From Sphingobium sp. WTD-1 (GTDB lineage: Bacteria > Pseudomonadota > Alphaproteobacteria > Sphingomonadales > Sphingomonadaceae), in contig NZ_CP119127.1 of the NCBI RefSeq assembly GCF_030128825.1, positions 930,001-994,000 of the forward strand: DNA of 64,000 nucleotides. Direction: 5' to 3'. Of the stretch, positions 1-64,000 are shown piece after piece. The translations under genes were made by a program, and so were the position numbers. The first letter of the stretch is position 1. Every line of letters starts with the position of its first letter. The notes beneath the pieces are model-generated. The model was not told the origin of the DNA. It did not search any database and worked only from the letters and a program-made list of their open reading frames with translations.

Positions 1-1640
<1,640 letters not shown>

Positions 1641-1779
1641 CCCACCATCAACGACAATGCTGGAAACAGCTAAGACGCTGATGGCGTGGTTTTAAGCCAG
1701 CCCAGATATACGAACATCAAACACTCAAAATTGTGCACGGTATCGATTAAAAACCCGCAGTTATGCGCCTGCTTCATTG

Positions 1780-1895
1780 CTTGGTGACCATAGCGTCTGT
1801 GACCCACCCGATCCCATCCCGAACTCGGCCGTGAAACCAGTCTGCGCCGATGGTACTATTGCTCAAGCACTGGAAGAGTAGGGCGTCGCCAGGCA
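1780..1895 (+). rRNA. rrf: 5S ribosomal RNA
   Basis: About 115 nt with typical 5S features: a start resembling TTGGTGACCATAGCG, the internal CCCGATCCCATCCCGAACTC block, and a 3' end (GGGCGTCGCC) that pairs back to the 5' end. It lies about 140 bp after 23S, with no tRNA in the spacer, and is followed by a strong terminator. End points are accurate to a few bases. Confidence 0.95.
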
Positions 1896-1948
1896 TTGAA
1901 GCACGCGCATAGCAACGGATCAAAAACCCATCACAATGTTACAAAACA

Positions 1949-1973
1949 GGGCGGCCAAAAGCCGCCCTTTTTT
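1949..1973 (+). terminator. Rho-independent terminator after 5S rRNA
   Basis: Perfect 7-bp stem GGGCGGC / GCCGCCC with a CAAAA loop, followed by a run of six T. It lies between 5S and the tRNA, so the tRNA probably needs its own promoter or read-through. Confidence 0.85.
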
Positions 1974-2001
1974 GCTTATCAGGGCCACAAAAGCCCAGTG
2001 T

Positions 2002-2078
<77 letters not shown>

Positions 2079-2093
2079 CATACCGATATCACA

Positions 2094-2127
2094 AACCGTC
2101 TCGGAGCATTCCGCGGCGGTTTTTTTA
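2094..2127 (+). terminator. Terminator supplied downstream of the tRNA by the island
   Basis: Imperfect hairpin (arms starting AACCGTC and ending GGCGGTT, inner CGGA/TCCG) followed by seven T. It lies inside the attL/attR pair, so it belongs to the island and replaces the tRNA terminator displaced to 61367-61393. The two hairpins resemble each other. Confidence 0.6.
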
Positions 2128-2263
2128 TGTCTTTTCTGGCGGATTTGCGCCGTTTCTTGGGGATGCAGCGCCTCCCATCGGATCGCGCCTGATGCCAGGA
2201 CGTCGATTTGCTTTTGGGGGTGTTTTGGAGGGTAATGCCTGTGCCCAGCAGGAGATACCCCCT

Positions 2264-3466
2264 ATGCCGCTCAAGGAACTCGAGGTTCGCTACGCCAGCC
2301 GGCGCTCAAAGGATTACAAGCTTGGCGATGGCGGCGGCCTCTATCTGCTTGTTCGTCCGACTGGCTCACGCCTCTGGCGCATGAAATATCGGTTCAACGG
2401 CAAGGAGAAGCTGCTCTCGTTCGGGCGCTACCCGGAGGTTACCCTGGCTGAGGCGCGGCTACGCCGCGCTGAGGCCAAGCTCGCCCTTGCGCGGGGCGAG
2501 GATCCCGGTCCCAAGGCTCCCTCGCCTGTGACCAGCTTTGAGGCGGCTGCACGGGCCTGGCATGGTAACCGGGCGAGCGGGCTGGAGCCGGGGCATGCAG
2601 CACGCATCCTGTCGCGTCTGGAGCGCGACGTGTTCCCGTCGCTCGGGCAGCGCGATCTCAAGGACATCACTGCGGGCGATGTGCTGTCGATGCTGCGGGC
2701 GGTTGAGGCACGCGGTGCCCTCGATGTCAGCCGCCGGCTGCGCCAGCATGTAAGCCAGGTCTATCTCTTTGCCATACCGCAGGGCTGGGCCACCCATGAT
2801 CCTGCTGCCGGGCTTGCTACCCTGCTGCGGCCCAAGCCTCGGGTCCGGCATATGGCCCGGGTTGGGGGAGGGGAGTTGCCTGCCCTTGTTCGGGCGATCG
2901 ACGCTTATGACGGCGATGAGAATCCCCGGCGGCGTGCGGTCACGCGCGACGCGCTCTTGTTCACGCTGCTGACCTGGGCGCGGACCAATGAAACTCGCTA
3001 TGCGACATGGGACGAGTTTGAAGGGCTGGACGGCCCTGATCCCATCTGGCGGGTGCCGGCCGAACGGATGAAGATGGGACGTGAGCATATCGTGCCGCTT
3101 TCGCGGCAGGCGGTCGGGTTGCTGGAGAGCGTGCGGATTTACAGCCGGGGGCCATATGTCTTTGCCGGCGACAAGCCTGAACTCCCCATATCGCAGAATA
3201 CGATGATCTATGGCTGCTACCGCATGGGCTATCGCGGCCGTCAGACGGTGCATGGGTTCCGAGGCCTTGCCTCGACCTGGGCCAATGAAGCGGAATGCTA
3301 TCGGCCAGACTGGATCGAGGTGGCGTTAGCCCATGCCGATCGTGATGATGTGCGTGGGGCCTATAACAGTGCCCTCTACCTTACGCCGCGTCGGCGGATG
3401 CTTCAGGCTTGGGCTGATCATATTCTGGGCATGGTCGCGGTGCCGCAAGAGGCGCTGGTCGCGTGA
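2264..3466 (+). CDS. P4-type tyrosine recombinase / integrase
   Basis: Site-specific recombinase that presumably inserts and excises the island at tRNA-fMet. The first ~85 residues form an arm-binding DUF4102-type domain (pattern YKLGDGGGLYLLV, FGRYPEVTLAEAR). The C-terminal catalytic domain has R240 (ARTNE), K270, H330/R333 (HGFR), H357 and Y367 (RGAYNSALYL), a complete R-K-H-R-H-Y set. I chose the ATG at 2264 because it has GGAG at 2251-2254 with good spacing and gives the normal 400-residue length. The frame is open from 2192, but the added residues do not resemble the family. It lies directly beside attL and reads into the island. Confidence 0.93.
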   Translation: MPLKELEVRYASRRSKDYKLGDGGGLYLLVRPTGSRLWRMKYRFNGKEKLLSFGRYPEVTLAEARLRRAEAKLALARGEDPGPKAPSPVTSFEAAARAWHGNRASGLEPGHAARILSRLERDVFPSLGQRDLKDITAGDVLSMLRAVEARGALDVSRRLRQHVSQVYLFAIPQGWATHDPAAGLATLLRPKPRVRHMARVGGGELPALVRAIDAYDGDENPRRRAVTRDALLFTLLTWARTNETRYATWDEFEGLDGPDPIWRVPAERMKMGREHIVPLSRQAVGLLESVRIYSRGPYVFAGDKPELPISQNTMIYGCYRMGYRGRQTVHGFRGLASTWANEAECYRPDWIEVALAHADRDDVRGAYNSALYLTPRRRMLQAWADHILGMVAVPQEALVA

Positions 3467-3513
3467 TGGAGGGGATGCGGGGATCGGCTCTGCCGTGCCC
3501 CGCATAACTGTTC

Positions 3514-3975
3514 TCAGGCCGGTTCGGCGACCTTCGTCTTGCGCGGGGTGCGGGCCGGCTTTGCGGGGGCAGCGGCTTCCGCGCGCGGCTTGCGGCCGAG
3601 GCCGATCTTGTGGGCCAGCTCCTTGCGCTGCGCAGCATAGTTGGGAGCGACCATCGGATAATCCGCAGGCAAGCCCCACTTGGCGCGATAGTCCGCCGGG
3701 GTCATCTGATAATGAGTCATCAGGTGACGCTTGAGCATCTTGAGCTTCTTCCCGTCTTCCAGGCAGACAATATGGTCCGGCTTGATCGACGCGCGCACCG
3801 AAACCGCAGGCTCTGGCTTCACTTCTTCAGCAACCGCAGGTTCGCTCAGGCTGGCGAGAGCGCCATGCACATTGGCGATCAGGCCAGGAAGATCATTGAT
3901 CCCAACGCTGTTGTTGCTGACATGGGCAGCGACAATATCGGCGGTAAGCGTGATGAGCGTTTCTTGCGCGGACAT
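3514..3975 (-). CDS. mucR: MucR/Ros family zinc-finger transcriptional regulator
   Basis: 153-residue regulator of the Ros/MucR family, DNA-binding proteins that silence or modulate horizontally acquired and envelope genes in alphaproteobacteria. The diagnostic block is present: VCLEDGKKLKMLKRHL, then MTPADYRAKWGLPADYP and MVAPNY, with the single zinc-finger Cys and two His. Residues 1-60 form the less conserved N-terminal part (the oligomerisation region in this family), and the basic Arg/Lys/Ala/Pro-rich tail is common. An RBS-like GAAGGGAT precedes the start. It is convergent with the integrase, so it may control island genes, but nothing in the sequence proves a target. The symbol denotes the family. 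Confidence 0.9.
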   Translation of the reverse strand: MSAQETLITLTADIVAAHVSNNSVGINDLPGLIANVHGALASLSEPAVAEEVKPEPAVSVRASIKPDHIVCLEDGKKLKMLKRHLMTHYQMTPADYRAKWGLPADYPMVAPNYAAQRKELAHKIGLGRKPRAEAAAPAKPARTPRKTKVAEPA

Positions 3976-4095
3976 TTTTATCCCTTCTTTATGGCGACCA
4001 GTTGTTTTTGCTAAATGGCAGAAGGAAGATCGGATTACCAGTGTGCGTTCGATGAACTATTGCTCATGGTCGATCGCTTTTTTTAGAGAATATTT

Positions 4096-4356
4096 ATGCT
4101 CGCTCGTCATCCTTGGATGATGCGGCAAAGATCCTCACTCATCATTGGCGCCCTCGTGGTCGGTGCTGCAGGTGGTGTGGTGCTCCGCGACCCAACACCG
4201 GCCGCGCAGTCTGAAGGGCCTTCCTGGTCTTTTCGGAACTGCAGCGAGGCGCGTGCGGCAGGCGTAGCGCCGCTCCATCGCGGCCAACCAGGCTATGGCG
4301 CGCACTTGGACCGCGATGGCGACGGAATTGCATGCGAGCCTTATACCGGGCGCTAA
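4096..4356 (+). CDS. Excalibur calcium-binding domain protein (small, exported)
   Basis: 86-residue protein with a hydrophobic N-terminal segment (residues ~12-30, SSLIIGALVVGAAGG), probably a signal or membrane anchor. A C-terminal excalibur motif follows: NCSEARAAG, then GYGAHLDRDGDGIACEP. The D-x-D-x-D-G-x-x-C-E pattern is an EF-hand-like calcium loop, paired with the upstream Cys (C..C). Such domains occur on secreted nucleases and envelope proteins; no catalytic domain is attached here, so the role is unknown. Internal Met codons at residues 8 and 9 are alternative starts. It lies just upstream of the IS1182-type element, whose end begins about 20 bp after the stop. Confidence 0.8.
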   Translation: MLARHPWMMRQRSSLIIGALVVGAAGGVVLRDPTPAAQSEGPSWSFRNCSEARAAGVAPLHRGQPGYGAHLDRDGDGIACEPYTGR

Positions 4357-5701
4357 GCGATCGGACGGTTCACGACCGATAGTGTTGAAGAAGTCGGTGA
4401 TTGTCAGTCTCTGACGTTGGGGCGAAGTCGGCTCCAGGTGTCACGCTGGAACGATAGGCGGCTGGATCGGGATGAGTTTCGCGAGCTTGCGCAGGTTCTG
4501 GGCTGTGGCTGCGAGGTGGAACTCATCTTTTGCGCCATTTGGTCCTCGTAGGCGCAAGCGATCGAGCTTCAGGATGCGCTTGAGATGGGCGAACAGCATT
4601 TCGACCTTCTTTCGCTCGCGCCGGGATGTGACATAGGCGTCGGTCTGGGACAGATCCCGTGCCAGATCGCGCGCGCCTTCATGGATTGATCGCATCACCT
4701 TGCGCGCGGGCTGGCCGGGACAGCATTGGGGCTTGAGGACGCAGGATTGGCAGTCGTGCTGACTGGCGCGGTAGCGCATGAAGCCGTCCTTATCGACGCC
4801 GGTCCGCGGGCTGGCATAGTCCCTGCGGTGCTGGACGAGGTGCTTGCCACCGGGGCAGACATAGAGATCTTTCCGGTGGTCATAGCGGAACACGGTGCGC
4901 TGGAAGCTATCGGTCCTGCGGCTTGCATGGTCGAAGACGGGGATATGCGGCTCGATGCCGCGCTCATGGACGAGCCAGGCAAGATTAGCCGCATCGCCAT
5001 AGCCGGTATCGGCAGCTAACCGCTGGGGCCAGATGCCGAAGCGCTCCTGTGTCCTGTCGATCATCGTTCGCTGCGCCGTTACCTCAGCCTGACGGATGGC
5101 GGTGCTGGCCTCCACATCGACGATCACGGCATTAGCCAGATCGATGAGGTAGTTGGTGCTGTAGGCGAAGAAGGCCTGTCCGCCATGGGCGCCCGTCCAG
5201 CGTGCGGCCGGATCAGCCGGCGACAGATATTTGGGCGTGACGGGCGACGCCGCTCCGAAGGCCGCCTCGTCGAGCACTTCCAGATACTCCCGAACAGCAT
5301 GATTGATGATATCCGGCGGTAGCCCCTCTGCGCCGGGAACGCCGCGCTGGCGATTGGCGTCGGCCTTGATCAGACTGGCGTCCACAGCAAAGCCTTCGCC
5401 ACCGACCAGTCCTTCCTGGATGCAGCGCGAGACGGTCATCTCGAACAGTTGCCGTAATAGATCACTGTCCCGGAAGCGGCCGTGCCGGTTCTTCGAGAAT
5501 GTTGAGTGATCCGGCACGGATCCGTCGAGACCGAGGCGGCAGAACCAGCGATAGGCCAGATTGAGATGCACTTCCTCGCACAGCCGCCGCTCAGACCGGA
5601 TTCCCAGACAATAGCCGATCAGTAGCATCCGGATCATCAGTTCAGGATCAATCGAGGGCCGGCCTGTCTCGCTATAGAATGGCCGCAGCTTCTCTCGGAT
5701 A

Positions 5702-7023
5702 GGGACTGTCAGGATTTCCGTGTGCGGCCGGGCATAATGGGCAACAAGGAGTCCCACTATGTCACGACGCAAAGAACCTGCCATACCGAATGAGCTTCTC
5801 GATCAGCTTTTGGCGGGCGGCGCTGCCAGTGCCGCCTTCGAGCAGGGCGGTCTGCTCGATTCGCTGAAGAAGGCGCTGACAGAGCGTGCCCTGAATGCGG
5901 AGATGGATCACCACCTCGCTGGCGAAGACGGCGCCGGCAACATGCGCAACGGCTACGGTCGGAAGACGGTAATGACCGACACCGGCAAGTTGGCGATCGA
6001 CGTGCCGCGCGATCGCCAGTCGAGCTTCGACCCGCAGTTGATCGCCAAGTATCAACGCCGCTTTCCCGGCTTCGACGACAAGATCGTGTCGATGTACGCG
6101 CGCGGCATGAGCACCCGCGAGATCACCAGGCACCTGCACGATCTATACGGCATCGACGTCTCACCCGATTTGATTAGCACGGTGACCGACGCCGTGCTCG
6201 ATGAGGTCGCCACTTGGCAGCAGCGGCCGCTCGATCCGGTTTACCCGCTGGTCTTCTTCGACGCGATCCGGGTCAAGATCCGCGACGAGGGCATGGTGCG
6301 CAACAAGGCGATCCACATTGCGCTGGGCGTCCGCGCCGACGGCGCAAAGGAGGTGCTCGGCTTGTGGCTCGAGCAGAATGAGGGTGCCAAGTTCTGGCTT
6401 CGGGTGATGAACGAGCTTCGCAACCGTGGCGTTGAAGACATCCTGCTGGCCGTCGTTGACGGCCTGAAGGGCTTTCCCGATGCGATCACCGCAGTGTTCC
6501 CCGATGCGATCGTCCAGACCTGCATCGTTCACCTGCTGCGCAACTCGATGGACTTCGTCTCCTGGAAGGACCGAAAGAACCTCGCCAGCGCGCTCAAGGA
6601 GATTTACCGTGCCACCGACGCAGATGCCGCCGAAAAGGCGCTGACAGCATTTGAGGCTGGCCCTTGGGGGCAGCGCTATCCCGCCATCGGCCAGAGCTGG
6701 CGGCGCGCCTGGGGCGAGGTGATCCCGTTTTTTGCGTTCCCCGACGAGGTCCGCCGGATCATCTACACTACGAACGCCATCGAAGCTTTGAACTCGAAGC
6801 TCAGGCGGGCTGTCAGGGCCAGGGGACACTTCCCCAGCGACGAGGCCGCCACCAAGCTGCTCTACCTGATCTTGAATCGGTCGGAGAAAGAGTGGAAGAT
6901 GCCACCACGTGAGTGGACCATGGCGAAGGCGCAATTTGCCGTGATCTTCGGCGAACGTTTCATCAGAGCCATGGCGGCCTGATGATCAACCGCCCGGCCG
7001 CACACGGAAATCCTGACAGTCCC
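5702..7023 (+). mobile_element. IS256-family insertion sequence, copy 1
   Basis: 1322-bp element bounded by terminal inverted repeats starting GGGACTGTCAGGATTTCCGT, about 32 bp long and complementary at 6992-7023. It is flanked by a perfect 8-bp target duplication CTCGGATA at 5694-5701 and 7024-7031, typical of IS256. It carries one transposase gene on + and interrupts an IS1182 transposase. An apparently identical copy lies inverted at 32001-33322. Confidence 0.95.
5759..6982 (+). CDS. IS256-family (mutator-type) transposase, copy 1
   Basis: 407-residue transposase that moves the surrounding IS by cut-out and copy steps at its inverted repeats. Mutator-type features: MDHHLAGEDGAGNMRNGYG and KTVMTDTGKLAIDVPRDR in the N-terminal part; DDE residues in FFDAIRVKIRDEG, AVVDGLKGFPDAI and the late NAIEALNSKLRR; and the family signature QTCIVHLLRNSMDFV. 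AAGGAG lies about 8 bp before the ATG. Length and motifs are complete, so it is probably active. The encoded protein is identical to that at 32042-33265, suggesting recent transposition. Confidence 0.95.
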   Translation: MSRRKEPAIPNELLDQLLAGGAASAAFEQGGLLDSLKKALTERALNAEMDHHLAGEDGAGNMRNGYGRKTVMTDTGKLAIDVPRDRQSSFDPQLIAKYQRRFPGFDDKIVSMYARGMSTREITRHLHDLYGIDVSPDLISTVTDAVLDEVATWQQRPLDPVYPLVFFDAIRVKIRDEGMVRNKAIHIALGVRADGAKEVLGLWLEQNEGAKFWLRVMNELRNRGVEDILLAVVDGLKGFPDAITAVFPDAIVQTCIVHLLRNSMDFVSWKDRKNLASALKEIYRATDADAAEKALTAFEAGPWGQRYPAIGQSWRRAWGEVIPFFAFPDEVRRIIYTTNAIEALNSKLRRAVRARGHFPSDEAATKLLYLILNRSEKEWKMPPREWTMAKAQFAVIFGERFIRAMAA

Positions 7024-7388
7024 CTCGGATACCGTCCAGATCCACGAAGCGATCCACCGCTCGCAACAGGTGGCTCTGGGGAACATGATCTTCCAGGCTG
7101 AAGCTGTAAAACAGCGCCTCCTGCATCACCGTCCGATCACCCATCATGAGCCTGTCTCCTAACGACATGGTCAGTGAATCAGGACCGCGCCATTACTGCA
7201 AGGCCGGGTTTTTCAACACTATCGACCCTTATGAGACACTCAGCCGTCAACTTTCGTTGCCCAATTCCGGACGTTCCGGTCCAACGGCTCTCGACCAACG
7301 TCGGCCATTCAATTCGTCTCCCGTCAACGCCCGGTCCTGACAAAATTTGTTCGATCAAACAAACCCGGATCGCATGAAAATTTGGGAA

Positions 7389-8357
7389 TCAGAAATTGGC
7401 AGCAACGATCTGTTGGCTGATGCTGCCGAAAGGGAATCTGTTGTTTCCAAATGCGCCGAGCGAAACGCGATCGCCGAATCTGAGGAAAGGCGTTTGGGGT
7501 TTACCTTGCTCGATCATCTCGATCGCGCGGCGTTCGGAGATGCAGCAGGAGCCAAGCGTCGCATAATCGGCATTGGACACGGTGCCTGATCCGATGATTG
7601 TGCCGGCGACCAGATCGCGCGTGCGGGCGGCATGGGCGACCAGTTCATGGAAGCCGAACACCATTTCACTGCCATGGGGATTTCCGAACCAGGCGCCGTT
7701 AACGTGGACCTGCAGGGGCAGATGGACGCGGCCGTCCTGCCAGGCCTCGCCCAGTTCATCGGGCGTGACTGCAAAGGGCGCGACAGAGCAGGCGGGCTTG
7801 GCCTGGACCCAGCCGAACCCGGTCTTCATCTCGATCGGCGCGATCGCGCGCAGCGACCAGTCGTTGATGAGCAGGACCAGCTTGATATGCGATAGCGCGT
7901 CCTGTGCGCTGGTGCCCATCGGCACGGCATCGGTAATGACGCCGAACTCGCCTTCGAAATCGATACCGTCAGCTTCGCTGGGGAGCGGCACATCCTGCGT
8001 TCCGGACAGGAAGCGATCGGACAGGCCCTGATACATGAGCGGCCGGTCGGTCTCGATCGGCGGCAGGTTGAACGCCTTCTGCATCAGTTCGCCATGCTGC
8101 GGGAAGGCCGAACCGTCGAGCCATTGCCAGGCGCGGGGCAGGGGGGCGAGCAGCCGGCTTTCGTCCAGCGCCTCGCCGTCCCCCTGTTCCAGCCGGTCGG
8201 CCAGCCGGCGCAGCGCCGGTTCGACGCTGTCCCATCGCTCGATCGCACACTGCAGCGTGTCAGCAATGCCGTCCGCAGGCAGGCAGCGACAGGCGTCGTG
8301 GGAGACGACGATCAGGCTGCCATCGGGACGGCCATTATCGAGGGTGGCAAGGCGCAT
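7389..8357 (-). CDS. Fumarylacetoacetate hydrolase (FAH) family protein
   Basis: About 322 residues, a metal-dependent hydrolase or hydratase family acting on ring-cleavage products (C-C bond hydrolysis of acylpyruvates, or hydration/decarboxylation of oxo-acids). The start MRLATLDNGRPDGSLIVVS is the classic N-terminus of this subgroup and lies 2 bp after the upstream cyclase stop; a longer frame upstream only shadows the cyclase. Core motifs: IDFEGEFGVI (metal-binding Glu pair), LINDWSLRAI, KPACSVAPFAVTPDELGEAW and GSGTVSNADY. It is the last gene of the minus-strand operon beginning at 12875. A late, aliphatic step of aromatic degradation is likely; the exact substrate is unknown. Confidence 0.88.
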   Translation of the reverse strand: MRLATLDNGRPDGSLIVVSHDACRCLPADGIADTLQCAIERWDSVEPALRRLADRLEQGDGEALDESRLLAPLPRAWQWLDGSAFPQHGELMQKAFNLPPIETDRPLMYQGLSDRFLSGTQDVPLPSEADGIDFEGEFGVITDAVPMGTSAQDALSHIKLVLLINDWSLRAIAPIEMKTGFGWVQAKPACSVAPFAVTPDELGEAWQDGRVHLPLQVHVNGAWFGNPHGSEMVFGFHELVAHAARTRDLVAGTIIGSGTVSNADYATLGSCCISERRAIEMIEQGKPQTPFLRFGDRVSLGAFGNNRFPFGSISQQIVAANF

Positions 8358-8359
8358 CT

Positions 8360-9151
8360 CTATTCCTCGAAGATCGCGACCGCGCGGGTCCAGCCGGCTG
8401 ACGCGCCCTTGATCTTGTGCGGGAAGCAACTGACCATGAAGCCATGGCCGGGCAGGCTTTCCAGATTGTGCAGCTTTTCCAGGTGGCAATAGCCGATGTC
8501 GCGGCCGGCCTTGTGGCCTTCCCAGATCAGCGAGGTGTCGCCGGTTTCCTTCACCTTCTGCGCGGTATAGCTGAACGGCGCATCCCAGGACCAGGCATCG
8601 GTGCCGGTGACGCGCACGCCCCGCTCGGTCAGGTAGATGGTCGCCTCATAGCCCATGCCGCAGCCGCGATTGACATAGTCGGGCTGGCCCAGCGCCGTGC
8701 CGGCCGCGGTGTTGACCAGCACGATGTCGAGCGGCTGGAGGCTGTGGCCAATACGGGCCAGTTCCGCTTCGACATCGGCGGCGGTGACGACATAGCCATC
8801 GGGAAAATGCCGGAAATCGAGCTTCACGCCGGGCTGGAAACACCATTCCAGCGGCACCTCGTCGATCGTGATCGACCGCTGCGGTTCGCCATCGCGGCCA
8901 TCCATGGTGGGATGGAAATGATAGGGCGCGTCCAGATGCGTGCCGTTATGGGTCGTGAGCGTAACCCATTCCGCGGCGGCGAAACCCGCGCCGTCCGGTG
9001 TATCTTCCGCCGTCACGCCAGGAAAAAAATGCTGGAGCTCGGCGACGGTTTCGCCATGCGCCTGGTAGGTGATCTTGGGCCGAAGAAACGGCGGATCGGA
9101 AACCACATCATTGTCGAGCGTGATCGACAGATCGACGAAACGGCGGGTCAT
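8360..9151 (-). CDS. Cyclase / kynurenine-formamidase-like metal hydrolase
   Basis: 263 residues of the cyclase family (PF04199), zinc or manganese hydrolases that open lactones or amides, or act as cyclases. The metal-binding motif is intact: H68-NG-T-H72-L-D74-APYH78, with a further His/Glu-containing block near the C-terminus (LPGHGFMVSCFPHKIKGASA). The N-terminus RRFVDLSITLDNDVVSDPPF is typical. It is translationally close to the FAH gene (2-bp gap) and follows the small membrane protein, so it should be co-transcribed with the ring-cleavage genes. Lactone or enol-ester hydrolysis of a ring-fission product is an inference from position. Confidence 0.87.
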   Translation of the reverse strand: MTRRFVDLSITLDNDVVSDPPFLRPKITYQAHGETVAELQHFFPGVTAEDTPDGAGFAAAEWVTLTTHNGTHLDAPYHFHPTMDGRDGEPQRSITIDEVPLEWCFQPGVKLDFRHFPDGYVVTAADVEAELARIGHSLQPLDIVLVNTAAGTALGQPDYVNRGCGMGYEATIYLTERGVRVTGTDAWSWDAPFSYTAQKVKETGDTSLIWEGHKAGRDIGYCHLEKLHNLESLPGHGFMVSCFPHKIKGASAGWTRAVAIFEE

Positions 9152-9185
9152 CGGGGTATTCCTTGAAAAACGGGATATGATGAAA

Positions 9186-9653
9186 TCATGCGGCCGGAGC
9201 CGCGCGAAGAGCGGGAGGCGTGACGATCAAGGCGAGAATGGCACCATAGGTCGACTTGAAGAGCAGAGCAGGGATTGGGGCGATAATCTCCATACCCGTC
9301 AGCCAGACCAATCCGGCAACCAAAGCTGTGCCGATACCGGCTGATGCCCCTGCCAATACCAGCCCGCGCACCAGCAGATTGCGCGGAAGGATGGTGCTAT
9401 GAGGGACAGGAGCCAAAACGCCCTTTTTGAGCTTTTTGTGGGCGATCGCGCCGGGGATGAGAACGCTCATCAGGGCGATCATGAAGCTCTGTGGCAGAAA
9501 GTCGAACACCCATCGCCCCAAGCCCCAGCTCTCCACCGGCTGGTGGAGGCCAAACACCACAAGGAAGATCAGCAGCGACAGCATGGCGTTGATCGCCATG
9601 CTGATGCGCGTCTCCTTGCGGACATAGGCGTCAATGACCGCCATGCCTGTCAT
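9186..9653 (-). CDS. Small integral membrane protein, unknown function
   Basis: 155 residues with about four hydrophobic helices: residues ~20-37 (SMAINAMLSLLIFLVVFG), ~50-70 (FLPQSFMIALMSVLIPGA), ~93-118 (LLVRGLVLAGASAGIGT) and ~122-150. I do not recognise the family; the layout resembles short hypothetical inner-membrane proteins. Its start overlaps the stop of the upstream hydrolase gene as TAATG, indicating translational coupling. It sits inside the aromatic operon, so a role in substrate entry or membrane association of the pathway is possible but unsupported. Confidence 0.7.
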   Translation of the reverse strand: MTGMAVIDAYVRKETRISMAINAMLSLLIFLVVFGLHQPVESWGLGRWVFDFLPQSFMIALMSVLIPGAIAHKKLKKGVLAPVPHSTILPRNLLVRGLVLAGASAGIGTALVAGLVWLTGMEIIAPIPALLFKSTYGAILALIVTPPALRAAPAA

Positions 9654-10810
9654 TATCGGGCATGCCCGCCTAAGGTCTCGGCGAACCAGTCCGAGATGAG
9701 GTCGCGGCCATAGGCCATATTGTCGGCACCGACATGTTCGACGCCGCCTTCTCGCGCGGTGAAAATGACCTTCTCGCGCCGGGGCGAATTGACCAGCTGA
9801 TCATAGAGATCATCGGCGTAGGAAACGCTGATCTGCCGATCGTCTCCGCCATGAGTGACGAGGAATGGTACCTTGATGCTGTCCATATGGCCATTGAGGT
9901 TCATCGCTTGCGACTTCGTCAGGAAATCCTCCTGATCGCTGGCACCGAACGCCCAATGGACATGCGCCCAATAATGGGGAACCGGGTTCTCGCCCTCGCG
10001 AGACATGCGCTTATCCTGCACTTCGCGCCAATTATGGTTGGCACCCCAGACCGCGCCGCTGGCAAAGCGCGGTTCATAGGCGACGGCGCGCGGCGCGAAA
10101 TGCCCGCCCAGCGAAATGCCGGTCATGCCGATCGCTTTTGGATCGACTTCGGGCTGTTGCTCGAGCCAGTCGACGGCCTTGCTGGCCCAGCTTTCGCTGT
10201 GCGGATCGACAGGGAGGCCTTGCAGTCGCAGCGCTTCGCCTGATCCGGGCTGATCCACGCAAAGGGTAGATATGCCGCGCCGAGCCAGCTGTTCGGGGAG
10301 CCGGCTCCAGTACAGCAATTCCTTGCAGCTATCGAGGCCATTGCAGAACACCACCACGGGCTTCCTGCCGTCGCCGGGCGCGCGGGTGAAAAGCGCGGGC
10401 ATGGTTCCGGTCTCAAGCGGAATTTCAACGCGTTCTCGATTGATCTGGCCAAGCGCAGTCGATCGATCGAAGGCCGTTCGCGCCTTGGCATAGGTCGCCT
10501 CGCGTCCCGGCGCGCCATGCCCCTGCATCCGTTCGGCCGTTATCAGATAGAGCGACGCACGTTCCAGCTTGTTCGAGGCAGAGAAATAGCGCCCCTTGGC
10601 CTCATCTTCACCGGCGAGTTCCAGCAGCTTGTCGCCCATTGCCGCCCAGGCCTTCATGAACTGGGGCGTGCCGGCGTCTGCGCCGCTATTGGCGGCATCG
10701 CGGATCGGCTGACACATGTCGATGATTTCGCCGAGTTGGGCGCCCGACTCCATCGCGATCGAGATCGAGAGGTTCCAGATATAGTTGGGGAAATATTCGA
10801 ACAGCGCCAT
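9653..10810 (-). CDS. Alpha/beta hydrolase (2,6-dihydroxypseudooxynicotine-hydrolase-like)
   Basis: 385 residues. An N-terminal helical region of about 125 residues precedes a complete alpha/beta-hydrolase domain: oxyanion region VVVFCNGLDSCKELLYW, nucleophile elbow G-I-S233-L-G-G, acid Asp in THGGDDRQISVSY and catalytic His in GVEHVGADNMAYGRD. This two-part build matches hydrolases that cut a C-C bond beside an acylated hydroxy-aromatic, of which the pseudooxynicotine enzyme is the known example. It lies between the extradiol dioxygenase and a membrane protein and is 3 bp from the former. Ester hydrolysis remains an alternative. A role in breaking a ring-cleavage product or acyl side chain is inferred. 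Confidence 0.82.
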   Translation of the reverse strand: MALFEYFPNYIWNLSISIAMESGAQLGEIIDMCQPIRDAANSGADAGTPQFMKAWAAMGDKLLELAGEDEAKGRYFSASNKLERASLYLITAERMQGHGAPGREATYAKARTAFDRSTALGQINRERVEIPLETGTMPALFTRAPGDGRKPVVVFCNGLDSCKELLYWSRLPEQLARRGISTLCVDQPGSGEALRLQGLPVDPHSESWASKAVDWLEQQPEVDPKAIGMTGISLGGHFAPRAVAYEPRFASGAVWGANHNWREVQDKRMSREGENPVPHYWAHVHWAFGASDQEDFLTKSQAMNLNGHMDSIKVPFLVTHGGDDRQISVSYADDLYDQLVNSPRREKVIFTAREGGVEHVGADNMAYGRDLISDWFAETLGGHAR

Positions 10811-10813
10811 GGC

Positions 10814-11716
10814 TCAGGCCTCCAACGGCTGGAAGAGGCCCTTGTCGGCCTCGGGATGCGGCATGGTCTGCGGACCACCTGTGCCGATGCCCCACTGATC
10901 CATAACCTTGGGCCCTGGCACATGAACCTGCGGCTGATGTTCCTCGAAATCGACGTCCTCCAGTTCTGAAGTATATTCGACGGCGAAGCCTGCAGGCGTG
11001 GTGAAATAGCTGAACGTATTATTCCCCGCCGTGTGTCGGCCGGGACCCCAGCGGATGTCCGTCCCCTTGAACTTCAGCCGATTGATGCCGACCATCATGT
11101 CATCGACGCTAAGCATGTCGTAGGCGACATGGTTGAGACAGGGAGGCCCCGGAAGGATGGCCAGCCGATGATGGGCAGCATTGCAGCGCAGGAAGCACAT
11201 GAAATCGCCCAGCCAGTCGCTGATCTTGAATCCCAGCACGTCGACGAAGAAGCGCACCAGGGCTTGATGGTCGGGAGAATGAAGGACGATGTGACTGATT
11301 TTCTGCGGGACGCCTTCCCAGCGAGAAAGCGTACGCGCGCTACGGGGCTCGACATCACTCGAAATCTCGAACGGCAGGCCGTCTGGCGAGAAGAAGCGAA
11401 AGCCATAGCCGCCCGCCAGAGTCGCCAGGTTGCGCGGCGGAAAGATGATTCGGCAGCCGGCAGTGACCACCTTGTCATGCAGTGCATCGACATCGGCTTG
11501 GCTTTCGGCGGCAAGAGCGATCACGTCAACGCGACGATCTTCGCTCCCGCGTAGGCGCACGACATAGGGTTCTTCGCCGCCATCGGCCGCAAAATATACC
11601 ATGCCGTCCTTCTCGCCGACTTCGACTAATTTCCATTGATCAGCGTAAAAGCTTCGCTCGGCAGCCAGGTCGGGAACGCCGTAGCCGACATAGCGAATTT
11701 CAGAAACGCGGCTCAT
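10814..11716 (-). CDS. VOC-family extradiol ring-cleavage dioxygenase (type I)
   Basis: 300 residues with two vicinal-oxygen-chelate domains (about 5-125 and 138-255), as in 2,3-dihydroxybiphenyl dioxygenase. The C-terminal domain keeps the Fe(II) ligands H142 (ISHIVLHS), H196 (CLNHVAYD) and E247 (GFAVEYTS). It also keeps the second-sphere residues H182/H183, H228 (GRHT) and Y237 (FSYF). It should therefore insert O2 next to a catechol hydroxyl. It sits directly after the FAD monooxygenase, the usual hydroxylate-then-cleave pair. FdeE and FdeC of the Herbaspirillum naringenin pathway are the analogous pair I recall; orthology is not shown here. Confidence 0.9.
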   Translation of the reverse strand: MSRVSEIRYVGYGVPDLAAERSFYADQWKLVEVGEKDGMVYFAADGGEEPYVVRLRGSEDRRVDVIALAAESQADVDALHDKVVTAGCRIIFPPRNLATLAGGYGFRFFSPDGLPFEISSDVEPRSARTLSRWEGVPQKISHIVLHSPDHQALVRFFVDVLGFKISDWLGDFMCFLRCNAAHHRLAILPGPPCLNHVAYDMLSVDDMMVGINRLKFKGTDIRWGPGRHTAGNNTFSYFTTPAGFAVEYTSELEDVDFEEHQPQVHVPGPKVMDQWGIGTGGPQTMPHPEADKGLFQPLEA

Positions 11717-11759
11717 CAGATAACTCCTTGGGTAAATGCATGGGAGGCGGACTGCCGCC

Positions 11760-12875
11760 TCAGATCGGCTCGGCGATCATCTCGAACATTTCATGGGTGG
11801 CCGCCGCGTTATCGACAGGCGGCCCCTTGCCGATTTGACCGTGGCAGATGGCAAGGCTGGCACGCACGATATAGGCGCACCGTTCGAACCGACGGGCATG
11901 ATAGGCTTCAAAAACGCTCTCCAGAGCGTCATGATTGGAGAGTTCATCGGCCAGGACCAGGCTGTCTTCGATCGCCATACCCGCGCCCTGTCCCAGATGC
12001 GGCGTGGTCGCGTGGACTGCGTCTCCCAGCAGGACGATCCTGCCCTTGTGCCATGGCCCTTCGACCAGCAGGCCTTCCAGTGGGCGGTAGACCACGGCGC
12101 TATCTTGTGTGATCTCTTGCGCCAGCGCCTGAATGGCTGGCGCGGTCCCCGAAAGCTTGGCACGCATGACCGCTGCCAGTCCTTCGAGCGGATAGCGCGG
12201 ATTGTCGGGTTCGGGCGTCGTCGCATACATGTACATGAGCGCGTCCGAAATGGGCACGAGACCAACGCCGATAGGGCCGTTATAGACTTGCAGCGCATCA
12301 AGCTCGGCCGGGCGGGCGAAATTGTAACGCCACACGGCCTGGCCAGTGAATTGGGGCTTGGGTGCATCGGGGAAAATGAGGTCGCGCGTCTGCGAATAGA
12401 CGCCGTCCGCACCTACAACCAGATCATAGCGATCGCTGCCGCCATCCGAAAAATCGACAGTCACGCCGTCGGCTCCGTCGACGATGCGCTCGGCTGTTAC
12501 GCCAAGCCGAACGGTCGCACCGCTGGACAGCGTACGATCACCCAGAACATTGTGGAGCGCTGGGCGACCGATGCCGACATTGGCGGGCTTCCCTTCGACC
12601 AGTCGCGGCGAAGGGACACGGGCAATCTTCGCCCCGTTAGGAAGGAAGATCTCGATCGCGTCGAAGCCGACTCCTGCCGACAAATAATCGTCGAGAAGGC
12701 CGAGCTGCGCCATCGCCCGAACAACATTGGATTGCTGGATGATGCCGACGCCATAAACAGACCAGTCAGGGTCACGTTCGATAACATCGACCTGATGCCC
12801 CTTGGCGCGCAGGGCGATCGCAGCCGTCAGGCCCCCGATACCGCCGCCAATGACCAATATGCGCTGCGCTTCCAA
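11760..12875 (-). CDS. FAD-dependent aromatic monooxygenase (PHBH/salicylate-hydroxylase type)
   Basis: 371-residue class A flavoprotein monooxygenase that uses NAD(P)H and O2 to hydroxylate a phenolic ring. The three diagnostic motifs are present: the dinucleotide fold ILVIGGGIGGLTAAIALRAK near residue 6, the DG motif LVVGADGVYSQTR near 157, and the GD motif IVLLGDAVHATTPHLGQGAG near 285. It is probably the first structural gene of the minus-strand operon, with AT-rich promoter-like sequence in 12876-12956. It is likely to make the ortho-diol cleaved by the next gene product. Substrate identity cannot be read from the sequence. Confidence 0.9.
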   Translation of the reverse strand: MEAQRILVIGGGIGGLTAAIALRAKGHQVDVIERDPDWSVYGVGIIQQSNVVRAMAQLGLLDDYLSAGVGFDAIEIFLPNGAKIARVPSPRLVEGKPANVGIGRPALHNVLGDRTLSSGATVRLGVTAERIVDGADGVTVDFSDGGSDRYDLVVGADGVYSQTRDLIFPDAPKPQFTGQAVWRYNFARPAELDALQVYNGPIGVGLVPISDALMYMYATTPEPDNPRYPLEGLAAVMRAKLSGTAPAIQALAQEITQDSAVVYRPLEGLLVEGPWHKGRIVLLGDAVHATTPHLGQGAGMAIEDSLVLADELSNHDALESVFEAYHARRFERCAYIVRASLAICHGQIGKGPPVDNAAATHEMFEMIAEPI

Positions 12876-12956
12876 GTCTCGCTCTCCTCCAATTTGTTCT
12901 GGGGAGAGTTTAGGACGCGCTTTTCAATATCAAAATTCGATTGTTTGGATCATAGT

Positions 12957-13871
12957 TTATCCATTTTGTGGATTAGTTGCTATCCGTCGCAATTGTTCTC
13001 GAAACCAGAAAAGCCCTTCGTCAGCAGCGCGGGTCTGATGAAACTGCACCAACTCCTGCATCACCGGGAAGGCAAAGGGCATCGGCACCGATGTGAGCGG
13101 AAAAAGGCGCATGGCCGCCCGTGCAAGACGTTCGTGCATGACCGCCAGCCGCTGGGTGCCCACCAGCAGCCAGGGAACCGTTGTGAATGACGAAGCCGAG
13201 ATTTCGATCCGGCGATGCTTGCCCATCAGCGCGAGATGTCGATCGGCAAAAGCTATATTGGAACGCGAGCCAATGGCGACGCCGATGTGGCCCGCGCCCA
13301 GGAAGCGCGCTTCGTCGAGTGGCGTCTGGAGCAAGGGGTTGTCCTCCCACCCGACTACGACATGCTCTTCCTCGAACAGCAATTCTGTTGGATGATCGGC
13401 TGAGAGAAATTCGCGCGGACTGATCATCAGATCCGCCTTGCCATCACCGATCAGTTCGGAGCTGTGCTGATCAGGCGATATCAGTTGCAGCCTTACGCCG
13501 GGGGCCAAGTTGGAAAGGTCGGCCATCAAGGGAGCGACAAGCGCTGTGATCACATAGTCGGACGCGATGACCTTGAAGGTCCGCTGCGAGTTGGCAGGAT
13601 CGAAGGAGGCCGACGTTGCGAGCAAGGTTTCAATCCCGCCCAGGCATTCGCGCACCAGCGGCGCCAGGCTTTCTGCAAAGGCGGTCGGGTACATCCGCTT
13701 GCCGTGGGTCACCAACAGAGGGTCACCGAAATAGTCACGCAGCCTGGACAGGGCAGCACTCATGGCGGGCTGGCTCAGATGCATCTGCCGCGCCGCGCCG
13801 GACACCGAATGCGTTTGCATGAGCCCTTCGAAGACAGCGAGAAGATTGAGGTCGAGACCGCGGAAACGCAT
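12957..13871 (-). CDS. LysR-family transcriptional regulator 1
   Basis: 304 residues. The N-terminal winged HTH (LDLNLLAVFEGLMQTHSVSG, AARQMHLSQPAMSAALSRLR) is followed by a periplasmic-binding-like effector domain, of the NodD/NahR-like branch common beside aromatic pathways. It lies upstream of, and in the same direction as, the monooxygenase operon, and is divergent from the TonB receptor at 13996. It is well placed to control both. The 124-bp intergenic region contains ATCC and GGAT arms around 13872-13892 that could be a LysR site. Confidence 0.9.
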   Translation of the reverse strand: MRFRGLDLNLLAVFEGLMQTHSVSGAARQMHLSQPAMSAALSRLRDYFGDPLLVTHGKRMYPTAFAESLAPLVRECLGGIETLLATSASFDPANSQRTFKVIASDYVITALVAPLMADLSNLAPGVRLQLISPDQHSSELIGDGKADLMISPREFLSADHPTELLFEEEHVVVGWEDNPLLQTPLDEARFLGAGHIGVAIGSRSNIAFADRHLALMGKHRRIEISASSFTTVPWLLVGTQRLAVMHERLARAAMRLFPLTSVPMPFAFPVMQELVQFHQTRAADEGLFWFREQLRRIATNPQNG

Positions 13872-13995
13872 GATCCATCCATTCCATGATTGGATAACGA
13901 TAAGATCAAATGATTTAACCTATGGACCATAACTGATCTACTCTTTCCTCACAGATGCGTCGGAATAGGCGCGCACATCAGGAGAGGAGACAGGC

Positions 13996-16278
13996 ATGAA
14001 GGCGGCCCTACTGGCGACAGCTGCAGCGATATTCATCCCGGTTACGCCGGCCTTGGCACAGGAGCAGGGCAGCGGCGAGGAAGTGCAGGCCGAGGTGTCC
14101 GGCATCGCCGACATCATCGTCACAGCGCAGCGGCGTAGCGAAAATTTGCAGAAGGCCGCGATCGCGGTCAGCGCAGTGGCCGGGGATACGCTCGTCAAGC
14201 AAAGCATCACCCAGGCCAATGATCTCACCCGGGTCGTGCCCGCGCTCCAGGTGGCGCCTGCGGCGTCCTTCACCCAGATCTATCTGCGCGGCGTCGGCAC
14301 CTTTGGCGCCAATGCCTTTGCGGAGCAGGGCGTCGCCTTCAATCTCGATGGCGTTTATCTGTCTCGCCCAGCTGCACCGGCCGGGCTCTTCTATGATCTT
14401 GAGCGCGTCGAGGTGCTCAAGGGCCCGCAGGGCACGCTTTATGGTCGCAACGCCACCGGCGGCGCCGTCAACGTGATCACCGCCAAGCCCAAGCTTGGTG
14501 AGACGTCGGGCTATATCAACGCGGAATATGGCAATTACGATGCCATCAAGGGTTCGGCCGCGCTCAACCTGCCCCTGGGCGAGAAGCTCGCTTTGCGTGT
14601 TGCAGGCCAATATGTGAAGCGCGTCGGCTATTACAGCGATGGCTATGATGACGAGGATACCCAGGCCGTCCGCGCCCAATTGCGTGGCGAGACTGGCACT
14701 GGCCTCGATGCCACCTTGTCGGTCGATTATGCGCATGTGGGCGGAATGGGCTCGGGCGGCACGATCATGCCGCTGCTCGACGGGAAGCATCGGCTCGGGC
14801 CCAGCGATCCCCGTGTCATCGCCGCCTATGTAGCTCGCTCGCCAACGCCGCCGGTCCCCCAGGCGATCGCCAGCGATGATGGCTATCAGGATAATGACTT
14901 CTTCGGCGCAGCGCTGACGCTCAACGCGGATCTCGGCTTTGCGACGCTCACCGTCATTCCCGCCTATCGCAAGACGGATCTCGACTTTCGCTCCTATGCC
15001 TCGAGTTTCCTGATCGACGTCCAGGAAAAGTCGAGCCAGATGTCACTCGAGACCCGACTGGGCGGGCATAGCGGCCCCCTCGAATGGGTCGTTGGCGGCT
15101 ATTATTTCGGCGAAGATGTGAGCGCCCGGCAGCTATTCGACCAGGCCAGCAATGGCACTCGGATCAACTCGGAACTGGAAACCGAAAGCCTCGCGGCCTT
15201 CGGTCAGGCGACTTTTTCGGTAACCGACAGATTCCGGCTGACAGGCGGGCTGCGTTACACAACCGATGCGAAACGCCAGGCAACCGAGGCGCATACGCTT
15301 CCCTTCGTCGGTTTCGTCAATCCCGCGCAGGGTAACTTCACCCCGATCATTCTCGACATCGTCAGCTATCCGCGCACCGACGTGGATTTCAACAAGGTTA
15401 CATGGAAGGCGGGCGTGGAATATGACGCCGGACCGCGTTCGTTGCTGTACGCGTCGGTTGCCACCGGTTTCAAATCGGGCGCGCTGTTTGCGGCGACGGG
15501 GCGCAACTATTCAGCGCCGGAAAACATGACCGCCTACACCATCGGCTCGAAGAATCGCTTCTTCGACAATAAGGTTCAGCTGAACGCGGAAGCGTTCCTC
15601 TGGAAATATGAGGACCAGCAGATTTCGCATCTGGGCCCGGTCCAGATTGCCAGCACGCCGGCAGGCGCGATCTATGGTCCGGTCTTCACCACTGAAAATG
15701 CGGGCAAGTCGACCATCTACGGTCTTGAACTGGAGGCACTATTCCAGCCGACGAGCAATGACCAGTTTTCAGCCAATATCCAGTATCTGCACAGCAAATA
15801 TGATGAGCTGACCTATCAGGCCTATTCGACGACCGGCACGGCGCCCGTCATCGGCTGCGCGGTGACCCCCACGAGCCAGACCGGCGCTTCGCCCGCTGCC
15901 CGCATCTATGATGTGGATTGTTCGGGCCGACCGCTGGTCAACGCGCCCAGGTGGGTGTTCAATCTGGGCTATGAACATAGCTTCCAGCTTGGCGATCATG
16001 GCAAGCTGATTGCGGCAGCTGATACACGGATCGAAACGTCCCGCTATCTCTCGCTCGATTTCCTCGAGCTGGGACGGCAGGGCTCCTACATGATGTCCAA
16101 TGCGCGGCTCACCTACGAAAGCCCGTCGGGCAATTTCTCCCTGACCGGCTTCATCAACAATATTGAGAATGAGCTGGTGTTTGCCAATTCGCTGCAGAGT
16201 CCGGCGAAGCCCGGCGTCATTTACAACCAGCTGAGGCCGCCCCGCACCTATGGCGTGCGCGCCGGTTTCCGCTTCTAG
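13996..16278 (+). CDS. TonB-dependent outer-membrane receptor 1
   Basis: 760 residues. A signal peptide (MKAALLATAAAIFIPVTPALA) precedes a plug domain with the family opening DIIVTAQRRSENLQ and the plug signature GPQGTLYGRNATGGAVNVIT, then a 22-strand-type barrel ending in the outer-membrane signature GVRAGFRF. It imports a ligand across the outer membrane using TonB/ExbBD energy, none of which is encoded here. AGGAGAGG lies just before the ATG. Placement between two LysR genes and beside ring-cleavage genes suggests the ligand is the aromatic substrate or its glycoside. Confidence 0.93.
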   Translation: MKAALLATAAAIFIPVTPALAQEQGSGEEVQAEVSGIADIIVTAQRRSENLQKAAIAVSAVAGDTLVKQSITQANDLTRVVPALQVAPAASFTQIYLRGVGTFGANAFAEQGVAFNLDGVYLSRPAAPAGLFYDLERVEVLKGPQGTLYGRNATGGAVNVITAKPKLGETSGYINAEYGNYDAIKGSAALNLPLGEKLALRVAGQYVKRVGYYSDGYDDEDTQAVRAQLRGETGTGLDATLSVDYAHVGGMGSGGTIMPLLDGKHRLGPSDPRVIAAYVARSPTPPVPQAIASDDGYQDNDFFGAALTLNADLGFATLTVIPAYRKTDLDFRSYASSFLIDVQEKSSQMSLETRLGGHSGPLEWVVGGYYFGEDVSARQLFDQASNGTRINSELETESLAAFGQATFSVTDRFRLTGGLRYTTDAKRQATEAHTLPFVGFVNPAQGNFTPIILDIVSYPRTDVDFNKVTWKAGVEYDAGPRSLLYASVATGFKSGALFAATGRNYSAPENMTAYTIGSKNRFFDNKVQLNAEAFLWKYEDQQISHLGPVQIASTPAGAIYGPVFTTENAGKSTIYGLELEALFQPTSNDQFSANIQYLHSKYDELTYQAYSTTGTAPVIGCAVTPTSQTGASPAARIYDVDCSGRPLVNAPRWVFNLGYEHSFQLGDHGKLIAAADTRIETSRYLSLDFLELGRQGSYMMSNARLTYESPSGNFSLTGFINNIENELVFANSLQSPAKPGVIYNQLRPPRTYGVRAGFRF

Positions 16279-16292
16279 TCGATCCCAAATCC

Positions 16293-16323
16293 GCTCGCGC
16301 GTCAGCCCCTGGCTCGCGCGAGC
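16293..16323 (+). promoter_or_regulatory. 9-bp perfect hairpin between receptor and cupin genes
   Basis: GCTCGCGCG and CGCGCGAGC are perfectly complementary around a 13-nt loop, between the receptor stop and the cupin RBS. There is no T run, so it is more likely an intra-operon processing or stability element, or a weak attenuator, than a full terminator. Confidence 0.45.
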
Positions 16324-16336
16324 GTCAGGAGAATAT

Positions 16337-16891
16337 ATGGGTACAGAACCCGGCACCTCATTCCGTCGGATCGTAACCGGCCATGATGCAGATCGACGAT
16401 CGCGCATCGCCAGCGATGCGCCCCCGGTCCGGATTTTCGACAATCTGGGCGAGGAAGGCCTCGTGTTCCACGAAGTATGGAATACCAGGCAGACGCCCGC
16501 CATCCTTGATAGGAACGACGCCGAACCTGCAGAAACGCATCTGCTTTTGGCGCCGCCGCCGGGCGGGACGCGTATCCGTGTCCTGGACATCCCGCCGGAG
16601 CAAGCCGGGGCAGATTTCGATGCCGTGTTCGATGCGATTGGCGGCAGCGACGCGCATGTCGGCAAGACATCTAATCGGCATGCCAGTTTCCATCGGACTC
16701 GTTCGATCGATTACGGCATCCTGCTCTCGGGCAGCATCACATTGATGATGGACGAGGGCGAGACCATTGCCCATGCCGGCGACATCATCATTCAGCGTGG
16801 CACCAATCATGGCTGGATCAACCGTTCCGGCGCACCTTGCCGGATCGCCTTCATCCTCATCGACGGCGTCTTCGACGACGATCTGGCATGA
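16337..16891 (+). CDS. Cupin-domain protein
   Basis: About 184 residues with one cupin barrel in the second half: HRTRSIDYGILLSGSITLMM, then AHAGDIIIQRGTNHGWINRS. The first cupin motif lacks the usual HxH pair (it reads FHRTRSIDYG), so metal binding is uncertain. The start at 16337 has CAGGAG upstream; the longer open frame begins inside the receptor gene. Its stop overlaps the next start as ATGA, indicating coupling. Related small cupins often accompany ring-cleavage clusters as accessory or isomerase-like proteins. Calling it a quercetinase would go beyond the evidence. Confidence 0.78.
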   Translation: MGTEPGTSFRRIVTGHDADRRSRIASDAPPVRIFDNLGEEGLVFHEVWNTRQTPAILDRNDAEPAETHLLLAPPPGGTRIRVLDIPPEQAGADFDAVFDAIGGSDAHVGKTSNRHASFHRTRSIDYGILLSGSITLMMDEGETIAHAGDIIIQRGTNHGWINRSGAPCRIAFILIDGVFDDDLA

Positions 16892-17817
16892 CCCTGCTGG
16901 TTACCGGGGCATCCGGTTTTGTCGGCCGCCAAGTGGCGAGCCTGTTGGCGGATGAGGGTGGCTATGGCGCCGTCAGGCTGACGGATCTAACTGCGCCTCC
17001 CATACCGATCGGCAGCGGATTTGAAGCCGTCGCTTTCGACCTGGCCACCACGGAGCATCTCGACGCGCTGCTCGAAGGGGTCGACCGCGTCATCCATCTC
17101 GCCGCCGTTCCTGGAGGTGCGACGGAGCAGACGCCTGGATTTGCGCGCCGCATCAATGTCGATGCCCCGCTCGCCATCCTCGAGCATCTGGACCAGGCCA
17201 AGCGCCCGTGCCGCTTCGTCTATGCCAGTTCGATCGCCATACTAGGGCCGACGCCCTTACCCGTCGATGACGAGACGGTGCCTGCGCCGGCCACCCTTTA
17301 CGGCGCACATAAGCGCATGATCGAGATCGCACTGGCGCAATTTGCTCGTCGCGGGAGCATCAAAGCTGTCGGATTGCGTTTGCCAGGTATCGTTGCCCGC
17401 CCCATGGGCCCAAGCGGTCTCGCCTCTGCCTTCATGAGTGACCTCTTCCATGCGGCGCTGGAACAGCGGCCGATGACCTTGCCCGTGTCGGCAGATGCGA
17501 GCATCTGGATATTGTCTGCGCGGCGGGCCGCCTGGAATCTGATCCATGCGCTTCATTGCGGTATCGAGCACGGCATAAGCCTGACCTGCCCGGCTCTGCA
17601 TGTAACTATTGGACAATTGATCCAGCAGCTGTTTCCAGACCCGGCTCAGGTCCGCCATGCACCCGATCCTGAGCTTCAACGCCTGTTCGGATCCCAGCCC
17701 GCTCTTGTAACGCCATCAGCGGCAGAGGCCGGCTTCCAATCCGACGAAAGTCTCGAGGCGTTGACTGCTTCGGTGTTTGCCTCGCTTCGCGCTGAGGCGC
17801 CCTCTATTGTCCTATAG
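16888..17817 (+). CDS. NAD-dependent epimerase/dehydratase (DenD-like extended SDR)
   Basis: About 309 residues. The Rossmann motif GASGFVG sits at residues ~7-13, and VIHLAAVPGG and the catalytic Y-x-x-x-K (LYGAHKRM) follow, with a Ser in VYASSIAI. The pattern (SSIAILG, LRLPGIVARP, late SIWILSARRAAWNLI) resembles D-erythronate dehydrogenase and related sugar-acid dehydrogenases. It overlaps the cupin stop by 4 bp (ATGA). It could oxidise a sugar acid or an aliphatic hydroxy product of ring cleavage. It converges on LysR regulator 2, overlapping it by 14 bp. Confidence 0.82.
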   Translation: MTLLVTGASGFVGRQVASLLADEGGYGAVRLTDLTAPPIPIGSGFEAVAFDLATTEHLDALLEGVDRVIHLAAVPGGATEQTPGFARRINVDAPLAILEHLDQAKRPCRFVYASSIAILGPTPLPVDDETVPAPATLYGAHKRMIEIALAQFARRGSIKAVGLRLPGIVARPMGPSGLASAFMSDLFHAALEQRPMTLPVSADASIWILSARRAAWNLIHALHCGIEHGISLTCPALHVTIGQLIQQLFPDPAQVRHAPDPELQRLFGSQPALVTPSAAEAGFQSDESLEALTASVFASLRAEAPSIVL

Positions 17818-18748
17818 CGCGACCCGCCGGCATCGACGGATCACGGCCTAGGAAGAGCTCCGCCACGAGGCTACGAAACCAGACGATTGCCGGATCGCGA
17901 TCGACACGCCGATGCCAGAATTGCTGGAGGCTTATCAGAGGCGTCTCGAATGGCGGCGGCAAGAGCTTGAGTGGCGCCATGGTGGCGAAGATGGCGGCGA
18001 CCGCATGCGGAACGGTCGAAATGAGGTCGGACCCGGCGACAAGCAGCGGAACGCTCATGAAATGGGGCGATTGAAGCTGAATACGCCGGGATAGGCGAAG
18101 CTGATGCATTCGGATTTCCACCAGTTCCTGGCTCCGTCCCTTCTGCGACACCAGGATATGGCCGAGTCCCAGAAATTGCTCGAGTGAAAGCGCGTCGCCC
18201 ACGTCAGGATGATCCTTGCGCACGATGCAGCTGAAGGGGTGCTCGAACAATGTCTGACACAGGAAATTGCTGCCCTGGAGATCCGGGAAATAGCCCAGCG
18301 CCATATCGACCACCCCGTCGGACATGGCGCGCTCCAGTTCATGGGGCGGCATCGAGTGGGAGCGCAGCGTCGCACGCGGCGCGCGTTCTTTCAGCACCTC
18401 CAGCAAGGTCGGCAGGAACACGAGCTCGCCAATGTCGGATGTGCTGATCGAAAAGCAGCGTTCCGCATTGAGCGGGTCAAAGACTGGCAGCCCCAGCAGA
18501 TCTGCGTCGACCATCTCCAATATTCGTCGGACCGGTTCCCGCAATCGGTCGCCCATTGGTGTGGGGTGCATGGAGTTGCCGATTCGCACCAGCAACTGGT
18601 CCTGGAAAAATTGCCGTAGCTTGCCCAGCGCAAAGCTGACGTTCGGCTGGCTCATGTTGAGCCTTCGTGCGGTGGCGTGCACCCCGCGTTCCTCCAGCAA
18701 GGCGTCAAGCACCACCAGCAGATTGAGGTCGAGCCTACGGTAATCCAT
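17804..18748 (-). CDS. LysR-family transcriptional regulator 2
   Basis: 314 residues with an N-terminal HTH (LDLNLLVVLDALLEERGVHA, TARRLNMSQPNVSFALGKLR) and a LysR effector domain. It is divergent from the Rieske oxygenase at 18837, with a near-perfect 24-bp palindrome in the 88-bp gap (18765-18788), so it probably regulates that oxygenase and itself. It belongs to the same branch as LysR 1 but is clearly a different protein. Confidence 0.9.
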   Translation of the reverse strand: MDYRRLDLNLLVVLDALLEERGVHATARRLNMSQPNVSFALGKLRQFFQDQLLVRIGNSMHPTPMGDRLREPVRRILEMVDADLLGLPVFDPLNAERCFSISTSDIGELVFLPTLLEVLKERAPRATLRSHSMPPHELERAMSDGVVDMALGYFPDLQGSNFLCQTLFEHPFSCIVRKDHPDVGDALSLEQFLGLGHILVSQKGRSQELVEIRMHQLRLSRRIQLQSPHFMSVPLLVAGSDLISTVPHAVAAIFATMAPLKLLPPPFETPLISLQQFWHRRVDRDPAIVWFRSLVAELFLGRDPSMPAGRAIGQ

Positions 18749-18764
18749 GAAACTGATCCAGCAT

Positions 18765-18788
18765 ATCGATATAACTAGTTATATTGAT
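18765..18788. promoter_or_regulatory. 24-bp palindrome, probable LysR operator
   Basis: The 16-bp core ATATAACTAGTTATAT (18769-18784) is a perfect palindrome; extending it to 24 bp adds one mismatched pair. It is AT-rich in a GC-rich setting, and lies 17 bp upstream of the LysR start and 48 bp upstream of the Rieske oxygenase start, a standard position for an autoregulated divergent LysR promoter. Confidence 0.6.
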
Positions 18789-18836
18789 TGGCTGGCGGCG
18801 CGCTAGGCTTTCCTGAGAATAAGACAGGAGAGCGAT

Positions 18837-19904
18837 GTGAGCGCGCAGTCGGGGCCAAGGGCCGGGTCATCATTCCTCCATGACATCTGGTATGTCGCGG
18901 GCTGGGGACATGAATTGCAGCCAGGAAGCCGGACCTCCCGAACCATATTGGGGCAACCGCTCGTGCTGTTTCGCACCGAAGGCGGCGAAGTCTCTGCGCT
19001 CGAGGATCGCTGCTGCCATCGGGCCATGCCGCTGAGCGAGGGCGTAGTGATTGGGGAGAGCATTCGCTGCCCCTATCATGGCCTTGAATTCGGCACGAAC
19101 GGTGCCTGCGTGCATATCCCCGCACAGGACAAGATACCCAGGACTGCGCGCGTTCGCCATTTCCCACTGGTCGAAAAGGACGCACTCTTATGGATCTGGA
19201 TGGGGGATGCGGACAAGGCGGACACCGCGATCATTCCCGATCATCCCTATCATCAAGATCCAGCCTGGGCCTGGCGGAGCGCCCATTATGATGTCCAGGG
19301 CAATTGGCAGCTGCTGGTCGACAATCTGATGGATTTGTCACACCTGCCCTATATCCACCCCTCGACCATCGGGGGCGATCCGGAACTGCATTTCAAGACC
19401 CCGACGATATCCACCCGCCTGCCCAATGGTGTTCGCGTCGAGCGAAAAATGCCTTCCTCTGCCCCCCCGCCGACCTATGTGGCTGCTGCGGGCTTCAAGG
19501 GGCTCGTCGATCGCTGGCAGGAGATCGAGTTCCAGCCGGTCTTCATCCGCATTCATACTGGCGCATGTGACGAAGGGACGGGCGCCTATGATGGCGATAG
19601 ATCCCATGGTCTCTCGATGCTCGGCTTTCATGGCATCACCCCGGAGACCGAGACGACTACCCATTATTTCTGGTCGATGGCGACAAACATCACGCGGGGC
19701 GACATTCCCGACCTGGTATTCGAGCAGACGGCGCGCACCTTCAAGGAAGACCAGGCCGTTCTGGAAATGCAGCAGCGGCGCATCGCGCGAGAGCCAGGGC
19801 GGCAGCTGATCGACATCGCAAGCGATGTTGGCGGCCGACAGACGCGCCAGTTCATCCAGCGTCTGTTTCGAGCTGAACAGGAACGAGAGGCCGTGGAGGC
19901 CTGA
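18837..19904 (+). CDS. Rieske non-heme iron oxygenase, alpha subunit (VanA-like)
   Basis: 355 residues. The Rieske [2Fe-2S] centre is C59-x-H61 and C78-P-Y-H81; the mononuclear iron site is D-N-L-M-D166-L-S-H169-L-P-Y-I-H174. Length and layout fit the one-component-alpha group that performs O-demethylation or monooxygenation (vanillate demethylase type), needing a separate reductase not seen here. The start is GTG at 18837 with AGGAG 6 bp upstream; the ATG two bases earlier is in another frame. It is controlled in all likelihood by the divergent LysR. It could demethylate or hydroxylate the aromatic substrate before FAD-dependent hydroxylation and cleavage. Confidence 0.9.
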   Translation: MSAQSGPRAGSSFLHDIWYVAGWGHELQPGSRTSRTILGQPLVLFRTEGGEVSALEDRCCHRAMPLSEGVVIGESIRCPYHGLEFGTNGACVHIPAQDKIPRTARVRHFPLVEKDALLWIWMGDADKADTAIIPDHPYHQDPAWAWRSAHYDVQGNWQLLVDNLMDLSHLPYIHPSTIGGDPELHFKTPTISTRLPNGVRVERKMPSSAPPPTYVAAAGFKGLVDRWQEIEFQPVFIRIHTGACDEGTGAYDGDRSHGLSMLGFHGITPETETTTHYFWSMATNITRGDIPDLVFEQTARTFKEDQAVLEMQQRRIAREPGRQLIDIASDVGGRQTRQFIQRLFRAEQEREAVEA

Positions 19905-19910
19905 GGGCAT

Positions 19911-19938
19911 GGGATAGGGGCGATGATGCTCCTATCCC
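19911..19938. terminator. Hairpin between convergent oxygenase and tetR genes
   Basis: GGGATAGG / CCTATCCC, an 8-bp perfect stem lying exactly between the two convergent stops and overlapping the tetR stop. A short pyrimidine-rich tail follows on +. It may serve as a bidirectional terminator; the T run is weak. Confidence 0.45.
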
Positions 19939-20582
19939 TTCGTCTTTCCCTCGATCAGTGCGCGCATCTTTTCCATCCGCCCATCGGGCACTGCCAGGCG
20001 CATCATCTCTCCTAGGAGGAGGATGGCATGTTCGGTTTCTGCTCGGTGCGGCAGATAACGGTCCGCAATGGAAAGGCCGCGCACGGACCACACCATGAGG
20101 CGCATGACCGTTCGGGCAAGCGCTTCATCGCCACCAAAGGCGCCGCGCATCACCGTGAGAGCTGAATGCTCGACCTCCTCCTGCATCGGTACGACGAGCT
20201 CGGCGAGTTCAGGATCGCTACGGGTTGCCTGAAGGATTTCGAGTACCGCCATACCGGGCGGTCGACTAAGTACCGACCAGAGCAAGCTGGGCCAGTCGAA
20301 CAGATTGTCGCCCATTCCCGTGCGCACCCGGGTCGCTTCATATTCTGCCATTTCACTATTGAAAACGTGACGCACCACCTGCGCCATCAACGCCGCGCGC
20401 GTGGCGAAATGATGGAGCATCGCACCGCGGCTGACGCCTGCTCTCTGCGCGATCAAGGTAGTGCTGGCACCGGTATAGCCATGGTCCCCGATTGAAGCGA
20501 TGGTCGCCTCGATGAGAGCCAGCCTCGTCTGGGCGGTCCGTTCTTCTTGAGTGCGCCTGACCCCGGGTGCTGCTCGATCCAT
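19932..20582 (-). CDS. TetR-family transcriptional regulator
   Basis: 216 residues. The N-terminal TetR HTH (RLALIEATIASIGDHGYTGA, STTLIAQRAGVSRGAMLHHF) is followed by an all-helical ligand domain. It is divergent from the TonB receptor at 20773. A perfect 11-bp inverted repeat at 20681-20714, about 100 bp upstream of its start, is the obvious operator. By family it would repress the receptor-glycosidase operon until an inducer binds. Confidence 0.9.
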   Translation of the reverse strand: MDRAAPGVRRTQEERTAQTRLALIEATIASIGDHGYTGASTTLIAQRAGVSRGAMLHHFATRAALMAQVVRHVFNSEMAEYEATRVRTGMGDNLFDWPSLLWSVLSRPPGMAVLEILQATRSDPELAELVVPMQEEVEHSALTVMRGAFGGDEALARTVMRLMVWSVRGLSIADRYLPHRAETEHAILLLGEMMRLAVPDGRMEKMRALIEGKTKG

Positions 20583-20680
20583 TATCTTCCTTCATGACGG
20601 GATGCGGGCGCCAGGCGCCTGCAACCATCCTCCATTATCTATGATGCCCGACCGGATGCATAACAAAAATGGATCGAAAC

Positions 20681-20714
20681 CCATACAAACAATCAGGATT
20701 GACTGTTTGTATGG
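20681..20714. promoter_or_regulatory. Inverted repeat, probable TetR operator
   Basis: CCATACAAACA (20681-20691) and its exact complement TGTTTGTATGG (20704-20714), separated by 12 bp. It lies between the divergent tetR gene and the TonB receptor/glycosidase genes, 58 bp before the receptor start. It is the only long perfect dyad in the gap. Confidence 0.7.
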
Positions 20715-20772
20715 CAAAGACCAAAGCGGTCTGCAAGTGCAGGACGAGCTGCGCAAAAATAGGGAGGATGAA

Positions 20773-23100
20773 ATGCGGAAGGCACTGTTGTTTGTTGGCG
20801 CGAGCCTGATCTCCGTCGCCCATACAGCCCATGCACAGGAAACCGCGCAGAACGAGGGCGTGACCGACATCGTCGTGACCGCGCAACGTCGCGCCGAACG
20901 GCTTCAGGATGTCCCTGTAAGCGTGACGGCCCTCGGCGGCGACTCGCTAAAGTCGCGCAACCTCAATGATCTGACCCAGGTCGCGCTGGCGGCGCCCAGC
21001 CTCCAGGTCGGCAATGACAACAGCTTTGCCATTCGCGGGGTCGGCACCCAGGCCTTCGCAACCACCATCGATTCCAGCGTGGCCACCGCGCTCGATGACG
21101 TCAATCTGGGTCGCCCCTTCCTCACGCAAGGGCTTTTCAACGACGTTGAGCGGGTCGAGGTTCTGAACGGGCCGCAAGGGCTTCTCTTTGGCAAAAATGC
21201 CTCGGCAGGACTTCTGAACGTCGTGTCGACCCGTCCCAAGCTCGGCAGTTTCGGCAGCGAGACCAACCTCGAGCTCAACAATCGCAGCACGCCGGGCAGC
21301 GATACGGAGGCCTGGTCCGTGATTGCGCGACAGACTGTCAATATTCCTGTCGGCGACACCGCAGCATTGCGGATCAACGGAACTTATTCCGTGGAAGAGC
21401 CAGGCACCAATTTCGTTGGTACCGGCGGTGTCCGCAACGACCTGGATCGCAAGCAATATGGGGTTCGCGCCAAATATCTCCAGGAGATCACGCCTGAGCT
21501 CGAGCTTTATGTCATCGGCGAATATGCAGAATCTCACGGTGTCGCGGGCATCTATGACCGCACCTATCGCGAGCTTGGCGAGGGAAGTGTCAATGCAGCC
21601 CCGCTTGCAGCATCCGGCATCGTTCCAGGCGACAAGAATTTCACCTTCGCGGGCGACGGCGGATATTGGCGTGACCTGAAACTGGGTGGCGCCCAGGCTT
21701 CGCTCTCCTACACCGCGGACAGCGGCCTCGTCGTAAGCAATATCTTCGCCTGGAAATTCTATAATTTCGACGCCCAGCTCGATACCGACTTCACCAACAG
21801 CAACGGCGCGAACATCAACTATTCCCATGCCGATTATGATCAGTTTTCGAACGAACTGCGCGTAGCGCTGCCGGCCGGAAACCGCCTGACGGGACAGGCC
21901 GGCCTCTATTATTTCCATTCGACGATCGATCAGCGCAGTCAGATTGCTGGCAATAATTATCTGCCCGACTTCCTGCTGCCGACATTCCCCTTCTGCGTCG
22001 GCGCCGCTGCAGTGCCCGGCGCCTTCCCTCCCACCTGCTCGGTCAGCAATGATTATTTCCTCGGGCGGGACAACAGCTATCGGATGAAGACCGACAGCTA
22101 TGCTGCATTCGGGCAGTTGACCTACGCCCTGACGGATGCGCTGAAACTCTTCGCTGGCGGCCGCGTCACGCGCGACGAAATCAGCATCGATCTTGACCAG
22201 AATCGCGGCGCCTATTTCGTGACCCTGGGCGTGCCCGGCGCGATCGCGCAATCCTATGGGCATACCGATTTCAGCTGGCGCACGGGCGGCCAATTTCAGC
22301 TGGCGCGCGATGCGATGATCTACGCCTCCTATGGTCGGGGCTATAAGGGCCCCGGCTTCAATGATACCGGAGCAACCGCGACGACCTCGCTGCTGGTCAA
22401 GCCGGAAAAATCGAACACTGCGGAAATTGGCGCCAAGACGAGCTGGTTCAATCGTCGCCTCGTGGTCAACGCATCACTCTTCCATACGAAATTCAAGAAT
22501 TACCAGACCCAGTCGCTCGACACCCAGTTGCAGAGCTTCGTGGTCCAGAACGCGGCGTCGGTCATCAGCAAGGGCGTCGAGCTGACCGTCAATGCCAACC
22601 CGTTCCGGGGACTCTCTATCAACGGATCGGCGACGTTCCTCAGCTCCAAGTTCAAGGATTTTGCGGGCGCGGAATGTTATCCGGGGCAAACCGACGCCAG
22701 CTGCGCAACAAGCGGTTCGTTCAATGCCGGCGGCAAGCGCACGCCGACCGCCCCGAAATTCACCTCGTCGCTCCAGGCCAGCTACGAGTTCCAGACGGAC
22801 GGAGCCGTACATCCCTTTATCGAGGGCAACTGGTACCATCGCACGCCGATAAATTATCTGATCAACCAGGCGCCGGGCGCCACCGTGCCGACGACCGATC
22901 TGATCGGCGCGAGTGCAGGCGTGCGGATCGACAATGGCATGCGCCTCTCGATCTTCTGCAAGAACTGCACGAACGAATATAATCCCAACTTTATCGGACT
23001 GGATTCCGGCGACGCGATCTCCGGGATCGCCACCTATCAGCAGCAATTCGGGTTCGATTCCGTGCGCACCATCGGCGCCAACATTCAGTTCCGGTTCTGA
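20773..23100 (+). CDS. TonB-dependent outer-membrane receptor 2
   Basis: About 775 residues. Signal peptide MRKALLFVGASLISVAHTAH-AQ, family opening DIVVTAQRRAERLQDVPVSV, plug signature GPQGLLFGKNASAGLLNVVS, and a beta-barrel ending TIGANIQFRF. I chose the ATG at 20773 because it has GGGAGGATGA upstream and begins a clean signal peptide; the frame is open further upstream through the operator, which cannot be coding. Two exported glycosidase genes follow at once, so the likely cargo is a glycoside or the product released by periplasmic or surface hydrolysis. The gap to the next gene is 2 bp. Confidence 0.92.
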   Translation: MRKALLFVGASLISVAHTAHAQETAQNEGVTDIVVTAQRRAERLQDVPVSVTALGGDSLKSRNLNDLTQVALAAPSLQVGNDNSFAIRGVGTQAFATTIDSSVATALDDVNLGRPFLTQGLFNDVERVEVLNGPQGLLFGKNASAGLLNVVSTRPKLGSFGSETNLELNNRSTPGSDTEAWSVIARQTVNIPVGDTAALRINGTYSVEEPGTNFVGTGGVRNDLDRKQYGVRAKYLQEITPELELYVIGEYAESHGVAGIYDRTYRELGEGSVNAAPLAASGIVPGDKNFTFAGDGGYWRDLKLGGAQASLSYTADSGLVVSNIFAWKFYNFDAQLDTDFTNSNGANINYSHADYDQFSNELRVALPAGNRLTGQAGLYYFHSTIDQRSQIAGNNYLPDFLLPTFPFCVGAAAVPGAFPPTCSVSNDYFLGRDNSYRMKTDSYAAFGQLTYALTDALKLFAGGRVTRDEISIDLDQNRGAYFVTLGVPGAIAQSYGHTDFSWRTGGQFQLARDAMIYASYGRGYKGPGFNDTGATATTSLLVKPEKSNTAEIGAKTSWFNRRLVVNASLFHTKFKNYQTQSLDTQLQSFVVQNAASVISKGVELTVNANPFRGLSINGSATFLSSKFKDFAGAECYPGQTDASCATSGSFNAGGKRTPTAPKFTSSLQASYEFQTDGAVHPFIEGNWYHRTPINYLINQAPGATVPTTDLIGASAGVRIDNGMRLSIFCKNCTNEYNPNFIGLDSGDAISGIATYQQQFGFDSVRTIGANIQFRF

Positions 23101-23102
23101 GG

Positions 23103-24419
23103 ATGGATGATATGCCCTTTGCCCTCTCCCGCCGCTCCATGCTGCAACTTGCCGGCGGGAGTCTTGCGATGACGCTTGCCAGTCCTGCGCTCGCCGCGCG
23201 TCGCAAGCTGCGTCCTGATTTCCTTTGGGGGGCAGCTACCGCCGCCCACCAGGTGGAAGGCAATAATGTCAACAGCGACAGCTGGGTCATGGAGCATCTC
23301 AAGCCCAACAGCTTCGCCGCGCCGTCCGGCGATGCCTGCGACAGCTATCATCGCTGGCGCGAGGATATGGCACTCGTCAAGCAGATGGGCCTCAACTGCT
23401 ATCGCTTCGGCATCGAATGGTCGCGCATCGAACCGGAGCAGGGAGAGTATTCCAACGCTGAACTCGACCATTATCGCCGAATGGTGGATGGATGCGTCGA
23501 GCTGGGCCTGAAGCCCTTCATCACCTACTCGCACTTTACCGTCCCGCGCTGGTTCGCAGCAAAGGGCGGGTGGGAAGAGCAGACGAATGTCGATCATTTC
23601 CTGCGCTTTTGCGAGCGGGCGGCCAAGGCGCTGGGGCCGAACTATAGTCATGGGCTTACCTTCAACGAGCCCAATCTGGCCGCCCAACTGTCATGGCAGC
23701 CCGGTTTTCGCGCAACCATGCCTTATTTCGTTCAGGCTTCGGCGGCAGCCGCCAAGGCTGTGGGCAGTGACCGTTTTTCCTCCACGCCGATTTTCGATGT
23801 CCGTCGTGCCGGCCCGATACAGGCGGAGGCTCATCGCCGCGCCGTCGAGGCGATCAAGTCGGTGCGCCCCGATCTGAAATTGGGGCTGAGCCTTTCCGTT
23901 GCTGACGAGCAATCTGCTCCGGGCGCGAACGGGTTGGAACGCAAGATTGCGGAGGTCTATGCGCCCTGGTTCGAAGCGGTTGCCAAGGATGATTTCGTGG
24001 GTGTCCAGACCTATGGCCGGGCCGTGGTTGGCAATGATATCGACTTGCCGCCAGCATCTGGCGTAGAACTAACGCAAACCGAGATGGAGTTCTATCCACA
24101 GGCACTTGAAGCCACGGTGCGCTGGGTCTCCAAAGCCACCAAACGCCCGATCATCGTCACGGAGAATGGCGTGGCGACCGCCGATGACGGCCGCAGGATC
24201 GCCTATATCGACGGGGCGCTTGCGGGCCTTTCTCGAGCGATCGTAGATGGCGTGGATGTTCGCGGCTATATCCATTGGTCGCTGCTCGATAATTTCGAGT
24301 GGAACAGGGCCTATACGGCACAATTCGGCCTGGTCGCCGTCGACAGGACGAGCTTCCGCCGCACATTGAAGCCAAGCGGCTTGCATCTTGGCCGGTACGC
24401 GCGAGACAACAGTATCTAA
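23103..24419 (+). CDS. GH1 beta-glucosidase, exported (Tat-type signal)
   Basis: 438 residues. The twin-arginine leader has S-R-R-S-M-L-Q-L at residues 9-16, a hydrophobic core and ASPALA cleavage near residue 31. The GH1 fold is recognisable by FLWGAATAAHQVEG, the acid/base E189 in TFNEP and the nucleophile E354 in TENG, with the conserved YIHWSLLDNFEW near the end. It should release terminal beta-glucose from an aryl or flavonoid glucoside in the periplasm. It lies 2 bp after the receptor and 45 bp before the rhamnosidase, so the pair could strip rutinose- or neohesperidose-type sugars. GH1 also includes beta-galactosidases and other specificities. Confidence 0.92.
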   Translation: MDDMPFALSRRSMLQLAGGSLAMTLASPALAARRKLRPDFLWGAATAAHQVEGNNVNSDSWVMEHLKPNSFAAPSGDACDSYHRWREDMALVKQMGLNCYRFGIEWSRIEPEQGEYSNAELDHYRRMVDGCVELGLKPFITYSHFTVPRWFAAKGGWEEQTNVDHFLRFCERAAKALGPNYSHGLTFNEPNLAAQLSWQPGFRATMPYFVQASAAAAKAVGSDRFSSTPIFDVRRAGPIQAEAHRRAVEAIKSVRPDLKLGLSLSVADEQSAPGANGLERKIAEVYAPWFEAVAKDDFVGVQTYGRAVVGNDIDLPPASGVELTQTEMEFYPQALEATVRWVSKATKRPIIVTENGVATADDGRRIAYIDGALAGLSRAIVDGVDVRGYIHWSLLDNFEWNRAYTAQFGLVAVDRTSFRRTLKPSGLHLGRYARDNSI

Positions 24420-24464
24420 CCCGTTCCCTCGCCCGACGCCTATTGATTTTCCAAGGATCTGCCT

Positions 24465-27400
24465 ATGCCCATATTCGATCGTCGTTCCTTCATGGCGACC
24501 AGCGCATTTTTGGGCCTAAGCGCCAATCAGGCACGGGCCGCATCGACGTTGCGGTTCGGCGCCACGCAGCTGCGTACCGCCATGCGGAAAAATCCGATCG
24601 GAATCGACGACCGGCATCCCAGCCTCTCCTGGCGGGTCGCTGGCCCTGACGAAACGATGCAGTCGGCATATCGCATTCTCGTCGCGTCCAGTTCGTCTTT
24701 GCTTGGCCGCAATGTCGGCGACATATGGGACAGTGGTCGCATCGAAGGTGCCGCCTGCACGGGCATCCAGTATGAAGGCAGACCCTTGCGCTCGCGCGAA
24801 ACCTGCCACTGGAAAGTGCAGGTCTGGAATGAAAAGGGAAATACCGGCTGGAGCGACCCGGCTTATTGGGAAATGGGCCTTCTCGAGGCGAAGGACTGGA
24901 CGGGTGACTGGCTGGCCGCAGAAGATGCAGTCGAGCGCGAAGACCGGCTCAGCGGTGTCCAATGGGTGGGCGGCAACGCCCCTGCGCCCGACAAGCCGCG
25001 CAGCTTTCGTCTCGCCTTTCGCAGCGATGCAGGCGACGCGCTGCTGACCATCTTCGGCGATGGCGTGATGTCACGGCTGGAACTCGACGGCAAACCACTC
25101 GCCTTGCCTGCGCGCGATCCCAATGCTTTTGGCGGCGCGCCTGCAACACGCCTCGCCTTGCAGCTCCCGGCCGGTGATCATCTGCTTAGCCTGGATATTG
25201 CGCCTGCACCGGGCTTCTTCATCAAGCCATTCGTCTCGATTGCCGGGCAGATCCGTCTTCCTGCATTGAATGGCTCGAGCAAACGGTTGAGCGGCAACTG
25301 GGAAACCCGCCTGGGCGAGGCAGAGAACTGGGTGGTGGCGCCGCTGCTGGACACACAGCCAATTTTCCCCTGGCCTCCCACGCCGGCAAGATTGCTGCGG
25401 CGCAGATTCTCCAACGATGGTGCGATCGTCCAGGCCCGGCTCTATGCGGCAGCGCTTGGCGGCTATCGCCTGTCGCTCAACGGGCGCCGGGTCAATGACG
25501 ATGAACTGCAGGCAGAGCCCGTCAATTACGCCGTTCGCATTCCCTACCGCGCTTATGATGTTACCAATTTGATCCAAAAGGGCACCAACTGCCTCGGTGC
25601 TGTGATCGGCGATGGCTATTATGCGAGCTACCAGGCGCCTGACGGTCGCTATGCATTTGGCAGCGCGCCCCGGCGACTGCAATTGATGCTAGAACTGACC
25701 CGGTTCGACGGCTCGATCGAACGGATCATCACCGACAACCAATGGCGCCATGCGCGCGCGCCCATCTTGATGTCGGAAATTTATGCCGGCGAAGACCAGG
25801 ATTTGCGATCGCAGTCCCAGGGCTGGGATCGTCCGGACTTCGACGACAGCAAATGGGATCGGTGCTGGACGGCGCCGACCCCAATTGCCCCGATTTCGGC
25901 GGCACTTGCCGAGCCGGTACGCATCATCAGGCAACTGCCGCCAGTCGCCATTCGCAAGCTTGGGGACGCCCGGCATATTGTCGACTTCGGCCAGAATTTT
26001 GCGGGTCGCGTGCGGCTTCAGGTCAAGGGCGTTGCAGGGCAGCCGATCACCGTGCGCCATGCTGAAATCTTGTCCGAGCAGGGCGAGCTCGACCGTCGGA
26101 ACCTGCGGGCGGCAAGGGCGGAAGATCGCTACTGGCTGCGCGGGGACGGATCGGAGACGCTCGAACCCGTCTTCAGTTACCAGGGCTTCCGGTATGCGGA
26201 GATCAGCGGGGTCAGCACGCTGACTTCGGACATGATCGCTGGCCTGGTCCTTTCGAGCGCCATGCCTGAAACCGGGACGTTTCAGATCAGCACCCCGGAC
26301 GTCCAGAAGCTCTGGCTGAATACGCTGTGGAGCCAACGCTCGAACTTCATGGGAATTCCGACCGATTGCCCGCAACGTGACGAGCGGCTGGGCTGGACCG
26401 GCGATGCCCAGATTTTCTGGGATGCAGCCAGCTTCAACATGGATGTCGGCGCCTATACACGCGCCTTTTCCCGCACGATGCGGGACGCGCAGGCCGGCAA
26501 CGGCGCTTACCCACTTTGGGCTCCTTCTCCGCAGGGCCTGGGCTGGGGCACCGACAGCCCAACCCCAGGCTGGGCCGATGCCGGTGTCATGCTCCCCTAT
26601 ACCGCCTATCTGCACAGCGGCGATCGCACGATCGTCGACGAGAATTGGCAGGCGATGACCGCTTATGCGCAGGGCATATTCGCAAAAAATCCCGATGGCC
26701 TGTGGTCGACAGGGCGTGGAGCAGATCTTGGCGACTGGCTTGCGCTCGATGCGAAGTCGCCGATGGACGAGACGACCCCCAAGGCGCTGATCGCTACAGC
26801 CATGCTTGCTCGCTCCGTGGAGCAGATTGCGCAGATGGCGGAATGGACGGGCCGCGCTGGCGAGGCCGTAACCTGGCGCGCGCATCATGATCGAATCCGC
26901 AGCGCTTTCGCATCGACCTTTGTTCGTGATGACGGAAGAGTCGGAAACGGCAGCCACTGCAGTTATATTCTGGCGCTCCGGCTCAATCTGGTTCCGCAGG
27001 CGCTTCGCGCGAAAGCCGCCTCGCTCTTGGCGGCAGATATTCGCAAGCGTGGAACGCTGCTCACAACGGGGTTCCTTGGCACGCCGCTGGCGCTCGATGC
27101 GCTGGTCGATGTGGGAGAAACTCGGCTCGCTTTCGATCTGCTGCTGCGCACGGAATTTCCTTCCTGGGGCTATATGGCGCGCAAAGGCGCCACCACGATA
27201 TGGGAGCGGTGGAATGGCGACACCGGCGATGTCGCGATGAACAGCTTCAATCACTATGCGCTGGGTGCCGTCTGCGGCTTTCTCTACCGGCGAGTGTGCG
27301 GTATCGAACCTGTCGAACCGGGCTTCGCGCGGTTCCGCGTTGCCCCAGTCTTTGACGCTCGAGTGCCAGAGGTAAGCACGAAACTGGTAAGCGTCAGGGG

Positions 27401-27539
27401 ATTGATTGAGACCCGATGGACCTATCACGCAAACGCTGTGAAGCTTGAGCTGACGGTGCCTGCAAATAGCCGGGCGGATATTGCTTTACCTCACGGTCTG
27501 CGCACCGTGGGACCAGGCGATCATCGCTTTATAATATAG
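24465..27539 (+). CDS. GH78 alpha-L-rhamnosidase, exported
   Basis: 1024 residues. A Tat-like leader (FDRRSFMATSAFLGLSANQ-ARA) is followed by the GH78 arrangement: N-terminal beta domains (RHPSLSWRV, YRILVASS, WDSGRIE), a central domain with YRLSLNGRRVND and GDGYYASYQ, then the (alpha/alpha)6 barrel. The catalytic signature is TDCPQRDERLGWTGDAQIFW with probable general acid E640, then GDWLALDAKSPMDETTP and GATTIWERWNGDTGD. It removes terminal alpha-L-rhamnose from plant glycosides. Length is normal for the family. It is the last gene of the TetR-controlled operon. No rhamnose catabolic genes are visible in the window. Confidence 0.93.
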   Translation: MPIFDRRSFMATSAFLGLSANQARAASTLRFGATQLRTAMRKNPIGIDDRHPSLSWRVAGPDETMQSAYRILVASSSSLLGRNVGDIWDSGRIEGAACTGIQYEGRPLRSRETCHWKVQVWNEKGNTGWSDPAYWEMGLLEAKDWTGDWLAAEDAVEREDRLSGVQWVGGNAPAPDKPRSFRLAFRSDAGDALLTIFGDGVMSRLELDGKPLALPARDPNAFGGAPATRLALQLPAGDHLLSLDIAPAPGFFIKPFVSIAGQIRLPALNGSSKRLSGNWETRLGEAENWVVAPLLDTQPIFPWPPTPARLLRRRFSNDGAIVQARLYAAALGGYRLSLNGRRVNDDELQAEPVNYAVRIPYRAYDVTNLIQKGTNCLGAVIGDGYYASYQAPDGRYAFGSAPRRLQLMLELTRFDGSIERIITDNQWRHARAPILMSEIYAGEDQDLRSQSQGWDRPDFDDSKWDRCWTAPTPIAPISAALAEPVRIIRQLPPVAIRKLGDARHIVDFGQNFAGRVRLQVKGVAGQPITVRHAEILSEQGELDRRNLRAARAEDRYWLRGDGSETLEPVFSYQGFRYAEISGVSTLTSDMIAGLVLSSAMPETGTFQISTPDVQKLWLNTLWSQRSNFMGIPTDCPQRDERLGWTGDAQIFWDAASFNMDVGAYTRAFSRTMRDAQAGNGAYPLWAPSPQGLGWGTDSPTPGWADAGVMLPYTAYLHSGDRTIVDENWQAMTAYAQGIFAKNPDGLWSTGRGADLGDWLALDAKSPMDETTPKALIATAMLARSVEQIAQMAEWTGRAGEAVTWRAHHDRIRSAFASTFVRDDGRVGNGSHCSYILALRLNLVPQALRAKAASLLAADIRKRGTLLTTGFLGTPLALDALVDVGETRLAFDLLLRTEFPSWGYMARKGATTIWERWNGDTGDVAMNSFNHYALGAVCGFLYRRVCGIEPVEPGFARFRVAPVFDARVPEVSTKLVSVRGLIETRWTYHANAVKLELTVPANSRADIALPHGLRTVGPGDHRFII

Positions 27540-27902
27540 CGTATATTTTTCACCCCGGATCGAGCTATCCGTGGGGTGGTACAACCGACCCTTCCCGGTC
27601 GTTGAACAGCCAATTTCATACTCCCAAGTGCGGTCCGCCAGCTTTCCCATTCTGGATGCCTTGGAGGGGGGCGGTGCACGAACCTCGCTCGCGTTTATTC
27701 TGATATTGGCCCACACGGCTTGGGTTGACTGCCGGGCAGGGCAGAGCCGGAGCCACCGCTTGTTCGACCTCAACATGAAACCGAACATGACGGGTGCGTG
27801 TATCCCGGCAGGTAAGATCAAGACAGCTTGAGCGTAATAGCCGCTCAAGCGCTTGGTTATAATTATGGCGATTTGCTGAAAGCCATATTCAGCAACGTAT
27901 GG
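27540..27902. other. Intergenic stretch without a recognised gene
   Basis: 363 bp between two genes ending towards each other. It holds an imperfect hairpin at 27551-27578 (arms CACCCCGGAT and ATCCGTGGGGTG, one bulge) that may mark transcript ends. A 120-residue minus-strand frame here overlaps the rhamnosidase end and matches nothing I recognise; it is not annotated. Confidence 0.5.
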
Positions 27903-29669
27903 CTAGGCCGATAGTTTTTCTAACCCTTGGTAATGAATAGGCGCAACACTCTCGATCATTTCAAGAAGATATTTTACGTTCTTTTGACTTTCCGAGACGA
28001 TCGCGGGATCAAAACCCTTCCCGGTAAAATGCGAATTATCATTTGTGAATTTATAAATAGCCGCCTTCTTGTCATCATCGAACGTCACTGCTTCGAGCTT
28101 TTTATAAAGCTTTTCGGATGAAGGTGAATGAAACTCAAGGAATGTTTCAAGAAGCTTTCTGGCGACATTCGGCATGTGATAACAAGATGCGATCGTCCCA
28201 TCAGATTTGAAATTATATAGCGTCTTGAAAAGGAATTGATATTCAGTTTGATGATCGATCAAGAGTTGATCCAAAGCGCCAATCGTTGCCACGCGATCGG
28301 TGGCCGTTTCACTACATATAATCATGTAATGCGACGTATGCCGCTTAACGACATCAAGCCAATTTAGCAGAAGCTTCAAAAACTCGAAATTATGTGTAAG
28401 CAAGAACACCTGCTTCGCATTTTTTACCGCGTTTTTCAGGCAGGCGAATGCTTGGTAAATCGCAGAGGAGTCGAGGCTGGAAATCGGGTCGTCGATAACG
28501 ACGATACCCTCGGACACATCGAACTCGTGATCGCCTAGCTGGACGATGAAATAAAGGAAGGCGATAGCCGTCTTTTCACCTTCGCTCAGGCGTCTAGCAG
28601 GCTTACCACGCCGAAGAACTCGATAACCCTCCGCACCCGACTGGAACTCCAAATCGGTGCGCCCAAGGAAATCGCGCAAGCGGGTTGTCATTTCCGAGCC
28701 GCCCGCATGGGCGGTCGATACCTTCGCCCGCTTTTCCTCCGCCGACTTTAACAGTTCCGCCATGCTGCGCGGATCGGCAAATTCCGGCGCACCATTCGTC
28801 AGTTTGGCAGACTCGGTATTATGCGCCTCGATCTGGCGCTCAAATTCAGCGACCTTTTCAGCTATCTCGGCAAGGTAATGGCGCTCAAGCATCTCCCGCG
28901 CCTTGCTCTTGGCAGAAGAGAACTGCGCGGTCTTGAGATTATGCCGGGCAAGAATCTCGTTGAGTACGTCCGCCGTGCCGACCAGCGTATCCGTTTGGAT
29001 TCCTGCGTCGATCTCAAACGAATTGGATCGTCGAATAAGCTTATCGGCAAGGATGCCATCAATCTCAGTCAATCTCTCTAGGCAGGCCGTGCGCGCCAAT
29101 GCCCAGTTCTCTGTCGCGACCTCGTAGTCCTTCCAAAGCTCGGCATAGAGCGAAGATTGGGCTGGGGAGTCAATCTTTTCCAAGCTGCCAGCCAGCTTCA
29201 TACCCATGGCGATCGCCGCCTCGATCTCGGCCTTAAGCAATTGGTCAGCTGCGCCGAAATGCTGAGCAAGTGCTTCGGCGCGAGCCACCGGGATAGGTTG
29301 CGCGCAATATTCGCACGTTTCGGAGGAATGGTCGCGGTGCAGCCTGACACCCTCCTCAACCCATTTAGATATCTCGGGGTTTTCCACGAGGCGTTTTAAT
29401 GCCCCTTCCTGAGCGGTCTTTCGGGTCAGGTTTTCCACCGTGCGGGAGAACTGCGCGCAGGCATCTACGAATGGCAAAAGCTCTCCGTCACTTTCGCGAA
29501 GCTGCGGCGGGAGTCCGAATTCATTGACGGGATCAGCTTGTTCCTGCCGGAGCGTGGCCCGGCTAACTTCAAGCTCATCGACCGGATAGCTTTTAACAGG
29601 CTGCGGAAAAAGGGTTGGCAGAGCCGGCCATTGGCCTCGCTTTCGCCGTTTTCTAGCCCAAGGCGTCAG
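27903..29669 (-). pseudogene. RloC/PrrC-like anticodon-nuclease ATPase, 5'-truncated
   Basis: The remaining ~590 codons match the C-terminal two thirds of AAA_13-type ATPases (RloC/PrrC anticodon nucleases, tRNA-cutting anti-phage proteins). Visible parts, numbered from a TTG at 29477: a zinc-hook-like C55-E-Y-C58, coiled coil (~60-260), ABC signature LSEGEKTAIAF, Walker B GIVVIDDPISSLD, H-loop VFLLTHNFEF, then a nuclease-like tail with R-x3-E (NVARKLLETF) and a later His (TNDNSHF), resembling the PrrC R-E-H triad. The P-loop half is absent: the frame is blocked by a stop at 29670-29672, and IS1380 follows. I infer inactivation by truncation; a functional short form from the TTG is less likely. 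Confidence 0.72.
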
Positions 29670-29670
29670 T

Positions 29671-29714
29671 CATTCTGGGAGGTAACCTTCCAGAATCCGG
29701 TCGTTTTTGACCGG
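29671..29714. promoter_or_regulatory. Two adjacent hairpins at the broken ATPase / IS1380 junction
   Basis: A hairpin with arms ATTCTGGGAGG and CCTTCCAGAAT (one mismatch), then CCGGTC-GTTTTT-GACCGG. They fill the gap between the truncated ATPase frame and the IS1380 end at 29738. Their origin is unclear; they may be terminators of the lost 5' region. Confidence 0.35.
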
Positions 29715-29737
29715 CCTCGGGCGCTATGAGGCGCAGG

Positions 29738-31395
29738 CCTAGCCCGCACTATTCATGAGGCCTCCGCTCCGGGTTCGTGCGAGCATGGTTTGTCGGTCGT
29801 CGGGTGATCAGAGCAAGCTCCTCCGGCGGTTTTTTTCACCGCGTCAGGATCGATGGGCTTTTCGAGGTTGAAGGACGAGGGCTCGGGCTTTGGGCGGCAC
29901 TGCCGCGCTGGTTATGTGGGTGCCGGCCGGAGGCCGGTGGCAATGGTTCTGAACAGGCTGGCATCGGGACAGGCTGACGCGAAGGCGACGCGGATGCGCG
30001 TAGCGGTTTCGATGACGCGGGCGGCGACCTTGAGCAACCGCAGGCGCAGCGTTGCGAACTCGGCGGTGGCGAGCGCGGCAGCCTTCGGGATTTCCTGCTG
30101 GATGCGCCACACGAGCCAGTAGGCGGCGGTGTGCAGGATGAGGCGCATCTGGTTGGCATTGGCTGAGCGGCACGAGGTACGATCGCTGGCAAGCTGGGTC
30201 TTGTGGCGCTTGATCAGGTTCTCGGCGTTGCCGCGCGCGCAGTAGAGGGTGTCGTAGATATGCTCAGCCGAACCTTCGGCCAGCGAGGTGACGACATAGC
30301 GGATGTCCATGCCCAGCGTGCTGGCCTCGATCCGGGCGACGACGCGGCGCTGGCACTTCCAGCTCTTCGCGCCGTAGCGGGTCTCGGCATAGTTGCGCAG
30401 GACCGGATATTGGCGCTGAGCCCGCTTAACCGCGCAGGCATCGGCGGCAGCGACGATTTCGGGATCAGCACGCAGCGCGGCGTTGGTCGGCAGGCCGAAC
30501 ACGTAGTCGACGCCGGCCGCCTCGCAGAAGGCCATGACCTCGGGCCGGCCATAGTGCCCGTCGCCGCGGATGGTGATGTGCGTTTCGGGCCAGTGCCGGC
30601 GCAGATGGCGCACCAGGCGCCGGATGTGGCCGGCAGCTTCGGCGCCCGACGGTGTCTTGCCGGTGCGCAGCAGCATCGCCACCGGTCGGCCGGTGGCAGT
30701 GTCGTAGACATGGATCGGCAGGAAGCAGCGCTCGCCATGATGCCCGTTCCAGAAGGAGAGCTGCTGATAGCCATGAACAACGTCACAGGTGTCATCGATA
30801 TCCAGCGTCACCGCCGCCGGCGCGGCGGGGTAGCTGGTGCAGTAGATGTCGATCATCGCGGCCATCATCCTGGCCAGTTCGCGTGTGGTCGGCGCATTTT
30901 CCCACCGGCTCATCGTCGGTTGGCTGGCCAGCCCCGCGCCCGATCCCGGCAGCTTGCCCAGCGCCAGACGGAAGCCCGGATCGTCGCGCAGAGCGTCGAG
31001 ATCATCGGCGTCTTCATAGCCGCAGGCGATCGCGAACACCCGGGCACGCAGGATGTCATCAAGGCGATGGATCACCCGCACAGGGTCCCGCGGATCGGCA
31101 ATGCAAGCCGCAAGCCGCCGGCAAAGCCCCATCGCGCGCTCGGCCTGTGCCAGCAGCAGAACACCGCCATCCGAGGTGAGCCGACCTCCGTCGAACGCGG
31201 CTGTGATCTTCTTGCGCCCGATCGCTGGAAACGAAAATCCCGGCGCGCTATCATCGCTCCCGGCGGGTGTGGCCCGTGGCATAAATTGCCTCGCTGCAGG
31301 ACTGGTCTAGACACCCATTTTCCTACATCAAAGCAATCGCTTACACCACTCCCGCCAACCCTGCTGACTGAGCCCGATGAATAAGCCGGGCTAGG
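29738..31395 (-). mobile_element. IS1380-family insertion sequence
   Basis: About 1658 bp, bounded by imperfect inverted repeats beginning CCTAGCCCG and continuing TATTCAT (left 29738-29759; right complement 31374-31395). One transposase gene fills it. Flanking 4-bp sequences (CAGG left, TTGC right) do not match, so the original target duplication is gone, consistent with deletions on one or both sides: the ATPase to the left and the IS5-type gene to the right are both broken. Confidence 0.8.
29912..31282 (-). CDS. IS1380-family transposase
   Basis: 456-residue DDE transposase. Family features: an N-terminal AAFDGGRLTSDGGVLLLAQ, the first acid in AVTLDIDDTCDVVHGYQ, the second in ITIRGDGHYGRPEVMAF, and the late YCARGNAENLIKRHK with the catalytic Glu. 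Length is normal and the frame intact, so the element may be mobile. Start context was not decisive; ATG at 31282 is used. Confidence 0.93.
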   Translation of the reverse strand: MPRATPAGSDDSAPGFSFPAIGRKKITAAFDGGRLTSDGGVLLLAQAERAMGLCRRLAACIADPRDPVRVIHRLDDILRARVFAIACGYEDADDLDALRDDPGFRLALGKLPGSGAGLASQPTMSRWENAPTTRELARMMAAMIDIYCTSYPAAPAAVTLDIDDTCDVVHGYQQLSFWNGHHGERCFLPIHVYDTATGRPVAMLLRTGKTPSGAEAAGHIRRLVRHLRRHWPETHITIRGDGHYGRPEVMAFCEAAGVDYVFGLPTNAALRADPEIVAAADACAVKRAQRQYPVLRNYAETRYGAKSWKCQRRVVARIEASTLGMDIRYVVTSLAEGSAEHIYDTLYCARGNAENLIKRHKTQLASDRTSCRSANANQMRLILHTAAYWLVWRIQQEIPKAAALATAEFATLRLRLLKVAARVIETATRIRVAFASACPDASLFRTIATGLRPAPT

Positions 31396-32000
31396 TTGCG
31401 CCCAGCAGTTTCGGCAGCCTGACGAGGTTGTAGGCGGCAGCGGTGAGCGTGAAGGACCATCCGACGCGATCTTGCCCACGGTGTCGGGTTTTTCGCATGG
31501 TGCCGCAGGTTTTTGCCCATCCGAACACTTCCTCGATCCGCTTGCGGATTTTCTGGGAGAGGCCGTAGCCGGGATGGCGTGTCGTACGCCCGTCAATGGC
31601 AGAACGGCGATTGGTGTTATTCTGGGCCACGTGCGGGGTGACGTCCATCTCGCGCAATGCCTCGACGAAGGCGGCGGTGTCGTAGTTCTTGTCCGCGCCC
31701 AGCGTGATCCGATGGCGCCCTTCCATCCGGCCCAGCATGGTCAGTGCGGCCTCGCGTTCGGCGGTGCCGGTCGCGTGGGTGAGGATCGCATCGACTACAA
31801 GGCCATTGCGGTTCTCCATGAGGACATGGGCCATATGGCACAGCTTGGCTGCCTGGCCCCGCGCTTTCTTGAATAAGCGGGCATCGGGATCAGTGGTTGA
31901 TGCATGGGTCGCATTGCTGCGCTTCTCGCCCCGGAAATCGCGTCCGGCATTGCTCGGCGCTGTTTTCTGCTCGCCATGGCCGGAGACTGAACCACCGTCA

Positions 32001-33322
32001 GGGACTGTCAGGATTTCCGTGTGCGGCCGGGCGGTTGATCATCAGGCCGCCATGGCTCTGATGAAACGTTCGCCGAAGATCACGGCAAATTGCGCCTTCG
32101 CCATGGTCCACTCACGTGGTGGCATCTTCCACTCTTTCTCCGACCGATTCAAGATCAGGTAGAGCAGCTTGGTGGCGGCCTCGTCGCTGGGGAAGTGTCC
32201 CCTGGCCCTGACAGCCCGCCTGAGCTTCGAGTTCAAAGCTTCGATGGCGTTCGTAGTGTAGATGATCCGGCGGACCTCGTCGGGGAACGCAAAAAACGGG
32301 ATCACCTCGCCCCAGGCGCGCCGCCAGCTCTGGCCGATGGCGGGATAGCGCTGCCCCCAAGGGCCAGCCTCAAATGCTGTCAGCGCCTTTTCGGCGGCAT
32401 CTGCGTCGGTGGCACGGTAAATCTCCTTGAGCGCGCTGGCGAGGTTCTTTCGGTCCTTCCAGGAGACGAAGTCCATCGAGTTGCGCAGCAGGTGAACGAT
32501 GCAGGTCTGGACGATCGCATCGGGGAACACTGCGGTGATCGCATCGGGAAAGCCCTTCAGGCCGTCAACGACGGCCAGCAGGATGTCTTCAACGCCACGG
32601 TTGCGAAGCTCGTTCATCACCCGAAGCCAGAACTTGGCACCCTCATTCTGCTCGAGCCACAAGCCGAGCACCTCCTTTGCGCCGTCGGCGCGGACGCCCA
32701 GCGCAATGTGGATCGCCTTGTTGCGCACCATGCCCTCGTCGCGGATCTTGACCCGGATCGCGTCGAAGAAGACCAGCGGGTAAACCGGATCGAGCGGCCG
32801 CTGCTGCCAAGTGGCGACCTCATCGAGCACGGCGTCGGTCACCGTGCTAATCAAATCGGGTGAGACGTCGATGCCGTATAGATCGTGCAGGTGCCTGGTG
32901 ATCTCGCGGGTGCTCATGCCGCGCGCGTACATCGACACGATCTTGTCGTCGAAGCCGGGAAAGCGGCGTTGATACTTGGCGATCAACTGCGGGTCGAAGC
33001 TCGACTGGCGATCGCGCGGCACGTCGATCGCCAACTTGCCGGTGTCGGTCATTACCGTCTTCCGACCGTAGCCGTTGCGCATGTTGCCGGCGCCGTCTTC
33101 GCCAGCGAGGTGGTGATCCATCTCCGCATTCAGGGCACGCTCTGTCAGCGCCTTCTTCAGCGAATCGAGCAGACCGCCCTGCTCGAAGGCGGCACTGGCA
33201 GCGCCGCCCGCCAAAAGCTGATCGAGAAGCTCATTCGGTATGGCAGGTTCTTTGCGTCGTGACATAGTGGGACTCCTTGTTGCCCATTATGCCCGGCCGC
33301 ACACGGAAATCCTGACAGTCCC
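32001..33322 (-). mobile_element. IS256-family insertion sequence, copy 2 (inverted relative to copy 1)
   Basis: 1322 bp with the same GGGACTGTCAGGATTTCCGT inverted ends as 5702-7023 and in the opposite orientation. Flanking duplication CCACCGTCA (9 bp, 31992-32000 and 33323-33331). It lies within an IS5-type transposase gene. Each copy has its own target repeat, so the two were inserted independently. Confidence 0.95.
32042..33265 (-). CDS. IS256-family (mutator-type) transposase, copy 2
   Basis: 407 residues, identical in sequence to the product of 5759-6982, with the same DDE residues and the QTCIVHLLRNSMDFV signature. Identity of the two copies implies recent movement. As a pair of identical inverted repeats they could also recombine and flip the ~25-kb segment between them. 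Confidence 0.95.
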   Translation of the reverse strand: MSRRKEPAIPNELLDQLLAGGAASAAFEQGGLLDSLKKALTERALNAEMDHHLAGEDGAGNMRNGYGRKTVMTDTGKLAIDVPRDRQSSFDPQLIAKYQRRFPGFDDKIVSMYARGMSTREITRHLHDLYGIDVSPDLISTVTDAVLDEVATWQQRPLDPVYPLVFFDAIRVKIRDEGMVRNKAIHIALGVRADGAKEVLGLWLEQNEGAKFWLRVMNELRNRGVEDILLAVVDGLKGFPDAITAVFPDAIVQTCIVHLLRNSMDFVSWKDRKNLASALKEIYRATDADAAEKALTAFEAGPWGQRYPAIGQSWRRAWGEVIPFFAFPDEVRRIIYTTNAIEALNSKLRRAVRARGHFPSDEAATKLLYLILNRSEKEWKMPPREWTMAKAQFAVIFGERFIRAMAA

Positions 33323-33374
33323 CCACCGTCATCGTCATCCCCGGGGCCGCCTTCATCCTTGGGCCTGAAGCTCT

Positions 33375-33728
33375 TCACGCTGGCCCACGCTTCGACCAAC
33401 GTGCCGTCCACCGAGAAATGATCGTCGGACAGAAGAGCCTGCACGCGTGCCTGAAGAGATCATCAAGAAGGCTCTGAGTCGTATCGCTGGCGGGTAGAAC
33501 AAGTTTTGGGGTATTGATCGCATAAGCGATCGTGTCGCGCGGAACTCCCAAGTAGACGGCGATACGCTCCAGCTCAGGGACCGTCACCGGGGCGTTTTCA
33601 TTCTCGATTAACCGAACCCGGCGCTCACTGATGCGGATCGCGTGCGACATCTCCTTTTGCAGCGATCCCGTTTCGAGTTGCGATCGAAGCTGCTTTATCA
33701 AACTGCCCTGTGGCGTGACCTTTTTCAT
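33375..33728 (-). pseudogene. XRE-type HTH regulator fused to IS5 remnant
   Basis: The first ~90 residues form an XRE-like HTH: SLIKQLRSQLETGSLQKEMS, then ISERRVRLIENENAPVTVPE and LERIAVYLGVPRDTIAYAI. From about residue 90 the frame runs into the IS5-type remnant read in another frame (HACRLFCPTIISRWTARW), so the natural C-terminus is lost. The HTH may still be made as a tailed protein. It lies on the same strand as, and about 280 bp downstream of, the CHAT gene and could once have regulated it. Start ATG at 33728 follows an AGGTCACG stretch, a weak RBS. Confidence 0.6.
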
Positions 33729-34010
33729 CGTGACCTCTGCGTCTGCTTTCTAATCACGAAGCTACAAAGGTTTGCCGCACTTCGGTCGGCACAAGATCGG
33801 CAGGCAGCGGCACGTGATCGGCACGCATCTGGCCACCAGCCAGTCGCATTAATTTTAATCGCCGCATTCAGTTGCCCCTGAATTTCTCTAAAAAGTCTCT
33901 CCGTTTACTTGATTCAACCTAACCGACCGCCTCCACTTTGACCAGATTTTGCTTTGGTGAAATCTGCCGACCGCCAGGCCCGACGAAGCTTACGGACATG
34001 GAATATCTTC

Positions 34011-35075
34011 CTATAGCTCCGCCCCATATCCCTCGGTAGCTTTCACCAGCACTAATGAGGCAATATCCACATCTTCCCGTGACAGGCATTGCGGCAATTC
34101 GCTGGCCTCGTCGTCGATCATCGCCGCCTCGATCCTGACTTTTGCCTGTTTCAATGCACTGCCCACAGACTGCCCACTCGCGAGTGCCGCATAGAACTGC
34201 TGGGCGAAGAGGATCGCGGCCATGTCCAACACCGCGTCGGACATGGCGATAACCACCGGGACGGCGGGAAGGATGACTTCCGCTCCCTCCAGCGTCTCAC
34301 AGGCATTCATAACCAGAAGCGTAGGCGGATGATCTGTTGAATCCAGCGCCTTCACCAAGAGCGGAAAGGACACCGAGTGCTCCGAGCCGCCTTCGAGACT
34401 GCCACCTTCCATCAATAGCACTTCGCCGCCCCCATGGCCGGAAAAATGGATGATATGAGGTTGAATGTCATTCAGACCGTCCAGCAAATCCTGAAAGGTT
34501 GCTGCCGGGCGCTGCTCCACCGACACAAGATCGCGATATTTTGCGCCCCGAAGGGCCTGTTGGACTTGCCGCACCTCAGCATCGGTTCGCAGGTCCATGC
34601 CAGGGTTAGCTGTCAGATAGAGAACGCGCAGCTTTTCTGGTTCTGGTGGCTTGATATGTACGTAGTGAACTTGCGGGGAAGTCAGCCGTGAGATTTCCCG
34701 CGCGTGATCTTTCTCCTGCTGTCTGCGCCGCTGCACGGCGCGATCCTCCGCCTGCCGTTCCGATTTCTCAGCTGATAGCAACGCGCGCTGTTTGTTGCCC
34801 TGATCTCGCGCATTGTCGGCGAGCTTTTTCTTGATTTCCGCGACCTTCTTTCCGGCGTCCACCGCCTTCTTGTTTTCGCGCGAGGCAGAAGACAGGGCGC
34901 TTCGAATGGATGTGGCCGAACTGTTCGGCCTGATCTGAGATTCATAGCGAAGGGCGCTATCTTTCGCCTTGTGGACATCAGCCTCATAGCGCTGCAAATC
35001 CTTTTGCAGCGCGGCTTCTCTATCTTTCAATCGCTCGATGTCGCGGCGATAGGTATCTGACAGCGGCACGGGCAC
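34011..35075 (-). CDS. Coiled-coil CHAT-domain (caspase-like) protease
   Basis: 354 residues. Residues 1-130 are a charged, Lys/Glu/Ala-rich long coiled coil; a short linker ([20 protein letters not shown]) leads to a CHAT domain with catalytic dyad H214 (HFSGHGG) and C259 (VMNACE). No TPR, NACHT or transmembrane part is present. CHAT peptidases in bacteria act in regulated proteolysis and abortive-infection systems (for example the gasdermin and Csx29 systems). Here no gasdermin- or CRISPR-like gene is adjacent, so the target is unknown. It lies in an area with a broken anticodon nuclease and many IS copies, which looks like a defence-type region. Confidence 0.85.
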
Positions 35076-35705
35076 CCCCCTCGTTCTTTTTCTGTTCTAG
35101 CTGATGCCGCCGCGCGTTCCAAGATCAAAGGCGTTGCGTACCTCCTGAAAACCAACAACTTGGAGTTGCTATGCCGACGTTCGCGTATGGCGAAAAGTGT
35201 GGCGCGCCCCACGCCGTATCACGCTGCAACCGCTTCTGCCGATGGCCCGAGCGCCTTGCCAAGCGGCGAGACCCGGCTTTGCAATCACGCAACTGCTCGT
35301 GAACGGCAGCTTTTTTCACTGAACCGCTCTCAAGCCGCCTGACCGGAAAGTCCCATCCCCAGCCGAAAAGCAGCCGGGCGAACCACTCCAAGCAACCGCC
35401 CCCAGCCACCCACTCGCGCGTTTTGCATATTTTTTCGGTCGCCCAGACCGCATCGGCAAAACGCAGGAGCGCGCGCGTTTCGATCTCTACAGGACGATCG
35501 CGAAGGCGCTTTTTGTTGACGCCAAGTAAAACCGAGCGAGCCAAAAAAAAGGCCGATCAGAAGACCGGCCGATGAGTTTTAGGAGAGGATGCCTGAAAGG
35601 CAGGGCCTCTTTGGATCGGTGGCGCTGTCCTGCCAATTGAGAAAGGTGGGAGTGCGATTGCGCCATGCGCAACTGAGCTTCGGCTGGATCACGATCGCGG
35701 GCCGG
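35076..35705. other. Intergenic region, no convincing gene
   Basis: 630 bp. A 139-residue frame (35125-35544, minus) has no recognisable domain, its start lies against the T-run of the terminator at 35541-35570, and composition is erratic, so it is not annotated. The stretch holds that terminator and presumably the promoter of the CHAT gene. Confidence 0.45.
35541..35570 (-). terminator. Terminator downstream of the fructosamine kinase gene
   Basis: GGCCG / CGGCC stem (35551-35555 with 35566-35570); read on the minus strand it is followed by eight T. It lies about 135 bp beyond the stop of the minus-strand kinase gene. Confidence 0.7.
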
Positions 35706-36509
35706 TCAGAGGCCCAGCTGCGCGAGGCATGCCCCAGCCTGCTGATGATAGGTGCCGCCGAAAAGCCGAACATGGACGAGCAGCGGCCACAGCCGATAGA
35801 CGGGCTGGCGCTCTTCCCAGCCCTGGGTGAGGCCGCAGGCGTCGTAGAATATCTGTGGCGGCTGGTCGAACAGCCCCAGCATGGCGAGATCGACCTCGCG
35901 GTCGCCATGATAGCATGCAGGGTCGATCAGCCCGCTGATGCGGTCCTGGCTGACAAGGATATTGCCACCCCACAGATCGCCATGGAGGAGGGCTGAGGGC
36001 GGGCGATTGGGTATATGCTCGCCAAGGCGGTCGGCGAGCCGCTCGACACGATGGGCCAGCTGGGCACTGAGATGCGGAATATGGCAGCGCAGGCGTTTAT
36101 CCGCCCAGAAGGTGACCCAGTTGTCGGAGCGGCCATTGGGGATCGGTACGTCGCCAAAGCCGTAATCGCGATCCCAGCCATAGGCCGCCTGGCTCGGGGC
36201 ATGGAGATGGTCGAGCAGTTCGGCAAGATGCGCCCAATTCCGGGCGAGCCGGCCGCTCGAGGGTAGATCCTCAAGCAGCAAAAGATCATCCTGGACAGCC
36301 AATACCTGCGGGACCGCCGTGCCGGTCGCCGCGATTGCTGCGAGCATGCGGGCTTCCTCGACCACCCAGTCGCCCCGTTTGGCGATGACAGTGTCACCGC
36401 CTGACAGGGAAAGCCGGGCAACGAAGGAAAGATCGCCGCCTGCAACGCGCGTGACGCTTTCAACATGGCGACCCAGCAATGATGCCGCCTCGGTGAATAT
36501 CGCTCTCAT
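35706..36509 (-). CDS. Fructosamine kinase family protein
   Basis: About 267 residues of the fructosamine-kinase / phosphotransferase fold, which phosphorylates glycated amines (or ribulosamines) so that the sugar falls off proteins. Kinase features: TVIAKRG with the ATP-binding Lys, the catalytic loop LLHGDLWGGNIL, and the metal-binding LIDPACYHGDREVDLAML, the family signature. I start at MRAIFTEAASLLG (36509); the open frame goes further upstream, but the added residues look non-coding. A single gene with its own terminator; no partner nearby explains it. Confidence 0.87.
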   Translation of the reverse strand: MRAIFTEAASLLGRHVESVTRVAGGDLSFVARLSLSGGDTVIAKRGDWVVEEARMLAAIAATGTAVPQVLAVQDDLLLLEDLPSSGRLARNWAHLAELLDHLHAPSQAAYGWDRDYGFGDVPIPNGRSDNWVTFWADKRLRCHIPHLSAQLAHRVERLADRLGEHIPNRPPSALLHGDLWGGNILVSQDRISGLIDPACYHGDREVDLAMLGLFDQPPQIFYDACGLTQGWEERQPVYRLWPLLVHVRLFGGTYHQQAGACLAQLGL

Positions 36510-36624
36510 GCTGCTTTGCCCCTGTCCCCCATCAAGCCTGCACCGATCGGATTTCTGCTTGCTCATGGCAAGACTGGAGACAGGCGCCAAGCAGGGGCAA
36601 GATCAGGCGGCGTCGATAAAAGCA

Positions 36625-36654
36625 GCCCCGCCGGAGACATCTCCACGGCGGGGC
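36625..36654 (-). terminator. Terminator downstream of the AlpA-like gene
   Basis: GCCCCGCC / GGCGGGGC, a perfect 8-bp stem with a 14-nt loop. Read on the minus strand it is followed by TGCTTTTATC. It lies 70 bp after the AlpA-like stop. Confidence 0.6.
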
Positions 36655-36724
36655 CATAGTTCAGGGAGGTGCCGCCCCAAGGGGGGAAGGAGCGACAGAC
36701 TGGATATGGTGTCCATCGATGACT

Positions 36725-36958
36725 TTACAATGACGATGCCCTTTGCCGCTTGTCGGCATCCTCCACAGTCCAGAACATGGGATTGCGCACCCAGTCGTTG
36801 ATGGCGGATTCGCGCCAGCCCATGCAGCGGGTGGCAATCCTGATCTGTTTGGGAAAGGTGCCGGCCTGGACCTTGCGATAGAGGGTCGCGCGGCTGAGGC
36901 CGGTCCGGTCGAGGACGGTGTTGAGCCGGAGGATACGGTCGGACGGGGGCATGGTCAT
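36725..36958 (-). CDS. AlpA-family phage/island transcriptional regulator
   Basis: 77 residues with the AlpA/excisionase-like winged HTH: LRLNTVLDRTGLSRATLYRK, then GTFPKQIRI and GWRESAINDWV. AlpA proteins switch on integrase/excision genes of P4-like islands, which fits the P4-type integrase at the island end. Here the gene lies 33 kb from the integrase, beside the mobilisation block, so it may serve another integrated module. Several ATG codons near the start make the first residue uncertain. Confidence 0.85.
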   Translation of the reverse strand: MTMPPSDRILRLNTVLDRTGLSRATLYRKVQAGTFPKQIRIATRCMGWRESAINDWVRNPMFWTVEDADKRQRASSL

Positions 36959-37470
36959 GGCTGGTCCTTGCTGCTGTGGATAAGTCTGATCCCCTTTGCG
37001 ATGAGTCTTGGCAGCGGCTTGAGCGGGAGCAAGGGACTGAGCCGTGTCTGGCGGGCTTTGTCATGATCTGGCGTAAACTGACACAGAACTGGATGATGGA
37101 AAGGGGCGTCTCCGCCTTGGGGCGGACCGCGCTCTGCTCCGCTGCGCTCCACCGAGTCGGCGCTGTACTTGTCTCGTCCCTGCCGGGCGATGATCGCTGA
37201 CGCTTTGCAGCCCATTGGGCTGCTGGCTGCGGCCAGCGCGGCTGCGCCGCGCTGACGCCGGTTTGTCTGGGGCCGCCAGAATGACGGGGGTGGGCGTCGG
37301 CTTTCTCTAGACCCGTGCCGGCGGGCCGCAAGCCGGCTGCGCCGGCTCCTCCTCTTGCGTTGCGGCCCTGCAGGTGCAGTCCGCCTCATGGGCACGGGCC
37401 TGCCGTGCGCCTCCTTGCCGCCCACCCCCGCCATTCCGGCGGCCGGTGCTGGAGAGGCAGGAGAAAGGAC
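36959..37470. other. Upstream region of ardC, no gene recognised
   Basis: 512 bp, GC-rich, between the divergent AlpA-like gene and ardC. Minus-strand frames here are shadows of ardC. It presumably holds both promoters. AGGAGAAAGGAC just before 37471 is the ardC RBS. Confidence 0.45.
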
Positions 37471-38094
37471 ATGGGTAACATCGAGCGCCAGAGCATCTAT
37501 GGCGAAGTCACCTCCCGGATCATCGCGGAACTGGAGGCGGGGCATCTTCCCTGGGTGAAGCCATGGGACAGCAGCGCCTGTCCCTGCACCATGCCGCACA
37601 ATGCCGTCACCGGGCGTCGCTATTCAGGCATCAACATTCTGATCCTGTGGGCCACCGTGATCGAACGCGGCTTTACCGGGCAGCGCTGGCTGACCTACCG
37701 GCAGGCCGAGGCGGCTGGCGGCCATGTCCGAAAGGGCGAGAAGGGGAGCGTCATCTGCTACGCGGATCGGTTCATTCCCAAGGCCGAGGAAGAGCGCGCG
37801 GGGCAGGAGGATCGCGAGGCCAGGACGATTGCGTTTCTCAAGCGCTTTACCGTCTTCAACGTCGACCAGTGCGAGGGGCTGCCCGAAGACTTGTCCCATG
37901 TGCCCGAACTGCCCGGGCCGTTGGTGTCGATCGCCGAGGCCGACAGCCTGATCCGGAACAGCGGCGCGGACTTCCGCATCGGCGGCGGCGAGGCCTATTA
38001 TTCTCCATCCGGTGACTATGTCGCCGTGCCGCCACAGGCCGTCTTCCATGAGCCCATCAACTGGTATCGCACCGCCTTGCATGAGCTTGGCCAT
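37471..38094 (+). pseudogene. ardC: ardC anti-restriction gene, 5' part (interrupted by RIT element)
   Basis: The first ~208 codons of an ArdC-type protein: N-terminal ssDNA-binding domain (IYGEVTSRIIAELEAGHLPW, NAVTGRRYSGINILIL, GGHVRKGEKGSVICYADRF), then a zincin metallopeptidase domain broken exactly in its active site, TALHELGH. ArdC protects incoming conjugative DNA from restriction. Reading past 38094 enters the RIT element, so any product has a foreign tail. The matching C-terminal part is at 41455-41741. Confidence 0.88.
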
Positions 38095-38176
38095 AATGCC
38101 GTGATCCGGATTATGCCGCATGGCTTCCGCTGGAAGCCGGTTTTCCGGGCATCGGCCATGCGGCTATTCGGCATAA

Positions 38177-39169
38177 TCAGAGCCCTTCCAAGAACGCGAG
38201 GAGTTGATCGTCGGGCCGGAACCGGCCTGACGGAGTGGGCGGAGCCGCGACGCGAGCGAGCGCTTTCTCCTTCATCCGCATGTCGGCGTGGATGTAGATC
38301 TGGGTGGTCTCGACGTTCTCGTGACCAAGCCAGAGCGCGATCACCGCTGGATCGACGCCGTGGTGAAGCAGGTCCATCGCCGTGCTGTGGCGCAGCGTAT
38401 GCGGCGTGACCCGCTTCGTGCCGATGCTCGGACACGCGCGCGATGCCGTGAGGCAGTGCTTACGCACCAGATGTTCGAGCGCATCGCGGCTCAGCCGTTC
38501 GCCCCGGATCGACGGGAACAGCGGTCTGCTCTCATCCTTGTCGTTGCCGATCCACGCCGCCAGCATCTTGCCCGTCTCGCGGCGAAGAGGGGTGGCGCGC
38601 TCCTTCCGCCCCTTGCCCATGCAGCGGATGTGCGCGCCGTTTCCGAGCACGACATCGCCGCGCGTGAGGCCGACCAGTTCGGATGCCCGGAGGCCGGTCT
38701 GAACCGCGAGCAGCAGCAGCGCATGATCGCGCCGCCCCGCCCATGTCGTGCGGTCCGGCGCTGCCAGCAATGCCGCCATTTCGTCGGCGTCGAGGAACGT
38801 CACCGTGCGCTTCACATAGCGCTTGTTCGGCATGGCGAGGATGCGCTGGCAGTGCAGCAGCCAGGTCGGATCGCTCATCGCCACGTAGCGGAAGAACGAG
38901 CGGATCGCGGCGAGCCGGGTGTTGCGGCTGCGCGCGCTGTTGCCACGCGTCGTCTCGGTATGGACGAGGAAGTCGGCGACCAGATCGGCGTCGATATCCT
39001 CGACCGTGAGCCTGACCGGCGGCTTGCCGTGGCGAGCGCTCGCATATCGGAGCAACAGCCGGAACGTGTCGCGATAGCCTGCGACCGTATGACGGCTCGC
39101 CTCCATCTGGACGCGCAGCCGGTCGGTGAAGAAGCGCTGGATCAGCGCGGGCAAGGCAACCGCGCTCAT
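38177..39169 (-). CDS. RIT element tyrosine recombinase, third gene
   Basis: 330 residues. A SAM-like N-terminal DNA-binding domain (residues ~1-105) and a phage-integrase catalytic domain: R in TGLRASELVGLTRGDV, H-x-x-R in TPHTLRHSTAMDLLHHG, a second His in ALWLGHENVETT, and the nucleophile Tyr in QIYIHADM. Its start overlaps the second gene's stop by 4 bp. Its own stop codon lies inside the inner inverted repeat. In RIT elements the three proteins are thought to act together, which the overlapping order supports. Confidence 0.92.
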   Translation of the reverse strand: MSAVALPALIQRFFTDRLRVQMEASRHTVAGYRDTFRLLLRYASARHGKPPVRLTVEDIDADLVADFLVHTETTRGNSARSRNTRLAAIRSFFRYVAMSDPTWLLHCQRILAMPNKRYVKRTVTFLDADEMAALLAAPDRTTWAGRRDHALLLLAVQTGLRASELVGLTRGDVVLGNGAHIRCMGKGRKERATPLRRETGKMLAAWIGNDKDESRPLFPSIRGERLSRDALEHLVRKHCLTASRACPSIGTKRVTPHTLRHSTAMDLLHHGVDPAVIALWLGHENVETTQIYIHADMRMKEKALARVAAPPTPSGRFRPDDQLLAFLEGL

Positions 39170-40107
39170 TGGACTGCCTCCCGGCCATCGGCTGTTGCTC
39201 GCGCCATCGCCAGATCGAGCAGTTCCGGGACCGCTTCCAGATACCAGTATGTGTTGGAGGGATCGCTATGGCCCAGATAGGTCGTCAGCCGGATCATCTC
39301 GCGAGCCGGGTCTTTGCCCGTGCGATACCAACCGATCATCGTCTTCACCGCGAAGGTGTGGCGAAGGTCGTGGATGCGCGGCCCGCGACCATGCTTGCAG
39401 TATGGCTGATGAGCCCGAAGCCCGATCTGCTGGCAAGCCCGCGCGAAGTTGTAGCGGGCCGCGCAGTCGGTGAGCCTCGTCCCCTTGTCTGTGACGAACA
39501 GCGGCTTGGCCAGATGGCCGAGCAGCCGGTCGCGTTCGGCAAGATAGTCGATCAACGTCGCGACGACGCTCGGATCGAGCGGCAACAACCGCTCTTTGCC
39601 GAGCTTGCCCTGCCGGACGCGCAGCACGCCATGATCGGTATCGAGGTCATCACGATCGAGCCCGAGCGCCTCGTTGATCCTCAGGCCCGTGACCGCTATC
39701 AGCCCGAACAACGTCGAGCAGGTCAGCCCGCGCAGGCCGTAGATCGATGGCAGCGTTTCGGCCGCTGCGATGATCGACCCGATCTCGGCATCAGTGTAGA
39801 TATGCGGGCGCGACCGCTGGAAGCCTCCCGGCAAGAGGCCGCGCGGCGGCGGTTCATGCCCCGGATCGAAGCTGCTCAGCCACTGCGCGAACAGCCGCAC
39901 GACGCTGAGCCTCGCCGCTCGCGTCGATGGGCAGGCTTCGGCCAGTGTGGCGTGCCAGCGCAGGAACAGCGCCGTATCGATATGAACGGCACCTTCGCGG
40001 TCGGCGAACCGGGTGAAGCGACGCAAGATGCGCTCGCTGGTGCCAAGGTCGTAACCGAGGCTGCGGCGAACGCTCAGATAGCGGTCGAGCTGGGAGGCGA
40101 GGCTCAT
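39166..40107 (-). CDS. RIT element tyrosine recombinase, second gene
   Basis: 313 residues with N-terminal core-binding domain and catalytic domain: R in VTGLRINEALGLDRDDLD, H-x-x-R as IHDLRHTFAVKTMIGWY, a second His in LTTYLGHSDPSNTYWYLE, and Tyr in the same block. ATGA overlaps join it to both neighbours, so the trio is translated as one unit. It differs clearly in sequence from the other two, as expected for the middle member of a recombinase trio. Confidence 0.92.
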   Translation of the reverse strand: MSLASQLDRYLSVRRSLGYDLGTSERILRRFTRFADREGAVHIDTALFLRWHATLAEACPSTRAARLSVVRLFAQWLSSFDPGHEPPPRGLLPGGFQRSRPHIYTDAEIGSIIAAAETLPSIYGLRGLTCSTLFGLIAVTGLRINEALGLDRDDLDTDHGVLRVRQGKLGKERLLPLDPSVVATLIDYLAERDRLLGHLAKPLFVTDKGTRLTDCAARYNFARACQQIGLRAHQPYCKHGRGPRIHDLRHTFAVKTMIGWYRTGKDPAREMIRLTTYLGHSDPSNTYWYLEAVPELLDLAMARATADGREAVQ

Positions 40108-41315
40108 TGCGCGCCTCCCGCCACCGGCCAGGGCTGCGCGACCGACCGCAGTCCGTCGATGTCGAGCCGGGCATATATCATTGTCGATGATCGGGAGCGG
40201 TGCCGCAGCACGTCGCCCACTTCGTCGAGCGACGCGCCCGTATTCACGAGCTGGGTGGCAAGGCTATGACGCAGAAGGTGCGATCCCACATAGGGCGTCG
40301 CCGGCTTCTGGCCGGTCGCCTTGAGGGCATCCTTGAGGATGGCGTTGACGATCTGCCCATCCTTGAACGGGCGATGCGGCGCGCGATGGGCGACGAACAT
40401 CGTGCGGCAAGCCGCCGGTCCTCGCTCCTCGCGAAGATAGCGGCTCAGCGCGTCGCCGACCTCCACCGTGATCGGCAGGCGGTCGTGCAGCTTGCCCTTG
40501 CCGCGCACCGTAAGCTCGCCCGAGCGCCAGTCGATGTCGTCGAGCTGGATCGCAATGACCTCGGCCGCGCGCAGGCCAAGCCGGGCCATGAGCAACAGCA
40601 TCGCATAGTCCCGCGCGCCGTGACGGGGATTGTCGCGCACGCAAGCCAGCACTGCCTCGACGCCTTCCGGCGACAGGTGGCGCGGCAATCGCGCTCCCCA
40701 GACCTTCGCCGTCTTCGGCACGCTCAGCGCCAGATTGGTCGCCGTGGCCCCGCAGCCGAACAGATATTGAAGGAAGATACGGACATGGGTGGCAACCGTC
40801 TTGTCGCGACGGGCGGTGGTCAGCACATGTTCCATGAAGCCGATCACGTCGGCGGGACGCAGGCTGCCCGGATCGATTATCGTCTCGCCGAAGCGATAGT
40901 CGAGGAAGCGGCGCGCGAAGCCTATCGTATGGGGGATGCTCCGCGGACTGAGGCCGCGCTGTTTGACGAGATAGGTCTCGAAGTCCGCCAGCAGTGTCGC
41001 GCGCGCCTGCTGCACCTCGGTCAATGGCACCGGCTGCGTCACGCCGATATCGAGCAGATGCTGCGCGAAGCGACGGGCCAACTTATACGGCCATGCCGTG
41101 CCCGCATGCTTGCGCGGCACTTTGCGGCCCACCTGCTCGGCCATGTCGAGGGTCAACGCCGGAGGGTCGATCCCCTCAGCATCCATCACGTGGCCCACTT
41201 TCCGCAGGATCAATCGATAGGCATTGATCGTGGCGGGTGTGTAGTTCTCCGCCGCAAAACTCTCGGCGAACGAGTCCAGATAAGGCTCGATGCTGGTCTG
41301 CAAATATTGAGGCAT
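40104..41315 (-). CDS. RIT element tyrosine recombinase, first gene
   Basis: About 403 residues, the longest of the trio, with an extended N-terminal domain. Catalytic features: R in LMARLGLRAAEVIAIQLDDI, H-x-x-R in GSHLLRHSLATQLVN, a second His in VLRHRSRSSTMIYARLD with the Tyr nucleophile. I use the ATG at 41315 (MPQYLQTSIE), with GGAG about 10 bp upstream; the longer frame begins in the terminal repeats. First gene of the trio; promoter expected in 41316-41400 near the repeats, implying self-regulation. Confidence 0.92.
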   Translation of the reverse strand: MPQYLQTSIEPYLDSFAESFAAENYTPATINAYRLILRKVGHVMDAEGIDPPALTLDMAEQVGRKVPRKHAGTAWPYKLARRFAQHLLDIGVTQPVPLTEVQQARATLLADFETYLVKQRGLSPRSIPHTIGFARRFLDYRFGETIIDPGSLRPADVIGFMEHVLTTARRDKTVATHVRIFLQYLFGCGATATNLALSVPKTAKVWGARLPRHLSPEGVEAVLACVRDNPRHGARDYAMLLLMARLGLRAAEVIAIQLDDIDWRSGELTVRGKGKLHDRLPITVEVGDALSRYLREERGPAACRTMFVAHRAPHRPFKDGQIVNAILKDALKATGQKPATPYVGSHLLRHSLATQLVNTGASLDEVGDVLRHRSRSSTMIYARLDIDGLRSVAQPWPVAGGAQ

Positions 41316-41454
41316 GATCGTCGTGCTCCATGTCGTTGGAGCGACGAAGATTATGCCGAATGGGATTGGCGCGATCATACTGCCAACCGCGCGCTGCCGA
41401 TCAGATGCGGCATAATCCGGATCACGGCATTATGGGTCTTATGCCGATATCGGC

Positions 41455-41741
41455 ATAATGGGCATTGGACCGGCCATCGCGGCCGTCTCGCACGCGATCA
41501 GTCGGGCGGGTTTGGCACGGCGCTCTATGCAAAAGAGGAACTGGTCGCCGAGATGGCGAGCGCCTTCACCTGCGCGTCGCTGGGGATCGTGCCCACCGTC
41601 CGACATAGCGACTATATCGGCTCCTGGCTTGCCGTCCTGCGCGAGGATGAGCGGGCGATCTTCAGGGCCGCGAGCGCGGCCAGCAAGGCGGCCGATTATC
41701 TGCTCGAGTTCCCCCCCGAACAGGGAGGCGAACATGAGTGA
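41455..41741 (+). pseudogene. ardC: ardC anti-restriction gene, 3' part
   Basis: The C-terminal ~95 codons of ArdC: HWTGHRGRLARDQ completes the zincin motif started at 38094. Then come FGTALYAKEELVAEMASAF (third metal ligand Glu region) and DYIGSWLAVLREDERAIFRA, ending EQGGEHE. Joined with 37471-38094 it gives a ~300-residue ArdC of normal length. There is no start of its own, so ardC is presumably inactive unless the RIT element excises. Confidence 0.88.
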
Positions 41742-42039
41742 TGCAAGGGCCAGGGAGGCGCTGCGCCGGACGCTGGCGAAAGCGTCTGAGCGCGACATGC
41801 ATGTCGATGTCGATCCGGCTGTCCTTGATCGGCTGGAGGATGCGATACGGCGCTTGTCCCGCTCGCAGCGCGAGATCATGCTCGCGGTCCGGCTCGACGA
41901 TATGGATTATGCCCAGATCGCCGAGCGCACCGGGCTTAGCCAGCGACAGGTCGAGGCGATGATGGTCCGGGCGCTGATCAATTTTCAGCGCAATCTGGCT
42001 GATCCTGATCGACATGCGTGGCGGCGATGGCTGGGCTGA
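41734..42039 (+). CDS. Sigma-70 region-4-like HTH protein
   Basis: 101 residues. The C-terminal half is a sigma-region-4 HTH: RRLSRSQREIMLAVRLDDMD, then YAQIAERTGLSQRQVEAMMV. No region 2 is present, so it is a sigma-like regulator or co-regulator rather than a full sigma factor. The ATG at 41734 overlaps the ardC 3' end by 8 bp, with GGGAGG just upstream, so it was coupled to ardC. The RIT insertion may have cut it off from the ardC promoter. Such small proteins are common beside ardC and tra genes of sphingomonad elements. Confidence 0.8.
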   Translation: MSDARAREALRRTLAKASERDMHVDVDPAVLDRLEDAIRRLSRSQREIMLAVRLDDMDYAQIAERTGLSQRQVEAMMVRALINFQRNLADPDRHAWRRWLG

Positions 42040-42110
42040 ACGGTGCGCGCGCGCCTGGCAATGCCGGGCGCGCTTTGCGCTTTCCTCTCATCGCGTTAGG
42101 AAGGTCGGGC

Positions 42111-43007
42111 ATGAGGAACGACCTTGATCATCTGCCCCAGACCAAACAGCAGGAGCTGGCCCATGTGGTGCGCGTGCTGTTCGAGGCGTTCGAGGCCGCC
42201 CAGACGCGGCGAAACCAGAAATGGAACAAGCAGGCGCGCATCCTCAAGCTGGTGCTGTACGGCTCCTACGCGCGCGGCGGCTGGGTCGATGATCCGGTCA
42301 GCGGCTACACATCGGATTATGACATACTGATCGTCGTCAATGACGAGCATCTGGTCGACTTTGAATATTGGTCGGCGGCCGAGGATCGGTTGATGCGGGA
42401 CATGACGATCACCGGCACATTGAGCGCGCCGGTCAATTTCATCGTCCACTCGCTGTCCGATGTGAACCGCCAGCTGGAAAAAGGGCGGCCCTTCTTCATC
42501 GATATCGTGCGTGATGGCATTCCGCTCTATGAGGCGGAGGGGTTTTGCTTCACCCAGCCGCGCGACCTGCCAGAGGATGAAGCGCGCGCCGAGGCGCAGG
42601 CGCATTTCACGCGATGGTTCGACAGCGCCAGTGGCTTTCTGGAGCAAGCTCTATTCGCGAAAGAGAATGGCCGGGCAAACATTGCAGCATTTGAATTCCA
42701 TCAGGCGGCTGAACGCTTCTACCATTGCGTGCTGCTCACCCTGACCCTTTACAGCCCCAAGTCGCACAAGCTCAATTTCCTGCGCGGCCATGCCGAGGCG
42801 ATCGCGCCAGCGCTGATCGAAGCCTGGCCGCGTGACGACAAGTTCAGTCGCCGCTGTTTCGAGCTGCTGCGTCAGGCCTATGTGAACGCCCGCTATTCCG
42901 AACAATATAGCGTGAGCGATGACGAGCTGAACTGGCTGGGCGAACGCGTTGCCATTCTGCAGCAGCTGGTCAAACAGGTTTGCGAGCAACGATTGGCGCA
43001 AGGCTGA
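42111..43007 (+). CDS. Fused nucleotidyltransferase (MNT)-HEPN protein
   Basis: 298 residues. The N-terminal polymerase-beta-type nucleotidyltransferase has LVLYGSYARGGWVDD followed by YTSDYDILIVVND (the G-S...D-x-D triad). The C-terminal HEPN domain (from about residue 165) has FLEQALFAKENGRANIAAFE, FHQAAERFYHCVLL and a terminal NARYSEQY. MNT and HEPN are usually separate antitoxin and toxin proteins (the MNT modifies the HEPN ribonuclease); here they are one chain. The ATG at 42111 follows TTAGGAAGG. Possible self-neutralised toxin, maintenance or defence function. The HEPN active-site R-x4-6-H is not evident, so RNase activity is doubtful. Confidence 0.83.
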   Translation: MRNDLDHLPQTKQQELAHVVRVLFEAFEAAQTRRNQKWNKQARILKLVLYGSYARGGWVDDPVSGYTSDYDILIVVNDEHLVDFEYWSAAEDRLMRDMTITGTLSAPVNFIVHSLSDVNRQLEKGRPFFIDIVRDGIPLYEAEGFCFTQPRDLPEDEARAEAQAHFTRWFDSASGFLEQALFAKENGRANIAAFEFHQAAERFYHCVLLTLTLYSPKSHKLNFLRGHAEAIAPALIEAWPRDDKFSRRCFELLRQAYVNARYSEQYSVSDDELNWLGERVAILQQLVKQVCEQRLAQG

Positions 43008-43014
43008 CCCAGCG

Positions 43015-43365
43015 TCAGTTGGTGGCGCGGATATGGCAGTCTTCATAGGCAAGATCGTCGTTCAGCACGAATGCCACATAGTCCCCATCGATGATCAGGG
43101 CGGCGTCGCTTGAACGATATTGCTGGCCCAGCGATGAGGCGCGCCGCGTCAGGCGCAATTCTCGTCCTTCCAGCAATATCCGGGCCATCTTTTCCCGCGC
43201 CTCGATCTGAAAACTCCTTCCTCAAGCGCAGACGACCATCGTAGGTTCGTCGCGCGGCTTGCTCTGAGCGCAAGCCGCTGAAGAAAGGGTTGCGACCATG
43301 ATAGTCAGCAGCCCGCTTGCGTGCGTCCCGATGATCGGTCGGCGGATGCTGGTGTCCGAATGCAT
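43015..43365 (-). pseudogene. Small lipoprotein-like gene with an in-frame TGA
   Basis: From ATG 43365: MHSDTSIRRP, a hydrophobic stretch (SGLLTIMVATLSSAAC) with a lipobox-like S-A-A-C, then PTMVVCA and a TGA at 43224-43222. The same frame continues GRSFQIEAREKMARILLEGR, LTRRASSLGQQYRSSDAA and ends IDGDYVAFVLNDDLAYEDCH-IRATN at 43015. The text on both sides of the TGA reads like one small exported protein (VVCA-x-GRSFQIEAR), so a nonsense mutation is the simplest view. Alternatively two short genes: the second could start at ATG 43188 (57 residues). Family not recognised. Confidence 0.5.
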
Positions 43366-43399
43366 CGCCCCGTCATCCTCCATCGGCCGCTGCTTGTCC

Positions 43400-43573
43400 T
43401 TAATCGTGCGGGGCGTCGTTCGTTCCCTCGCCCAGGACATTGACGATCATGGCTATCAGCGTCTCTTCTGCGCGCAAACGCACGCCACTATCCTTTGCCG
43501 CCAGGTCATGGCGGATCCAGTCCGGCAGGCGGGTCACGGTCCTGGTCAGCAGGTCTATTGCAGTTTGGTTCAT
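43400..43573 (-). CDS. Small hypothetical protein (57 aa), DUF6771-like
   Basis: 57 residues: begins MNQTAIDLLTRTVTRLPDWI, continues RHDLAAKDSGVRLRAEETLI and ends GEGTNDAPHD. The layout (short helix, P-x-W, charged loop, R-x-x-A-E-x-x-x-x-x-I) resembles the tiny DUF6771 proteins common on sphingomonad mobile elements; I offer that name with caution. It lies 18 bp after the traD stop, on the same strand, so it is probably part of the traC-traD transcript. Function unknown. Confidence 0.6.
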   Translation of the reverse strand: MNQTAIDLLTRTVTRLPDWIRHDLAAKDSGVRLRAEETLIAMIVNVLGEGTNDAPHD

Positions 43574-43591
43574 CTGCGGCGCTATGGCGGC

Positions 43592-43924
43592 TCAATCGGC
43601 TGGCGGCAATGCAACCGTCTCGAACACACGGCGTCCGCGCCGTCGCCAGAGCGACAGATGCCGTTCGCGATCATCGTCACGCAGCTTTGCCGCGGCCTCG
43701 ATGAGCAGCCCGAGGATGACTGCGCGGTCATCATCCGTGAGCGTGACCAGCTCAGCCTTCATGACCAGACCGCCCAGTTCGATCAGATGCCGGGTGCGCT
43801 CGCGCTGCTTCACCTGCCAGTCCCGCCGATCATGCCGCGCCTGACTCAGCTGCAAGCGATGGCGCGAGACCGTCACCCGGCGCAGCGCTGCCCGGCTTGT
43901 CGCCAGCGCCCGGCCCAGCATCAT
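43592..43924 (-). CDS. traD: Conjugal transfer protein TraD (relaxosome accessory)
   Basis: About 110 residues of the Ti-plasmid-type TraD (unrelated to the F-factor coupling protein): RRVTVSRHRLQLSQARHDRR, QRERTRHLIELGGLVMKAEL and AVILGLLIEAAAKLRDD match the RKxxTRxxIELGGLVxKAGL core of the family. The open frame begins at 44041 but the TraD-like part starts near MM at 43924/43921, overlapping traC. Acts with TraC at oriT to support the relaxase. Followed by small genes on the same strand. Confidence 0.8.
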   Translation of the reverse strand: MMLGRALATSRAALRRVTVSRHRLQLSQARHDRRDWQVKQRERTRHLIELGGLVMKAELVTLTDDDRAVILGLLIEAAAKLRDDDRERHLSLWRRRGRRVFETVALPPAD

Positions 43925-44156
43925 GCCGCTGCCCTGAAAAGAAAGCGGCGCCCCGTTTGCGCCACGCCTCCCGCCTTGGTGCTTCGGTTGTACTGGCAGC
44001 GGCAAGCAATGCGCCGGCCAGTTCCTCGGCGCTGAGTCCATCGGCCCCGGTCGCCATCACCAGTTCACCCAGCTGGCTCTGCTTGCGGGCTTTACGTTGT
44101 CGTGCCTTGTCGGTGAGAGCCTTGAGCTCTGCGTCATAGTCCCGTGGTCTGCGCAT
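43830..44156 (-). CDS. traC: Conjugal transfer protein TraC (relaxosome accessory)
   Basis: 108 residues: MRRPRDYDAELKALTDKARQ, RKARKQSQLGELVMATGADG, LSAEELAGALLAAA, REAWRKRGAAFF, a clear match to Ti-type TraC, a small protein helping relaxase bind oriT. It is divergent from traA with oriT between, as in Ti and related plasmids. Overlaps traD by about 95 bp. Confidence 0.88.
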   Translation of the reverse strand: MRRPRDYDAELKALTDKARQRKARKQSQLGELVMATGADGLSAEELAGALLAAASTTEAPRREAWRKRGAAFFSGQRHDAGPGAGDKPGSAAPGDGLAPSLAAESGAA

Positions 44157-44270
44157 GGAGTATGGCCTCGCTGTTGGTGTCAGACCCCGGGCGTTATCGA
44201 CCGTCTCGATCAGTCACAATGCGCTGGAATTTCCTGGGATCTCGTCATCCCGAAACTGATGAAATCTTTT

Positions 44271-44299
44271 GAGGGCGCGCTTATACGTCGTGCCGACGT
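44271..44299 (-). other. oriT core: nic-like motif next to an inverted repeat
   Basis: On the minus strand the perfect inverted repeat ACGTCG-GCA-CGACGT is followed by ATAAGCGCGCCCTC. The block TAAGCGCGCCCT differs by one base from the RSF1010-type (MobQ) nic region TAAGTGCGCCCT, and a hairpin directly 5' of nic is the standard layout. It lies between divergent traC and traA, and the relaxase is of the MobQ type that uses this motif. The nick position itself cannot be seen. Confidence 0.75.
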
Positions 44300-44328
44300 G
44301 CTGCTTGAGGTGTAAATGGTACGCCGTC

Positions 44329-47196
44329 ATGGCGATCTACCATTTCTCGGTCAAAGTCATCTCGCGCGCCGCCGGCTCCTCGACGCTGGCGGCCGCCGCC
44401 TATCGCTCCGCCTCGCGGCTGCACGATCAGCGGCTGGATCGTCACCATGACTTTTCCAACAAGGCCGGTGTCGTTCACAGCGAAGTGATGCTGCCCGATG
44501 GCGCGCCGGAGGAATGGCAGGATCGCGAGCCGCTGTGGAATGCTGCCGAGGCAGCCGAGATCCGCAAGGACGCGCAGCTGGCCCGCGAAGTGGAGTTCGC
44601 CATTCCCCGCGAGCTGAGCCAGGCCGAGGGCATCGCCCTGGCCCGCGACTTCGTCCAACGCGAGTTCGTGGATGTCGGCATGGTCGCCGATCTCAATGTT
44701 CATTGGGATATCGGCGCCGATGGCGAAGCCAAGCCCCATGCCCATGTGATGCTGGGCTTGCGCGAAGTGACGCAGGACGGTTTTGGCGCCAAGGTCCGCG
44801 ACTGGAACAGCACGCAGCTTCTGACGCATTGGCGCGAGGCCTGGGCCGAGCATGTCAATGAGCGCCTGGCCGCTCTCGATATCGATGCCCGCATCGATCA
44901 CCGCAGCCTGGAAGCCCAGGGCATCGATCTGGAGCCCCAGCACAAGATCGGCCCGGCCGCCTCGCGCATGGTGGAGCAAGGGCAGGCCAGCGAACGGCTC
45001 GAAGAGCATCACGATATCGCCCGGTCCAATGGCGAGAAGATCCTCGCCAATCCCAATATCGCCCTGGATGGCATTACCCACGGCCAGGCGACTTTCACCA
45101 CCCGCGACCTCGCCATGTTCGTCCACCGCCATAGCGAGGGGAAGGACCAGTTCGATGCGATCATGGCGGCGGTCAAAGCCTCGCCCGATCTGGTGGCGCT
45201 GGGCAAGGACGGGCGAGGAGAGGAGCGGTTCACTTCACGGTCCATGCTCGAGACCGAGCAGCGGCTAGAGAAGGCCACGGCCACGCTTGACGCGCGGCGT
45301 CATCATGGCGTGGCCGATCACCATGTCGAGCGCGCGCTGGAACGAGCAAGCGCACGGGGGCTGGACCTCTTGGCCGAACAGCGTGGCGCGCTGGAGCATG
45401 TGACCAGCGCAAAGGATCTGAGCAATGTCATCGGCTATGCCGGCACCGGCAAGAGCGCGATGCTGGGCGTAGCCCGCGATGCATGGGAACTGGCCGGCTA
45501 TGATGTGCGCGGTGCTGCTCTCTCGGGCATCGCTGCGGAGAATCTGGAAAGCGGATCGGGCATCGCCTCCCGAACGATCGCAAGCCTGGAGCATCAATGG
45601 GCGCAGGACCGTGAGTTGCTGACCGACAAGTCGATCCTGGTGATCGACGAGGCCGGGATGATCGGCACCCGGCAGATGGAACGGGTAGTCAGGGAAGCGG
45701 AGAAGCGTGGCGCCAAGGTCGTGCTGGTGGGCGATCCCGAGCAGTTGCAGGCGATCGAGGCTGGCGCATCGTTCCGGTCCATTGCCGAGCGTCATGGCAG
45801 CGTGGAGATCACGTACATCCGCCGGCAGCAGGAGGACTGGCAGCGCGATGTCACAAGGGCGCTGGCGAGCGGGCGGACGGATGAAGCAATCACCGCCTAT
45901 GAGGAGCGCGGCCATGTCCATGCGGCAGAAACTCGCGACGACGCGCGGCGCAGCCTGATCGACCGTTGGGACCGGGATCGCATCGCCGATCCTCAGGCCA
46001 GCCGCATCATTCTCACCCACACCAATGAGGAGGTGTATAACCTCAACCAGGCGGCCCGTGCGCAGCTCCGCGCCGCTGACATATTGGGAGACGAGGTTCG
46101 CCTGACCGTCGCGCGTGGTGCGCGCAGCTTTGCTCAGGGCGATCGGGTCATGTTCTTGCGCAATGAGCGCAGCCTGGGCGTGAAGAATGGCAGTTTGGGC
46201 ACCGTAGCCCAGGTCAGTCAGTTGGGCATGCGGGTGATGCTGGATGACGGTCGATCCGTTGGGTTCGACGTAAAGGATTATGCCGACATCGATCATGGCT
46301 ATGCGGCCACCATCCACAAGGCGCAGGGCATGACGGTGGATAAGGTCCATGTGCTGGCAACGCCCGGACTGGATAGACACGCCAGCTATGTCGCACTCTC
46401 GCGTCATCGCCGGTCGGTCGAGCTTCATTATGGCCGGGATGATTTTGACGATTGGGGAAAGCTCGTGCGCACGCTTGGTCGCGAGCGGGGCAAGGACATG
46501 GCGTCGGATTATGATCAGGCGCGCGCGCCAGTGCTGCAGCCCAAGTCGAGCCCCTTTGCAGGACTCAGGCTTAACCCTGCCCCGACCGTCGAAAAAGCGG
46601 CCGCACCACCGCCAGAGGTCGCCACCTCGCCCGAGGTCGCAGTGGAGATTCCCGGTGCCATCCAGCGCCACGCCCGCGCCATACAAGCCATCTTCGCCAT
46701 GCAGGATCAGGGCAGCGCCATGACGCCTGACCAGGCAGCAGAGCTGGGCGCAGCGCGCAAAGGGCTCAACGACATTCGCGAACATGCGGCTCGCGATGCA
46801 GAGGCCGCCTATATCCGTCGGCCTTCGCTGATCGGTCGAGCGGCGCAAGGCGACACCGAGCCGGCGCGGCGCGCCATTCTGCATGAGCGGGATGTGCGCA
46901 CTGATCCGAACCTGCGAGCCGATCGCTTTGTCGCGGACTGGAACCGGAAATCCCAGGCGGCCGAGCAGGCCTATGTTGATGGGGATGAGCCGCGGCGTCG
47001 GGTCATCCAGAACAGCATGCGTTCGATGGCGCTATCATTGGAGCGCGATCCGCAGCTTGAATCGGTCCTTGCCAATCGAAAGCGTCAACTGGGCATATCC
47101 GTAGAGGGCCGCCGTTCGCTGGGTGCCGATCTGGCGTTCAATCATGGGATCGATATGGGCCGAGGGCGGGCGCGGGGGATCGGCATCGGCATGTGA
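44329..47196 (+). CDS. traA: MobQ relaxase/helicase TraA
   Basis: About 955 residues. The N-terminal relaxase ([31 protein letters not shown] with the probable catalytic Tyr26; metal-binding His in [13 protein letters not shown]) nicks oriT. A RecD/TraI-like helicase follows with P-loop [11 protein letters not shown], Walker [25 protein letters not shown] and late [14 protein letters not shown] and YVALSRHR. The C-terminal ~150 residues are a charged helical tail. It is a full-length Ti-type TraA, so the island can probably be mobilised by a helper transfer system. The start at 44329 is set by the conserved MAIYHF and lies 30 bp from the oriT repeat. Confidence 0.95.
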
Positions 47197-47277
47197 CGGG
47201 CGTCGTTTATGCGCCCTTTGTCGTCGTCCAGCGCCTCACTTGCGTTTCTCGGAAGCCGTCGTTTGTTCAGAAATGCG

Positions 47278-47486
47278 CTGTCCATCTGTTGAATGGCATG
47301 ACGACAGCGTCAACTGGTTCCGCACCTATGGTAATGAAAATTGGGAACTTGACCAGAGCGGCCTGACGCAATGGCGGGTTCGCCTGCATCAACGATGCGC
47401 CGATCAATGCGGTGGAGCGGAAATTCCACTGGACGCAGGGGCACCGTCCTGACGATCATCCGTGGTTGAGCGAACTTGGGGTTTAG
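47278..47486 (+). pseudogene. DUF1348 (SnoaL/NTF2-like) gene remnant with frameshift
   Basis: One frame reads [20 protein letters not shown] and [10 protein letters not shown]. After a shift at about 47375 another frame continues [20 protein letters not shown] and [13 protein letters not shown] before a stop at 47486. Together this is the C-terminal third of a DUF1348/COG3558 protein. The N-terminal part is missing. It lies between the transfer genes and the sugar locus and looks like debris at a module boundary. Confidence 0.65.
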
Positions 47487-47579
47487 GCGGGATCTAGCGG
47501 CGAGTCTTTGTGCTGGATCGCAGACGTCTTGCGAATTGGATGGCGCAATCCGTCAAAACTGCTCACTTGAATAAGACTT

Positions 47580-47591
47580 GCAAACGTTTGC
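47580..47591. promoter_or_regulatory. LacI-type operator 1 (GCAAACGTTTGC)
   Basis: Perfect 12-bp palindrome 136 bp before the GH68 gene, the first of the glycosidase/kinase operon. The same sequence recurs at 53581-53592 and 58710-58721, each beside a gene of the sugar locus whose LacI regulator is at 56267-57280. Confidence 0.8.
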
Positions 47592-47726
47592 CTACGCCTT
47601 TATTCCCATTTGTGAAGCTGGTTCGGATGGGCGTTTGAGCGCGACCGAACCTACTTCTATCTTAGGGAGGATGTCGTTGGGACTGCACGCTTGACGGCGT
47701 CCTCCTCTCATGAAGAGGGCGTTGAT

Positions 47727-48818
47727 GTGACGATATCCTGGACGGCTGCGCATGTTGCTGCAATTCCCTCGTCGCCGATCGTCATTGCCCCAATCACCGA
47801 CAAGGATTTTGCCCCGGTCGCCTTCAATCTGGGCATCTGGGATGCGTGGCCGATCCAGCGTCGGGATGGCGCACCCTTTGCCAATGCTGCGGGTGGCGAG
47901 CTTTGGATGGCGCTCGGCGCGCCGCGATTTGATGATCCGGAAGCGCGCCATGGCCATGCACGCATTCATCTGCTTCGCCACGAGGATGGCGGTTGGTCCG
48001 ACCTTGGGCCTGCCATGCCAGATGGCTTTTCGCCGGGCAGCCGGGAATGGTCTGGATCGGCCATCATCGACGATGCCACCGGCGATGTGATCCTCTATTT
48101 CACGGCCGCCGGGCAGCGCGGCGACAATGGACTGACCTTTGAGCAGCGCATGTTCAGCGCACGGGCCAGTCTTGGCGATGACGATCGCCTGGCGGACTGG
48201 CGCGACCTGTGCGAAGTGATCCCACCTATGCCGGATTGGTATATGCCCACCACGGGCGGCGGCGCCATCGGCACGATCAAGGCCTATCGCGATCCCGCCT
48301 ATTTTCGCGACCCTGCAGATGGCCGCCATCATCTGTTTTTCGCCGGCTCGCTGGCGGGAACGGCATCGGCTTTCAACGGGGTAATCGGGGTTGCCACCGC
48401 CCCGGCCGATCGCCCGGACGACTGGACCGTCCAGCCGCCGCTGATCGTCGCCGACGACATTAATAATGAGCTGGAACGACCGCATGTGGTGTTCCATCAG
48501 GGGCGTTATTATCTGTTCTGGTCGACCCAGGCCCATGTGTTCAATCCAAAAGGGCCAATAGGGCCGACGGGCCTCTACGGCATGGTCGCAGATATGTTGA
48601 GCGGCCCCTGGCACCCGATCAACGGCAGTGGCCTGGTCTTCGCCAACCCGCATGAAGTGCCTGCGCAAAGCTATAGCTGGTTGGTGCTGCCTGATCTGCG
48701 GGTCACCAGCTTTGTCGATAATTGGGGGGGGGGAGGACGCAAGCGGCGGTTCGGTGGCGCCTTTGCACCGTTCGTTCAGTTGTGGCTCGATGGCGATGCT
48801 GCTGGAGTGGCGGCATGA
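47727..48818 (+). CDS. GH68 beta-fructosidase (sucrase/levansucrase family), intracellular
   Basis: About 363 residues of a five-bladed beta-propeller GH68 enzyme that splits sucrose-type bonds and may transfer fructose. Triad: nucleophile Asp in GIWDAWPIQ, transition-state stabiliser in YRDPAYFRDP, acid/base Glu in NELERPH; REWSGSA is also typical. No signal peptide, so it should act on internalised sugar. GTG 47727 is used as start (GAGGG 7 bp upstream); TTG 47691 is possible. A run of ten G at 48724-48733 near the 3' end could cause slippage. It overlaps the kinase gene as ATGA. Confidence 0.88.
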   Translation: MTISWTAAHVAAIPSSPIVIAPITDKDFAPVAFNLGIWDAWPIQRRDGAPFANAAGGELWMALGAPRFDDPEARHGHARIHLLRHEDGGWSDLGPAMPDGFSPGSREWSGSAIIDDATGDVILYFTAAGQRGDNGLTFEQRMFSARASLGDDDRLADWRDLCEVIPPMPDWYMPTTGGGAIGTIKAYRDPAYFRDPADGRHHLFFAGSLAGTASAFNGVIGVATAPADRPDDWTVQPPLIVADDINNELERPHVVFHQGRYYLFWSTQAHVFNPKGPIGPTGLYGMVADMLSGPWHPINGSGLVFANPHEVPAQSYSWLVLPDLRVTSFVDNWGGGGRKRRFGGAFAPFVQLWLDGDAAGVAA

Positions 48819-49729
48819 CGCCCCCATTGGTCGCGGGTGTCGAGCTGGGCGGGACCAAGGTTTTCGTCCTGCGCGCACGCGGAACCGAGATTGTCGAGCG
48901 ACAATTGGTGCCGACGACGACACCGGATGCGACTCTGGGCGCGGCACAGGAAATCCTGACCCGCTGGCACGCGGAAGAGGCTTTTTCCGCGCTGGGCATT
49001 GCCTCCTTTGGACCCTTGCGCCTTGACAGAAATGCCGGGGATTTCGGCCGGATTCTGCCAACGCCCAAGCCTGGCTGGAGCGATACGGACATTTTTGGTG
49101 CGCTGGCCGGCGCGCTGCCCTGTCCGGCAGCGATCGATACCGATGTGAATGCGGCGGCGTTGGCCGAAGCGCGCTGGGGCGCGGGGGCGCAGGGACAGGA
49201 ACCATCCGATTGCCTCTGCTACCTCACCGTAGGAACGGGGCTGGGCGGCGGTTTCGCCCTGAATGGCAAAACGCTGCATGGCGCGATGCATCCGGAATTG
49301 GGGCATATCGCCATTCGCCGGGCGAAGGGGGATGATTTCCCTGGCGCCTGCCCCTTTCATGGCGACTGTATCGAAGGGCTGGTGTCCGGCCCGGCCCTGG
49401 CAAGGCGCTTCGGCCAGCCGGGTGACCAGATCGATGCGGAGGATCCCCGCTGGGATCATGTCGCCCATGACCTTGCCCAGCTCGTGTCCACGATCCTGCT
49501 CATGACGGCAGCGCGGCAGGTGTTGATTGGCGGCGGCGTGGGCATGGGCCGCGCCGATCTGCTCGATCGCGTTCGGGCCAAGGTTGTCGCGCAACTGGCT
49601 GGCTATCTGCCGTTTGTAACTCCGGACACTATCGCGGCCATCGTGCGCACCCCCGCGCTGGGAGATCAGGCAGGGCCGCTCGGCGCTGTCGCGCTGGCAC
49701 TTGATGCCCTGGCGGAAAGGCAAGAATGA
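48815..49729 (+). CDS. ROK-family sugar kinase, probable fructokinase
   Basis: About 304 residues. ATP-binding start VAGVELGGTKVFVL, catalytic Asp in AAIDTDVNAAALAE, sugar-binding/ROK region LTVGTGLGGGFALNGK, ELGHIAI, and a zinc motif PGACPFHGDCIEGLVSGPAL (His plus three Cys). This form is typical of bacterial ROK fructokinases, which phosphorylate fructose released from sucrose. It overlaps GH68 upstream by ATGA and the alpha-galactosidase start downstream by 4 bp, so the three genes form a tight operon under operator 1. Confidence 0.9.
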   Translation: MTPPLVAGVELGGTKVFVLRARGTEIVERQLVPTTTPDATLGAAQEILTRWHAEEAFSALGIASFGPLRLDRNAGDFGRILPTPKPGWSDTDIFGALAGALPCPAAIDTDVNAAALAEARWGAGAQGQEPSDCLCYLTVGTGLGGGFALNGKTLHGAMHPELGHIAIRRAKGDDFPGACPFHGDCIEGLVSGPALARRFGQPGDQIDAEDPRWDHVAHDLAQLVSTILLMTAARQVLIGGGVGMGRADLLDRVRAKVVAQLAGYLPFVTPDTIAAIVRTPALGDQAGPLGAVALALDALAERQE

Positions 49730-51942
49730 TGAATATGCGGTCCCTTCGGTCATTGTGCCTGGCGGCTACCGTCTTCACGGCTCTTGCCTGTCCTGGCGTC
49801 CTTTGGGCAAAGGTCAGCGCCACAGCGGATGGTCGGGTGATGCGGCTCGATGGCGGCGGCGTGACCTATGCCATGGGTGTGGATGAGCAGGGCTATCTCC
49901 AGCCGCTCTATTGGGGGCAGGCGCTGGATGAGAAGGCACCGCTCATAGCCCGGCATCCCACCGAATTGTCGGGGTTCGACCCGGCCGGATCGATCACCGC
50001 GCAGGAATATGCCGGGCAGGGGGAGGGGCTGGTCAGCGAACCGGGCATCAAGGCGGTGTTCGCCGACGGCAATCGCGACCTGGTCCTTAAATATCGCGGC
50101 CACAAGATTTCGGGTGAAACGCTGACGGTGGAACTGGCCGATATCCGCCGGCCGCTCACGGTGACATTGCATTATGTGATTGATCCGGCGACAGGCGTGA
50201 TCGCCCGATCGGCCAGCGTTCGCAATGGCGACAGCAAGCCGGTGCGCATCGACCAGATTGCGGCGGCGACCTACACGCTGCCGGTCGGCAACGGCTATCG
50301 TCTCCGCTATCTGACGGGGCGCCATGCGTCGGAATGGTCGCAGGTAGAAACGCCGGTGACGCCAGCCCTAACCGTGCTGGAAAGTCGCCGAGGATCGACC
50401 GGCCATGGCAATCAGCCCTGGTTTGCGCTGGTCAAGGACGGCAAGGGCAGCGAGACGGATGGTCCTGTCTGGTATGGGGCGCTGGCCTGGTCCGGTTCCT
50501 TCCGCCTGTCGGTCGGCCTCGACAATCTCAGCCGGGTGCGGATCAGCGGCGGTTATAATCCCTATGATTTCAGCTGGACGCTGAAGCCGGGCGAGAGTCT
50601 GGACACACCGATTTTCTACGCGGGCTATAGCAGCAAGGGCATGGGAGATGCGTCGCGCCGTTTTCATGCGTTCCAGCGCGCTGCGATCATTCCCGGCGGT
50701 GCCAAGGCGAAGATCCGGCCGGTTCTCTATAATAGCTGGGAAGCGACCACCTTCAACGTGACCGAAGCAGGGCAGATGGCCCTGGCCGAGAAGGCGGCGA
50801 AGATCGGCGTCGAGCGCTTCGTCGTCGATGACGGCTGGTTCGGCGCGCGCGACGACGACAAGGCGGGGCTGGGCGACTGGACGGTCAATCCGCGCAAATT
50901 TCCCAATGGCCTGAAGCCCCTGATCGACCGGGTGAAGGCGCTGGGCATGGATTTTGGCCTCTGGGTCGAGCCGGAGATGGTGAATGTCAATTCCGACCTC
51001 TATCGCGCCCATCCCGATTGGGTGCTGAACTTCCCGGATCGACCGCGCACGGAGGGCCGTAACCAGTTGGTCCTGAACCTTGCTCGGACCGATGTGCGCG
51101 ATCATCTGCTGGCCGTTCTGGACGGGCTGGTGCGCCAGAACGACATCGCCTTCCTCAAATGGGACTATAACCGCAACTGGACCGAGGCCGGCTGGCCGGG
51201 CGTGCCGCCGCAGGATCAGCAGCGGGTGCAGGTCCAATATGTCCGCAACCTCTATTACATCCTGTCCGAACTGCGGCGGCGGCATCCGGGGCTGGAAATC
51301 GAGGGCTGTTCGGGTGGCGGCGGACGCATCGACCTGGGCATTATGGGCCTGACCGACCAGAGCTGGACGTCGGACAATACCGATCCCTATGATCGGCTGA
51401 TCATTCAGGACGGCTTTACCCAGGCCTATGCGCCGTCGATCATGATGGCCTGGGTGACGGACAGCCCCAATTGGGCGAACGGGCGGCAAACCAGTCTCGA
51501 CTATCGCTTCCTGTCCGCCATGCAGGGCAGCCTGGGGATAGGCGCCAATCTGGATCATTGGCAGGAGGCGGATTTCGCTACGGCCAGGACATGGATCGCC
51601 GCCTACAAGTCCATTCGGGATATCGTGCAGCGCGGCGATCTCTACCGCATCGCGCCACCTCGGCCAGATGCGGCAAGCTCTGCGACCTTCCATGTCTCCC
51701 CAGACAAGCGCCGGGCCGTGCTGTTCCAGATGCTGCACAGTTCATCCTTCCGCGACAATGTGGAGGCGGTCCATCCCGAGGGGCTTGACCCGCTGCGCAG
51801 CTACCGGGTGCGGATGCTGGACGGATCGGCCTTGCCTGATGATGTGCCGGCGGAGGCGAGCGGCGCCTACTGGATGGAACAGGGGCTGCGCGTAAAGCTG
51901 AAGGGCGATTATAAGGGCGCGGCCTATCTGTTCGAAAGCTGA
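49726..51942 (+). CDS. GH36 alpha-galactosidase, exported
   Basis: 738 residues. Sec signal peptide (LRSLCLAATVFTALACPGVL-WA), an N-terminal beta-sandwich, then the (beta/alpha)8 domain with VLYNSWEATTFNVTEAGQM, VVDDGWFGARDD, the nucleophile D480 in FLKWDYNR and acid/base D550 in TSDNTDPYDR; the C-terminal beta domain ends at residue ~735. It should release alpha-1,6-galactose from raffinose, stachyose or melibiose in the periplasm, leaving sucrose for import and cleavage by the cytoplasmic GH68. It overlaps the kinase stop as ATGA. Confidence 0.93.
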   Translation: MMNMRSLRSLCLAATVFTALACPGVLWAKVSATADGRVMRLDGGGVTYAMGVDEQGYLQPLYWGQALDEKAPLIARHPTELSGFDPAGSITAQEYAGQGEGLVSEPGIKAVFADGNRDLVLKYRGHKISGETLTVELADIRRPLTVTLHYVIDPATGVIARSASVRNGDSKPVRIDQIAAATYTLPVGNGYRLRYLTGRHASEWSQVETPVTPALTVLESRRGSTGHGNQPWFALVKDGKGSETDGPVWYGALAWSGSFRLSVGLDNLSRVRISGGYNPYDFSWTLKPGESLDTPIFYAGYSSKGMGDASRRFHAFQRAAIIPGGAKAKIRPVLYNSWEATTFNVTEAGQMALAEKAAKIGVERFVVDDGWFGARDDDKAGLGDWTVNPRKFPNGLKPLIDRVKALGMDFGLWVEPEMVNVNSDLYRAHPDWVLNFPDRPRTEGRNQLVLNLARTDVRDHLLAVLDGLVRQNDIAFLKWDYNRNWTEAGWPGVPPQDQQRVQVQYVRNLYYILSELRRRHPGLEIEGCSGGGGRIDLGIMGLTDQSWTSDNTDPYDRLIIQDGFTQAYAPSIMMAWVTDSPNWANGRQTSLDYRFLSAMQGSLGIGANLDHWQEADFATARTWIAAYKSIRDIVQRGDLYRIAPPRPDAASSATFHVSPDKRRAVLFQMLHSSSFRDNVEAVHPEGLDPLRSYRVRMLDGSALPDDVPAEASGAYWMEQGLRVKLKGDYKGAAYLFES

Positions 51943-51946
51943 GCGC

Positions 51947-53491
51947 TCAGCGGCGCGGTGGGCGGATGTCGAAGGCGATTGACAACCGCTCGCCATCCGC
52001 GAACGGCACGGTGCCGTGCCACAGGGTGGACGGAAAGAGGATCAGCCGCCCGACCTTTGGTTCGACCTCGCAATAGGGTGGCAGGTCCAGCCCCAGTTCC
52101 GGCGGCGGCATCCCGAAACGCAGCCAGCCCGAAGGCTCTTTCCCCATTGCGGCTGGGTCGGGCAAGGCGACATGCAGCGCCGAACTGATCCAGCCGACCG
52201 GATGGGTGTGGGCGACATGAAAGCCCTGGGCATGGAGGCGCACGGACCAGCTACCTGCAAATTTCACCTCGCCGCGTGGCGTCCCTAGCAGCGGATGGCC
52301 CGGCTCGGCGGCAGGCAGGTGATAGATATAGTCGCGCACGCTTGCCTCGATCGCCGCGCGGGTGCGCTGCATGATCGCTTCATGTCGGAACAACAGCGGC
52401 CGGTCGGTCTGGGTGCCGCCGCGCACCGACTGATCCGGATAGGGGGAGGTGGCGGTGTGCAGCGTGCGGAGAAGGTCCGCCAGATCGGACAAGTCCTGCG
52501 TATCTAAACCGATGTCGGCCGCATGGATGAACTGCTCTGGCCGGTCGAGCCAGGTCGCCCGGTCATCCCCCAGCAAGCGCCAGCCGATCGACAGATAGGG
52601 CCAGAACAGCGGCGCGGATGGTGAGCCAAGCTGTGCGAGCGCGATTTGCACCGCCCGCTCCGGCGCGCCACAACGCAATGCGTGACGGACACGGGCAAGG
52701 GCTAGGCCAGGATCGGGGCGGTCGGCCAGCCCGTCGAACAGATCGGGCCTGTTCGACGCTGCGCCCGATTCCGCCTCCAGATAGAGGCGCGCCACCTCCA
52801 GCGCGCCAGCATCGCCGCAGGCGCGGCTAGCGTAGTGCAGCACGGCGCGGGCATCATCCCACGACTTTGCCTTGGCCAGCCAGTGGAAGCGAGCCAGATG
52901 AAGCGCCAGATTATGCGGCTCGGCGCGCAGCGCCTCGGCAAAGCCCTCATCCGCGCGCGCACCTGCACCAGCCAGACGCCGCAATGTTGCGCGATAGGTC
53001 TGGCCCTCGATCCAGTCGGGATGCTCGTCAAGCGCAGCCGTCATCAGGGCCAGTGCCGCATCGCTGTCGCCTTCCGCTGCAAGCGCGCCGGCATGGCCAC
53101 GAACCAGCGCCATGTCTCCTGGCGCGAGCGCGCGGGCGACAGTGAATTGCGCGGCGGCGCTCCGCCCGGTTTCATAGCGCAGTTGGGCGAACAGCGCCTG
53201 CGCCAGCGGATCATCCTTCGCCAGAGCAGCCGCGCGCTCGGCGGCGATAAGCGCAGGCTCATGCGCCTGCATTTCGCGCAGAACCAATGCTTTGAGCCAG
53301 AGGAGGCGGGGATGGTCTGGCCAGGCTATGCCGACCTTTTCCAATCGCGAGGGGATCTGGTCGCCAGCCCCGGCGCGCAAGGCGTCCAAAATGGCCGACT
53401 CGATCGATCGCAGCCAGGCGGCGGCATCGGGAGAAGACGGTGATGTTGGCTGGTTCGCGACCAGATCGACGAGGCTGTTATCGTTTTTCAT
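51947..53491 (-). CDS. TPR-containing putative 2OG-Fe(II) oxygenase
   Basis: About 514 residues. Residues ~20-300 are TPR-like helical repeats (ALLAAERAAALAKDD-type units); the last ~200 form a 2-oxoglutarate/Fe(II) oxygenase-like domain: HVAHTHPVGWISSALHVALP with candidate His ligands, then GRLILFPSTLWHGTVPFADG and ERLSIAFDI. Such proteins are often encoded beside TonB receptors in sphingomonads and Caulobacter; their target is not established. The gene is divergent from receptor 3, and the shared 190-bp gap carries LacI operators 2 and 3, so it belongs to the sugar regulon. It converges on the galactosidase (4-bp gap). Confidence 0.8.
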   Translation of the reverse strand: MKNDNSLVDLVANQPTSPSSPDAAAWLRSIESAILDALRAGAGDQIPSRLEKVGIAWPDHPRLLWLKALVLREMQAHEPALIAAERAAALAKDDPLAQALFAQLRYETGRSAAAQFTVARALAPGDMALVRGHAGALAAEGDSDAALALMTAALDEHPDWIEGQTYRATLRRLAGAGARADEGFAEALRAEPHNLALHLARFHWLAKAKSWDDARAVLHYASRACGDAGALEVARLYLEAESGAASNRPDLFDGLADRPDPGLALARVRHALRCGAPERAVQIALAQLGSPSAPLFWPYLSIGWRLLGDDRATWLDRPEQFIHAADIGLDTQDLSDLADLLRTLHTATSPYPDQSVRGGTQTDRPLLFRHEAIMQRTRAAIEASVRDYIYHLPAAEPGHPLLGTPRGEVKFAGSWSVRLHAQGFHVAHTHPVGWISSALHVALPDPAAMGKEPSGWLRFGMPPPELGLDLPPYCEVEPKVGRLILFPSTLWHGTVPFADGERLSIAFDIRPPRR

Positions 53492-53580
53492 CCTCAACCT
53501 GCTTGCTCTTGTTTCTGGGCCGCAGCCGCCGCTTATCTGATCGCAATATAGCCATAAACACCGGGCTGACGAGATGAAAT

Positions 53581-53592
53581 GCAAACGTTTGC
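53581..53592. promoter_or_regulatory. LacI-type operator 2 (GCAAACGTTTGC)
   Basis: Perfect copy of the 12-bp palindrome in the divergent region between the oxygenase-like gene and TonB receptor 3, 100 bp before the receptor start. Confidence 0.8.
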
Positions 53593-53603
53593 TGTAATAT
53601 GTT

Positions 53604-53615
53604 GCAAAGGTTTGC
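53604..53615. promoter_or_regulatory. LacI-type operator 3 (GCAAAGGTTTGC, imperfect)
   Basis: One-base variant of the operator, 23 bp (about two helical turns) from operator 2, allowing side-by-side binding of two LacI dimers on one face of the DNA. Confidence 0.6.
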
Positions 53616-53680
53616 AGTGGTGGTTATGCAAGCCTTCAACCGACCGCGAAGCGATGCGCGGCGGCCCTAAGGAGGGGATG

Positions 53681-56191
53681 ATGAAGACCAGCTTTCAGCC
53701 AAGCCGCATTTCCACGCTCGCGCTGGCCATGGCCTGCCTCGGCGGGCCTGCCCTGGCGCAGGATGCCGCACCTGCCGAAGCGCAGGCCGCGGCCGCCGGT
53801 AATGCCGAACCCGTCAATGGCGAGGATATTGTCGTGACCGCCGCAGCCGGCGACAAGTCGCGGTTCCGATCGTCCATTTCGGTGTCGCAGGTCAGCCAGG
53901 AAGCGATCCAGAATTTCACGCCGCGCTCCGAAGCCGAAGTGCTGCGCTCCATCCCCGGCCTCCAGCCCTCCGACACGGCGGGACCGGGCGGCAACGCCAA
54001 TATCGGCGTGCGCGGCATCCCGGTGTCGACCGGCGGATCGGAATATGTCGCGCTGCAGGAGGATGGCCTGCCCGTCACCCTGTTCGGCGACATCCAGTTC
54101 GGCAACAACGACTATTGGCTGCGCTTCGACCAGAATGTCGAGCGCGTTGAAGCCGTGCGCGGCGGCTCCGCCTCCACCTTCGCCAGCCAGGCGCCCGGCG
54201 CCGTCGTCAACTATATCAGCAAGACCGGCGAGAAGGAGGGCGGCTCGATCGGCTTGTCCAAGGGCGTCGGTTTCCGCGAGACGCGCGTCGATTTCGACTA
54301 TGGCGGCCCGATCAGCGACACGCTGCGCTTCCATGTCGGCGGCTATGCCCGCGAAGGCGGCGGCCCGACCAATGAGGATTTCAACATCCTGCGCGGCTAT
54401 CAGGTGAAGGCCAATCTGACCAAGGATCTGGGCGACGGCCGGGGCTATATCCGCTTCAATTTCAAGCGGCTGGACGAACAGGCACCGACCAACACCACCA
54501 TGCCGTCGCTGGTGACGATCGATGGTAACAAGATCACTAATTTCAAGCCATTGCCGGGCTTCGATGCGCGAGACGGATCGACCTATTCCATCTATCAGCG
54601 CAGCTTCCAATATGTCGGCTCCAACGGCGTGCTCAAAAATGCCGATGTGGAGGGCATCCACCCCCGCGTCACCTCCGTCGGGGCGCAATTCCATTATGAA
54701 CTGAGCGACGCGCTGACCGTCGACAATAATTTCCGCTACACCGACATGAGCGGCAATTTCACCACCCAGTTCCTGAATGTCGCGACGACCGCCAGCGTGC
54801 TGGGATCGACCGTCAACGGGCAGACGGTGGGGGCGATCCGCTATGCGGCGGGGCCGAGCAAGGGGCAGGCCTATACCGGCACCTATCTGAACAATAATCC
54901 GAACATCAACACGGTGATGAAGGATATGGGCAGCATCGCCAACAATTTGGCGCTGACCGGCAGGTTCGATGTGGGTGCGGGCAAGATCACGGTGCAGGCG
55001 GGCTGGTTCCACATGAGCCAGAACATCGTCCAGGACTGGCATGTGAACCGCCAATATAGCGCGCTGGAAGGCGAAAATGCCGCGCCGCTCAATCTCTACT
55101 CCACCACCGGCACGCAGATCACCGCAGCGGGCCAGGCGGGCTTCAACGACAATTGGGGCAATTGCTGCGCCCGCAGCGTCGACCTCAAATATACCGACGA
55201 TGCGCCTTTCCTGTCGGCCAATTATTCGGGCGGCGGCTTTGACCTGGACGCCAGCGTGCGCTTCGACCGCGTGCGCGGCGAAGGCACGGCGCAGGCGGGC
55301 GTCGCCGGCCCCGATTATATCGTCAGCGATGAAGTCGGCAGCGCGACCATCCCTTCCATGGTGCCGGGCGGCACGATCGAGCGGATCAATTACCGGCGCA
55401 GCTATACCAGCTGGTCGTTCGGTGCGCTCTATGCCTTCGACAGCAGCACCAGCATCTTCGCCCGTGCCAGCCGGGGCGGGCGCTTCAACGCCGACCGGCG
55501 CACGCTGGGCGGGAATTTCAATGCCGACGGGTCGCTCAACAGCCAGGGTGCCAGCACGGCAATCAACTTCCTCAATCAGCAGGAAGTGGGAGTGAAGCAT
55601 CGTGGCTTCGTCGGTGGGTCGGGCAATTATTCGGTGGAAGTCACCGGATTTCGCTCGACCCTCACCGAAAATAATTACGACTTTACCCGGATCAACAATC
55701 CGCCGCCGAACAATGATCCCAACATCTCCAACGACTATCGCTCCTGGGGCGTGGAACTGACCGGGCGTCTCAATCTCGGCAATTTCCGCCTGGCGGTCGA
55801 TGCGACCTGGGTGAACCCGAAGATCAAGGACAGCGCAACGGCGGCGTTGGTCGGCAACCGGCCCGGCGGCATTCCCAAGCTCACCTATCTGATCTCGCCT
55901 TCCTATGATGCGGGCCTGTTCGCGGTCGGCCTGTCGGCCAGCGGGCAGTCCAGTGCGCCCAATGATGACTTCAACCTTTATACGGTGCGCGGCACGACCT
56001 TCTTCAATGGCTTCGTGAAGGTGCGACCGATCGAGAATCTGGAGCTGGGCCTCAACGCCAATAATCTGTTCGATACGCTTGGCTATCGTGGTGGCGGCCA
56101 GCTGCTGCCGATCAGCGCAACGACTGGCATCTTCCAGAATAGCGCGGTTTATGGCCGCACGGTGACGGCTTCGATCCGCTATAATTTCTGA
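53681..56191 (+). CDS. TonB-dependent outer-membrane receptor 3 (oligosaccharide type)
   Basis: About 836 residues. Signal peptide MKTSFQPSRISTLALAMACL-GGPALAQ, family opening GEDIVVTAAAGDKSRFRS, a plug with SEAEVLRSIPGLQPSD, VERVEAVRGGSASTFASQAP and GAVVNYIS, and a barrel ending TASIRYNF. It lies between two LacI operators and the lacI gene, so its cargo is probably the raffinose-family oligosaccharide or sucrose degraded by the locus. ATG 53681 is preferred (AGGAGG 5 bp upstream); ATG 53678 is one codon earlier. Followed by a strong bidirectional terminator. Confidence 0.92.
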   Translation: MKTSFQPSRISTLALAMACLGGPALAQDAAPAEAQAAAAGNAEPVNGEDIVVTAAAGDKSRFRSSISVSQVSQEAIQNFTPRSEAEVLRSIPGLQPSDTAGPGGNANIGVRGIPVSTGGSEYVALQEDGLPVTLFGDIQFGNNDYWLRFDQNVERVEAVRGGSASTFASQAPGAVVNYISKTGEKEGGSIGLSKGVGFRETRVDFDYGGPISDTLRFHVGGYAREGGGPTNEDFNILRGYQVKANLTKDLGDGRGYIRFNFKRLDEQAPTNTTMPSLVTIDGNKITNFKPLPGFDARDGSTYSIYQRSFQYVGSNGVLKNADVEGIHPRVTSVGAQFHYELSDALTVDNNFRYTDMSGNFTTQFLNVATTASVLGSTVNGQTVGAIRYAAGPSKGQAYTGTYLNNNPNINTVMKDMGSIANNLALTGRFDVGAGKITVQAGWFHMSQNIVQDWHVNRQYSALEGENAAPLNLYSTTGTQITAAGQAGFNDNWGNCCARSVDLKYTDDAPFLSANYSGGGFDLDASVRFDRVRGEGTAQAGVAGPDYIVSDEVGSATIPSMVPGGTIERINYRRSYTSWSFGALYAFDSSTSIFARASRGGRFNADRRTLGGNFNADGSLNSQGASTAINFLNQQEVGVKHRGFVGGSGNYSVEVTGFRSTLTENNYDFTRINNPPPNNDPNISNDYRSWGVELTGRLNLGNFRLAVDATWVNPKIKDSATAALVGNRPGGIPKLTYLISPSYDAGLFAVGLSASGQSSAPNDDFNLYTVRGTTFFNGFVKVRPIENLELGLNANNLFDTLGYRGGGQLLPISATTGIFQNSAVYGRTVTASIRYNF

Positions 56192-56229
56192 CCAGATCCG
56201 ATGCCGGAACCTATGTTTCGGCTACCTCG

Positions 56230-56265
56230 AAGGCCCGGCTCCCTCAGGGTGCCGGGCCTTTTCTT
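56230..56265. terminator. Bidirectional terminator between receptor 3 and lacI
   Basis: AAGGCCCGGC / GCCGGGCCTT, a perfect 10-bp stem around an 11-nt loop with T-rich tail (TTTTCTTG) on +. The two flanking genes converge here. Confidence 0.85.
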
Positions 56266-56266
56266 G

Positions 56267-57280
56267 TCAGCTTGATTCTCGGGTCACGATCTCCGGCGCG
56301 ATCTGGATCGATCCGACCTCCTCGCCTGCGAGCCGCTGACACAGCTGCTCGACCAGCAGGGCGGCGCCGCGCTGGATGTCCTGCCGGATGGTGGTGAGCG
56401 GCGGGTTGGACAGCCGTGCCAGCGGCACATCGTCAAAGCCCACGACCGACAGTTGGTCGGGCACGCGGATATCCTGTTCGGCGGCGGCGGTGATGATGCT
56501 CATGGCGGTCACGTCGGACGCGGCAAACACGCCATCGGGGCGATGGCCCGCCGCAAAATAGTCGGCCGCCACGCGATAGCTGGCCTCTGGCGTGACATGC
56601 GCATGAACCAGTTCGACCCGATCGCGCGCATCGGCGGGCAGGGCGGACAGAAAGCCTTCATAGCGGGCGGCAAATTCGGGCACTGCGACATTGCCGAAAA
56701 AGGCGAGCTTGCCGCGTCCACGCTCCAGCAGATGTCGCGCCGCCAGCGCGCCGCCAGCGACATTGTCGGTCCCGATCGTCAGATACTGATTGCGCTCGGC
56801 ATGGGCGCCCCAGATCACCAGCGGGCGATAATGGCTCGCGGTACGGTCCAGCACGGCGCTCTGGTTGGACTGGCCGATGATGATGACGCCATCGACCCGG
56901 CCGGCGCGGATGAAAGCGTCCAGCCAATCCTCGCCATCCGGCAGGACGCGCGAAAGCAGCAGATCATAGCCGCGCTCCGTCAGTTCGTCGGCCAGAAAGC
57001 CCAGCATCGCCATGAAGAAGGGATCGGACAGATGCTGCCCGCGCTCATGACCCAGGGGCAGCAGGACGGCGATCGCCCCGGTCCGGCCCAACCGCAGATT
57101 CTGCGCGGCGATATTCAACTGGAAGCCATGCTGGGCCGCCAGTTCCTGAATACGACGCCGCGTGTCCTTGTTGAGTGCGCCCTTCGACGTCAGCGCACGC
57201 GATACCGTCGATACCGAGACACCGGCGATCCGGGCGAGGTCGGTTATGCTGCGGACAGGTTCGTTCTGATGATCCGTCAT
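56267..57280 (-). CDS. LacI-family repressor of the sugar locus
   Basis: 337 residues. N-terminal LacI HTH (SITDLARIAGVSVSTVSRAL, hinge helix QLNIAAQNLRLGRTG) and a periplasmic-binding-like domain (FMAMLGFLADELTERGYDLL, VDGVIIIGQ, VVGFDDVPLARLSNPPLTTI). The recognition helix SVSTVSRAL fits operators of the GCAAACGTTTGC kind, which occur at 47580, 53581, 53604 (variant) and 58710 beside every transport and enzyme unit of the locus. An intracellular sugar would be the inducer. It lies 54 bp from the transporter stop on the same strand. Confidence 0.92.
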   Translation of the reverse strand: MTDHQNEPVRSITDLARIAGVSVSTVSRALTSKGALNKDTRRRIQELAAQHGFQLNIAAQNLRLGRTGAIAVLLPLGHERGQHLSDPFFMAMLGFLADELTERGYDLLLSRVLPDGEDWLDAFIRAGRVDGVIIIGQSNQSAVLDRTASHYRPLVIWGAHAERNQYLTIGTDNVAGGALAARHLLERGRGKLAFFGNVAVPEFAARYEGFLSALPADARDRVELVHAHVTPEASYRVAADYFAAGHRPDGVFAASDVTAMSIITAAAEQDIRVPDQLSVVGFDDVPLARLSNPPLTTIRQDIQRGAALLVEQLCQRLAGEEVGSIQIAPEIVTRESS

Positions 57281-57333
57281 GCCCTATCGTCTAGGCCAGC
57301 GAAGGACGGGGGACAATCCGGATCGCGGCTGTA

Positions 57334-58647
57334 TCAATTCTTTCGAGGTTTCCTGACGATCAGGGTGGCGGCCCCGGCGGCGATCATCATCACGCCGCTC
57401 ATCAACAGGATGTTACGCGGATCGCTGGCCAGCAGCGGGCGGTAGATGACGGGCACGATCAGCGTTTCAAGCAGCATGGGAATGACGATGAACATGTTGA
57501 AAATGCCCATATAGACCCCGGTCCGCTCGGGCGGGATGGCGTTGGCCAGCATGACATAGGGATTGCCCATCATGCTGGCCCAGCCAATGCCGATGCCGAT
57601 CATCAGCAGGAACAGGTGCGCGCGATCGCTGGTACCGGGGATGGCCAGCATCGCGGCACCGGACAAGGCGACGGCCACGGCATGGACATGATGCGGCCCG
57701 ATCCGTCGGCTGAGCGGCACCATGGCGAAAGCGGCGAGGAAGGCGACGGCATTGTAGAGCGCGCCCGCCTGGCCGGTGAGCAGCACCGCCTGGCGGAAGC
57801 CGCCGCTCGTCGGATCGGCGGTGTCGAAAATTGCACGGGCCAGCGCGAAACTGATGAACTGCCAATAGGCGAACATGGCGAACCATTGCAGCAGCATCGA
57901 CAGGGCAAGCTGGCGCATGGCGACGGGCATGTCGCGCACAGCCGCCATGAAGTCGCGCAGCGCCGTGCCGAAGGACAAGCGCTCGCCGCTCATGCGTGCA
58001 ATCTCCTCCGCCGGCAGCGGCAGTTCGGGCACGCGCAGCACGGACCACAGGATCGTCGAGATGGAAATGACCGCGCCGATCAGAAAGGCGATCCGGGTCA
58101 CGTCCGGTATGCCGTTCGCATCGACCAGATCGGCATCGAAGCCCCACCACACCAGCAGCGTCGGCGCCAGATAGGACAGCGTCTGGGCGAGGCCGGTAAA
58201 GGCGCTCTGCGTCAGGAAGCCGACCGATCGCTGGCTCTCATTCAGTCGATCGCTGACATAGGCGCGATAGGGCTCCATGGTGATGTTGTTTGCCGCATCC
58301 AGCATCCAGAGCAGGCTGGCCGCAAACCAGAGCGTCGGGCTGTAGGGCATCATCAGCAGGCCTAGGCTGCACAATATGGCGCCGATCAGGAAGTAGGGCG
58401 TGCGCCGCCCCCAGCGGCTGACCGTCCGGTCGCTTAATGCGCCCACGATCGGTTGCACGAGCAGGCCGGTAACCGGCCCCGCCAGCCAGAGCAGCGGCAA
58501 ATGCGCCTCATCCGCGCCAAGATAGCGATAGATCGGCCCCATATTGGCCTGTTGCAGGCCAAAGGAGAATTGGATGCCGAGAAAACCGAGATTCATTTCG
58601 ACGATGCGTGACAGATGCATTCGTGGTTTGCTGGCTCTGTCCCGCAT
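57334..58647 (-). CDS. MFS sugar transporter (SLC45/sucrose-proton symporter type)
   Basis: 437 residues with about 12 transmembrane helices. Features of the SLC45/SUT group: [40 protein letters not shown], the cytoplasmic loop [20 protein letters not shown], and [16 protein letters not shown]. It should carry sucrose (or a related disaccharide) across the inner membrane with protons. A perfect LacI operator lies at 58710-58721, 62 bp upstream of the start, so it is induced with the enzymes. Confidence 0.87.
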
Positions 58648-58709
58648 AGATCCTCTCCGTCGCCCTTGCGACCTTTCTGTCGTCGATCATACAGAGTGAT
58701 GATGAATAT

Positions 58710-58721
58710 GCAAACGTTTGC
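58710..58721. promoter_or_regulatory. LacI-type operator 4 (GCAAACGTTTGC)
   Basis: Perfect 12-bp palindrome in the promoter region of the sugar transporter, matching operators 1 and 2 base for base. Confidence 0.8.
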
Positions 58722-58796
58722 TTAAGGAGGGCAAATCGACTAAGGGCGAGTGTGCGGCAGATAGATCGTCGGGATGGCCGACCTTCCGACCGGGCG

Positions 58797-59573
58797 TCAG
58801 CCGTCAATACCGATCGTCATGCCCGTAAGCGCTTGCAGTGCCGTGAGCAGGCGATCTCCATGATCGGCGCTAGCTGCGGGAACTGCCGGCTCTTCGCGCC
58901 GCATGGCATGCCAATAGCCACCACTGGTCCGCGCTGCCTCGTCGTTGCTTGCGGCGAGCCAGCTCTGCGTCGCCTGTCCGGTCGCGATGTCGACCGGCGC
59001 GGACGCGCCGCCCATGCGTGTGCGCACCCAGCCTGGATCGACGGCGTTGCTCAGCACGTCACGCCATCGCCGTGCTATCGCCATGGCAAACGCGACGATT
59101 TGAAGCTTGCTATCGGCGTAGGCCTGTTCCGGCTGCCAGCGACGCCGGGTCCAGTCGAGATCATCCACGCCGGCATTGCCGCCCCGGTGAAGCCCGCTGC
59201 TCATGTAGACAAGGCGCTCGGGCCGTTCGATGCAGGCGGTCAGGACATAAGGCGCCAGCAGATTGACCGCGGTCATAACACTGTGGCCGTCCGCCGTCCG
59301 ACCGCTGCCACTCGCGCCATATAGTGCGGCATTGTGGATCACTGCGTCCATGCGACCGATTGCATTCACCGCATCGGCCAAATCTCGTGTTTCCGACAGC
59401 AGGCTGAGATCGCCGGTCACTATTGCCAAAGCTTGCGGCATTTGCGCTGCCAGAGCCGCAGCCCGTTCGGCATTGCGGGCGTGGAGAACGACATCATGTC
59501 CGCCGGCAAGCAACGACTGCGCAGCGGCCAGCCCAAGGCCGGTCGAACTGCCAGTGATGAAAATTCTCGCCAT
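58797..59573 (-). CDS. Short-chain dehydrogenase/reductase A
   Basis: 258 residues. Rossmann motif GSSTGLGLA at ~7-15, D58-like LSLL pocket (TGDLSLLSETRDLADAV), NAALYG near 82, catalytic Ser in YMSSGLHRGG and YADSK (Y-x-x-x-K), VDPGWVRTRMGG. It resembles the classical retinol-dehydrogenase-like SDRs acting with NADPH on carbonyls. It lies upstream of, and apart from, the transporter and on the same strand as HxlR, 55 bp from the HxlR stop, and may be co-transcribed with it. Confidence 0.85.
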   Translation of the reverse strand: MARIFITGSSTGLGLAAAQSLLAGGHDVVLHARNAERAAALAAQMPQALAIVTGDLSLLSETRDLADAVNAIGRMDAVIHNAALYGASGSGRTADGHSVMTAVNLLAPYVLTACIERPERLVYMSSGLHRGGNAGVDDLDWTRRRWQPEQAYADSKLQIVAFAMAIARRWRDVLSNAVDPGWVRTRMGGASAPVDIATGQATQSWLAASNDEAARTSGGYWHAMRREEPAVPAASADHGDRLLTALQALTGMTIGIDG

Positions 59574-59628
59574 ATCGACTCCTTGCTCGGCGCATGGCCA
59601 GCGCCCAGAGGGCCAAAACGCATCGGGT

Positions 59629-60048
59629 CTATCTACGCTGCCAACTATCGCGTTCGGCGAAGATCCTCTGCATTTCCACCATATTCTCGGTGCCCCAGCT
59701 GCATAAAGGCTCGAGCGCCTGAGCGAGGCTTTGGCCGAGGGGTGTCAGCGTATAGTCCACGCGCGGCGGCACTTCCTTGTAATCAGTGCGCAGCAGAATC
59801 CCATCTGCTTCCAGTTCCTTCAACTGCTGGATCAGAACCTTGTCGCTCACGTCGCGGATCGCGCGTTTGAGCGCGCCGTAGCGATTGGGCCCCTGGAGCA
59901 GGAAGTAGAGGATCAACGGCTTCCACTTGCCGGCAATGACCTTGAGCGTCGCATCGAGGCCGCAGGTGAAATTAGGAGCAACGGTTCCAACTGAACACGC
60001 CCCTGCAGGCGTCGGAGCATCAAACAGGGATTTGGGCTCTGCAGACAT
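59629..60048 (-). CDS. HxlR-family transcriptional regulator
   Basis: 139 residues: the winged HTH core is classic HxlR, CGLDATLKVIAGKWKPLILY, FLLQGPNRYGALKRAI, VSDKVLIQQLKELEADGILL, YKEVPPRVDYTLTPLGQSL. Cys residues in GACSVGT and FTCGLD precede the HTH; in related quinone- or aldehyde-sensing HxlR proteins an N-terminal Cys is the sensor. It is divergent from SDR B (60131), and the 82-bp gap carries two half-repeated ACTTRCC-type sites. It probably represses SDR B and itself until an electrophile appears. Confidence 0.9.
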   Translation of the reverse strand: MSAEPKSLFDAPTPAGACSVGTVAPNFTCGLDATLKVIAGKWKPLILYFLLQGPNRYGALKRAIRDVSDKVLIQQLKELEADGILLRTDYKEVPPRVDYTLTPLGQSLAQALEPLCSWGTENMVEMQRIFAERDSWQRR

Positions 60049-60054
60049 TTTCGA

Positions 60055-60092
60055 TACTTACCAAAAGGTGCATACTTGCCGATAGGTAGGTA
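60055..60092. promoter_or_regulatory. Tandem HxlR-type operator candidates
   Basis: TACTTACC at 60055 and TACTTGCC at 60073 are direct repeats 18 bp apart. The second forms an imperfect dyad with AGGTAGGTA (60073-60092), and the first faces AGGT. They lie in the divergent HxlR/SDR gap, where HxlR operators are expected. Confidence 0.5.
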
Positions 60093-60130
60093 CGCCTCCA
60101 GCTACGTGCAACCTTAGTTTGGAGGAATTC

Positions 60131-60865
60131 ATGAAAAGACTGGAAGGCAAGACTGCCATCATCACCGGCGGCGGTACAGGCATCGGCCTAGCATCAGCCC
60201 GGCGCTTCATCGCAGAAGGCGCGTTCGTCTATATTTTCGGACGTCGACAGGAAAAACTCGATGCTGCCCTAAGCGAACTAGGGGCAAACGCCCGCGCAGT
60301 GGCGGGTTCGGTTGCCGATCCTGCCGATCTCGATCGCCTGTTCGAGACAGTGAAGGCAGAGCGCGGATCGATAGACATCCTTTTCGCCAATGCCGGAACA
60401 GGCGCGCTGGTGCCGCTGCCGGACATTACTGCCGACCATTATGTTGAAACCTTCGACGTCAATGTGAAGGGCACGATCCTCACAGTGCAAAAGGGACTGA
60501 AGCTCATGGACACAGGCGGCTCGATCATTCTGACCGGGTCGACCACGGGTGTGATGGGGACACCGGCCTTCAGTATTTACAGCGCCTCCAAGGCTGCCGT
60601 GCGCAATCTTGCGCGCAGTTGGGCGCAGGATCTGCGGGGCACGGGAATCCGCATCAATGTGCTTTCACCCGGGCCAACGCTGACCGAACTGGCGGCCGAG
60701 GTCGTCGGCAAGGAGGCGATGATCGAAATGGGGGCAACTACACCGATCGGTCATGTCGGTGATCCATCCGAAGTGGCGGCAGCCGCTGCCTTCCTTGCCT
60801 CATCCGACAGCAGCTTCATGACCGGAAGCGAGCTGTTCACCGATGGCGGACTGGCGCAAATCTAA
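60131..60865 (+). CDS. Short-chain dehydrogenase/reductase B
   Basis: 244 residues. T-G-G-G-T-G-I-G (ITGGGTGIGLASARRF), NAG at LFANAGTGA, catalytic Ser in ILTGSTTGVMG, Y-S-A-S-K, and the end ASSDSSFMTGSELFTDGGLA typical of classical SDR oxidoreductases. The ATG at 60131 follows GGAGGAATTC; a start 12 bp earlier is possible. HxlR control suggests a detoxifying reductase for a quinone or aldehyde, by analogy with other HxlR-SDR pairs. Substrate unknown. Confidence 0.88.
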   Translation: MKRLEGKTAIITGGGTGIGLASARRFIAEGAFVYIFGRRQEKLDAALSELGANARAVAGSVADPADLDRLFETVKAERGSIDILFANAGTGALVPLPDITADHYVETFDVNVKGTILTVQKGLKLMDTGGSIILTGSTTGVMGTPAFSIYSASKAAVRNLARSWAQDLRGTGIRINVLSPGPTLTELAAEVVGKEAMIEMGATTPIGHVGDPSEVAAAAAFLASSDSSFMTGSELFTDGGLAQI

Positions 60866-61326
60866 GCTGCATGCTGTTCGTTACGCGCCGACTTGCTTTA
60901 GGGCAAGCCGGCGCGAAGTCGCTGATAGGTGGATGATGCACAGACTGCCAGTCCACCTGCATTATGACCGTTAGCGCATCCTGTTCAGAATGGTTTTTGG
61001 ACTGAACGTTTGACACAGCTAACATGCGATAACGAAGAGACCGAAGTTGGGTCCAGCAAATGGTCCGCTAAATGGTAAAAATAGGTCACGACCGCTGATG
61101 GCCCCGCGCAGCGACCGGCAGCTTTCGCACCTTAACCTCTCCGAGCGCGACATTCGTCTTGCCGTTGGCTACCGTGGTGAGGTGCGGAAATTTCGATTAA
61201 CCGAAACAACTACACGTCTCATCACATATTGATCTTTATGGGGGTACTGCAGGGGGATCATTCAGCAACTTTCGAAACAATATAACGCAAAATCATTGCC
61301 TTAGATCGATGCTTAGGTCTGTGTGA
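60866..61326. other. Right end of the island, no gene recognised
   Basis: 461 bp between SDR B and attR. It contains a terminator-like hairpin at 60884-60915 (arms GCGCCG-A-CTTGC and GCAAG-C-CGGCGC, one mismatch), and below that no frame I can support. A 61-codon frame at 61047-61232 has no recognisable domain. The last bases probably contain integrase arm sites, but none was identified. Confidence 0.5.
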
Positions 61327-61344
61327 GATCCTACTCCCGCAACC
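61327..61344 (+). repeat. attR: 18-bp direct repeat of the tRNA-fMet 3' end
   Basis: ATCCTACTCCCGCAACCA, identical and in the same orientation as 2061-2078. It is the right boundary of the island; upstream sequence (CTGTGTGAG) does not continue the tRNA, so this is a partial copy and not a second tRNA. Confidence 0.9.
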
Positions 61345-61366
61345 ATACACACCAGCACCGCACACA

Positions 61367-61393
61367 CGCCGCCTCGGATCATTCCCAAGGCGG
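61367..61393 (+). terminator. Displaced original tRNA-fMet terminator
   Basis: GCCGCCTCGG ... AAGGCGGC hairpin followed by CTCTTTTG, 22 bp after attR. It lies outside the island and at nearly the same distance from the att copy as the hairpin at 2094-2127, so it is probably the tRNA's own terminator before insertion. Confidence 0.6.
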
Positions 61394-61429
61394 CTCTTTT
61401 GCGTCCAAACAACATCAACGCCCTCAATC

Positions 61430-61711
61430 TCAGTGAAAATCCCGCGATTTTGGCAGGATGCGCACGTCGCGGGGGTGACGGGCGGCGGGGGCGGCCTGTT
61501 TCGGCGGTCCGGATTGCGACAATCGGTTGAGGTCGGCGGTGCGGTCATGGATGCGGCTCGCCATCAGATGGACGACGCCCTCCTTGCTGCGCTGCACCTC
61601 GCCCTCGACCAGCATCAGACGGCTGGCCATGACCGGGCGGCGCTGCAACTCGAACAGACGCGCCCAAAGCAGAATATTGGCGATGCCGGTCTCATCCTCA
61701 ATGGTGAGGAA
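61430..61711 (-). pseudogene. dnaE2: dnaE2 (error-prone DNA polymerase) 3' remnant
   Basis: About 93 codons matching the very C-terminus of DnaE2: FLTIEDETGIANILLWARLF, RLMLVEGEVQRSKEGVVHLM, then HPRDVRILPKSRDFH and stop. This OB-fold/terminal part follows ~1000 residues in a full gene; upstream of 61711 the match stops and a terminator-type hairpin (61726-61760) begins. So only the tail remains here, next to attR, outside the island. The rest may lie elsewhere after rearrangement or be lost. Confidence 0.75.
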
Positions 61712-61725
61712 AACCGCATTGCACG

Positions 61726-61760
61726 CGCAAAAGGCCCGGCAAAACGCCGGGCCTTTTGCG
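61726..61760. terminator. Strong symmetric terminator
   Basis: CGCAAAAGGCCCGGC and GCCGGGCCTTTTGCG are perfectly complementary over 15 bp around AAAAC. A-rich and T-rich arms let it work on both strands. It separates the dnaE2 remnant from the amidohydrolase. The 228 bp from here to 61988 hold no gene I recognise. Confidence 0.75.
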
Positions 61761-61988
61761 TTGGAAAACATTTGCGCGATCAAGGGGCAGCCCATCCGTC
61801 ATCGCAGGCGCGCGACCGCGATCCGTGCGCATGCCTCGTCCAGTCCCTGAACGCCGACAGACGCGCGCCAAGGCCAATTGGCGGGCTTTCCCGCTGCCGA
61901 CAAGGGCTGTCGGCAACAGGAAAGCGCGCCTGTCGACAGGCTCCGGTCAGGCCTCAAAGGCCGCCATCTGCCTGTCGCTGCGAAGACC

Positions 61989-63635
61989 TCATGGTAGCGT
62001 AGAGGCCTCCGCATTCTCGATCGTCATGATGCCCGGTGGCATGCCGCGCTCGGCCTTCTGCCGGGCGACCATGGCGCGGATTTCCGCCCGCAACGCCTTT
62101 GCATCATAGATGATGCCGTCCTTGATCGTGTAATCGACGCCGCCGACCCGATCGACCTTGCCGGTCGCGTCATTGAGCCTGATCGATCCGGTGCCGAACA
62201 GCAGCCTCATGTTGGCCAGCGGGTTGCCCTTGATGACCACCAGGTCCGCCTTGCGGCCGACGCGGATGGTGCCGATCTGGTCCTCATGGCCGAGCAGCCG
62301 CGCGCCTTCCTGCGTCGCGGCGTGTATCACCTCCAGCGGGCTGAAGCCGGCCTCGCGCAGCAACTCCATCTCCTGGATATAGCCGAAACCGTAGAGATTG
62401 TAGATATAGCCGGCATCGCTGCCCACGGTGACGCGGCCGCCACGGTTCTTGTACTCGTTCACGAACCGCATCCAGCGGCGATAATTGTCCTTCCACGCCA
62501 TTTCATGCTCGGTGGTCCAGTCGAACCAGTAGGCGCCATGATTGGTGCGGCTGGGGCGATAATAGTCCCACAGCGCCGGCATGGTGTAATCGGCATGCCA
62601 TTGTGCCCGGCTCATCCGCATGAAGTCCCGGCTGGTGAGATAGGCGGTGAAGGTGGGGTCGAGGGTGAAGCCGCGTTCCAGCAGCCTGTCCATCACCTTG
62701 TTCCACTGGTCTGACCCCGGTTCGGCCGCCTGCGCCCACAGCCGCCCGGCTTCGCCAAAGCGCATCTGCTCGTCATTGTTGATGAAGTCGGTGGGGAAGG
62801 CCTGGATGCGCTGGTTGGTGAACATCGCCTCGGGCAGGCCATACCAATGTTCCATGCTTTCCAGGCCCGCGCCCGACGTACCGAGCACATTGGCATAGGC
62901 GACCAGTTGCTGGGCATGGTGCATGGTGCTGTGCAGGCCGAGCTTCTTCGTCTCGTCGAGCGCGGCATAGAGCACATCCTCCGGCGCGCCGCCGATGAAC
63001 TTGATGCCGTCGGCGCCGCGCTTCTTGGCTTCCTGTATCACCGCGCGGGCGGTGGCGGCGTCGTTCACCGGGCCGCGTATCTGGTGGAACATCGGGTAGA
63101 TGTCGATGCGCGGGGCGACGATCTCGTTGCGGGCGCTGCGCGCCTTGATGTCGGCCAGCCATTCGATCGGATGGCCGCTGCCCAGATCGCGCACGGAGGT
63201 GATGCCATGCGCCATCCAGAGCTTGAGAATATAGTCGGACGGCACTTTCTGTGCGTCGCTCAGCGAATGAAGATGGACATGGGCATCGACGAAGCCCGGC
63301 ATGACATAGGCACCGGCCAGGTCGATCTCATGGTCGCCGGGCGCCGCGCGCAACGCCGGATTGATCGCGCCGGGCGCGCCGATCGACTTGATCTCGGCGA
63401 TGCGGTCGTTCGACAGGACGATGTCGAACGGCCCCTGGGCCGGGGCACCGGTGCCGTCGATCATATAGACATGGCGCAGCACCGTGCGCTGGAACGGCCC
63501 TACGCCCTGGTTGCGGGCGGGAATGGGATCGGCCGCCTGTGTCGCCGGCGCACGGGATGCTTCTGGTGCCGCGAGCGCGCTGCCGCTCAGGAGCAGCGCG
63601 GCCAGGGCGAGAATGGGACGGGACCGGACGGCCAT
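61989..63635 (-). CDS. Exported amidohydrolase-superfamily metal hydrolase
   Basis: About 548 residues. Signal peptide MAVRSRPILALAALLLSGSALA, then the amidohydrolase TIM barrel: GFVDAHVHLHSLSD (H-x-H), GADGIKFIGG (possible Lys ligand), LHSTMHHAQQ and SMEHWYG (His ligands), TVGSDAGYIYN (catalytic Asp) and the late GRKADLVVIKGNP flanking beta-sandwich. It acts in the periplasm on an amide, ester or peptide bond; imidazolonepropionase/prolidase-like members are the nearest type I recall. Start at 63635 chosen from the signal peptide and AAGGAGAG upstream. It is encoded downstream of a TonB receptor, as is common for peptide-scavenging pairs. Confidence 0.88.
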   Translation of the reverse strand: MAVRSRPILALAALLLSGSALAAPEASRAPATQAADPIPARNQGVGPFQRTVLRHVYMIDGTGAPAQGPFDIVLSNDRIAEIKSIGAPGAINPALRAAPGDHEIDLAGAYVMPGFVDAHVHLHSLSDAQKVPSDYILKLWMAHGITSVRDLGSGHPIEWLADIKARSARNEIVAPRIDIYPMFHQIRGPVNDAATARAVIQEAKKRGADGIKFIGGAPEDVLYAALDETKKLGLHSTMHHAQQLVAYANVLGTSGAGLESMEHWYGLPEAMFTNQRIQAFPTDFINNDEQMRFGEAGRLWAQAAEPGSDQWNKVMDRLLERGFTLDPTFTAYLTSRDFMRMSRAQWHADYTMPALWDYYRPSRTNHGAYWFDWTTEHEMAWKDNYRRWMRFVNEYKNRGGRVTVGSDAGYIYNLYGFGYIQEMELLREAGFSPLEVIHAATQEGARLLGHEDQIGTIRVGRKADLVVIKGNPLANMRLLFGTGSIRLNDATGKVDRVGGVDYTIKDGIIYDAKALRAEIRAMVARQKAERGMPPGIMTIENAEASTLP

Positions 63636-63664
63636 GCGGCGCTCTCCTTTATCGCTGTTGTGAA

Positions 63665-63698
63665 AGGCGGGCCGGAGCATCACTGCCCCGGCCCGCCT
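63665..63698 (-). terminator. Hairpin between TonB receptor 4 and the amidohydrolase
   Basis: AGGCGGGCCGG / CCGGCCCGCCT, a perfect 11-bp stem with 12-nt loop, no clear T run. Intra-operon hairpin or weak terminator after the receptor. Confidence 0.45.
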
Positions 63699-63708
63699 GC
63701 ACGTCGGA

Positions 63709-64000
63709 TCAGAACTTCATCCGCGCGCCGATGAAGTAGCGGCGACCCAGCGTGTCATAGAGCGACACGTCGGTATTGGCGTCGCCGACCAGCGTCGTGC
63801 CCAGGATCGGCGGTTGCCGGTCGAGCAGATTGTTGACCCCGCCGAAGAAGGAGAAGGTCTCCGTCGCGTCGATCGAGAAGCTGGTGTCGAGATACCAGAC
63901 CGGGTCCACCGACTTCACCACATTGGTCGCGGTCGGATAGAGTTTCAGGTCGCCGATCATCCGGCCCTGCAGGCGGAAGCTTAAGGGGCCGCTGGCATAG
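63709..64000 (-). CDS. TonB-dependent outer-membrane receptor 4, C-terminal part (runs off the window)
   Basis: The last ~97 residues of a receptor barrel are visible: GPLSFRLQGRMIGDLKLY, WYLDTSFSIDATETFSFF, GGVNNLLDRQPPILG and the outer-membrane end YFIGARMKF with terminal Phe. The frame is open to the window edge at 64000 with no start, so the N-terminal plug lies beyond it. GVNNLLDRQPP is characteristic of TonB receptors of sphingomonads and xanthomonads. Upstream of the amidohydrolase on the same strand. Confidence 0.9.
   Translation of the reverse strand, partial: YASGPLSFRLQGRMIGDLKLYPTATNVVKSVDPVWYLDTSFSIDATETFSFFGGVNNLLDRQPPILGTTLVGDANTDVSLYDTLGRRYFIGARMKF

Follow-up and report, generated by a model that had tools for sequence, protein, structure and literature searches.

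A conserved block of genes in the window, the 64,000-nucleotide stretch of Sphingobium sp. WTD-1 DNA analysed here, looks like a candidate kit with which glycosylated plant phenolics, most likely flavonoids, would be taken up, clipped of rhamnose and glucose, and opened at the ring. Our favoured reading, with a probability of about two in three, is that the block is a cassette for the breakdown of plant phenolics that have a flavonoid-type A ring and are rhamnosyl-glucosylated; candidate substrates are the rutinosides or neohesperidosides of flavanones, flavones or flavonols. The glycoside would pass through the TonB receptors into the periplasm; there the GH78 enzyme, exported by the Tat route, would remove L-rhamnose and the GH1 enzyme glucose, and the aglycone would enter the cytoplasm. 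The FdeE-like monooxygenase is predicted to hydroxylate the A ring adjacent to an existing hydroxyl and the 3b59-type extradiol dioxygenase to cleave the hydroxylated ring, after which the C-C hydrolase, the cyclase and the FAH-family hydrolase, together with the cupin and the oxidoreductase in the window copy, may degrade the cleavage product. The B-ring part would be released into the host's protocatechuate route, and methoxylated members such as hesperetin may be O-demethylated by the Rieske enzyme.

The block is more than a chance assembly, because its gene order is conserved in other genomes. The initial annotation had delimited it at 7389-27539, which closely fits the block common to two same-genus genomes at 87-93% DNA identity between differing flanks (7223-27660 in one of the two), and all the genes that it named are present with profile support. 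Beyond its list, the block carries a cupin, an NAD-dependent epimerase/dehydratase and a 155-aa protein that has no match in Pfam or NCBIfam and occurs in only some sphingomonad copies. The surrounding element of about 59.3 kb has the makings of a tRNA-integrated island, with its integrase gene by the tRNA and a direct repeat of the tRNA 3' end at the far border; together with MobA/MobL, these features bear out the proposal of a mobile island. A foreign origin of the cassette by composition was rejected, as its GC content (60-61%) does not contrast with that of the remaining island (61-62%).

Table 1. Features of the block and of the island around it (window coordinates).
Feature	Position	Strand	Family or remark
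Integrative island	2061..61345	.	18-bp tRNA-Met 3'-end repeats at 2061-2078 and 61328-61345
Island integrase	2192-3466		beside tRNA
FAH-family hydrolase, fdeI-position homologue	7389..8357	-	PF01557/PF18288
Cyclase-family hydrolase, fdeG-position homologue	8360..9151	-	PF04199
155-aa protein, hydrophobic by eye	9186..9653	-	no family
Alpha/beta hydrolase, C-C-bond-hydrolase type, fdeB-position homologue	9653..10810	-	FrsA-like and other families
Extradiol ring-cleavage dioxygenase, two-domain VOC, 3b59 subfamily	10814..11716	-	PF00903
Group A flavin (FAD) monooxygenase, FdeE-like	11760..12875	-	NF005313
LysR1	12957..13871	-	PF00126/PF03466; divergent from TBDR1, same direction as monooxygenase
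LysR1/TBDR1 divergent promoter region	13872..13995	.	near-invariant block
TBDR1, TonB-dependent receptor 1	13996..16278	+	PF00593/PF07715
Cupin, fdeH-position homologue	16337..16891	+	PF07883
NAD-dependent epimerase/dehydratase family oxidoreductase, fdeJ-position homologue	16888..17817	+	PF01370
LysR2	17804..18748	-	PF00126/PF03466; divergent from Rieske gene
Rieske oxygenase alpha subunit, VanA/DdmC type	18837..19904	+	PF19112, PF00355
TetR-family regulator	19932..20582	-	PF00440
TBDR2, TonB-dependent receptor 2	20773..23100	+	PF00593/PF07715
GH1 glycosidase	23103..24419	+	PF00232; Tat-type N-terminus SRRSMLQ; PDB 6ier
GH78 alpha-L-rhamnosidase	24465..27539	+	PF17389 and four further rhamnosidase domains; Tat-type N-terminus DRRSFMA
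MobA/MobL	44269-47196		within island

The monooxygenase scores 475 bits against NF005313 (cut-off 372) and shares 37-46% identity with the FdeE-type clade, 41-43% with the Herbaspirillum copies, and forms a separate sphingomonad clade in a tree whose sequences did not include H. seropedicae FdeE. Its identity to the copy of an ifc-like Variovorax locus, L150, is lower (34%), and the long L150 branch is placed unsurely. The sequences entered into the tree were those of the window, of the plasmid loci L002-L012 apart from L009 and L010 (9 of 11), of 25 of 80 contig loci and of 10 fetched regions; removal of L016, with a stop in the matched stretch, left 44 of 45 rows. The dioxygenase is closest among solved structures to PDB 3b59 (a 497-bit match spanning all 300 residues), an entry whose molecule name, "glyoxalase/bleomycin resistance protein/dioxygenase", states no function and whose source organism we take to be Novosphingobium aromaticivorans. 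The active-site region, with the presumed metal ligands, is conserved and aligns with both 3b59 and BphC. An FdeC orthologue is ruled out, since the enzyme is only 28% identical overall to the FdeC-type enzyme of L007 and its best blast match exceeds 60% coverage in just 6 of 80 fetched loci; a steroid, biphenyl or catechol type is likewise ruled out by family scores far under the curated NCBIfam cut-offs. The comparison with the FdeE/FdeC pair made in the initial annotation thus stands for the monooxygenase but not for the dioxygenase.

The downstream genes agree with the fde-like clusters as proposed, at identities of 51-56% for the alpha/beta hydrolase, which contains a GISLGG motif, mostly 75-80% for the cyclase, and 50-60% for the FAH protein, whose fdeI letter reflects our own reading; the cupin (39-50%) and the epimerase (34-42%) also have counterparts there. 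The FAH frame opens with TTG at 8489, and ATG at 8357 is the likelier start; this start and those of the cupin (16337) and the epimerase (16888) are likely from our reading and their agreement with the pKN1 annotation. Best matches with more than 60% coverage were found across the 80 loci for the hydrolase and the monooxygenase (77 each), the cyclase (64), FAH (63), the epimerase (47) and the cupin (45), and neither GH1 nor GH78 had a match at E <= 1e-8. The fde cluster itself was compared through four Herbaspirillum loci among the 80 (L074, L083, L087 and L092, none of them H. seropedicae SmR1), which run LysR, transporter (a weak and partial match in L074), hydrolase, dioxygenase, Rieske ferredoxin, monooxygenase and MFS; three continue with cyclase, cupin, FAH and epimerase, and L083 ends at a contig border. 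This order fits what excerpts of PMC8552027 describe for FdeA, FdeD and FdeE, and excerpts of PMC11069340 for FdeC and FdeE. An FdeD-type ferredoxin is present in L007, L008 and the four Herbaspirillum loci; at E <= 0.01 neither the window nor any of five plasmid loci from sphingomonads had a match to it.

The strongest competing explanation, which we consider unlikely though worth keeping in view, is that the cassette works in the same way but its substrate is a different rhamnoglucosylated aromatic, one whose ring is of resorcinol or phloroglucinol type: the glycoside of a dihydrochalcone, acyl-phloroglucinol, coumarin, stilbene or isoflavone. The dioxygenase subfamily would then differ from FdeC, and FdeD be missing, because the aglycone differs. 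The PDB relatives of the alpha/beta hydrolase point the same way, as Yg1, 2,6-dihydroxypseudooxynicotine hydrolase, AbyA5 and AntI handle acylated aromatic or polyketide ketones. IfcA illustrates how narrow such monooxygenases can be (section 17 of PMC11069340). Against this, the whole downstream set, cyclase included, resembles that of the fde-like clusters, pointing to identical ring-cleavage intermediates.

In the sugar half, GH1 matches PF00232 at 7e-68 with intact NEP and TENG catalytic motifs, and its 246 bits against the beta-glucosidase equivalog TIGR03356 fall below the cut-off of 478.5. All five rhamnosidase domains of GH78 exceed their cut-offs, and in an alignment with 3w5m, E640 and E914 fall on its residues 636 and 895, which we take to be the catalytic glutamates. 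The start of TBDR2 is by our reading more likely ATG 20773 than the frame opening at 20551. The best PDB relative of the Rieske protein is dicamba O-demethylase (DdmC, 183 bits); with its VanA_C domain and its cluster ligands (CxH...CxxH), it is possibly an O-demethylase. Separate regulators accompany the sugar half and the Rieske gene. The intergenic region between LysR1 and TBDR1 contains conserved blocks, one of them near-invariant, in an alignment of 9 copies. An operator shared by the two halves was also considered: the 9-mer CAAACAATC occurs only twice in the window, upstream of the monooxygenase and upstream of TBDR2. It was dropped as evidence because 121 of 2000 shuffled promoter pairs likewise had a same-strand 9-mer in common, so that the match is not significant, and because more distant relatives keep merely AACAATC at TBDR2.

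The two halves form a recurrently linked set, as the genome comparisons support. Of the 10 same-genus loci whose monooxygenase is at 81% or above, 8, including the window's own, have GH1 and GH78 within 20 kb of the ring-cleavage module, versus 0 of 23 loci of a more distant clade (62-74%), where GH78 alone was counted and ends of draft-genome contigs may hide linkage (Fisher p 3e-6, window included, uncorrected for kinship). The count draws on 35 monooxygenase matches, with a partial one (G081:C69) and one at 49% identity (G035) omitted. G041 and G057 keep the window layout, apart from cupin and epimerase, at about 68-89% protein identity, so the linkage is no recent accident; TBDR1, GH1 and GH78 stand in a row opposite LysR1 in G026 and G081, and in G077 the beginning of a TBDR1 gene leads into GH1-GH78. 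Other findings weigh against the reading: GH78 is broken into two reading frames in both G057 and G081, G079 retains the glycosidase half and has lost the monooxygenase, and G044 and G045, of the same clade, have no GH78 nearby. Cupin and epimerase had no match in these eight related cassettes. In a sample of 347 family genomes, WTD-1 and a few others of its genus included, scoring covered the best 5 candidates per genome for the monooxygenase and the best 2 for GH78; the monooxygenase reached E <= 1e-150 in 39 and GH78 E <= 1e-180 in 17. Both occurred in WTD-1, G141 and G277, on different contigs in the latter two, and linkage among these best candidates was seen in WTD-1 alone, with none outside the genus. 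On five plasmids the module has no such glycosidases beside it, so it also occurs in contexts other than rhamnosides. In favour of our reading, the module of Sphingomonas R1 lies near pobA and ligAB.

The claim of a single pathway is supported in part, by the recurrent linkage of glycosidases and ring cleavage; cupin and epimerase are lacking from most related cassettes. It is improbable that transposition alone joined two unrelated neighbours, one an fde-like pathway for aglycones controlled by LysR1, the other a scavenging system for saponins or other rhamnosides controlled by TetR. Their separate regulators, the frequent absence of GH78 from the module, the end of similarity to the pKN1 copy at 17875, just past the epimerase, and the use of GH78 and GH1 families on saponins (excerpts of PMC10653915) would suit such a history; the 8 of 10 linked loci, the tighter and different layouts in G026, G081 and G077, and the layout kept in G041 and G057 speak against it. 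That the ring opened belongs to a xenobiotic, a steroid or an N-heterocycle is very improbable: the dioxygenase resembles BphC, HsaC and catechol 2,3-dioxygenase models at family level and 6-hydroxynicotinate 3-monooxygenase is among the best PDB matches of the monooxygenase, but the NCBIfam scores of the dioxygenase lie far under the curated cut-offs and the whole gene set matches fde-like clusters.

The rhamnoglucoside cassette was overstated as a "complete" system, because no inner-membrane transporter, Rieske reductase, B-ring or rhamnose gene is found among the identified genes of the block. In favour of the pathway, we found elsewhere in the genome a LigB-family match and, above the NCBI cut-off, a 2,4-didehydro-3-deoxy-L-rhamnonate hydrolase of the rhamnose pathway. 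A bolder version, which we hold tentatively and would sooner doubt than adopt, is a mobile, self-contained cassette converting methoxylated flavonoid rutinosides of the hesperidin or diosmin type to ring-opened acids, with FdeC replaced by a second, independently recruited dioxygenase lineage and a monooxygenase that works without FdeD; PDB 3b59 and its close relatives would thereby gain a natural substrate.

Plant flavonoids occur in nature mostly as glycosides. The fde and ifc clusters, the genetically described aerobic A-ring routes that we found, are described from the aglycone onward, and IfcA did not act on isoflavone glycosides (section 17 of PMC11069340). If our reading is correct, the block would provide, on DNA able to move between strains, a route that starts at the rhamnoglucoside, along with a function for the solved but unassigned dioxygenase structure 3b59 and an enzyme set for debittering or flavonoid modification. 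As the initial annotation supposed, no description of this arrangement was found in the literature among the matches listed, nor any activity report for the sphingomonad copies. Term searches came up empty for flavonoids, naringenin, luteolin, quercetin and rutin in a clover-exudate paper on N. HR1a (PMC8386446), and for the fde and enzyme terms in an H. seropedicae RNA-seq paper (PMC4440368).

Among known systems, the GH78 rhamnosidase and the genus name recall the saponin glycosidases of tomato-root Sphingobium RC1, where, in the excerpts of PMC10653915, GH78 is paired with steroid-catabolizing genes and not, as in the window, with an aromatic ring-opening set. The ifc cluster of Variovorax sp. 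V35 follows a similar logic of monooxygenase, VOC dioxygenase, hydrolase and cupin, and disruption of its hydrolase gene left daidzein degradation unaffected (excerpts of PMC11069340), a point against our reading; its dioxygenase is of FdeC type, the monooxygenase of L150, our stand-in for V35, is 34% identical to that of the window, and the window GH1 and GH78 have no match in the ifc-like loci L150 and L151. With fde of Herbaspirillum the window has in common a monooxygenase of FdeE-like type and a LysR gene close by, besides the C-C hydrolase, cyclase, cupin, FAH and epimerase. The window adds TonB receptors, GH1, GH78, a VanA-type Rieske enzyme, TetR and a second LysR, and it differs in its dioxygenase subfamily and in the absence of FdeD ferredoxin, FdeA-type and MFS genes; substrate or chemistry may therefore differ from those of fde.

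The window (G000:C1:930001-994000, G000 being the strain's own genome) belongs to a 5.67-Mb genome, and the gene families that the initial annotation had named at 7389-27539 are borne out by family matches. Three genes come in addition to that list: a small protein without known family, a cupin and an NAD-dependent epimerase/dehydratase. The genes form a ring-cleavage half, from LysR1 to the FAH-family hydrolase (FAH) with TonB receptor 1, cupin and epimerase, and a sugar half of TonB receptor 2, GH1 and GH78. The closest named relatives of the extradiol dioxygenase (EDO) are from Sphingobium. The GH78 gene is the only one found in the genome by a PF05592 search, and PF17389 adds just two weak matches of 22-23 bits. 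The N-termini of GH1 (SRRSMLQ) and GH78 (DRRSFMA) are of the twin-arginine type, kept with variation in five relatives; both enzymes also have their catalytic motifs, the GH1 of genome G041 being without an exact TENG match.

Features of the window in order of position (FMO, group A flavin monooxygenase; ABH, alpha/beta hydrolase)
Feature	Position	Strand	Remark
tRNA-Met	2002-2078		
Phage-type integrase	2192-3466		follows tRNA-Met
Mutator-type transposase stretch, copy 1	5702-7023		1322 bp, identical to copy 2
LysR1, FMO, EDO, ABH, small protein, cyclase, FAH	from 13871	minus	in that order
TonB receptor 1, cupin, epimerase	from 13996	plus	
LysR2 / Rieske enzyme		minus / plus	next
TetR / TonB receptor 2-GH1-GH78		minus / plus	next
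AAA_13 protein	27903-29477		
Mutator-type transposase stretch, copy 2	32001-33322		inverted relative to copy 1; cassette between
CHAT-domain protein	34011-35075		
Three consecutive tyrosine recombinase genes	38177-41378		
HEPN/nucleotidyltransferase-like protein	42018-43007		
MobA/MobL relaxase	44269-47196		
Second sugar locus	49726-58647		GH36 alpha-galactosidase, TonB receptor, LacI regulator, MFS transporter
Repeat of last 18 bases of tRNA-Met	61328-61345		

On the best reading of these genes, a glycoside would be imported, rhamnose and then glucose would be cut off in the periplasm, the A ring would be hydroxylated and then opened by extradiol cleavage, and the ring-opened product would be broken down hydrolytically. 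The ABH step is to be held loosely, since disruption of the ABH gene in the isoflavone (ifc) cluster of Variovorax sp. V35 is reported not to have affected daidzein degradation (PMC11069340). The best solved relative of the Rieske enzyme is dicamba O-demethylase, and our guess is that it demethylates hesperetin-like B rings. The genome has a LigB-family match (285 bits), which fits protocatechuate 4,5-cleavage, and an L-rhamnose-route hydrolase above the NCBI cut-off (542.6 vs 500 bits). On the Sphingomonas R1 plasmid pR1a the module lies near pobA and ligAB, which would be expected from release of a 4-hydroxyphenyl B ring.

The linkage of the two halves was assessed by comparing FMO and GH78 positions across 94 genomes of the genus with a distance limit of 20 kb. 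Whereas GH1 and GH78 lie within 20 kb of the FMO in 8 of 10 loci at an identity of at least 81% (G000, G038, G036, G041, G057, G026, G081 and G077), GH78 does so in none of 23 loci at 62-74% identity (Fisher p = 3e-6, a value that ignores kinship and counts the window itself). The two unlinked loci are in G044 and in G045, whose GH78 shares the FMO's contig at a distance of about 510 kb. The entire block order is kept in G038 and G036, and also in G041 and G057 except for cupin and epimerase. In G026 and G081, TonB receptor 1-GH1-GH78 are contiguous and opposite LysR1-FMO. G077 has the conserved LysR1/receptor promoter, which together with the start of the receptor gene runs into GH1-GH78. The halves therefore co-occur in more than one layout. 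Against the linkage, GH78 is split over two frames in G057 and G081, and G079 has the sugar half but has lost the FMO, with only pieces of EDO, ABH and TonB receptor 1; this locus (G079:C5:2904788-2919866) is a decayed cassette copy. A sample of 347 genomes from across the family yielded no second linked FMO-GH78 case. Leaving aside those of G038 and G036, all eight related cassettes are without a match to cupin or epimerase, so neither gene belongs to the core of the coupled system. Two or three FMO copies at 66-81% identity are present in each of G041, G046, G057 and G081, perhaps for different aglycones. The G026 locus (L139, 14507-16298) has tandem EDO genes, a 77% partial copy ahead of the full one.

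The proposal that the genes sit on a mobile island is supported by the tRNA-Met repeats, the integrase and the relaxase; the tRNA-Met end and its 18-base recurrence delimit an island of about 59.3 kb. DNA similarity extends over 7223-27660 with G038 (both ends inside the fetched stretch), over 7298-27531 with G036 (gap at 9154-9675) and over 7291-17875 with the Sphingobium yanoikuyae plasmid pKN1. These limits indicate that the cassette is a unit in differing surroundings and that its halves can also separate. The recombinase trio is typical of a recombinase-in-trio element, and the HEPN/nucleotidyltransferase-like, CHAT-domain and AAA_13 proteins are possibly defence-related.

The set from LysR1 to FAH, along with TonB receptor, cupin and epimerase, recurs on plasmid pKN1 (83-98% protein identity); four further sphingomonad plasmids carry it with losses and changes. 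On the Sphingobium TomTYG65 plasmid (L003) the ring-cleavage module is near genes whose annotations read beta-glucosidase, GMC oxidoreductase, AP endonuclease, xylose isomerase and oxidoreductase; these may represent another kind of partner for cleaving glycosides. A Pseudomonas CIP-10 plasmid (L010) has a hydrolase-dioxygenase-FAH-cyclase set with no FMO match within the stretch; close to it lie genes for LLM flavin oxidoreductase and FMN reductase as well as a GH3 gene. A conjugative plasmid of Burkholderia anthina carries a wider relative of the set, and so does Azospirillum sp. B510. With the Burkholderia-type dioxygenase as query, loci were fetched from genome contigs, and the best 80 of 434 confirmed ones were scored against the window by best match at >60% coverage. 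In these 80, some of them short, homologues were found of ABH (77/80; 51-56% identity), FMO (77/80; 37-46%), cyclase (64/80; mostly 75-80%), FAH (63/80; 50-60%), epimerase (47/80; 34-42%), cupin (45/80; 39-50%) and EDO (6/80), and none matched GH1 or GH78.

The four Herbaspirillum loci have the order LysR, transporter, ABH, EDO, Rieske ferredoxin, FMO and MFS. Cyclase, cupin, FAH and epimerase come next in L074, L087 and L092, L083 ending at a contig border; in L074 an EthD-type gene precedes the epimerase and the transporter match is weak. The naringenin (fde) pathway of Herbaspirillum seropedicae SmR1 includes FdeA, a phenol-degradation-type protein, FdeD, a Rieske carrier, and FdeE, an FMO (PMC8552027), together with the glyoxalase-type FdeC, FdeE being covered there too (PMC11069340). 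Given this agreement in order, we regard these loci, from strains other than SmR1, as the Herbaspirillum fde operon; the letters B and F-J were assigned from gene order.

No paper among the open-access matches listed describes the sphingomonad cluster or a linked GH78-GH1-fde arrangement; subscription papers and preprints lay outside this scope, so the absence of a description is not proof of novelty. FdeD-type ferredoxin, FdeA-type protein and MFS of B. anthina have no match at E <= 0.01 in the window or in five sphingomonad plasmid loci. The initial annotation had likened the FMO-EDO pair to that of fde. The likeness stands for the FMO, at 37-46% identity to the FdeE type, and fails for the EDO: its identity to the B. 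anthina FdeC-type enzyme is 28%, which rules out an FdeC-type assignment, whereas three aligned FdeC-type proteins share 67-72% among themselves. The window EDO belongs instead with PDB 3b59 (497 bits over 300 residues), whose structure is solved but whose name says no more than glyoxalase/dioxygenase. In the ifc cluster, the FMO is reported to yield 8-hydroxydaidzein and the cupins to work on a later ring-opened product (PMC11069340). The window FMO falls within a sphingomonad clade that neighbours the FdeE-type one; an ifc-like FMO of Variovorax (L150) shares 30-37% identity with both groups and has a long branch of unsure placement. The cassette shares homologues of FMO, ABH, cyclase, cupin, FAH and epimerase with the Herbaspirillum loci and is regarded as a variant of the fde-type cluster.
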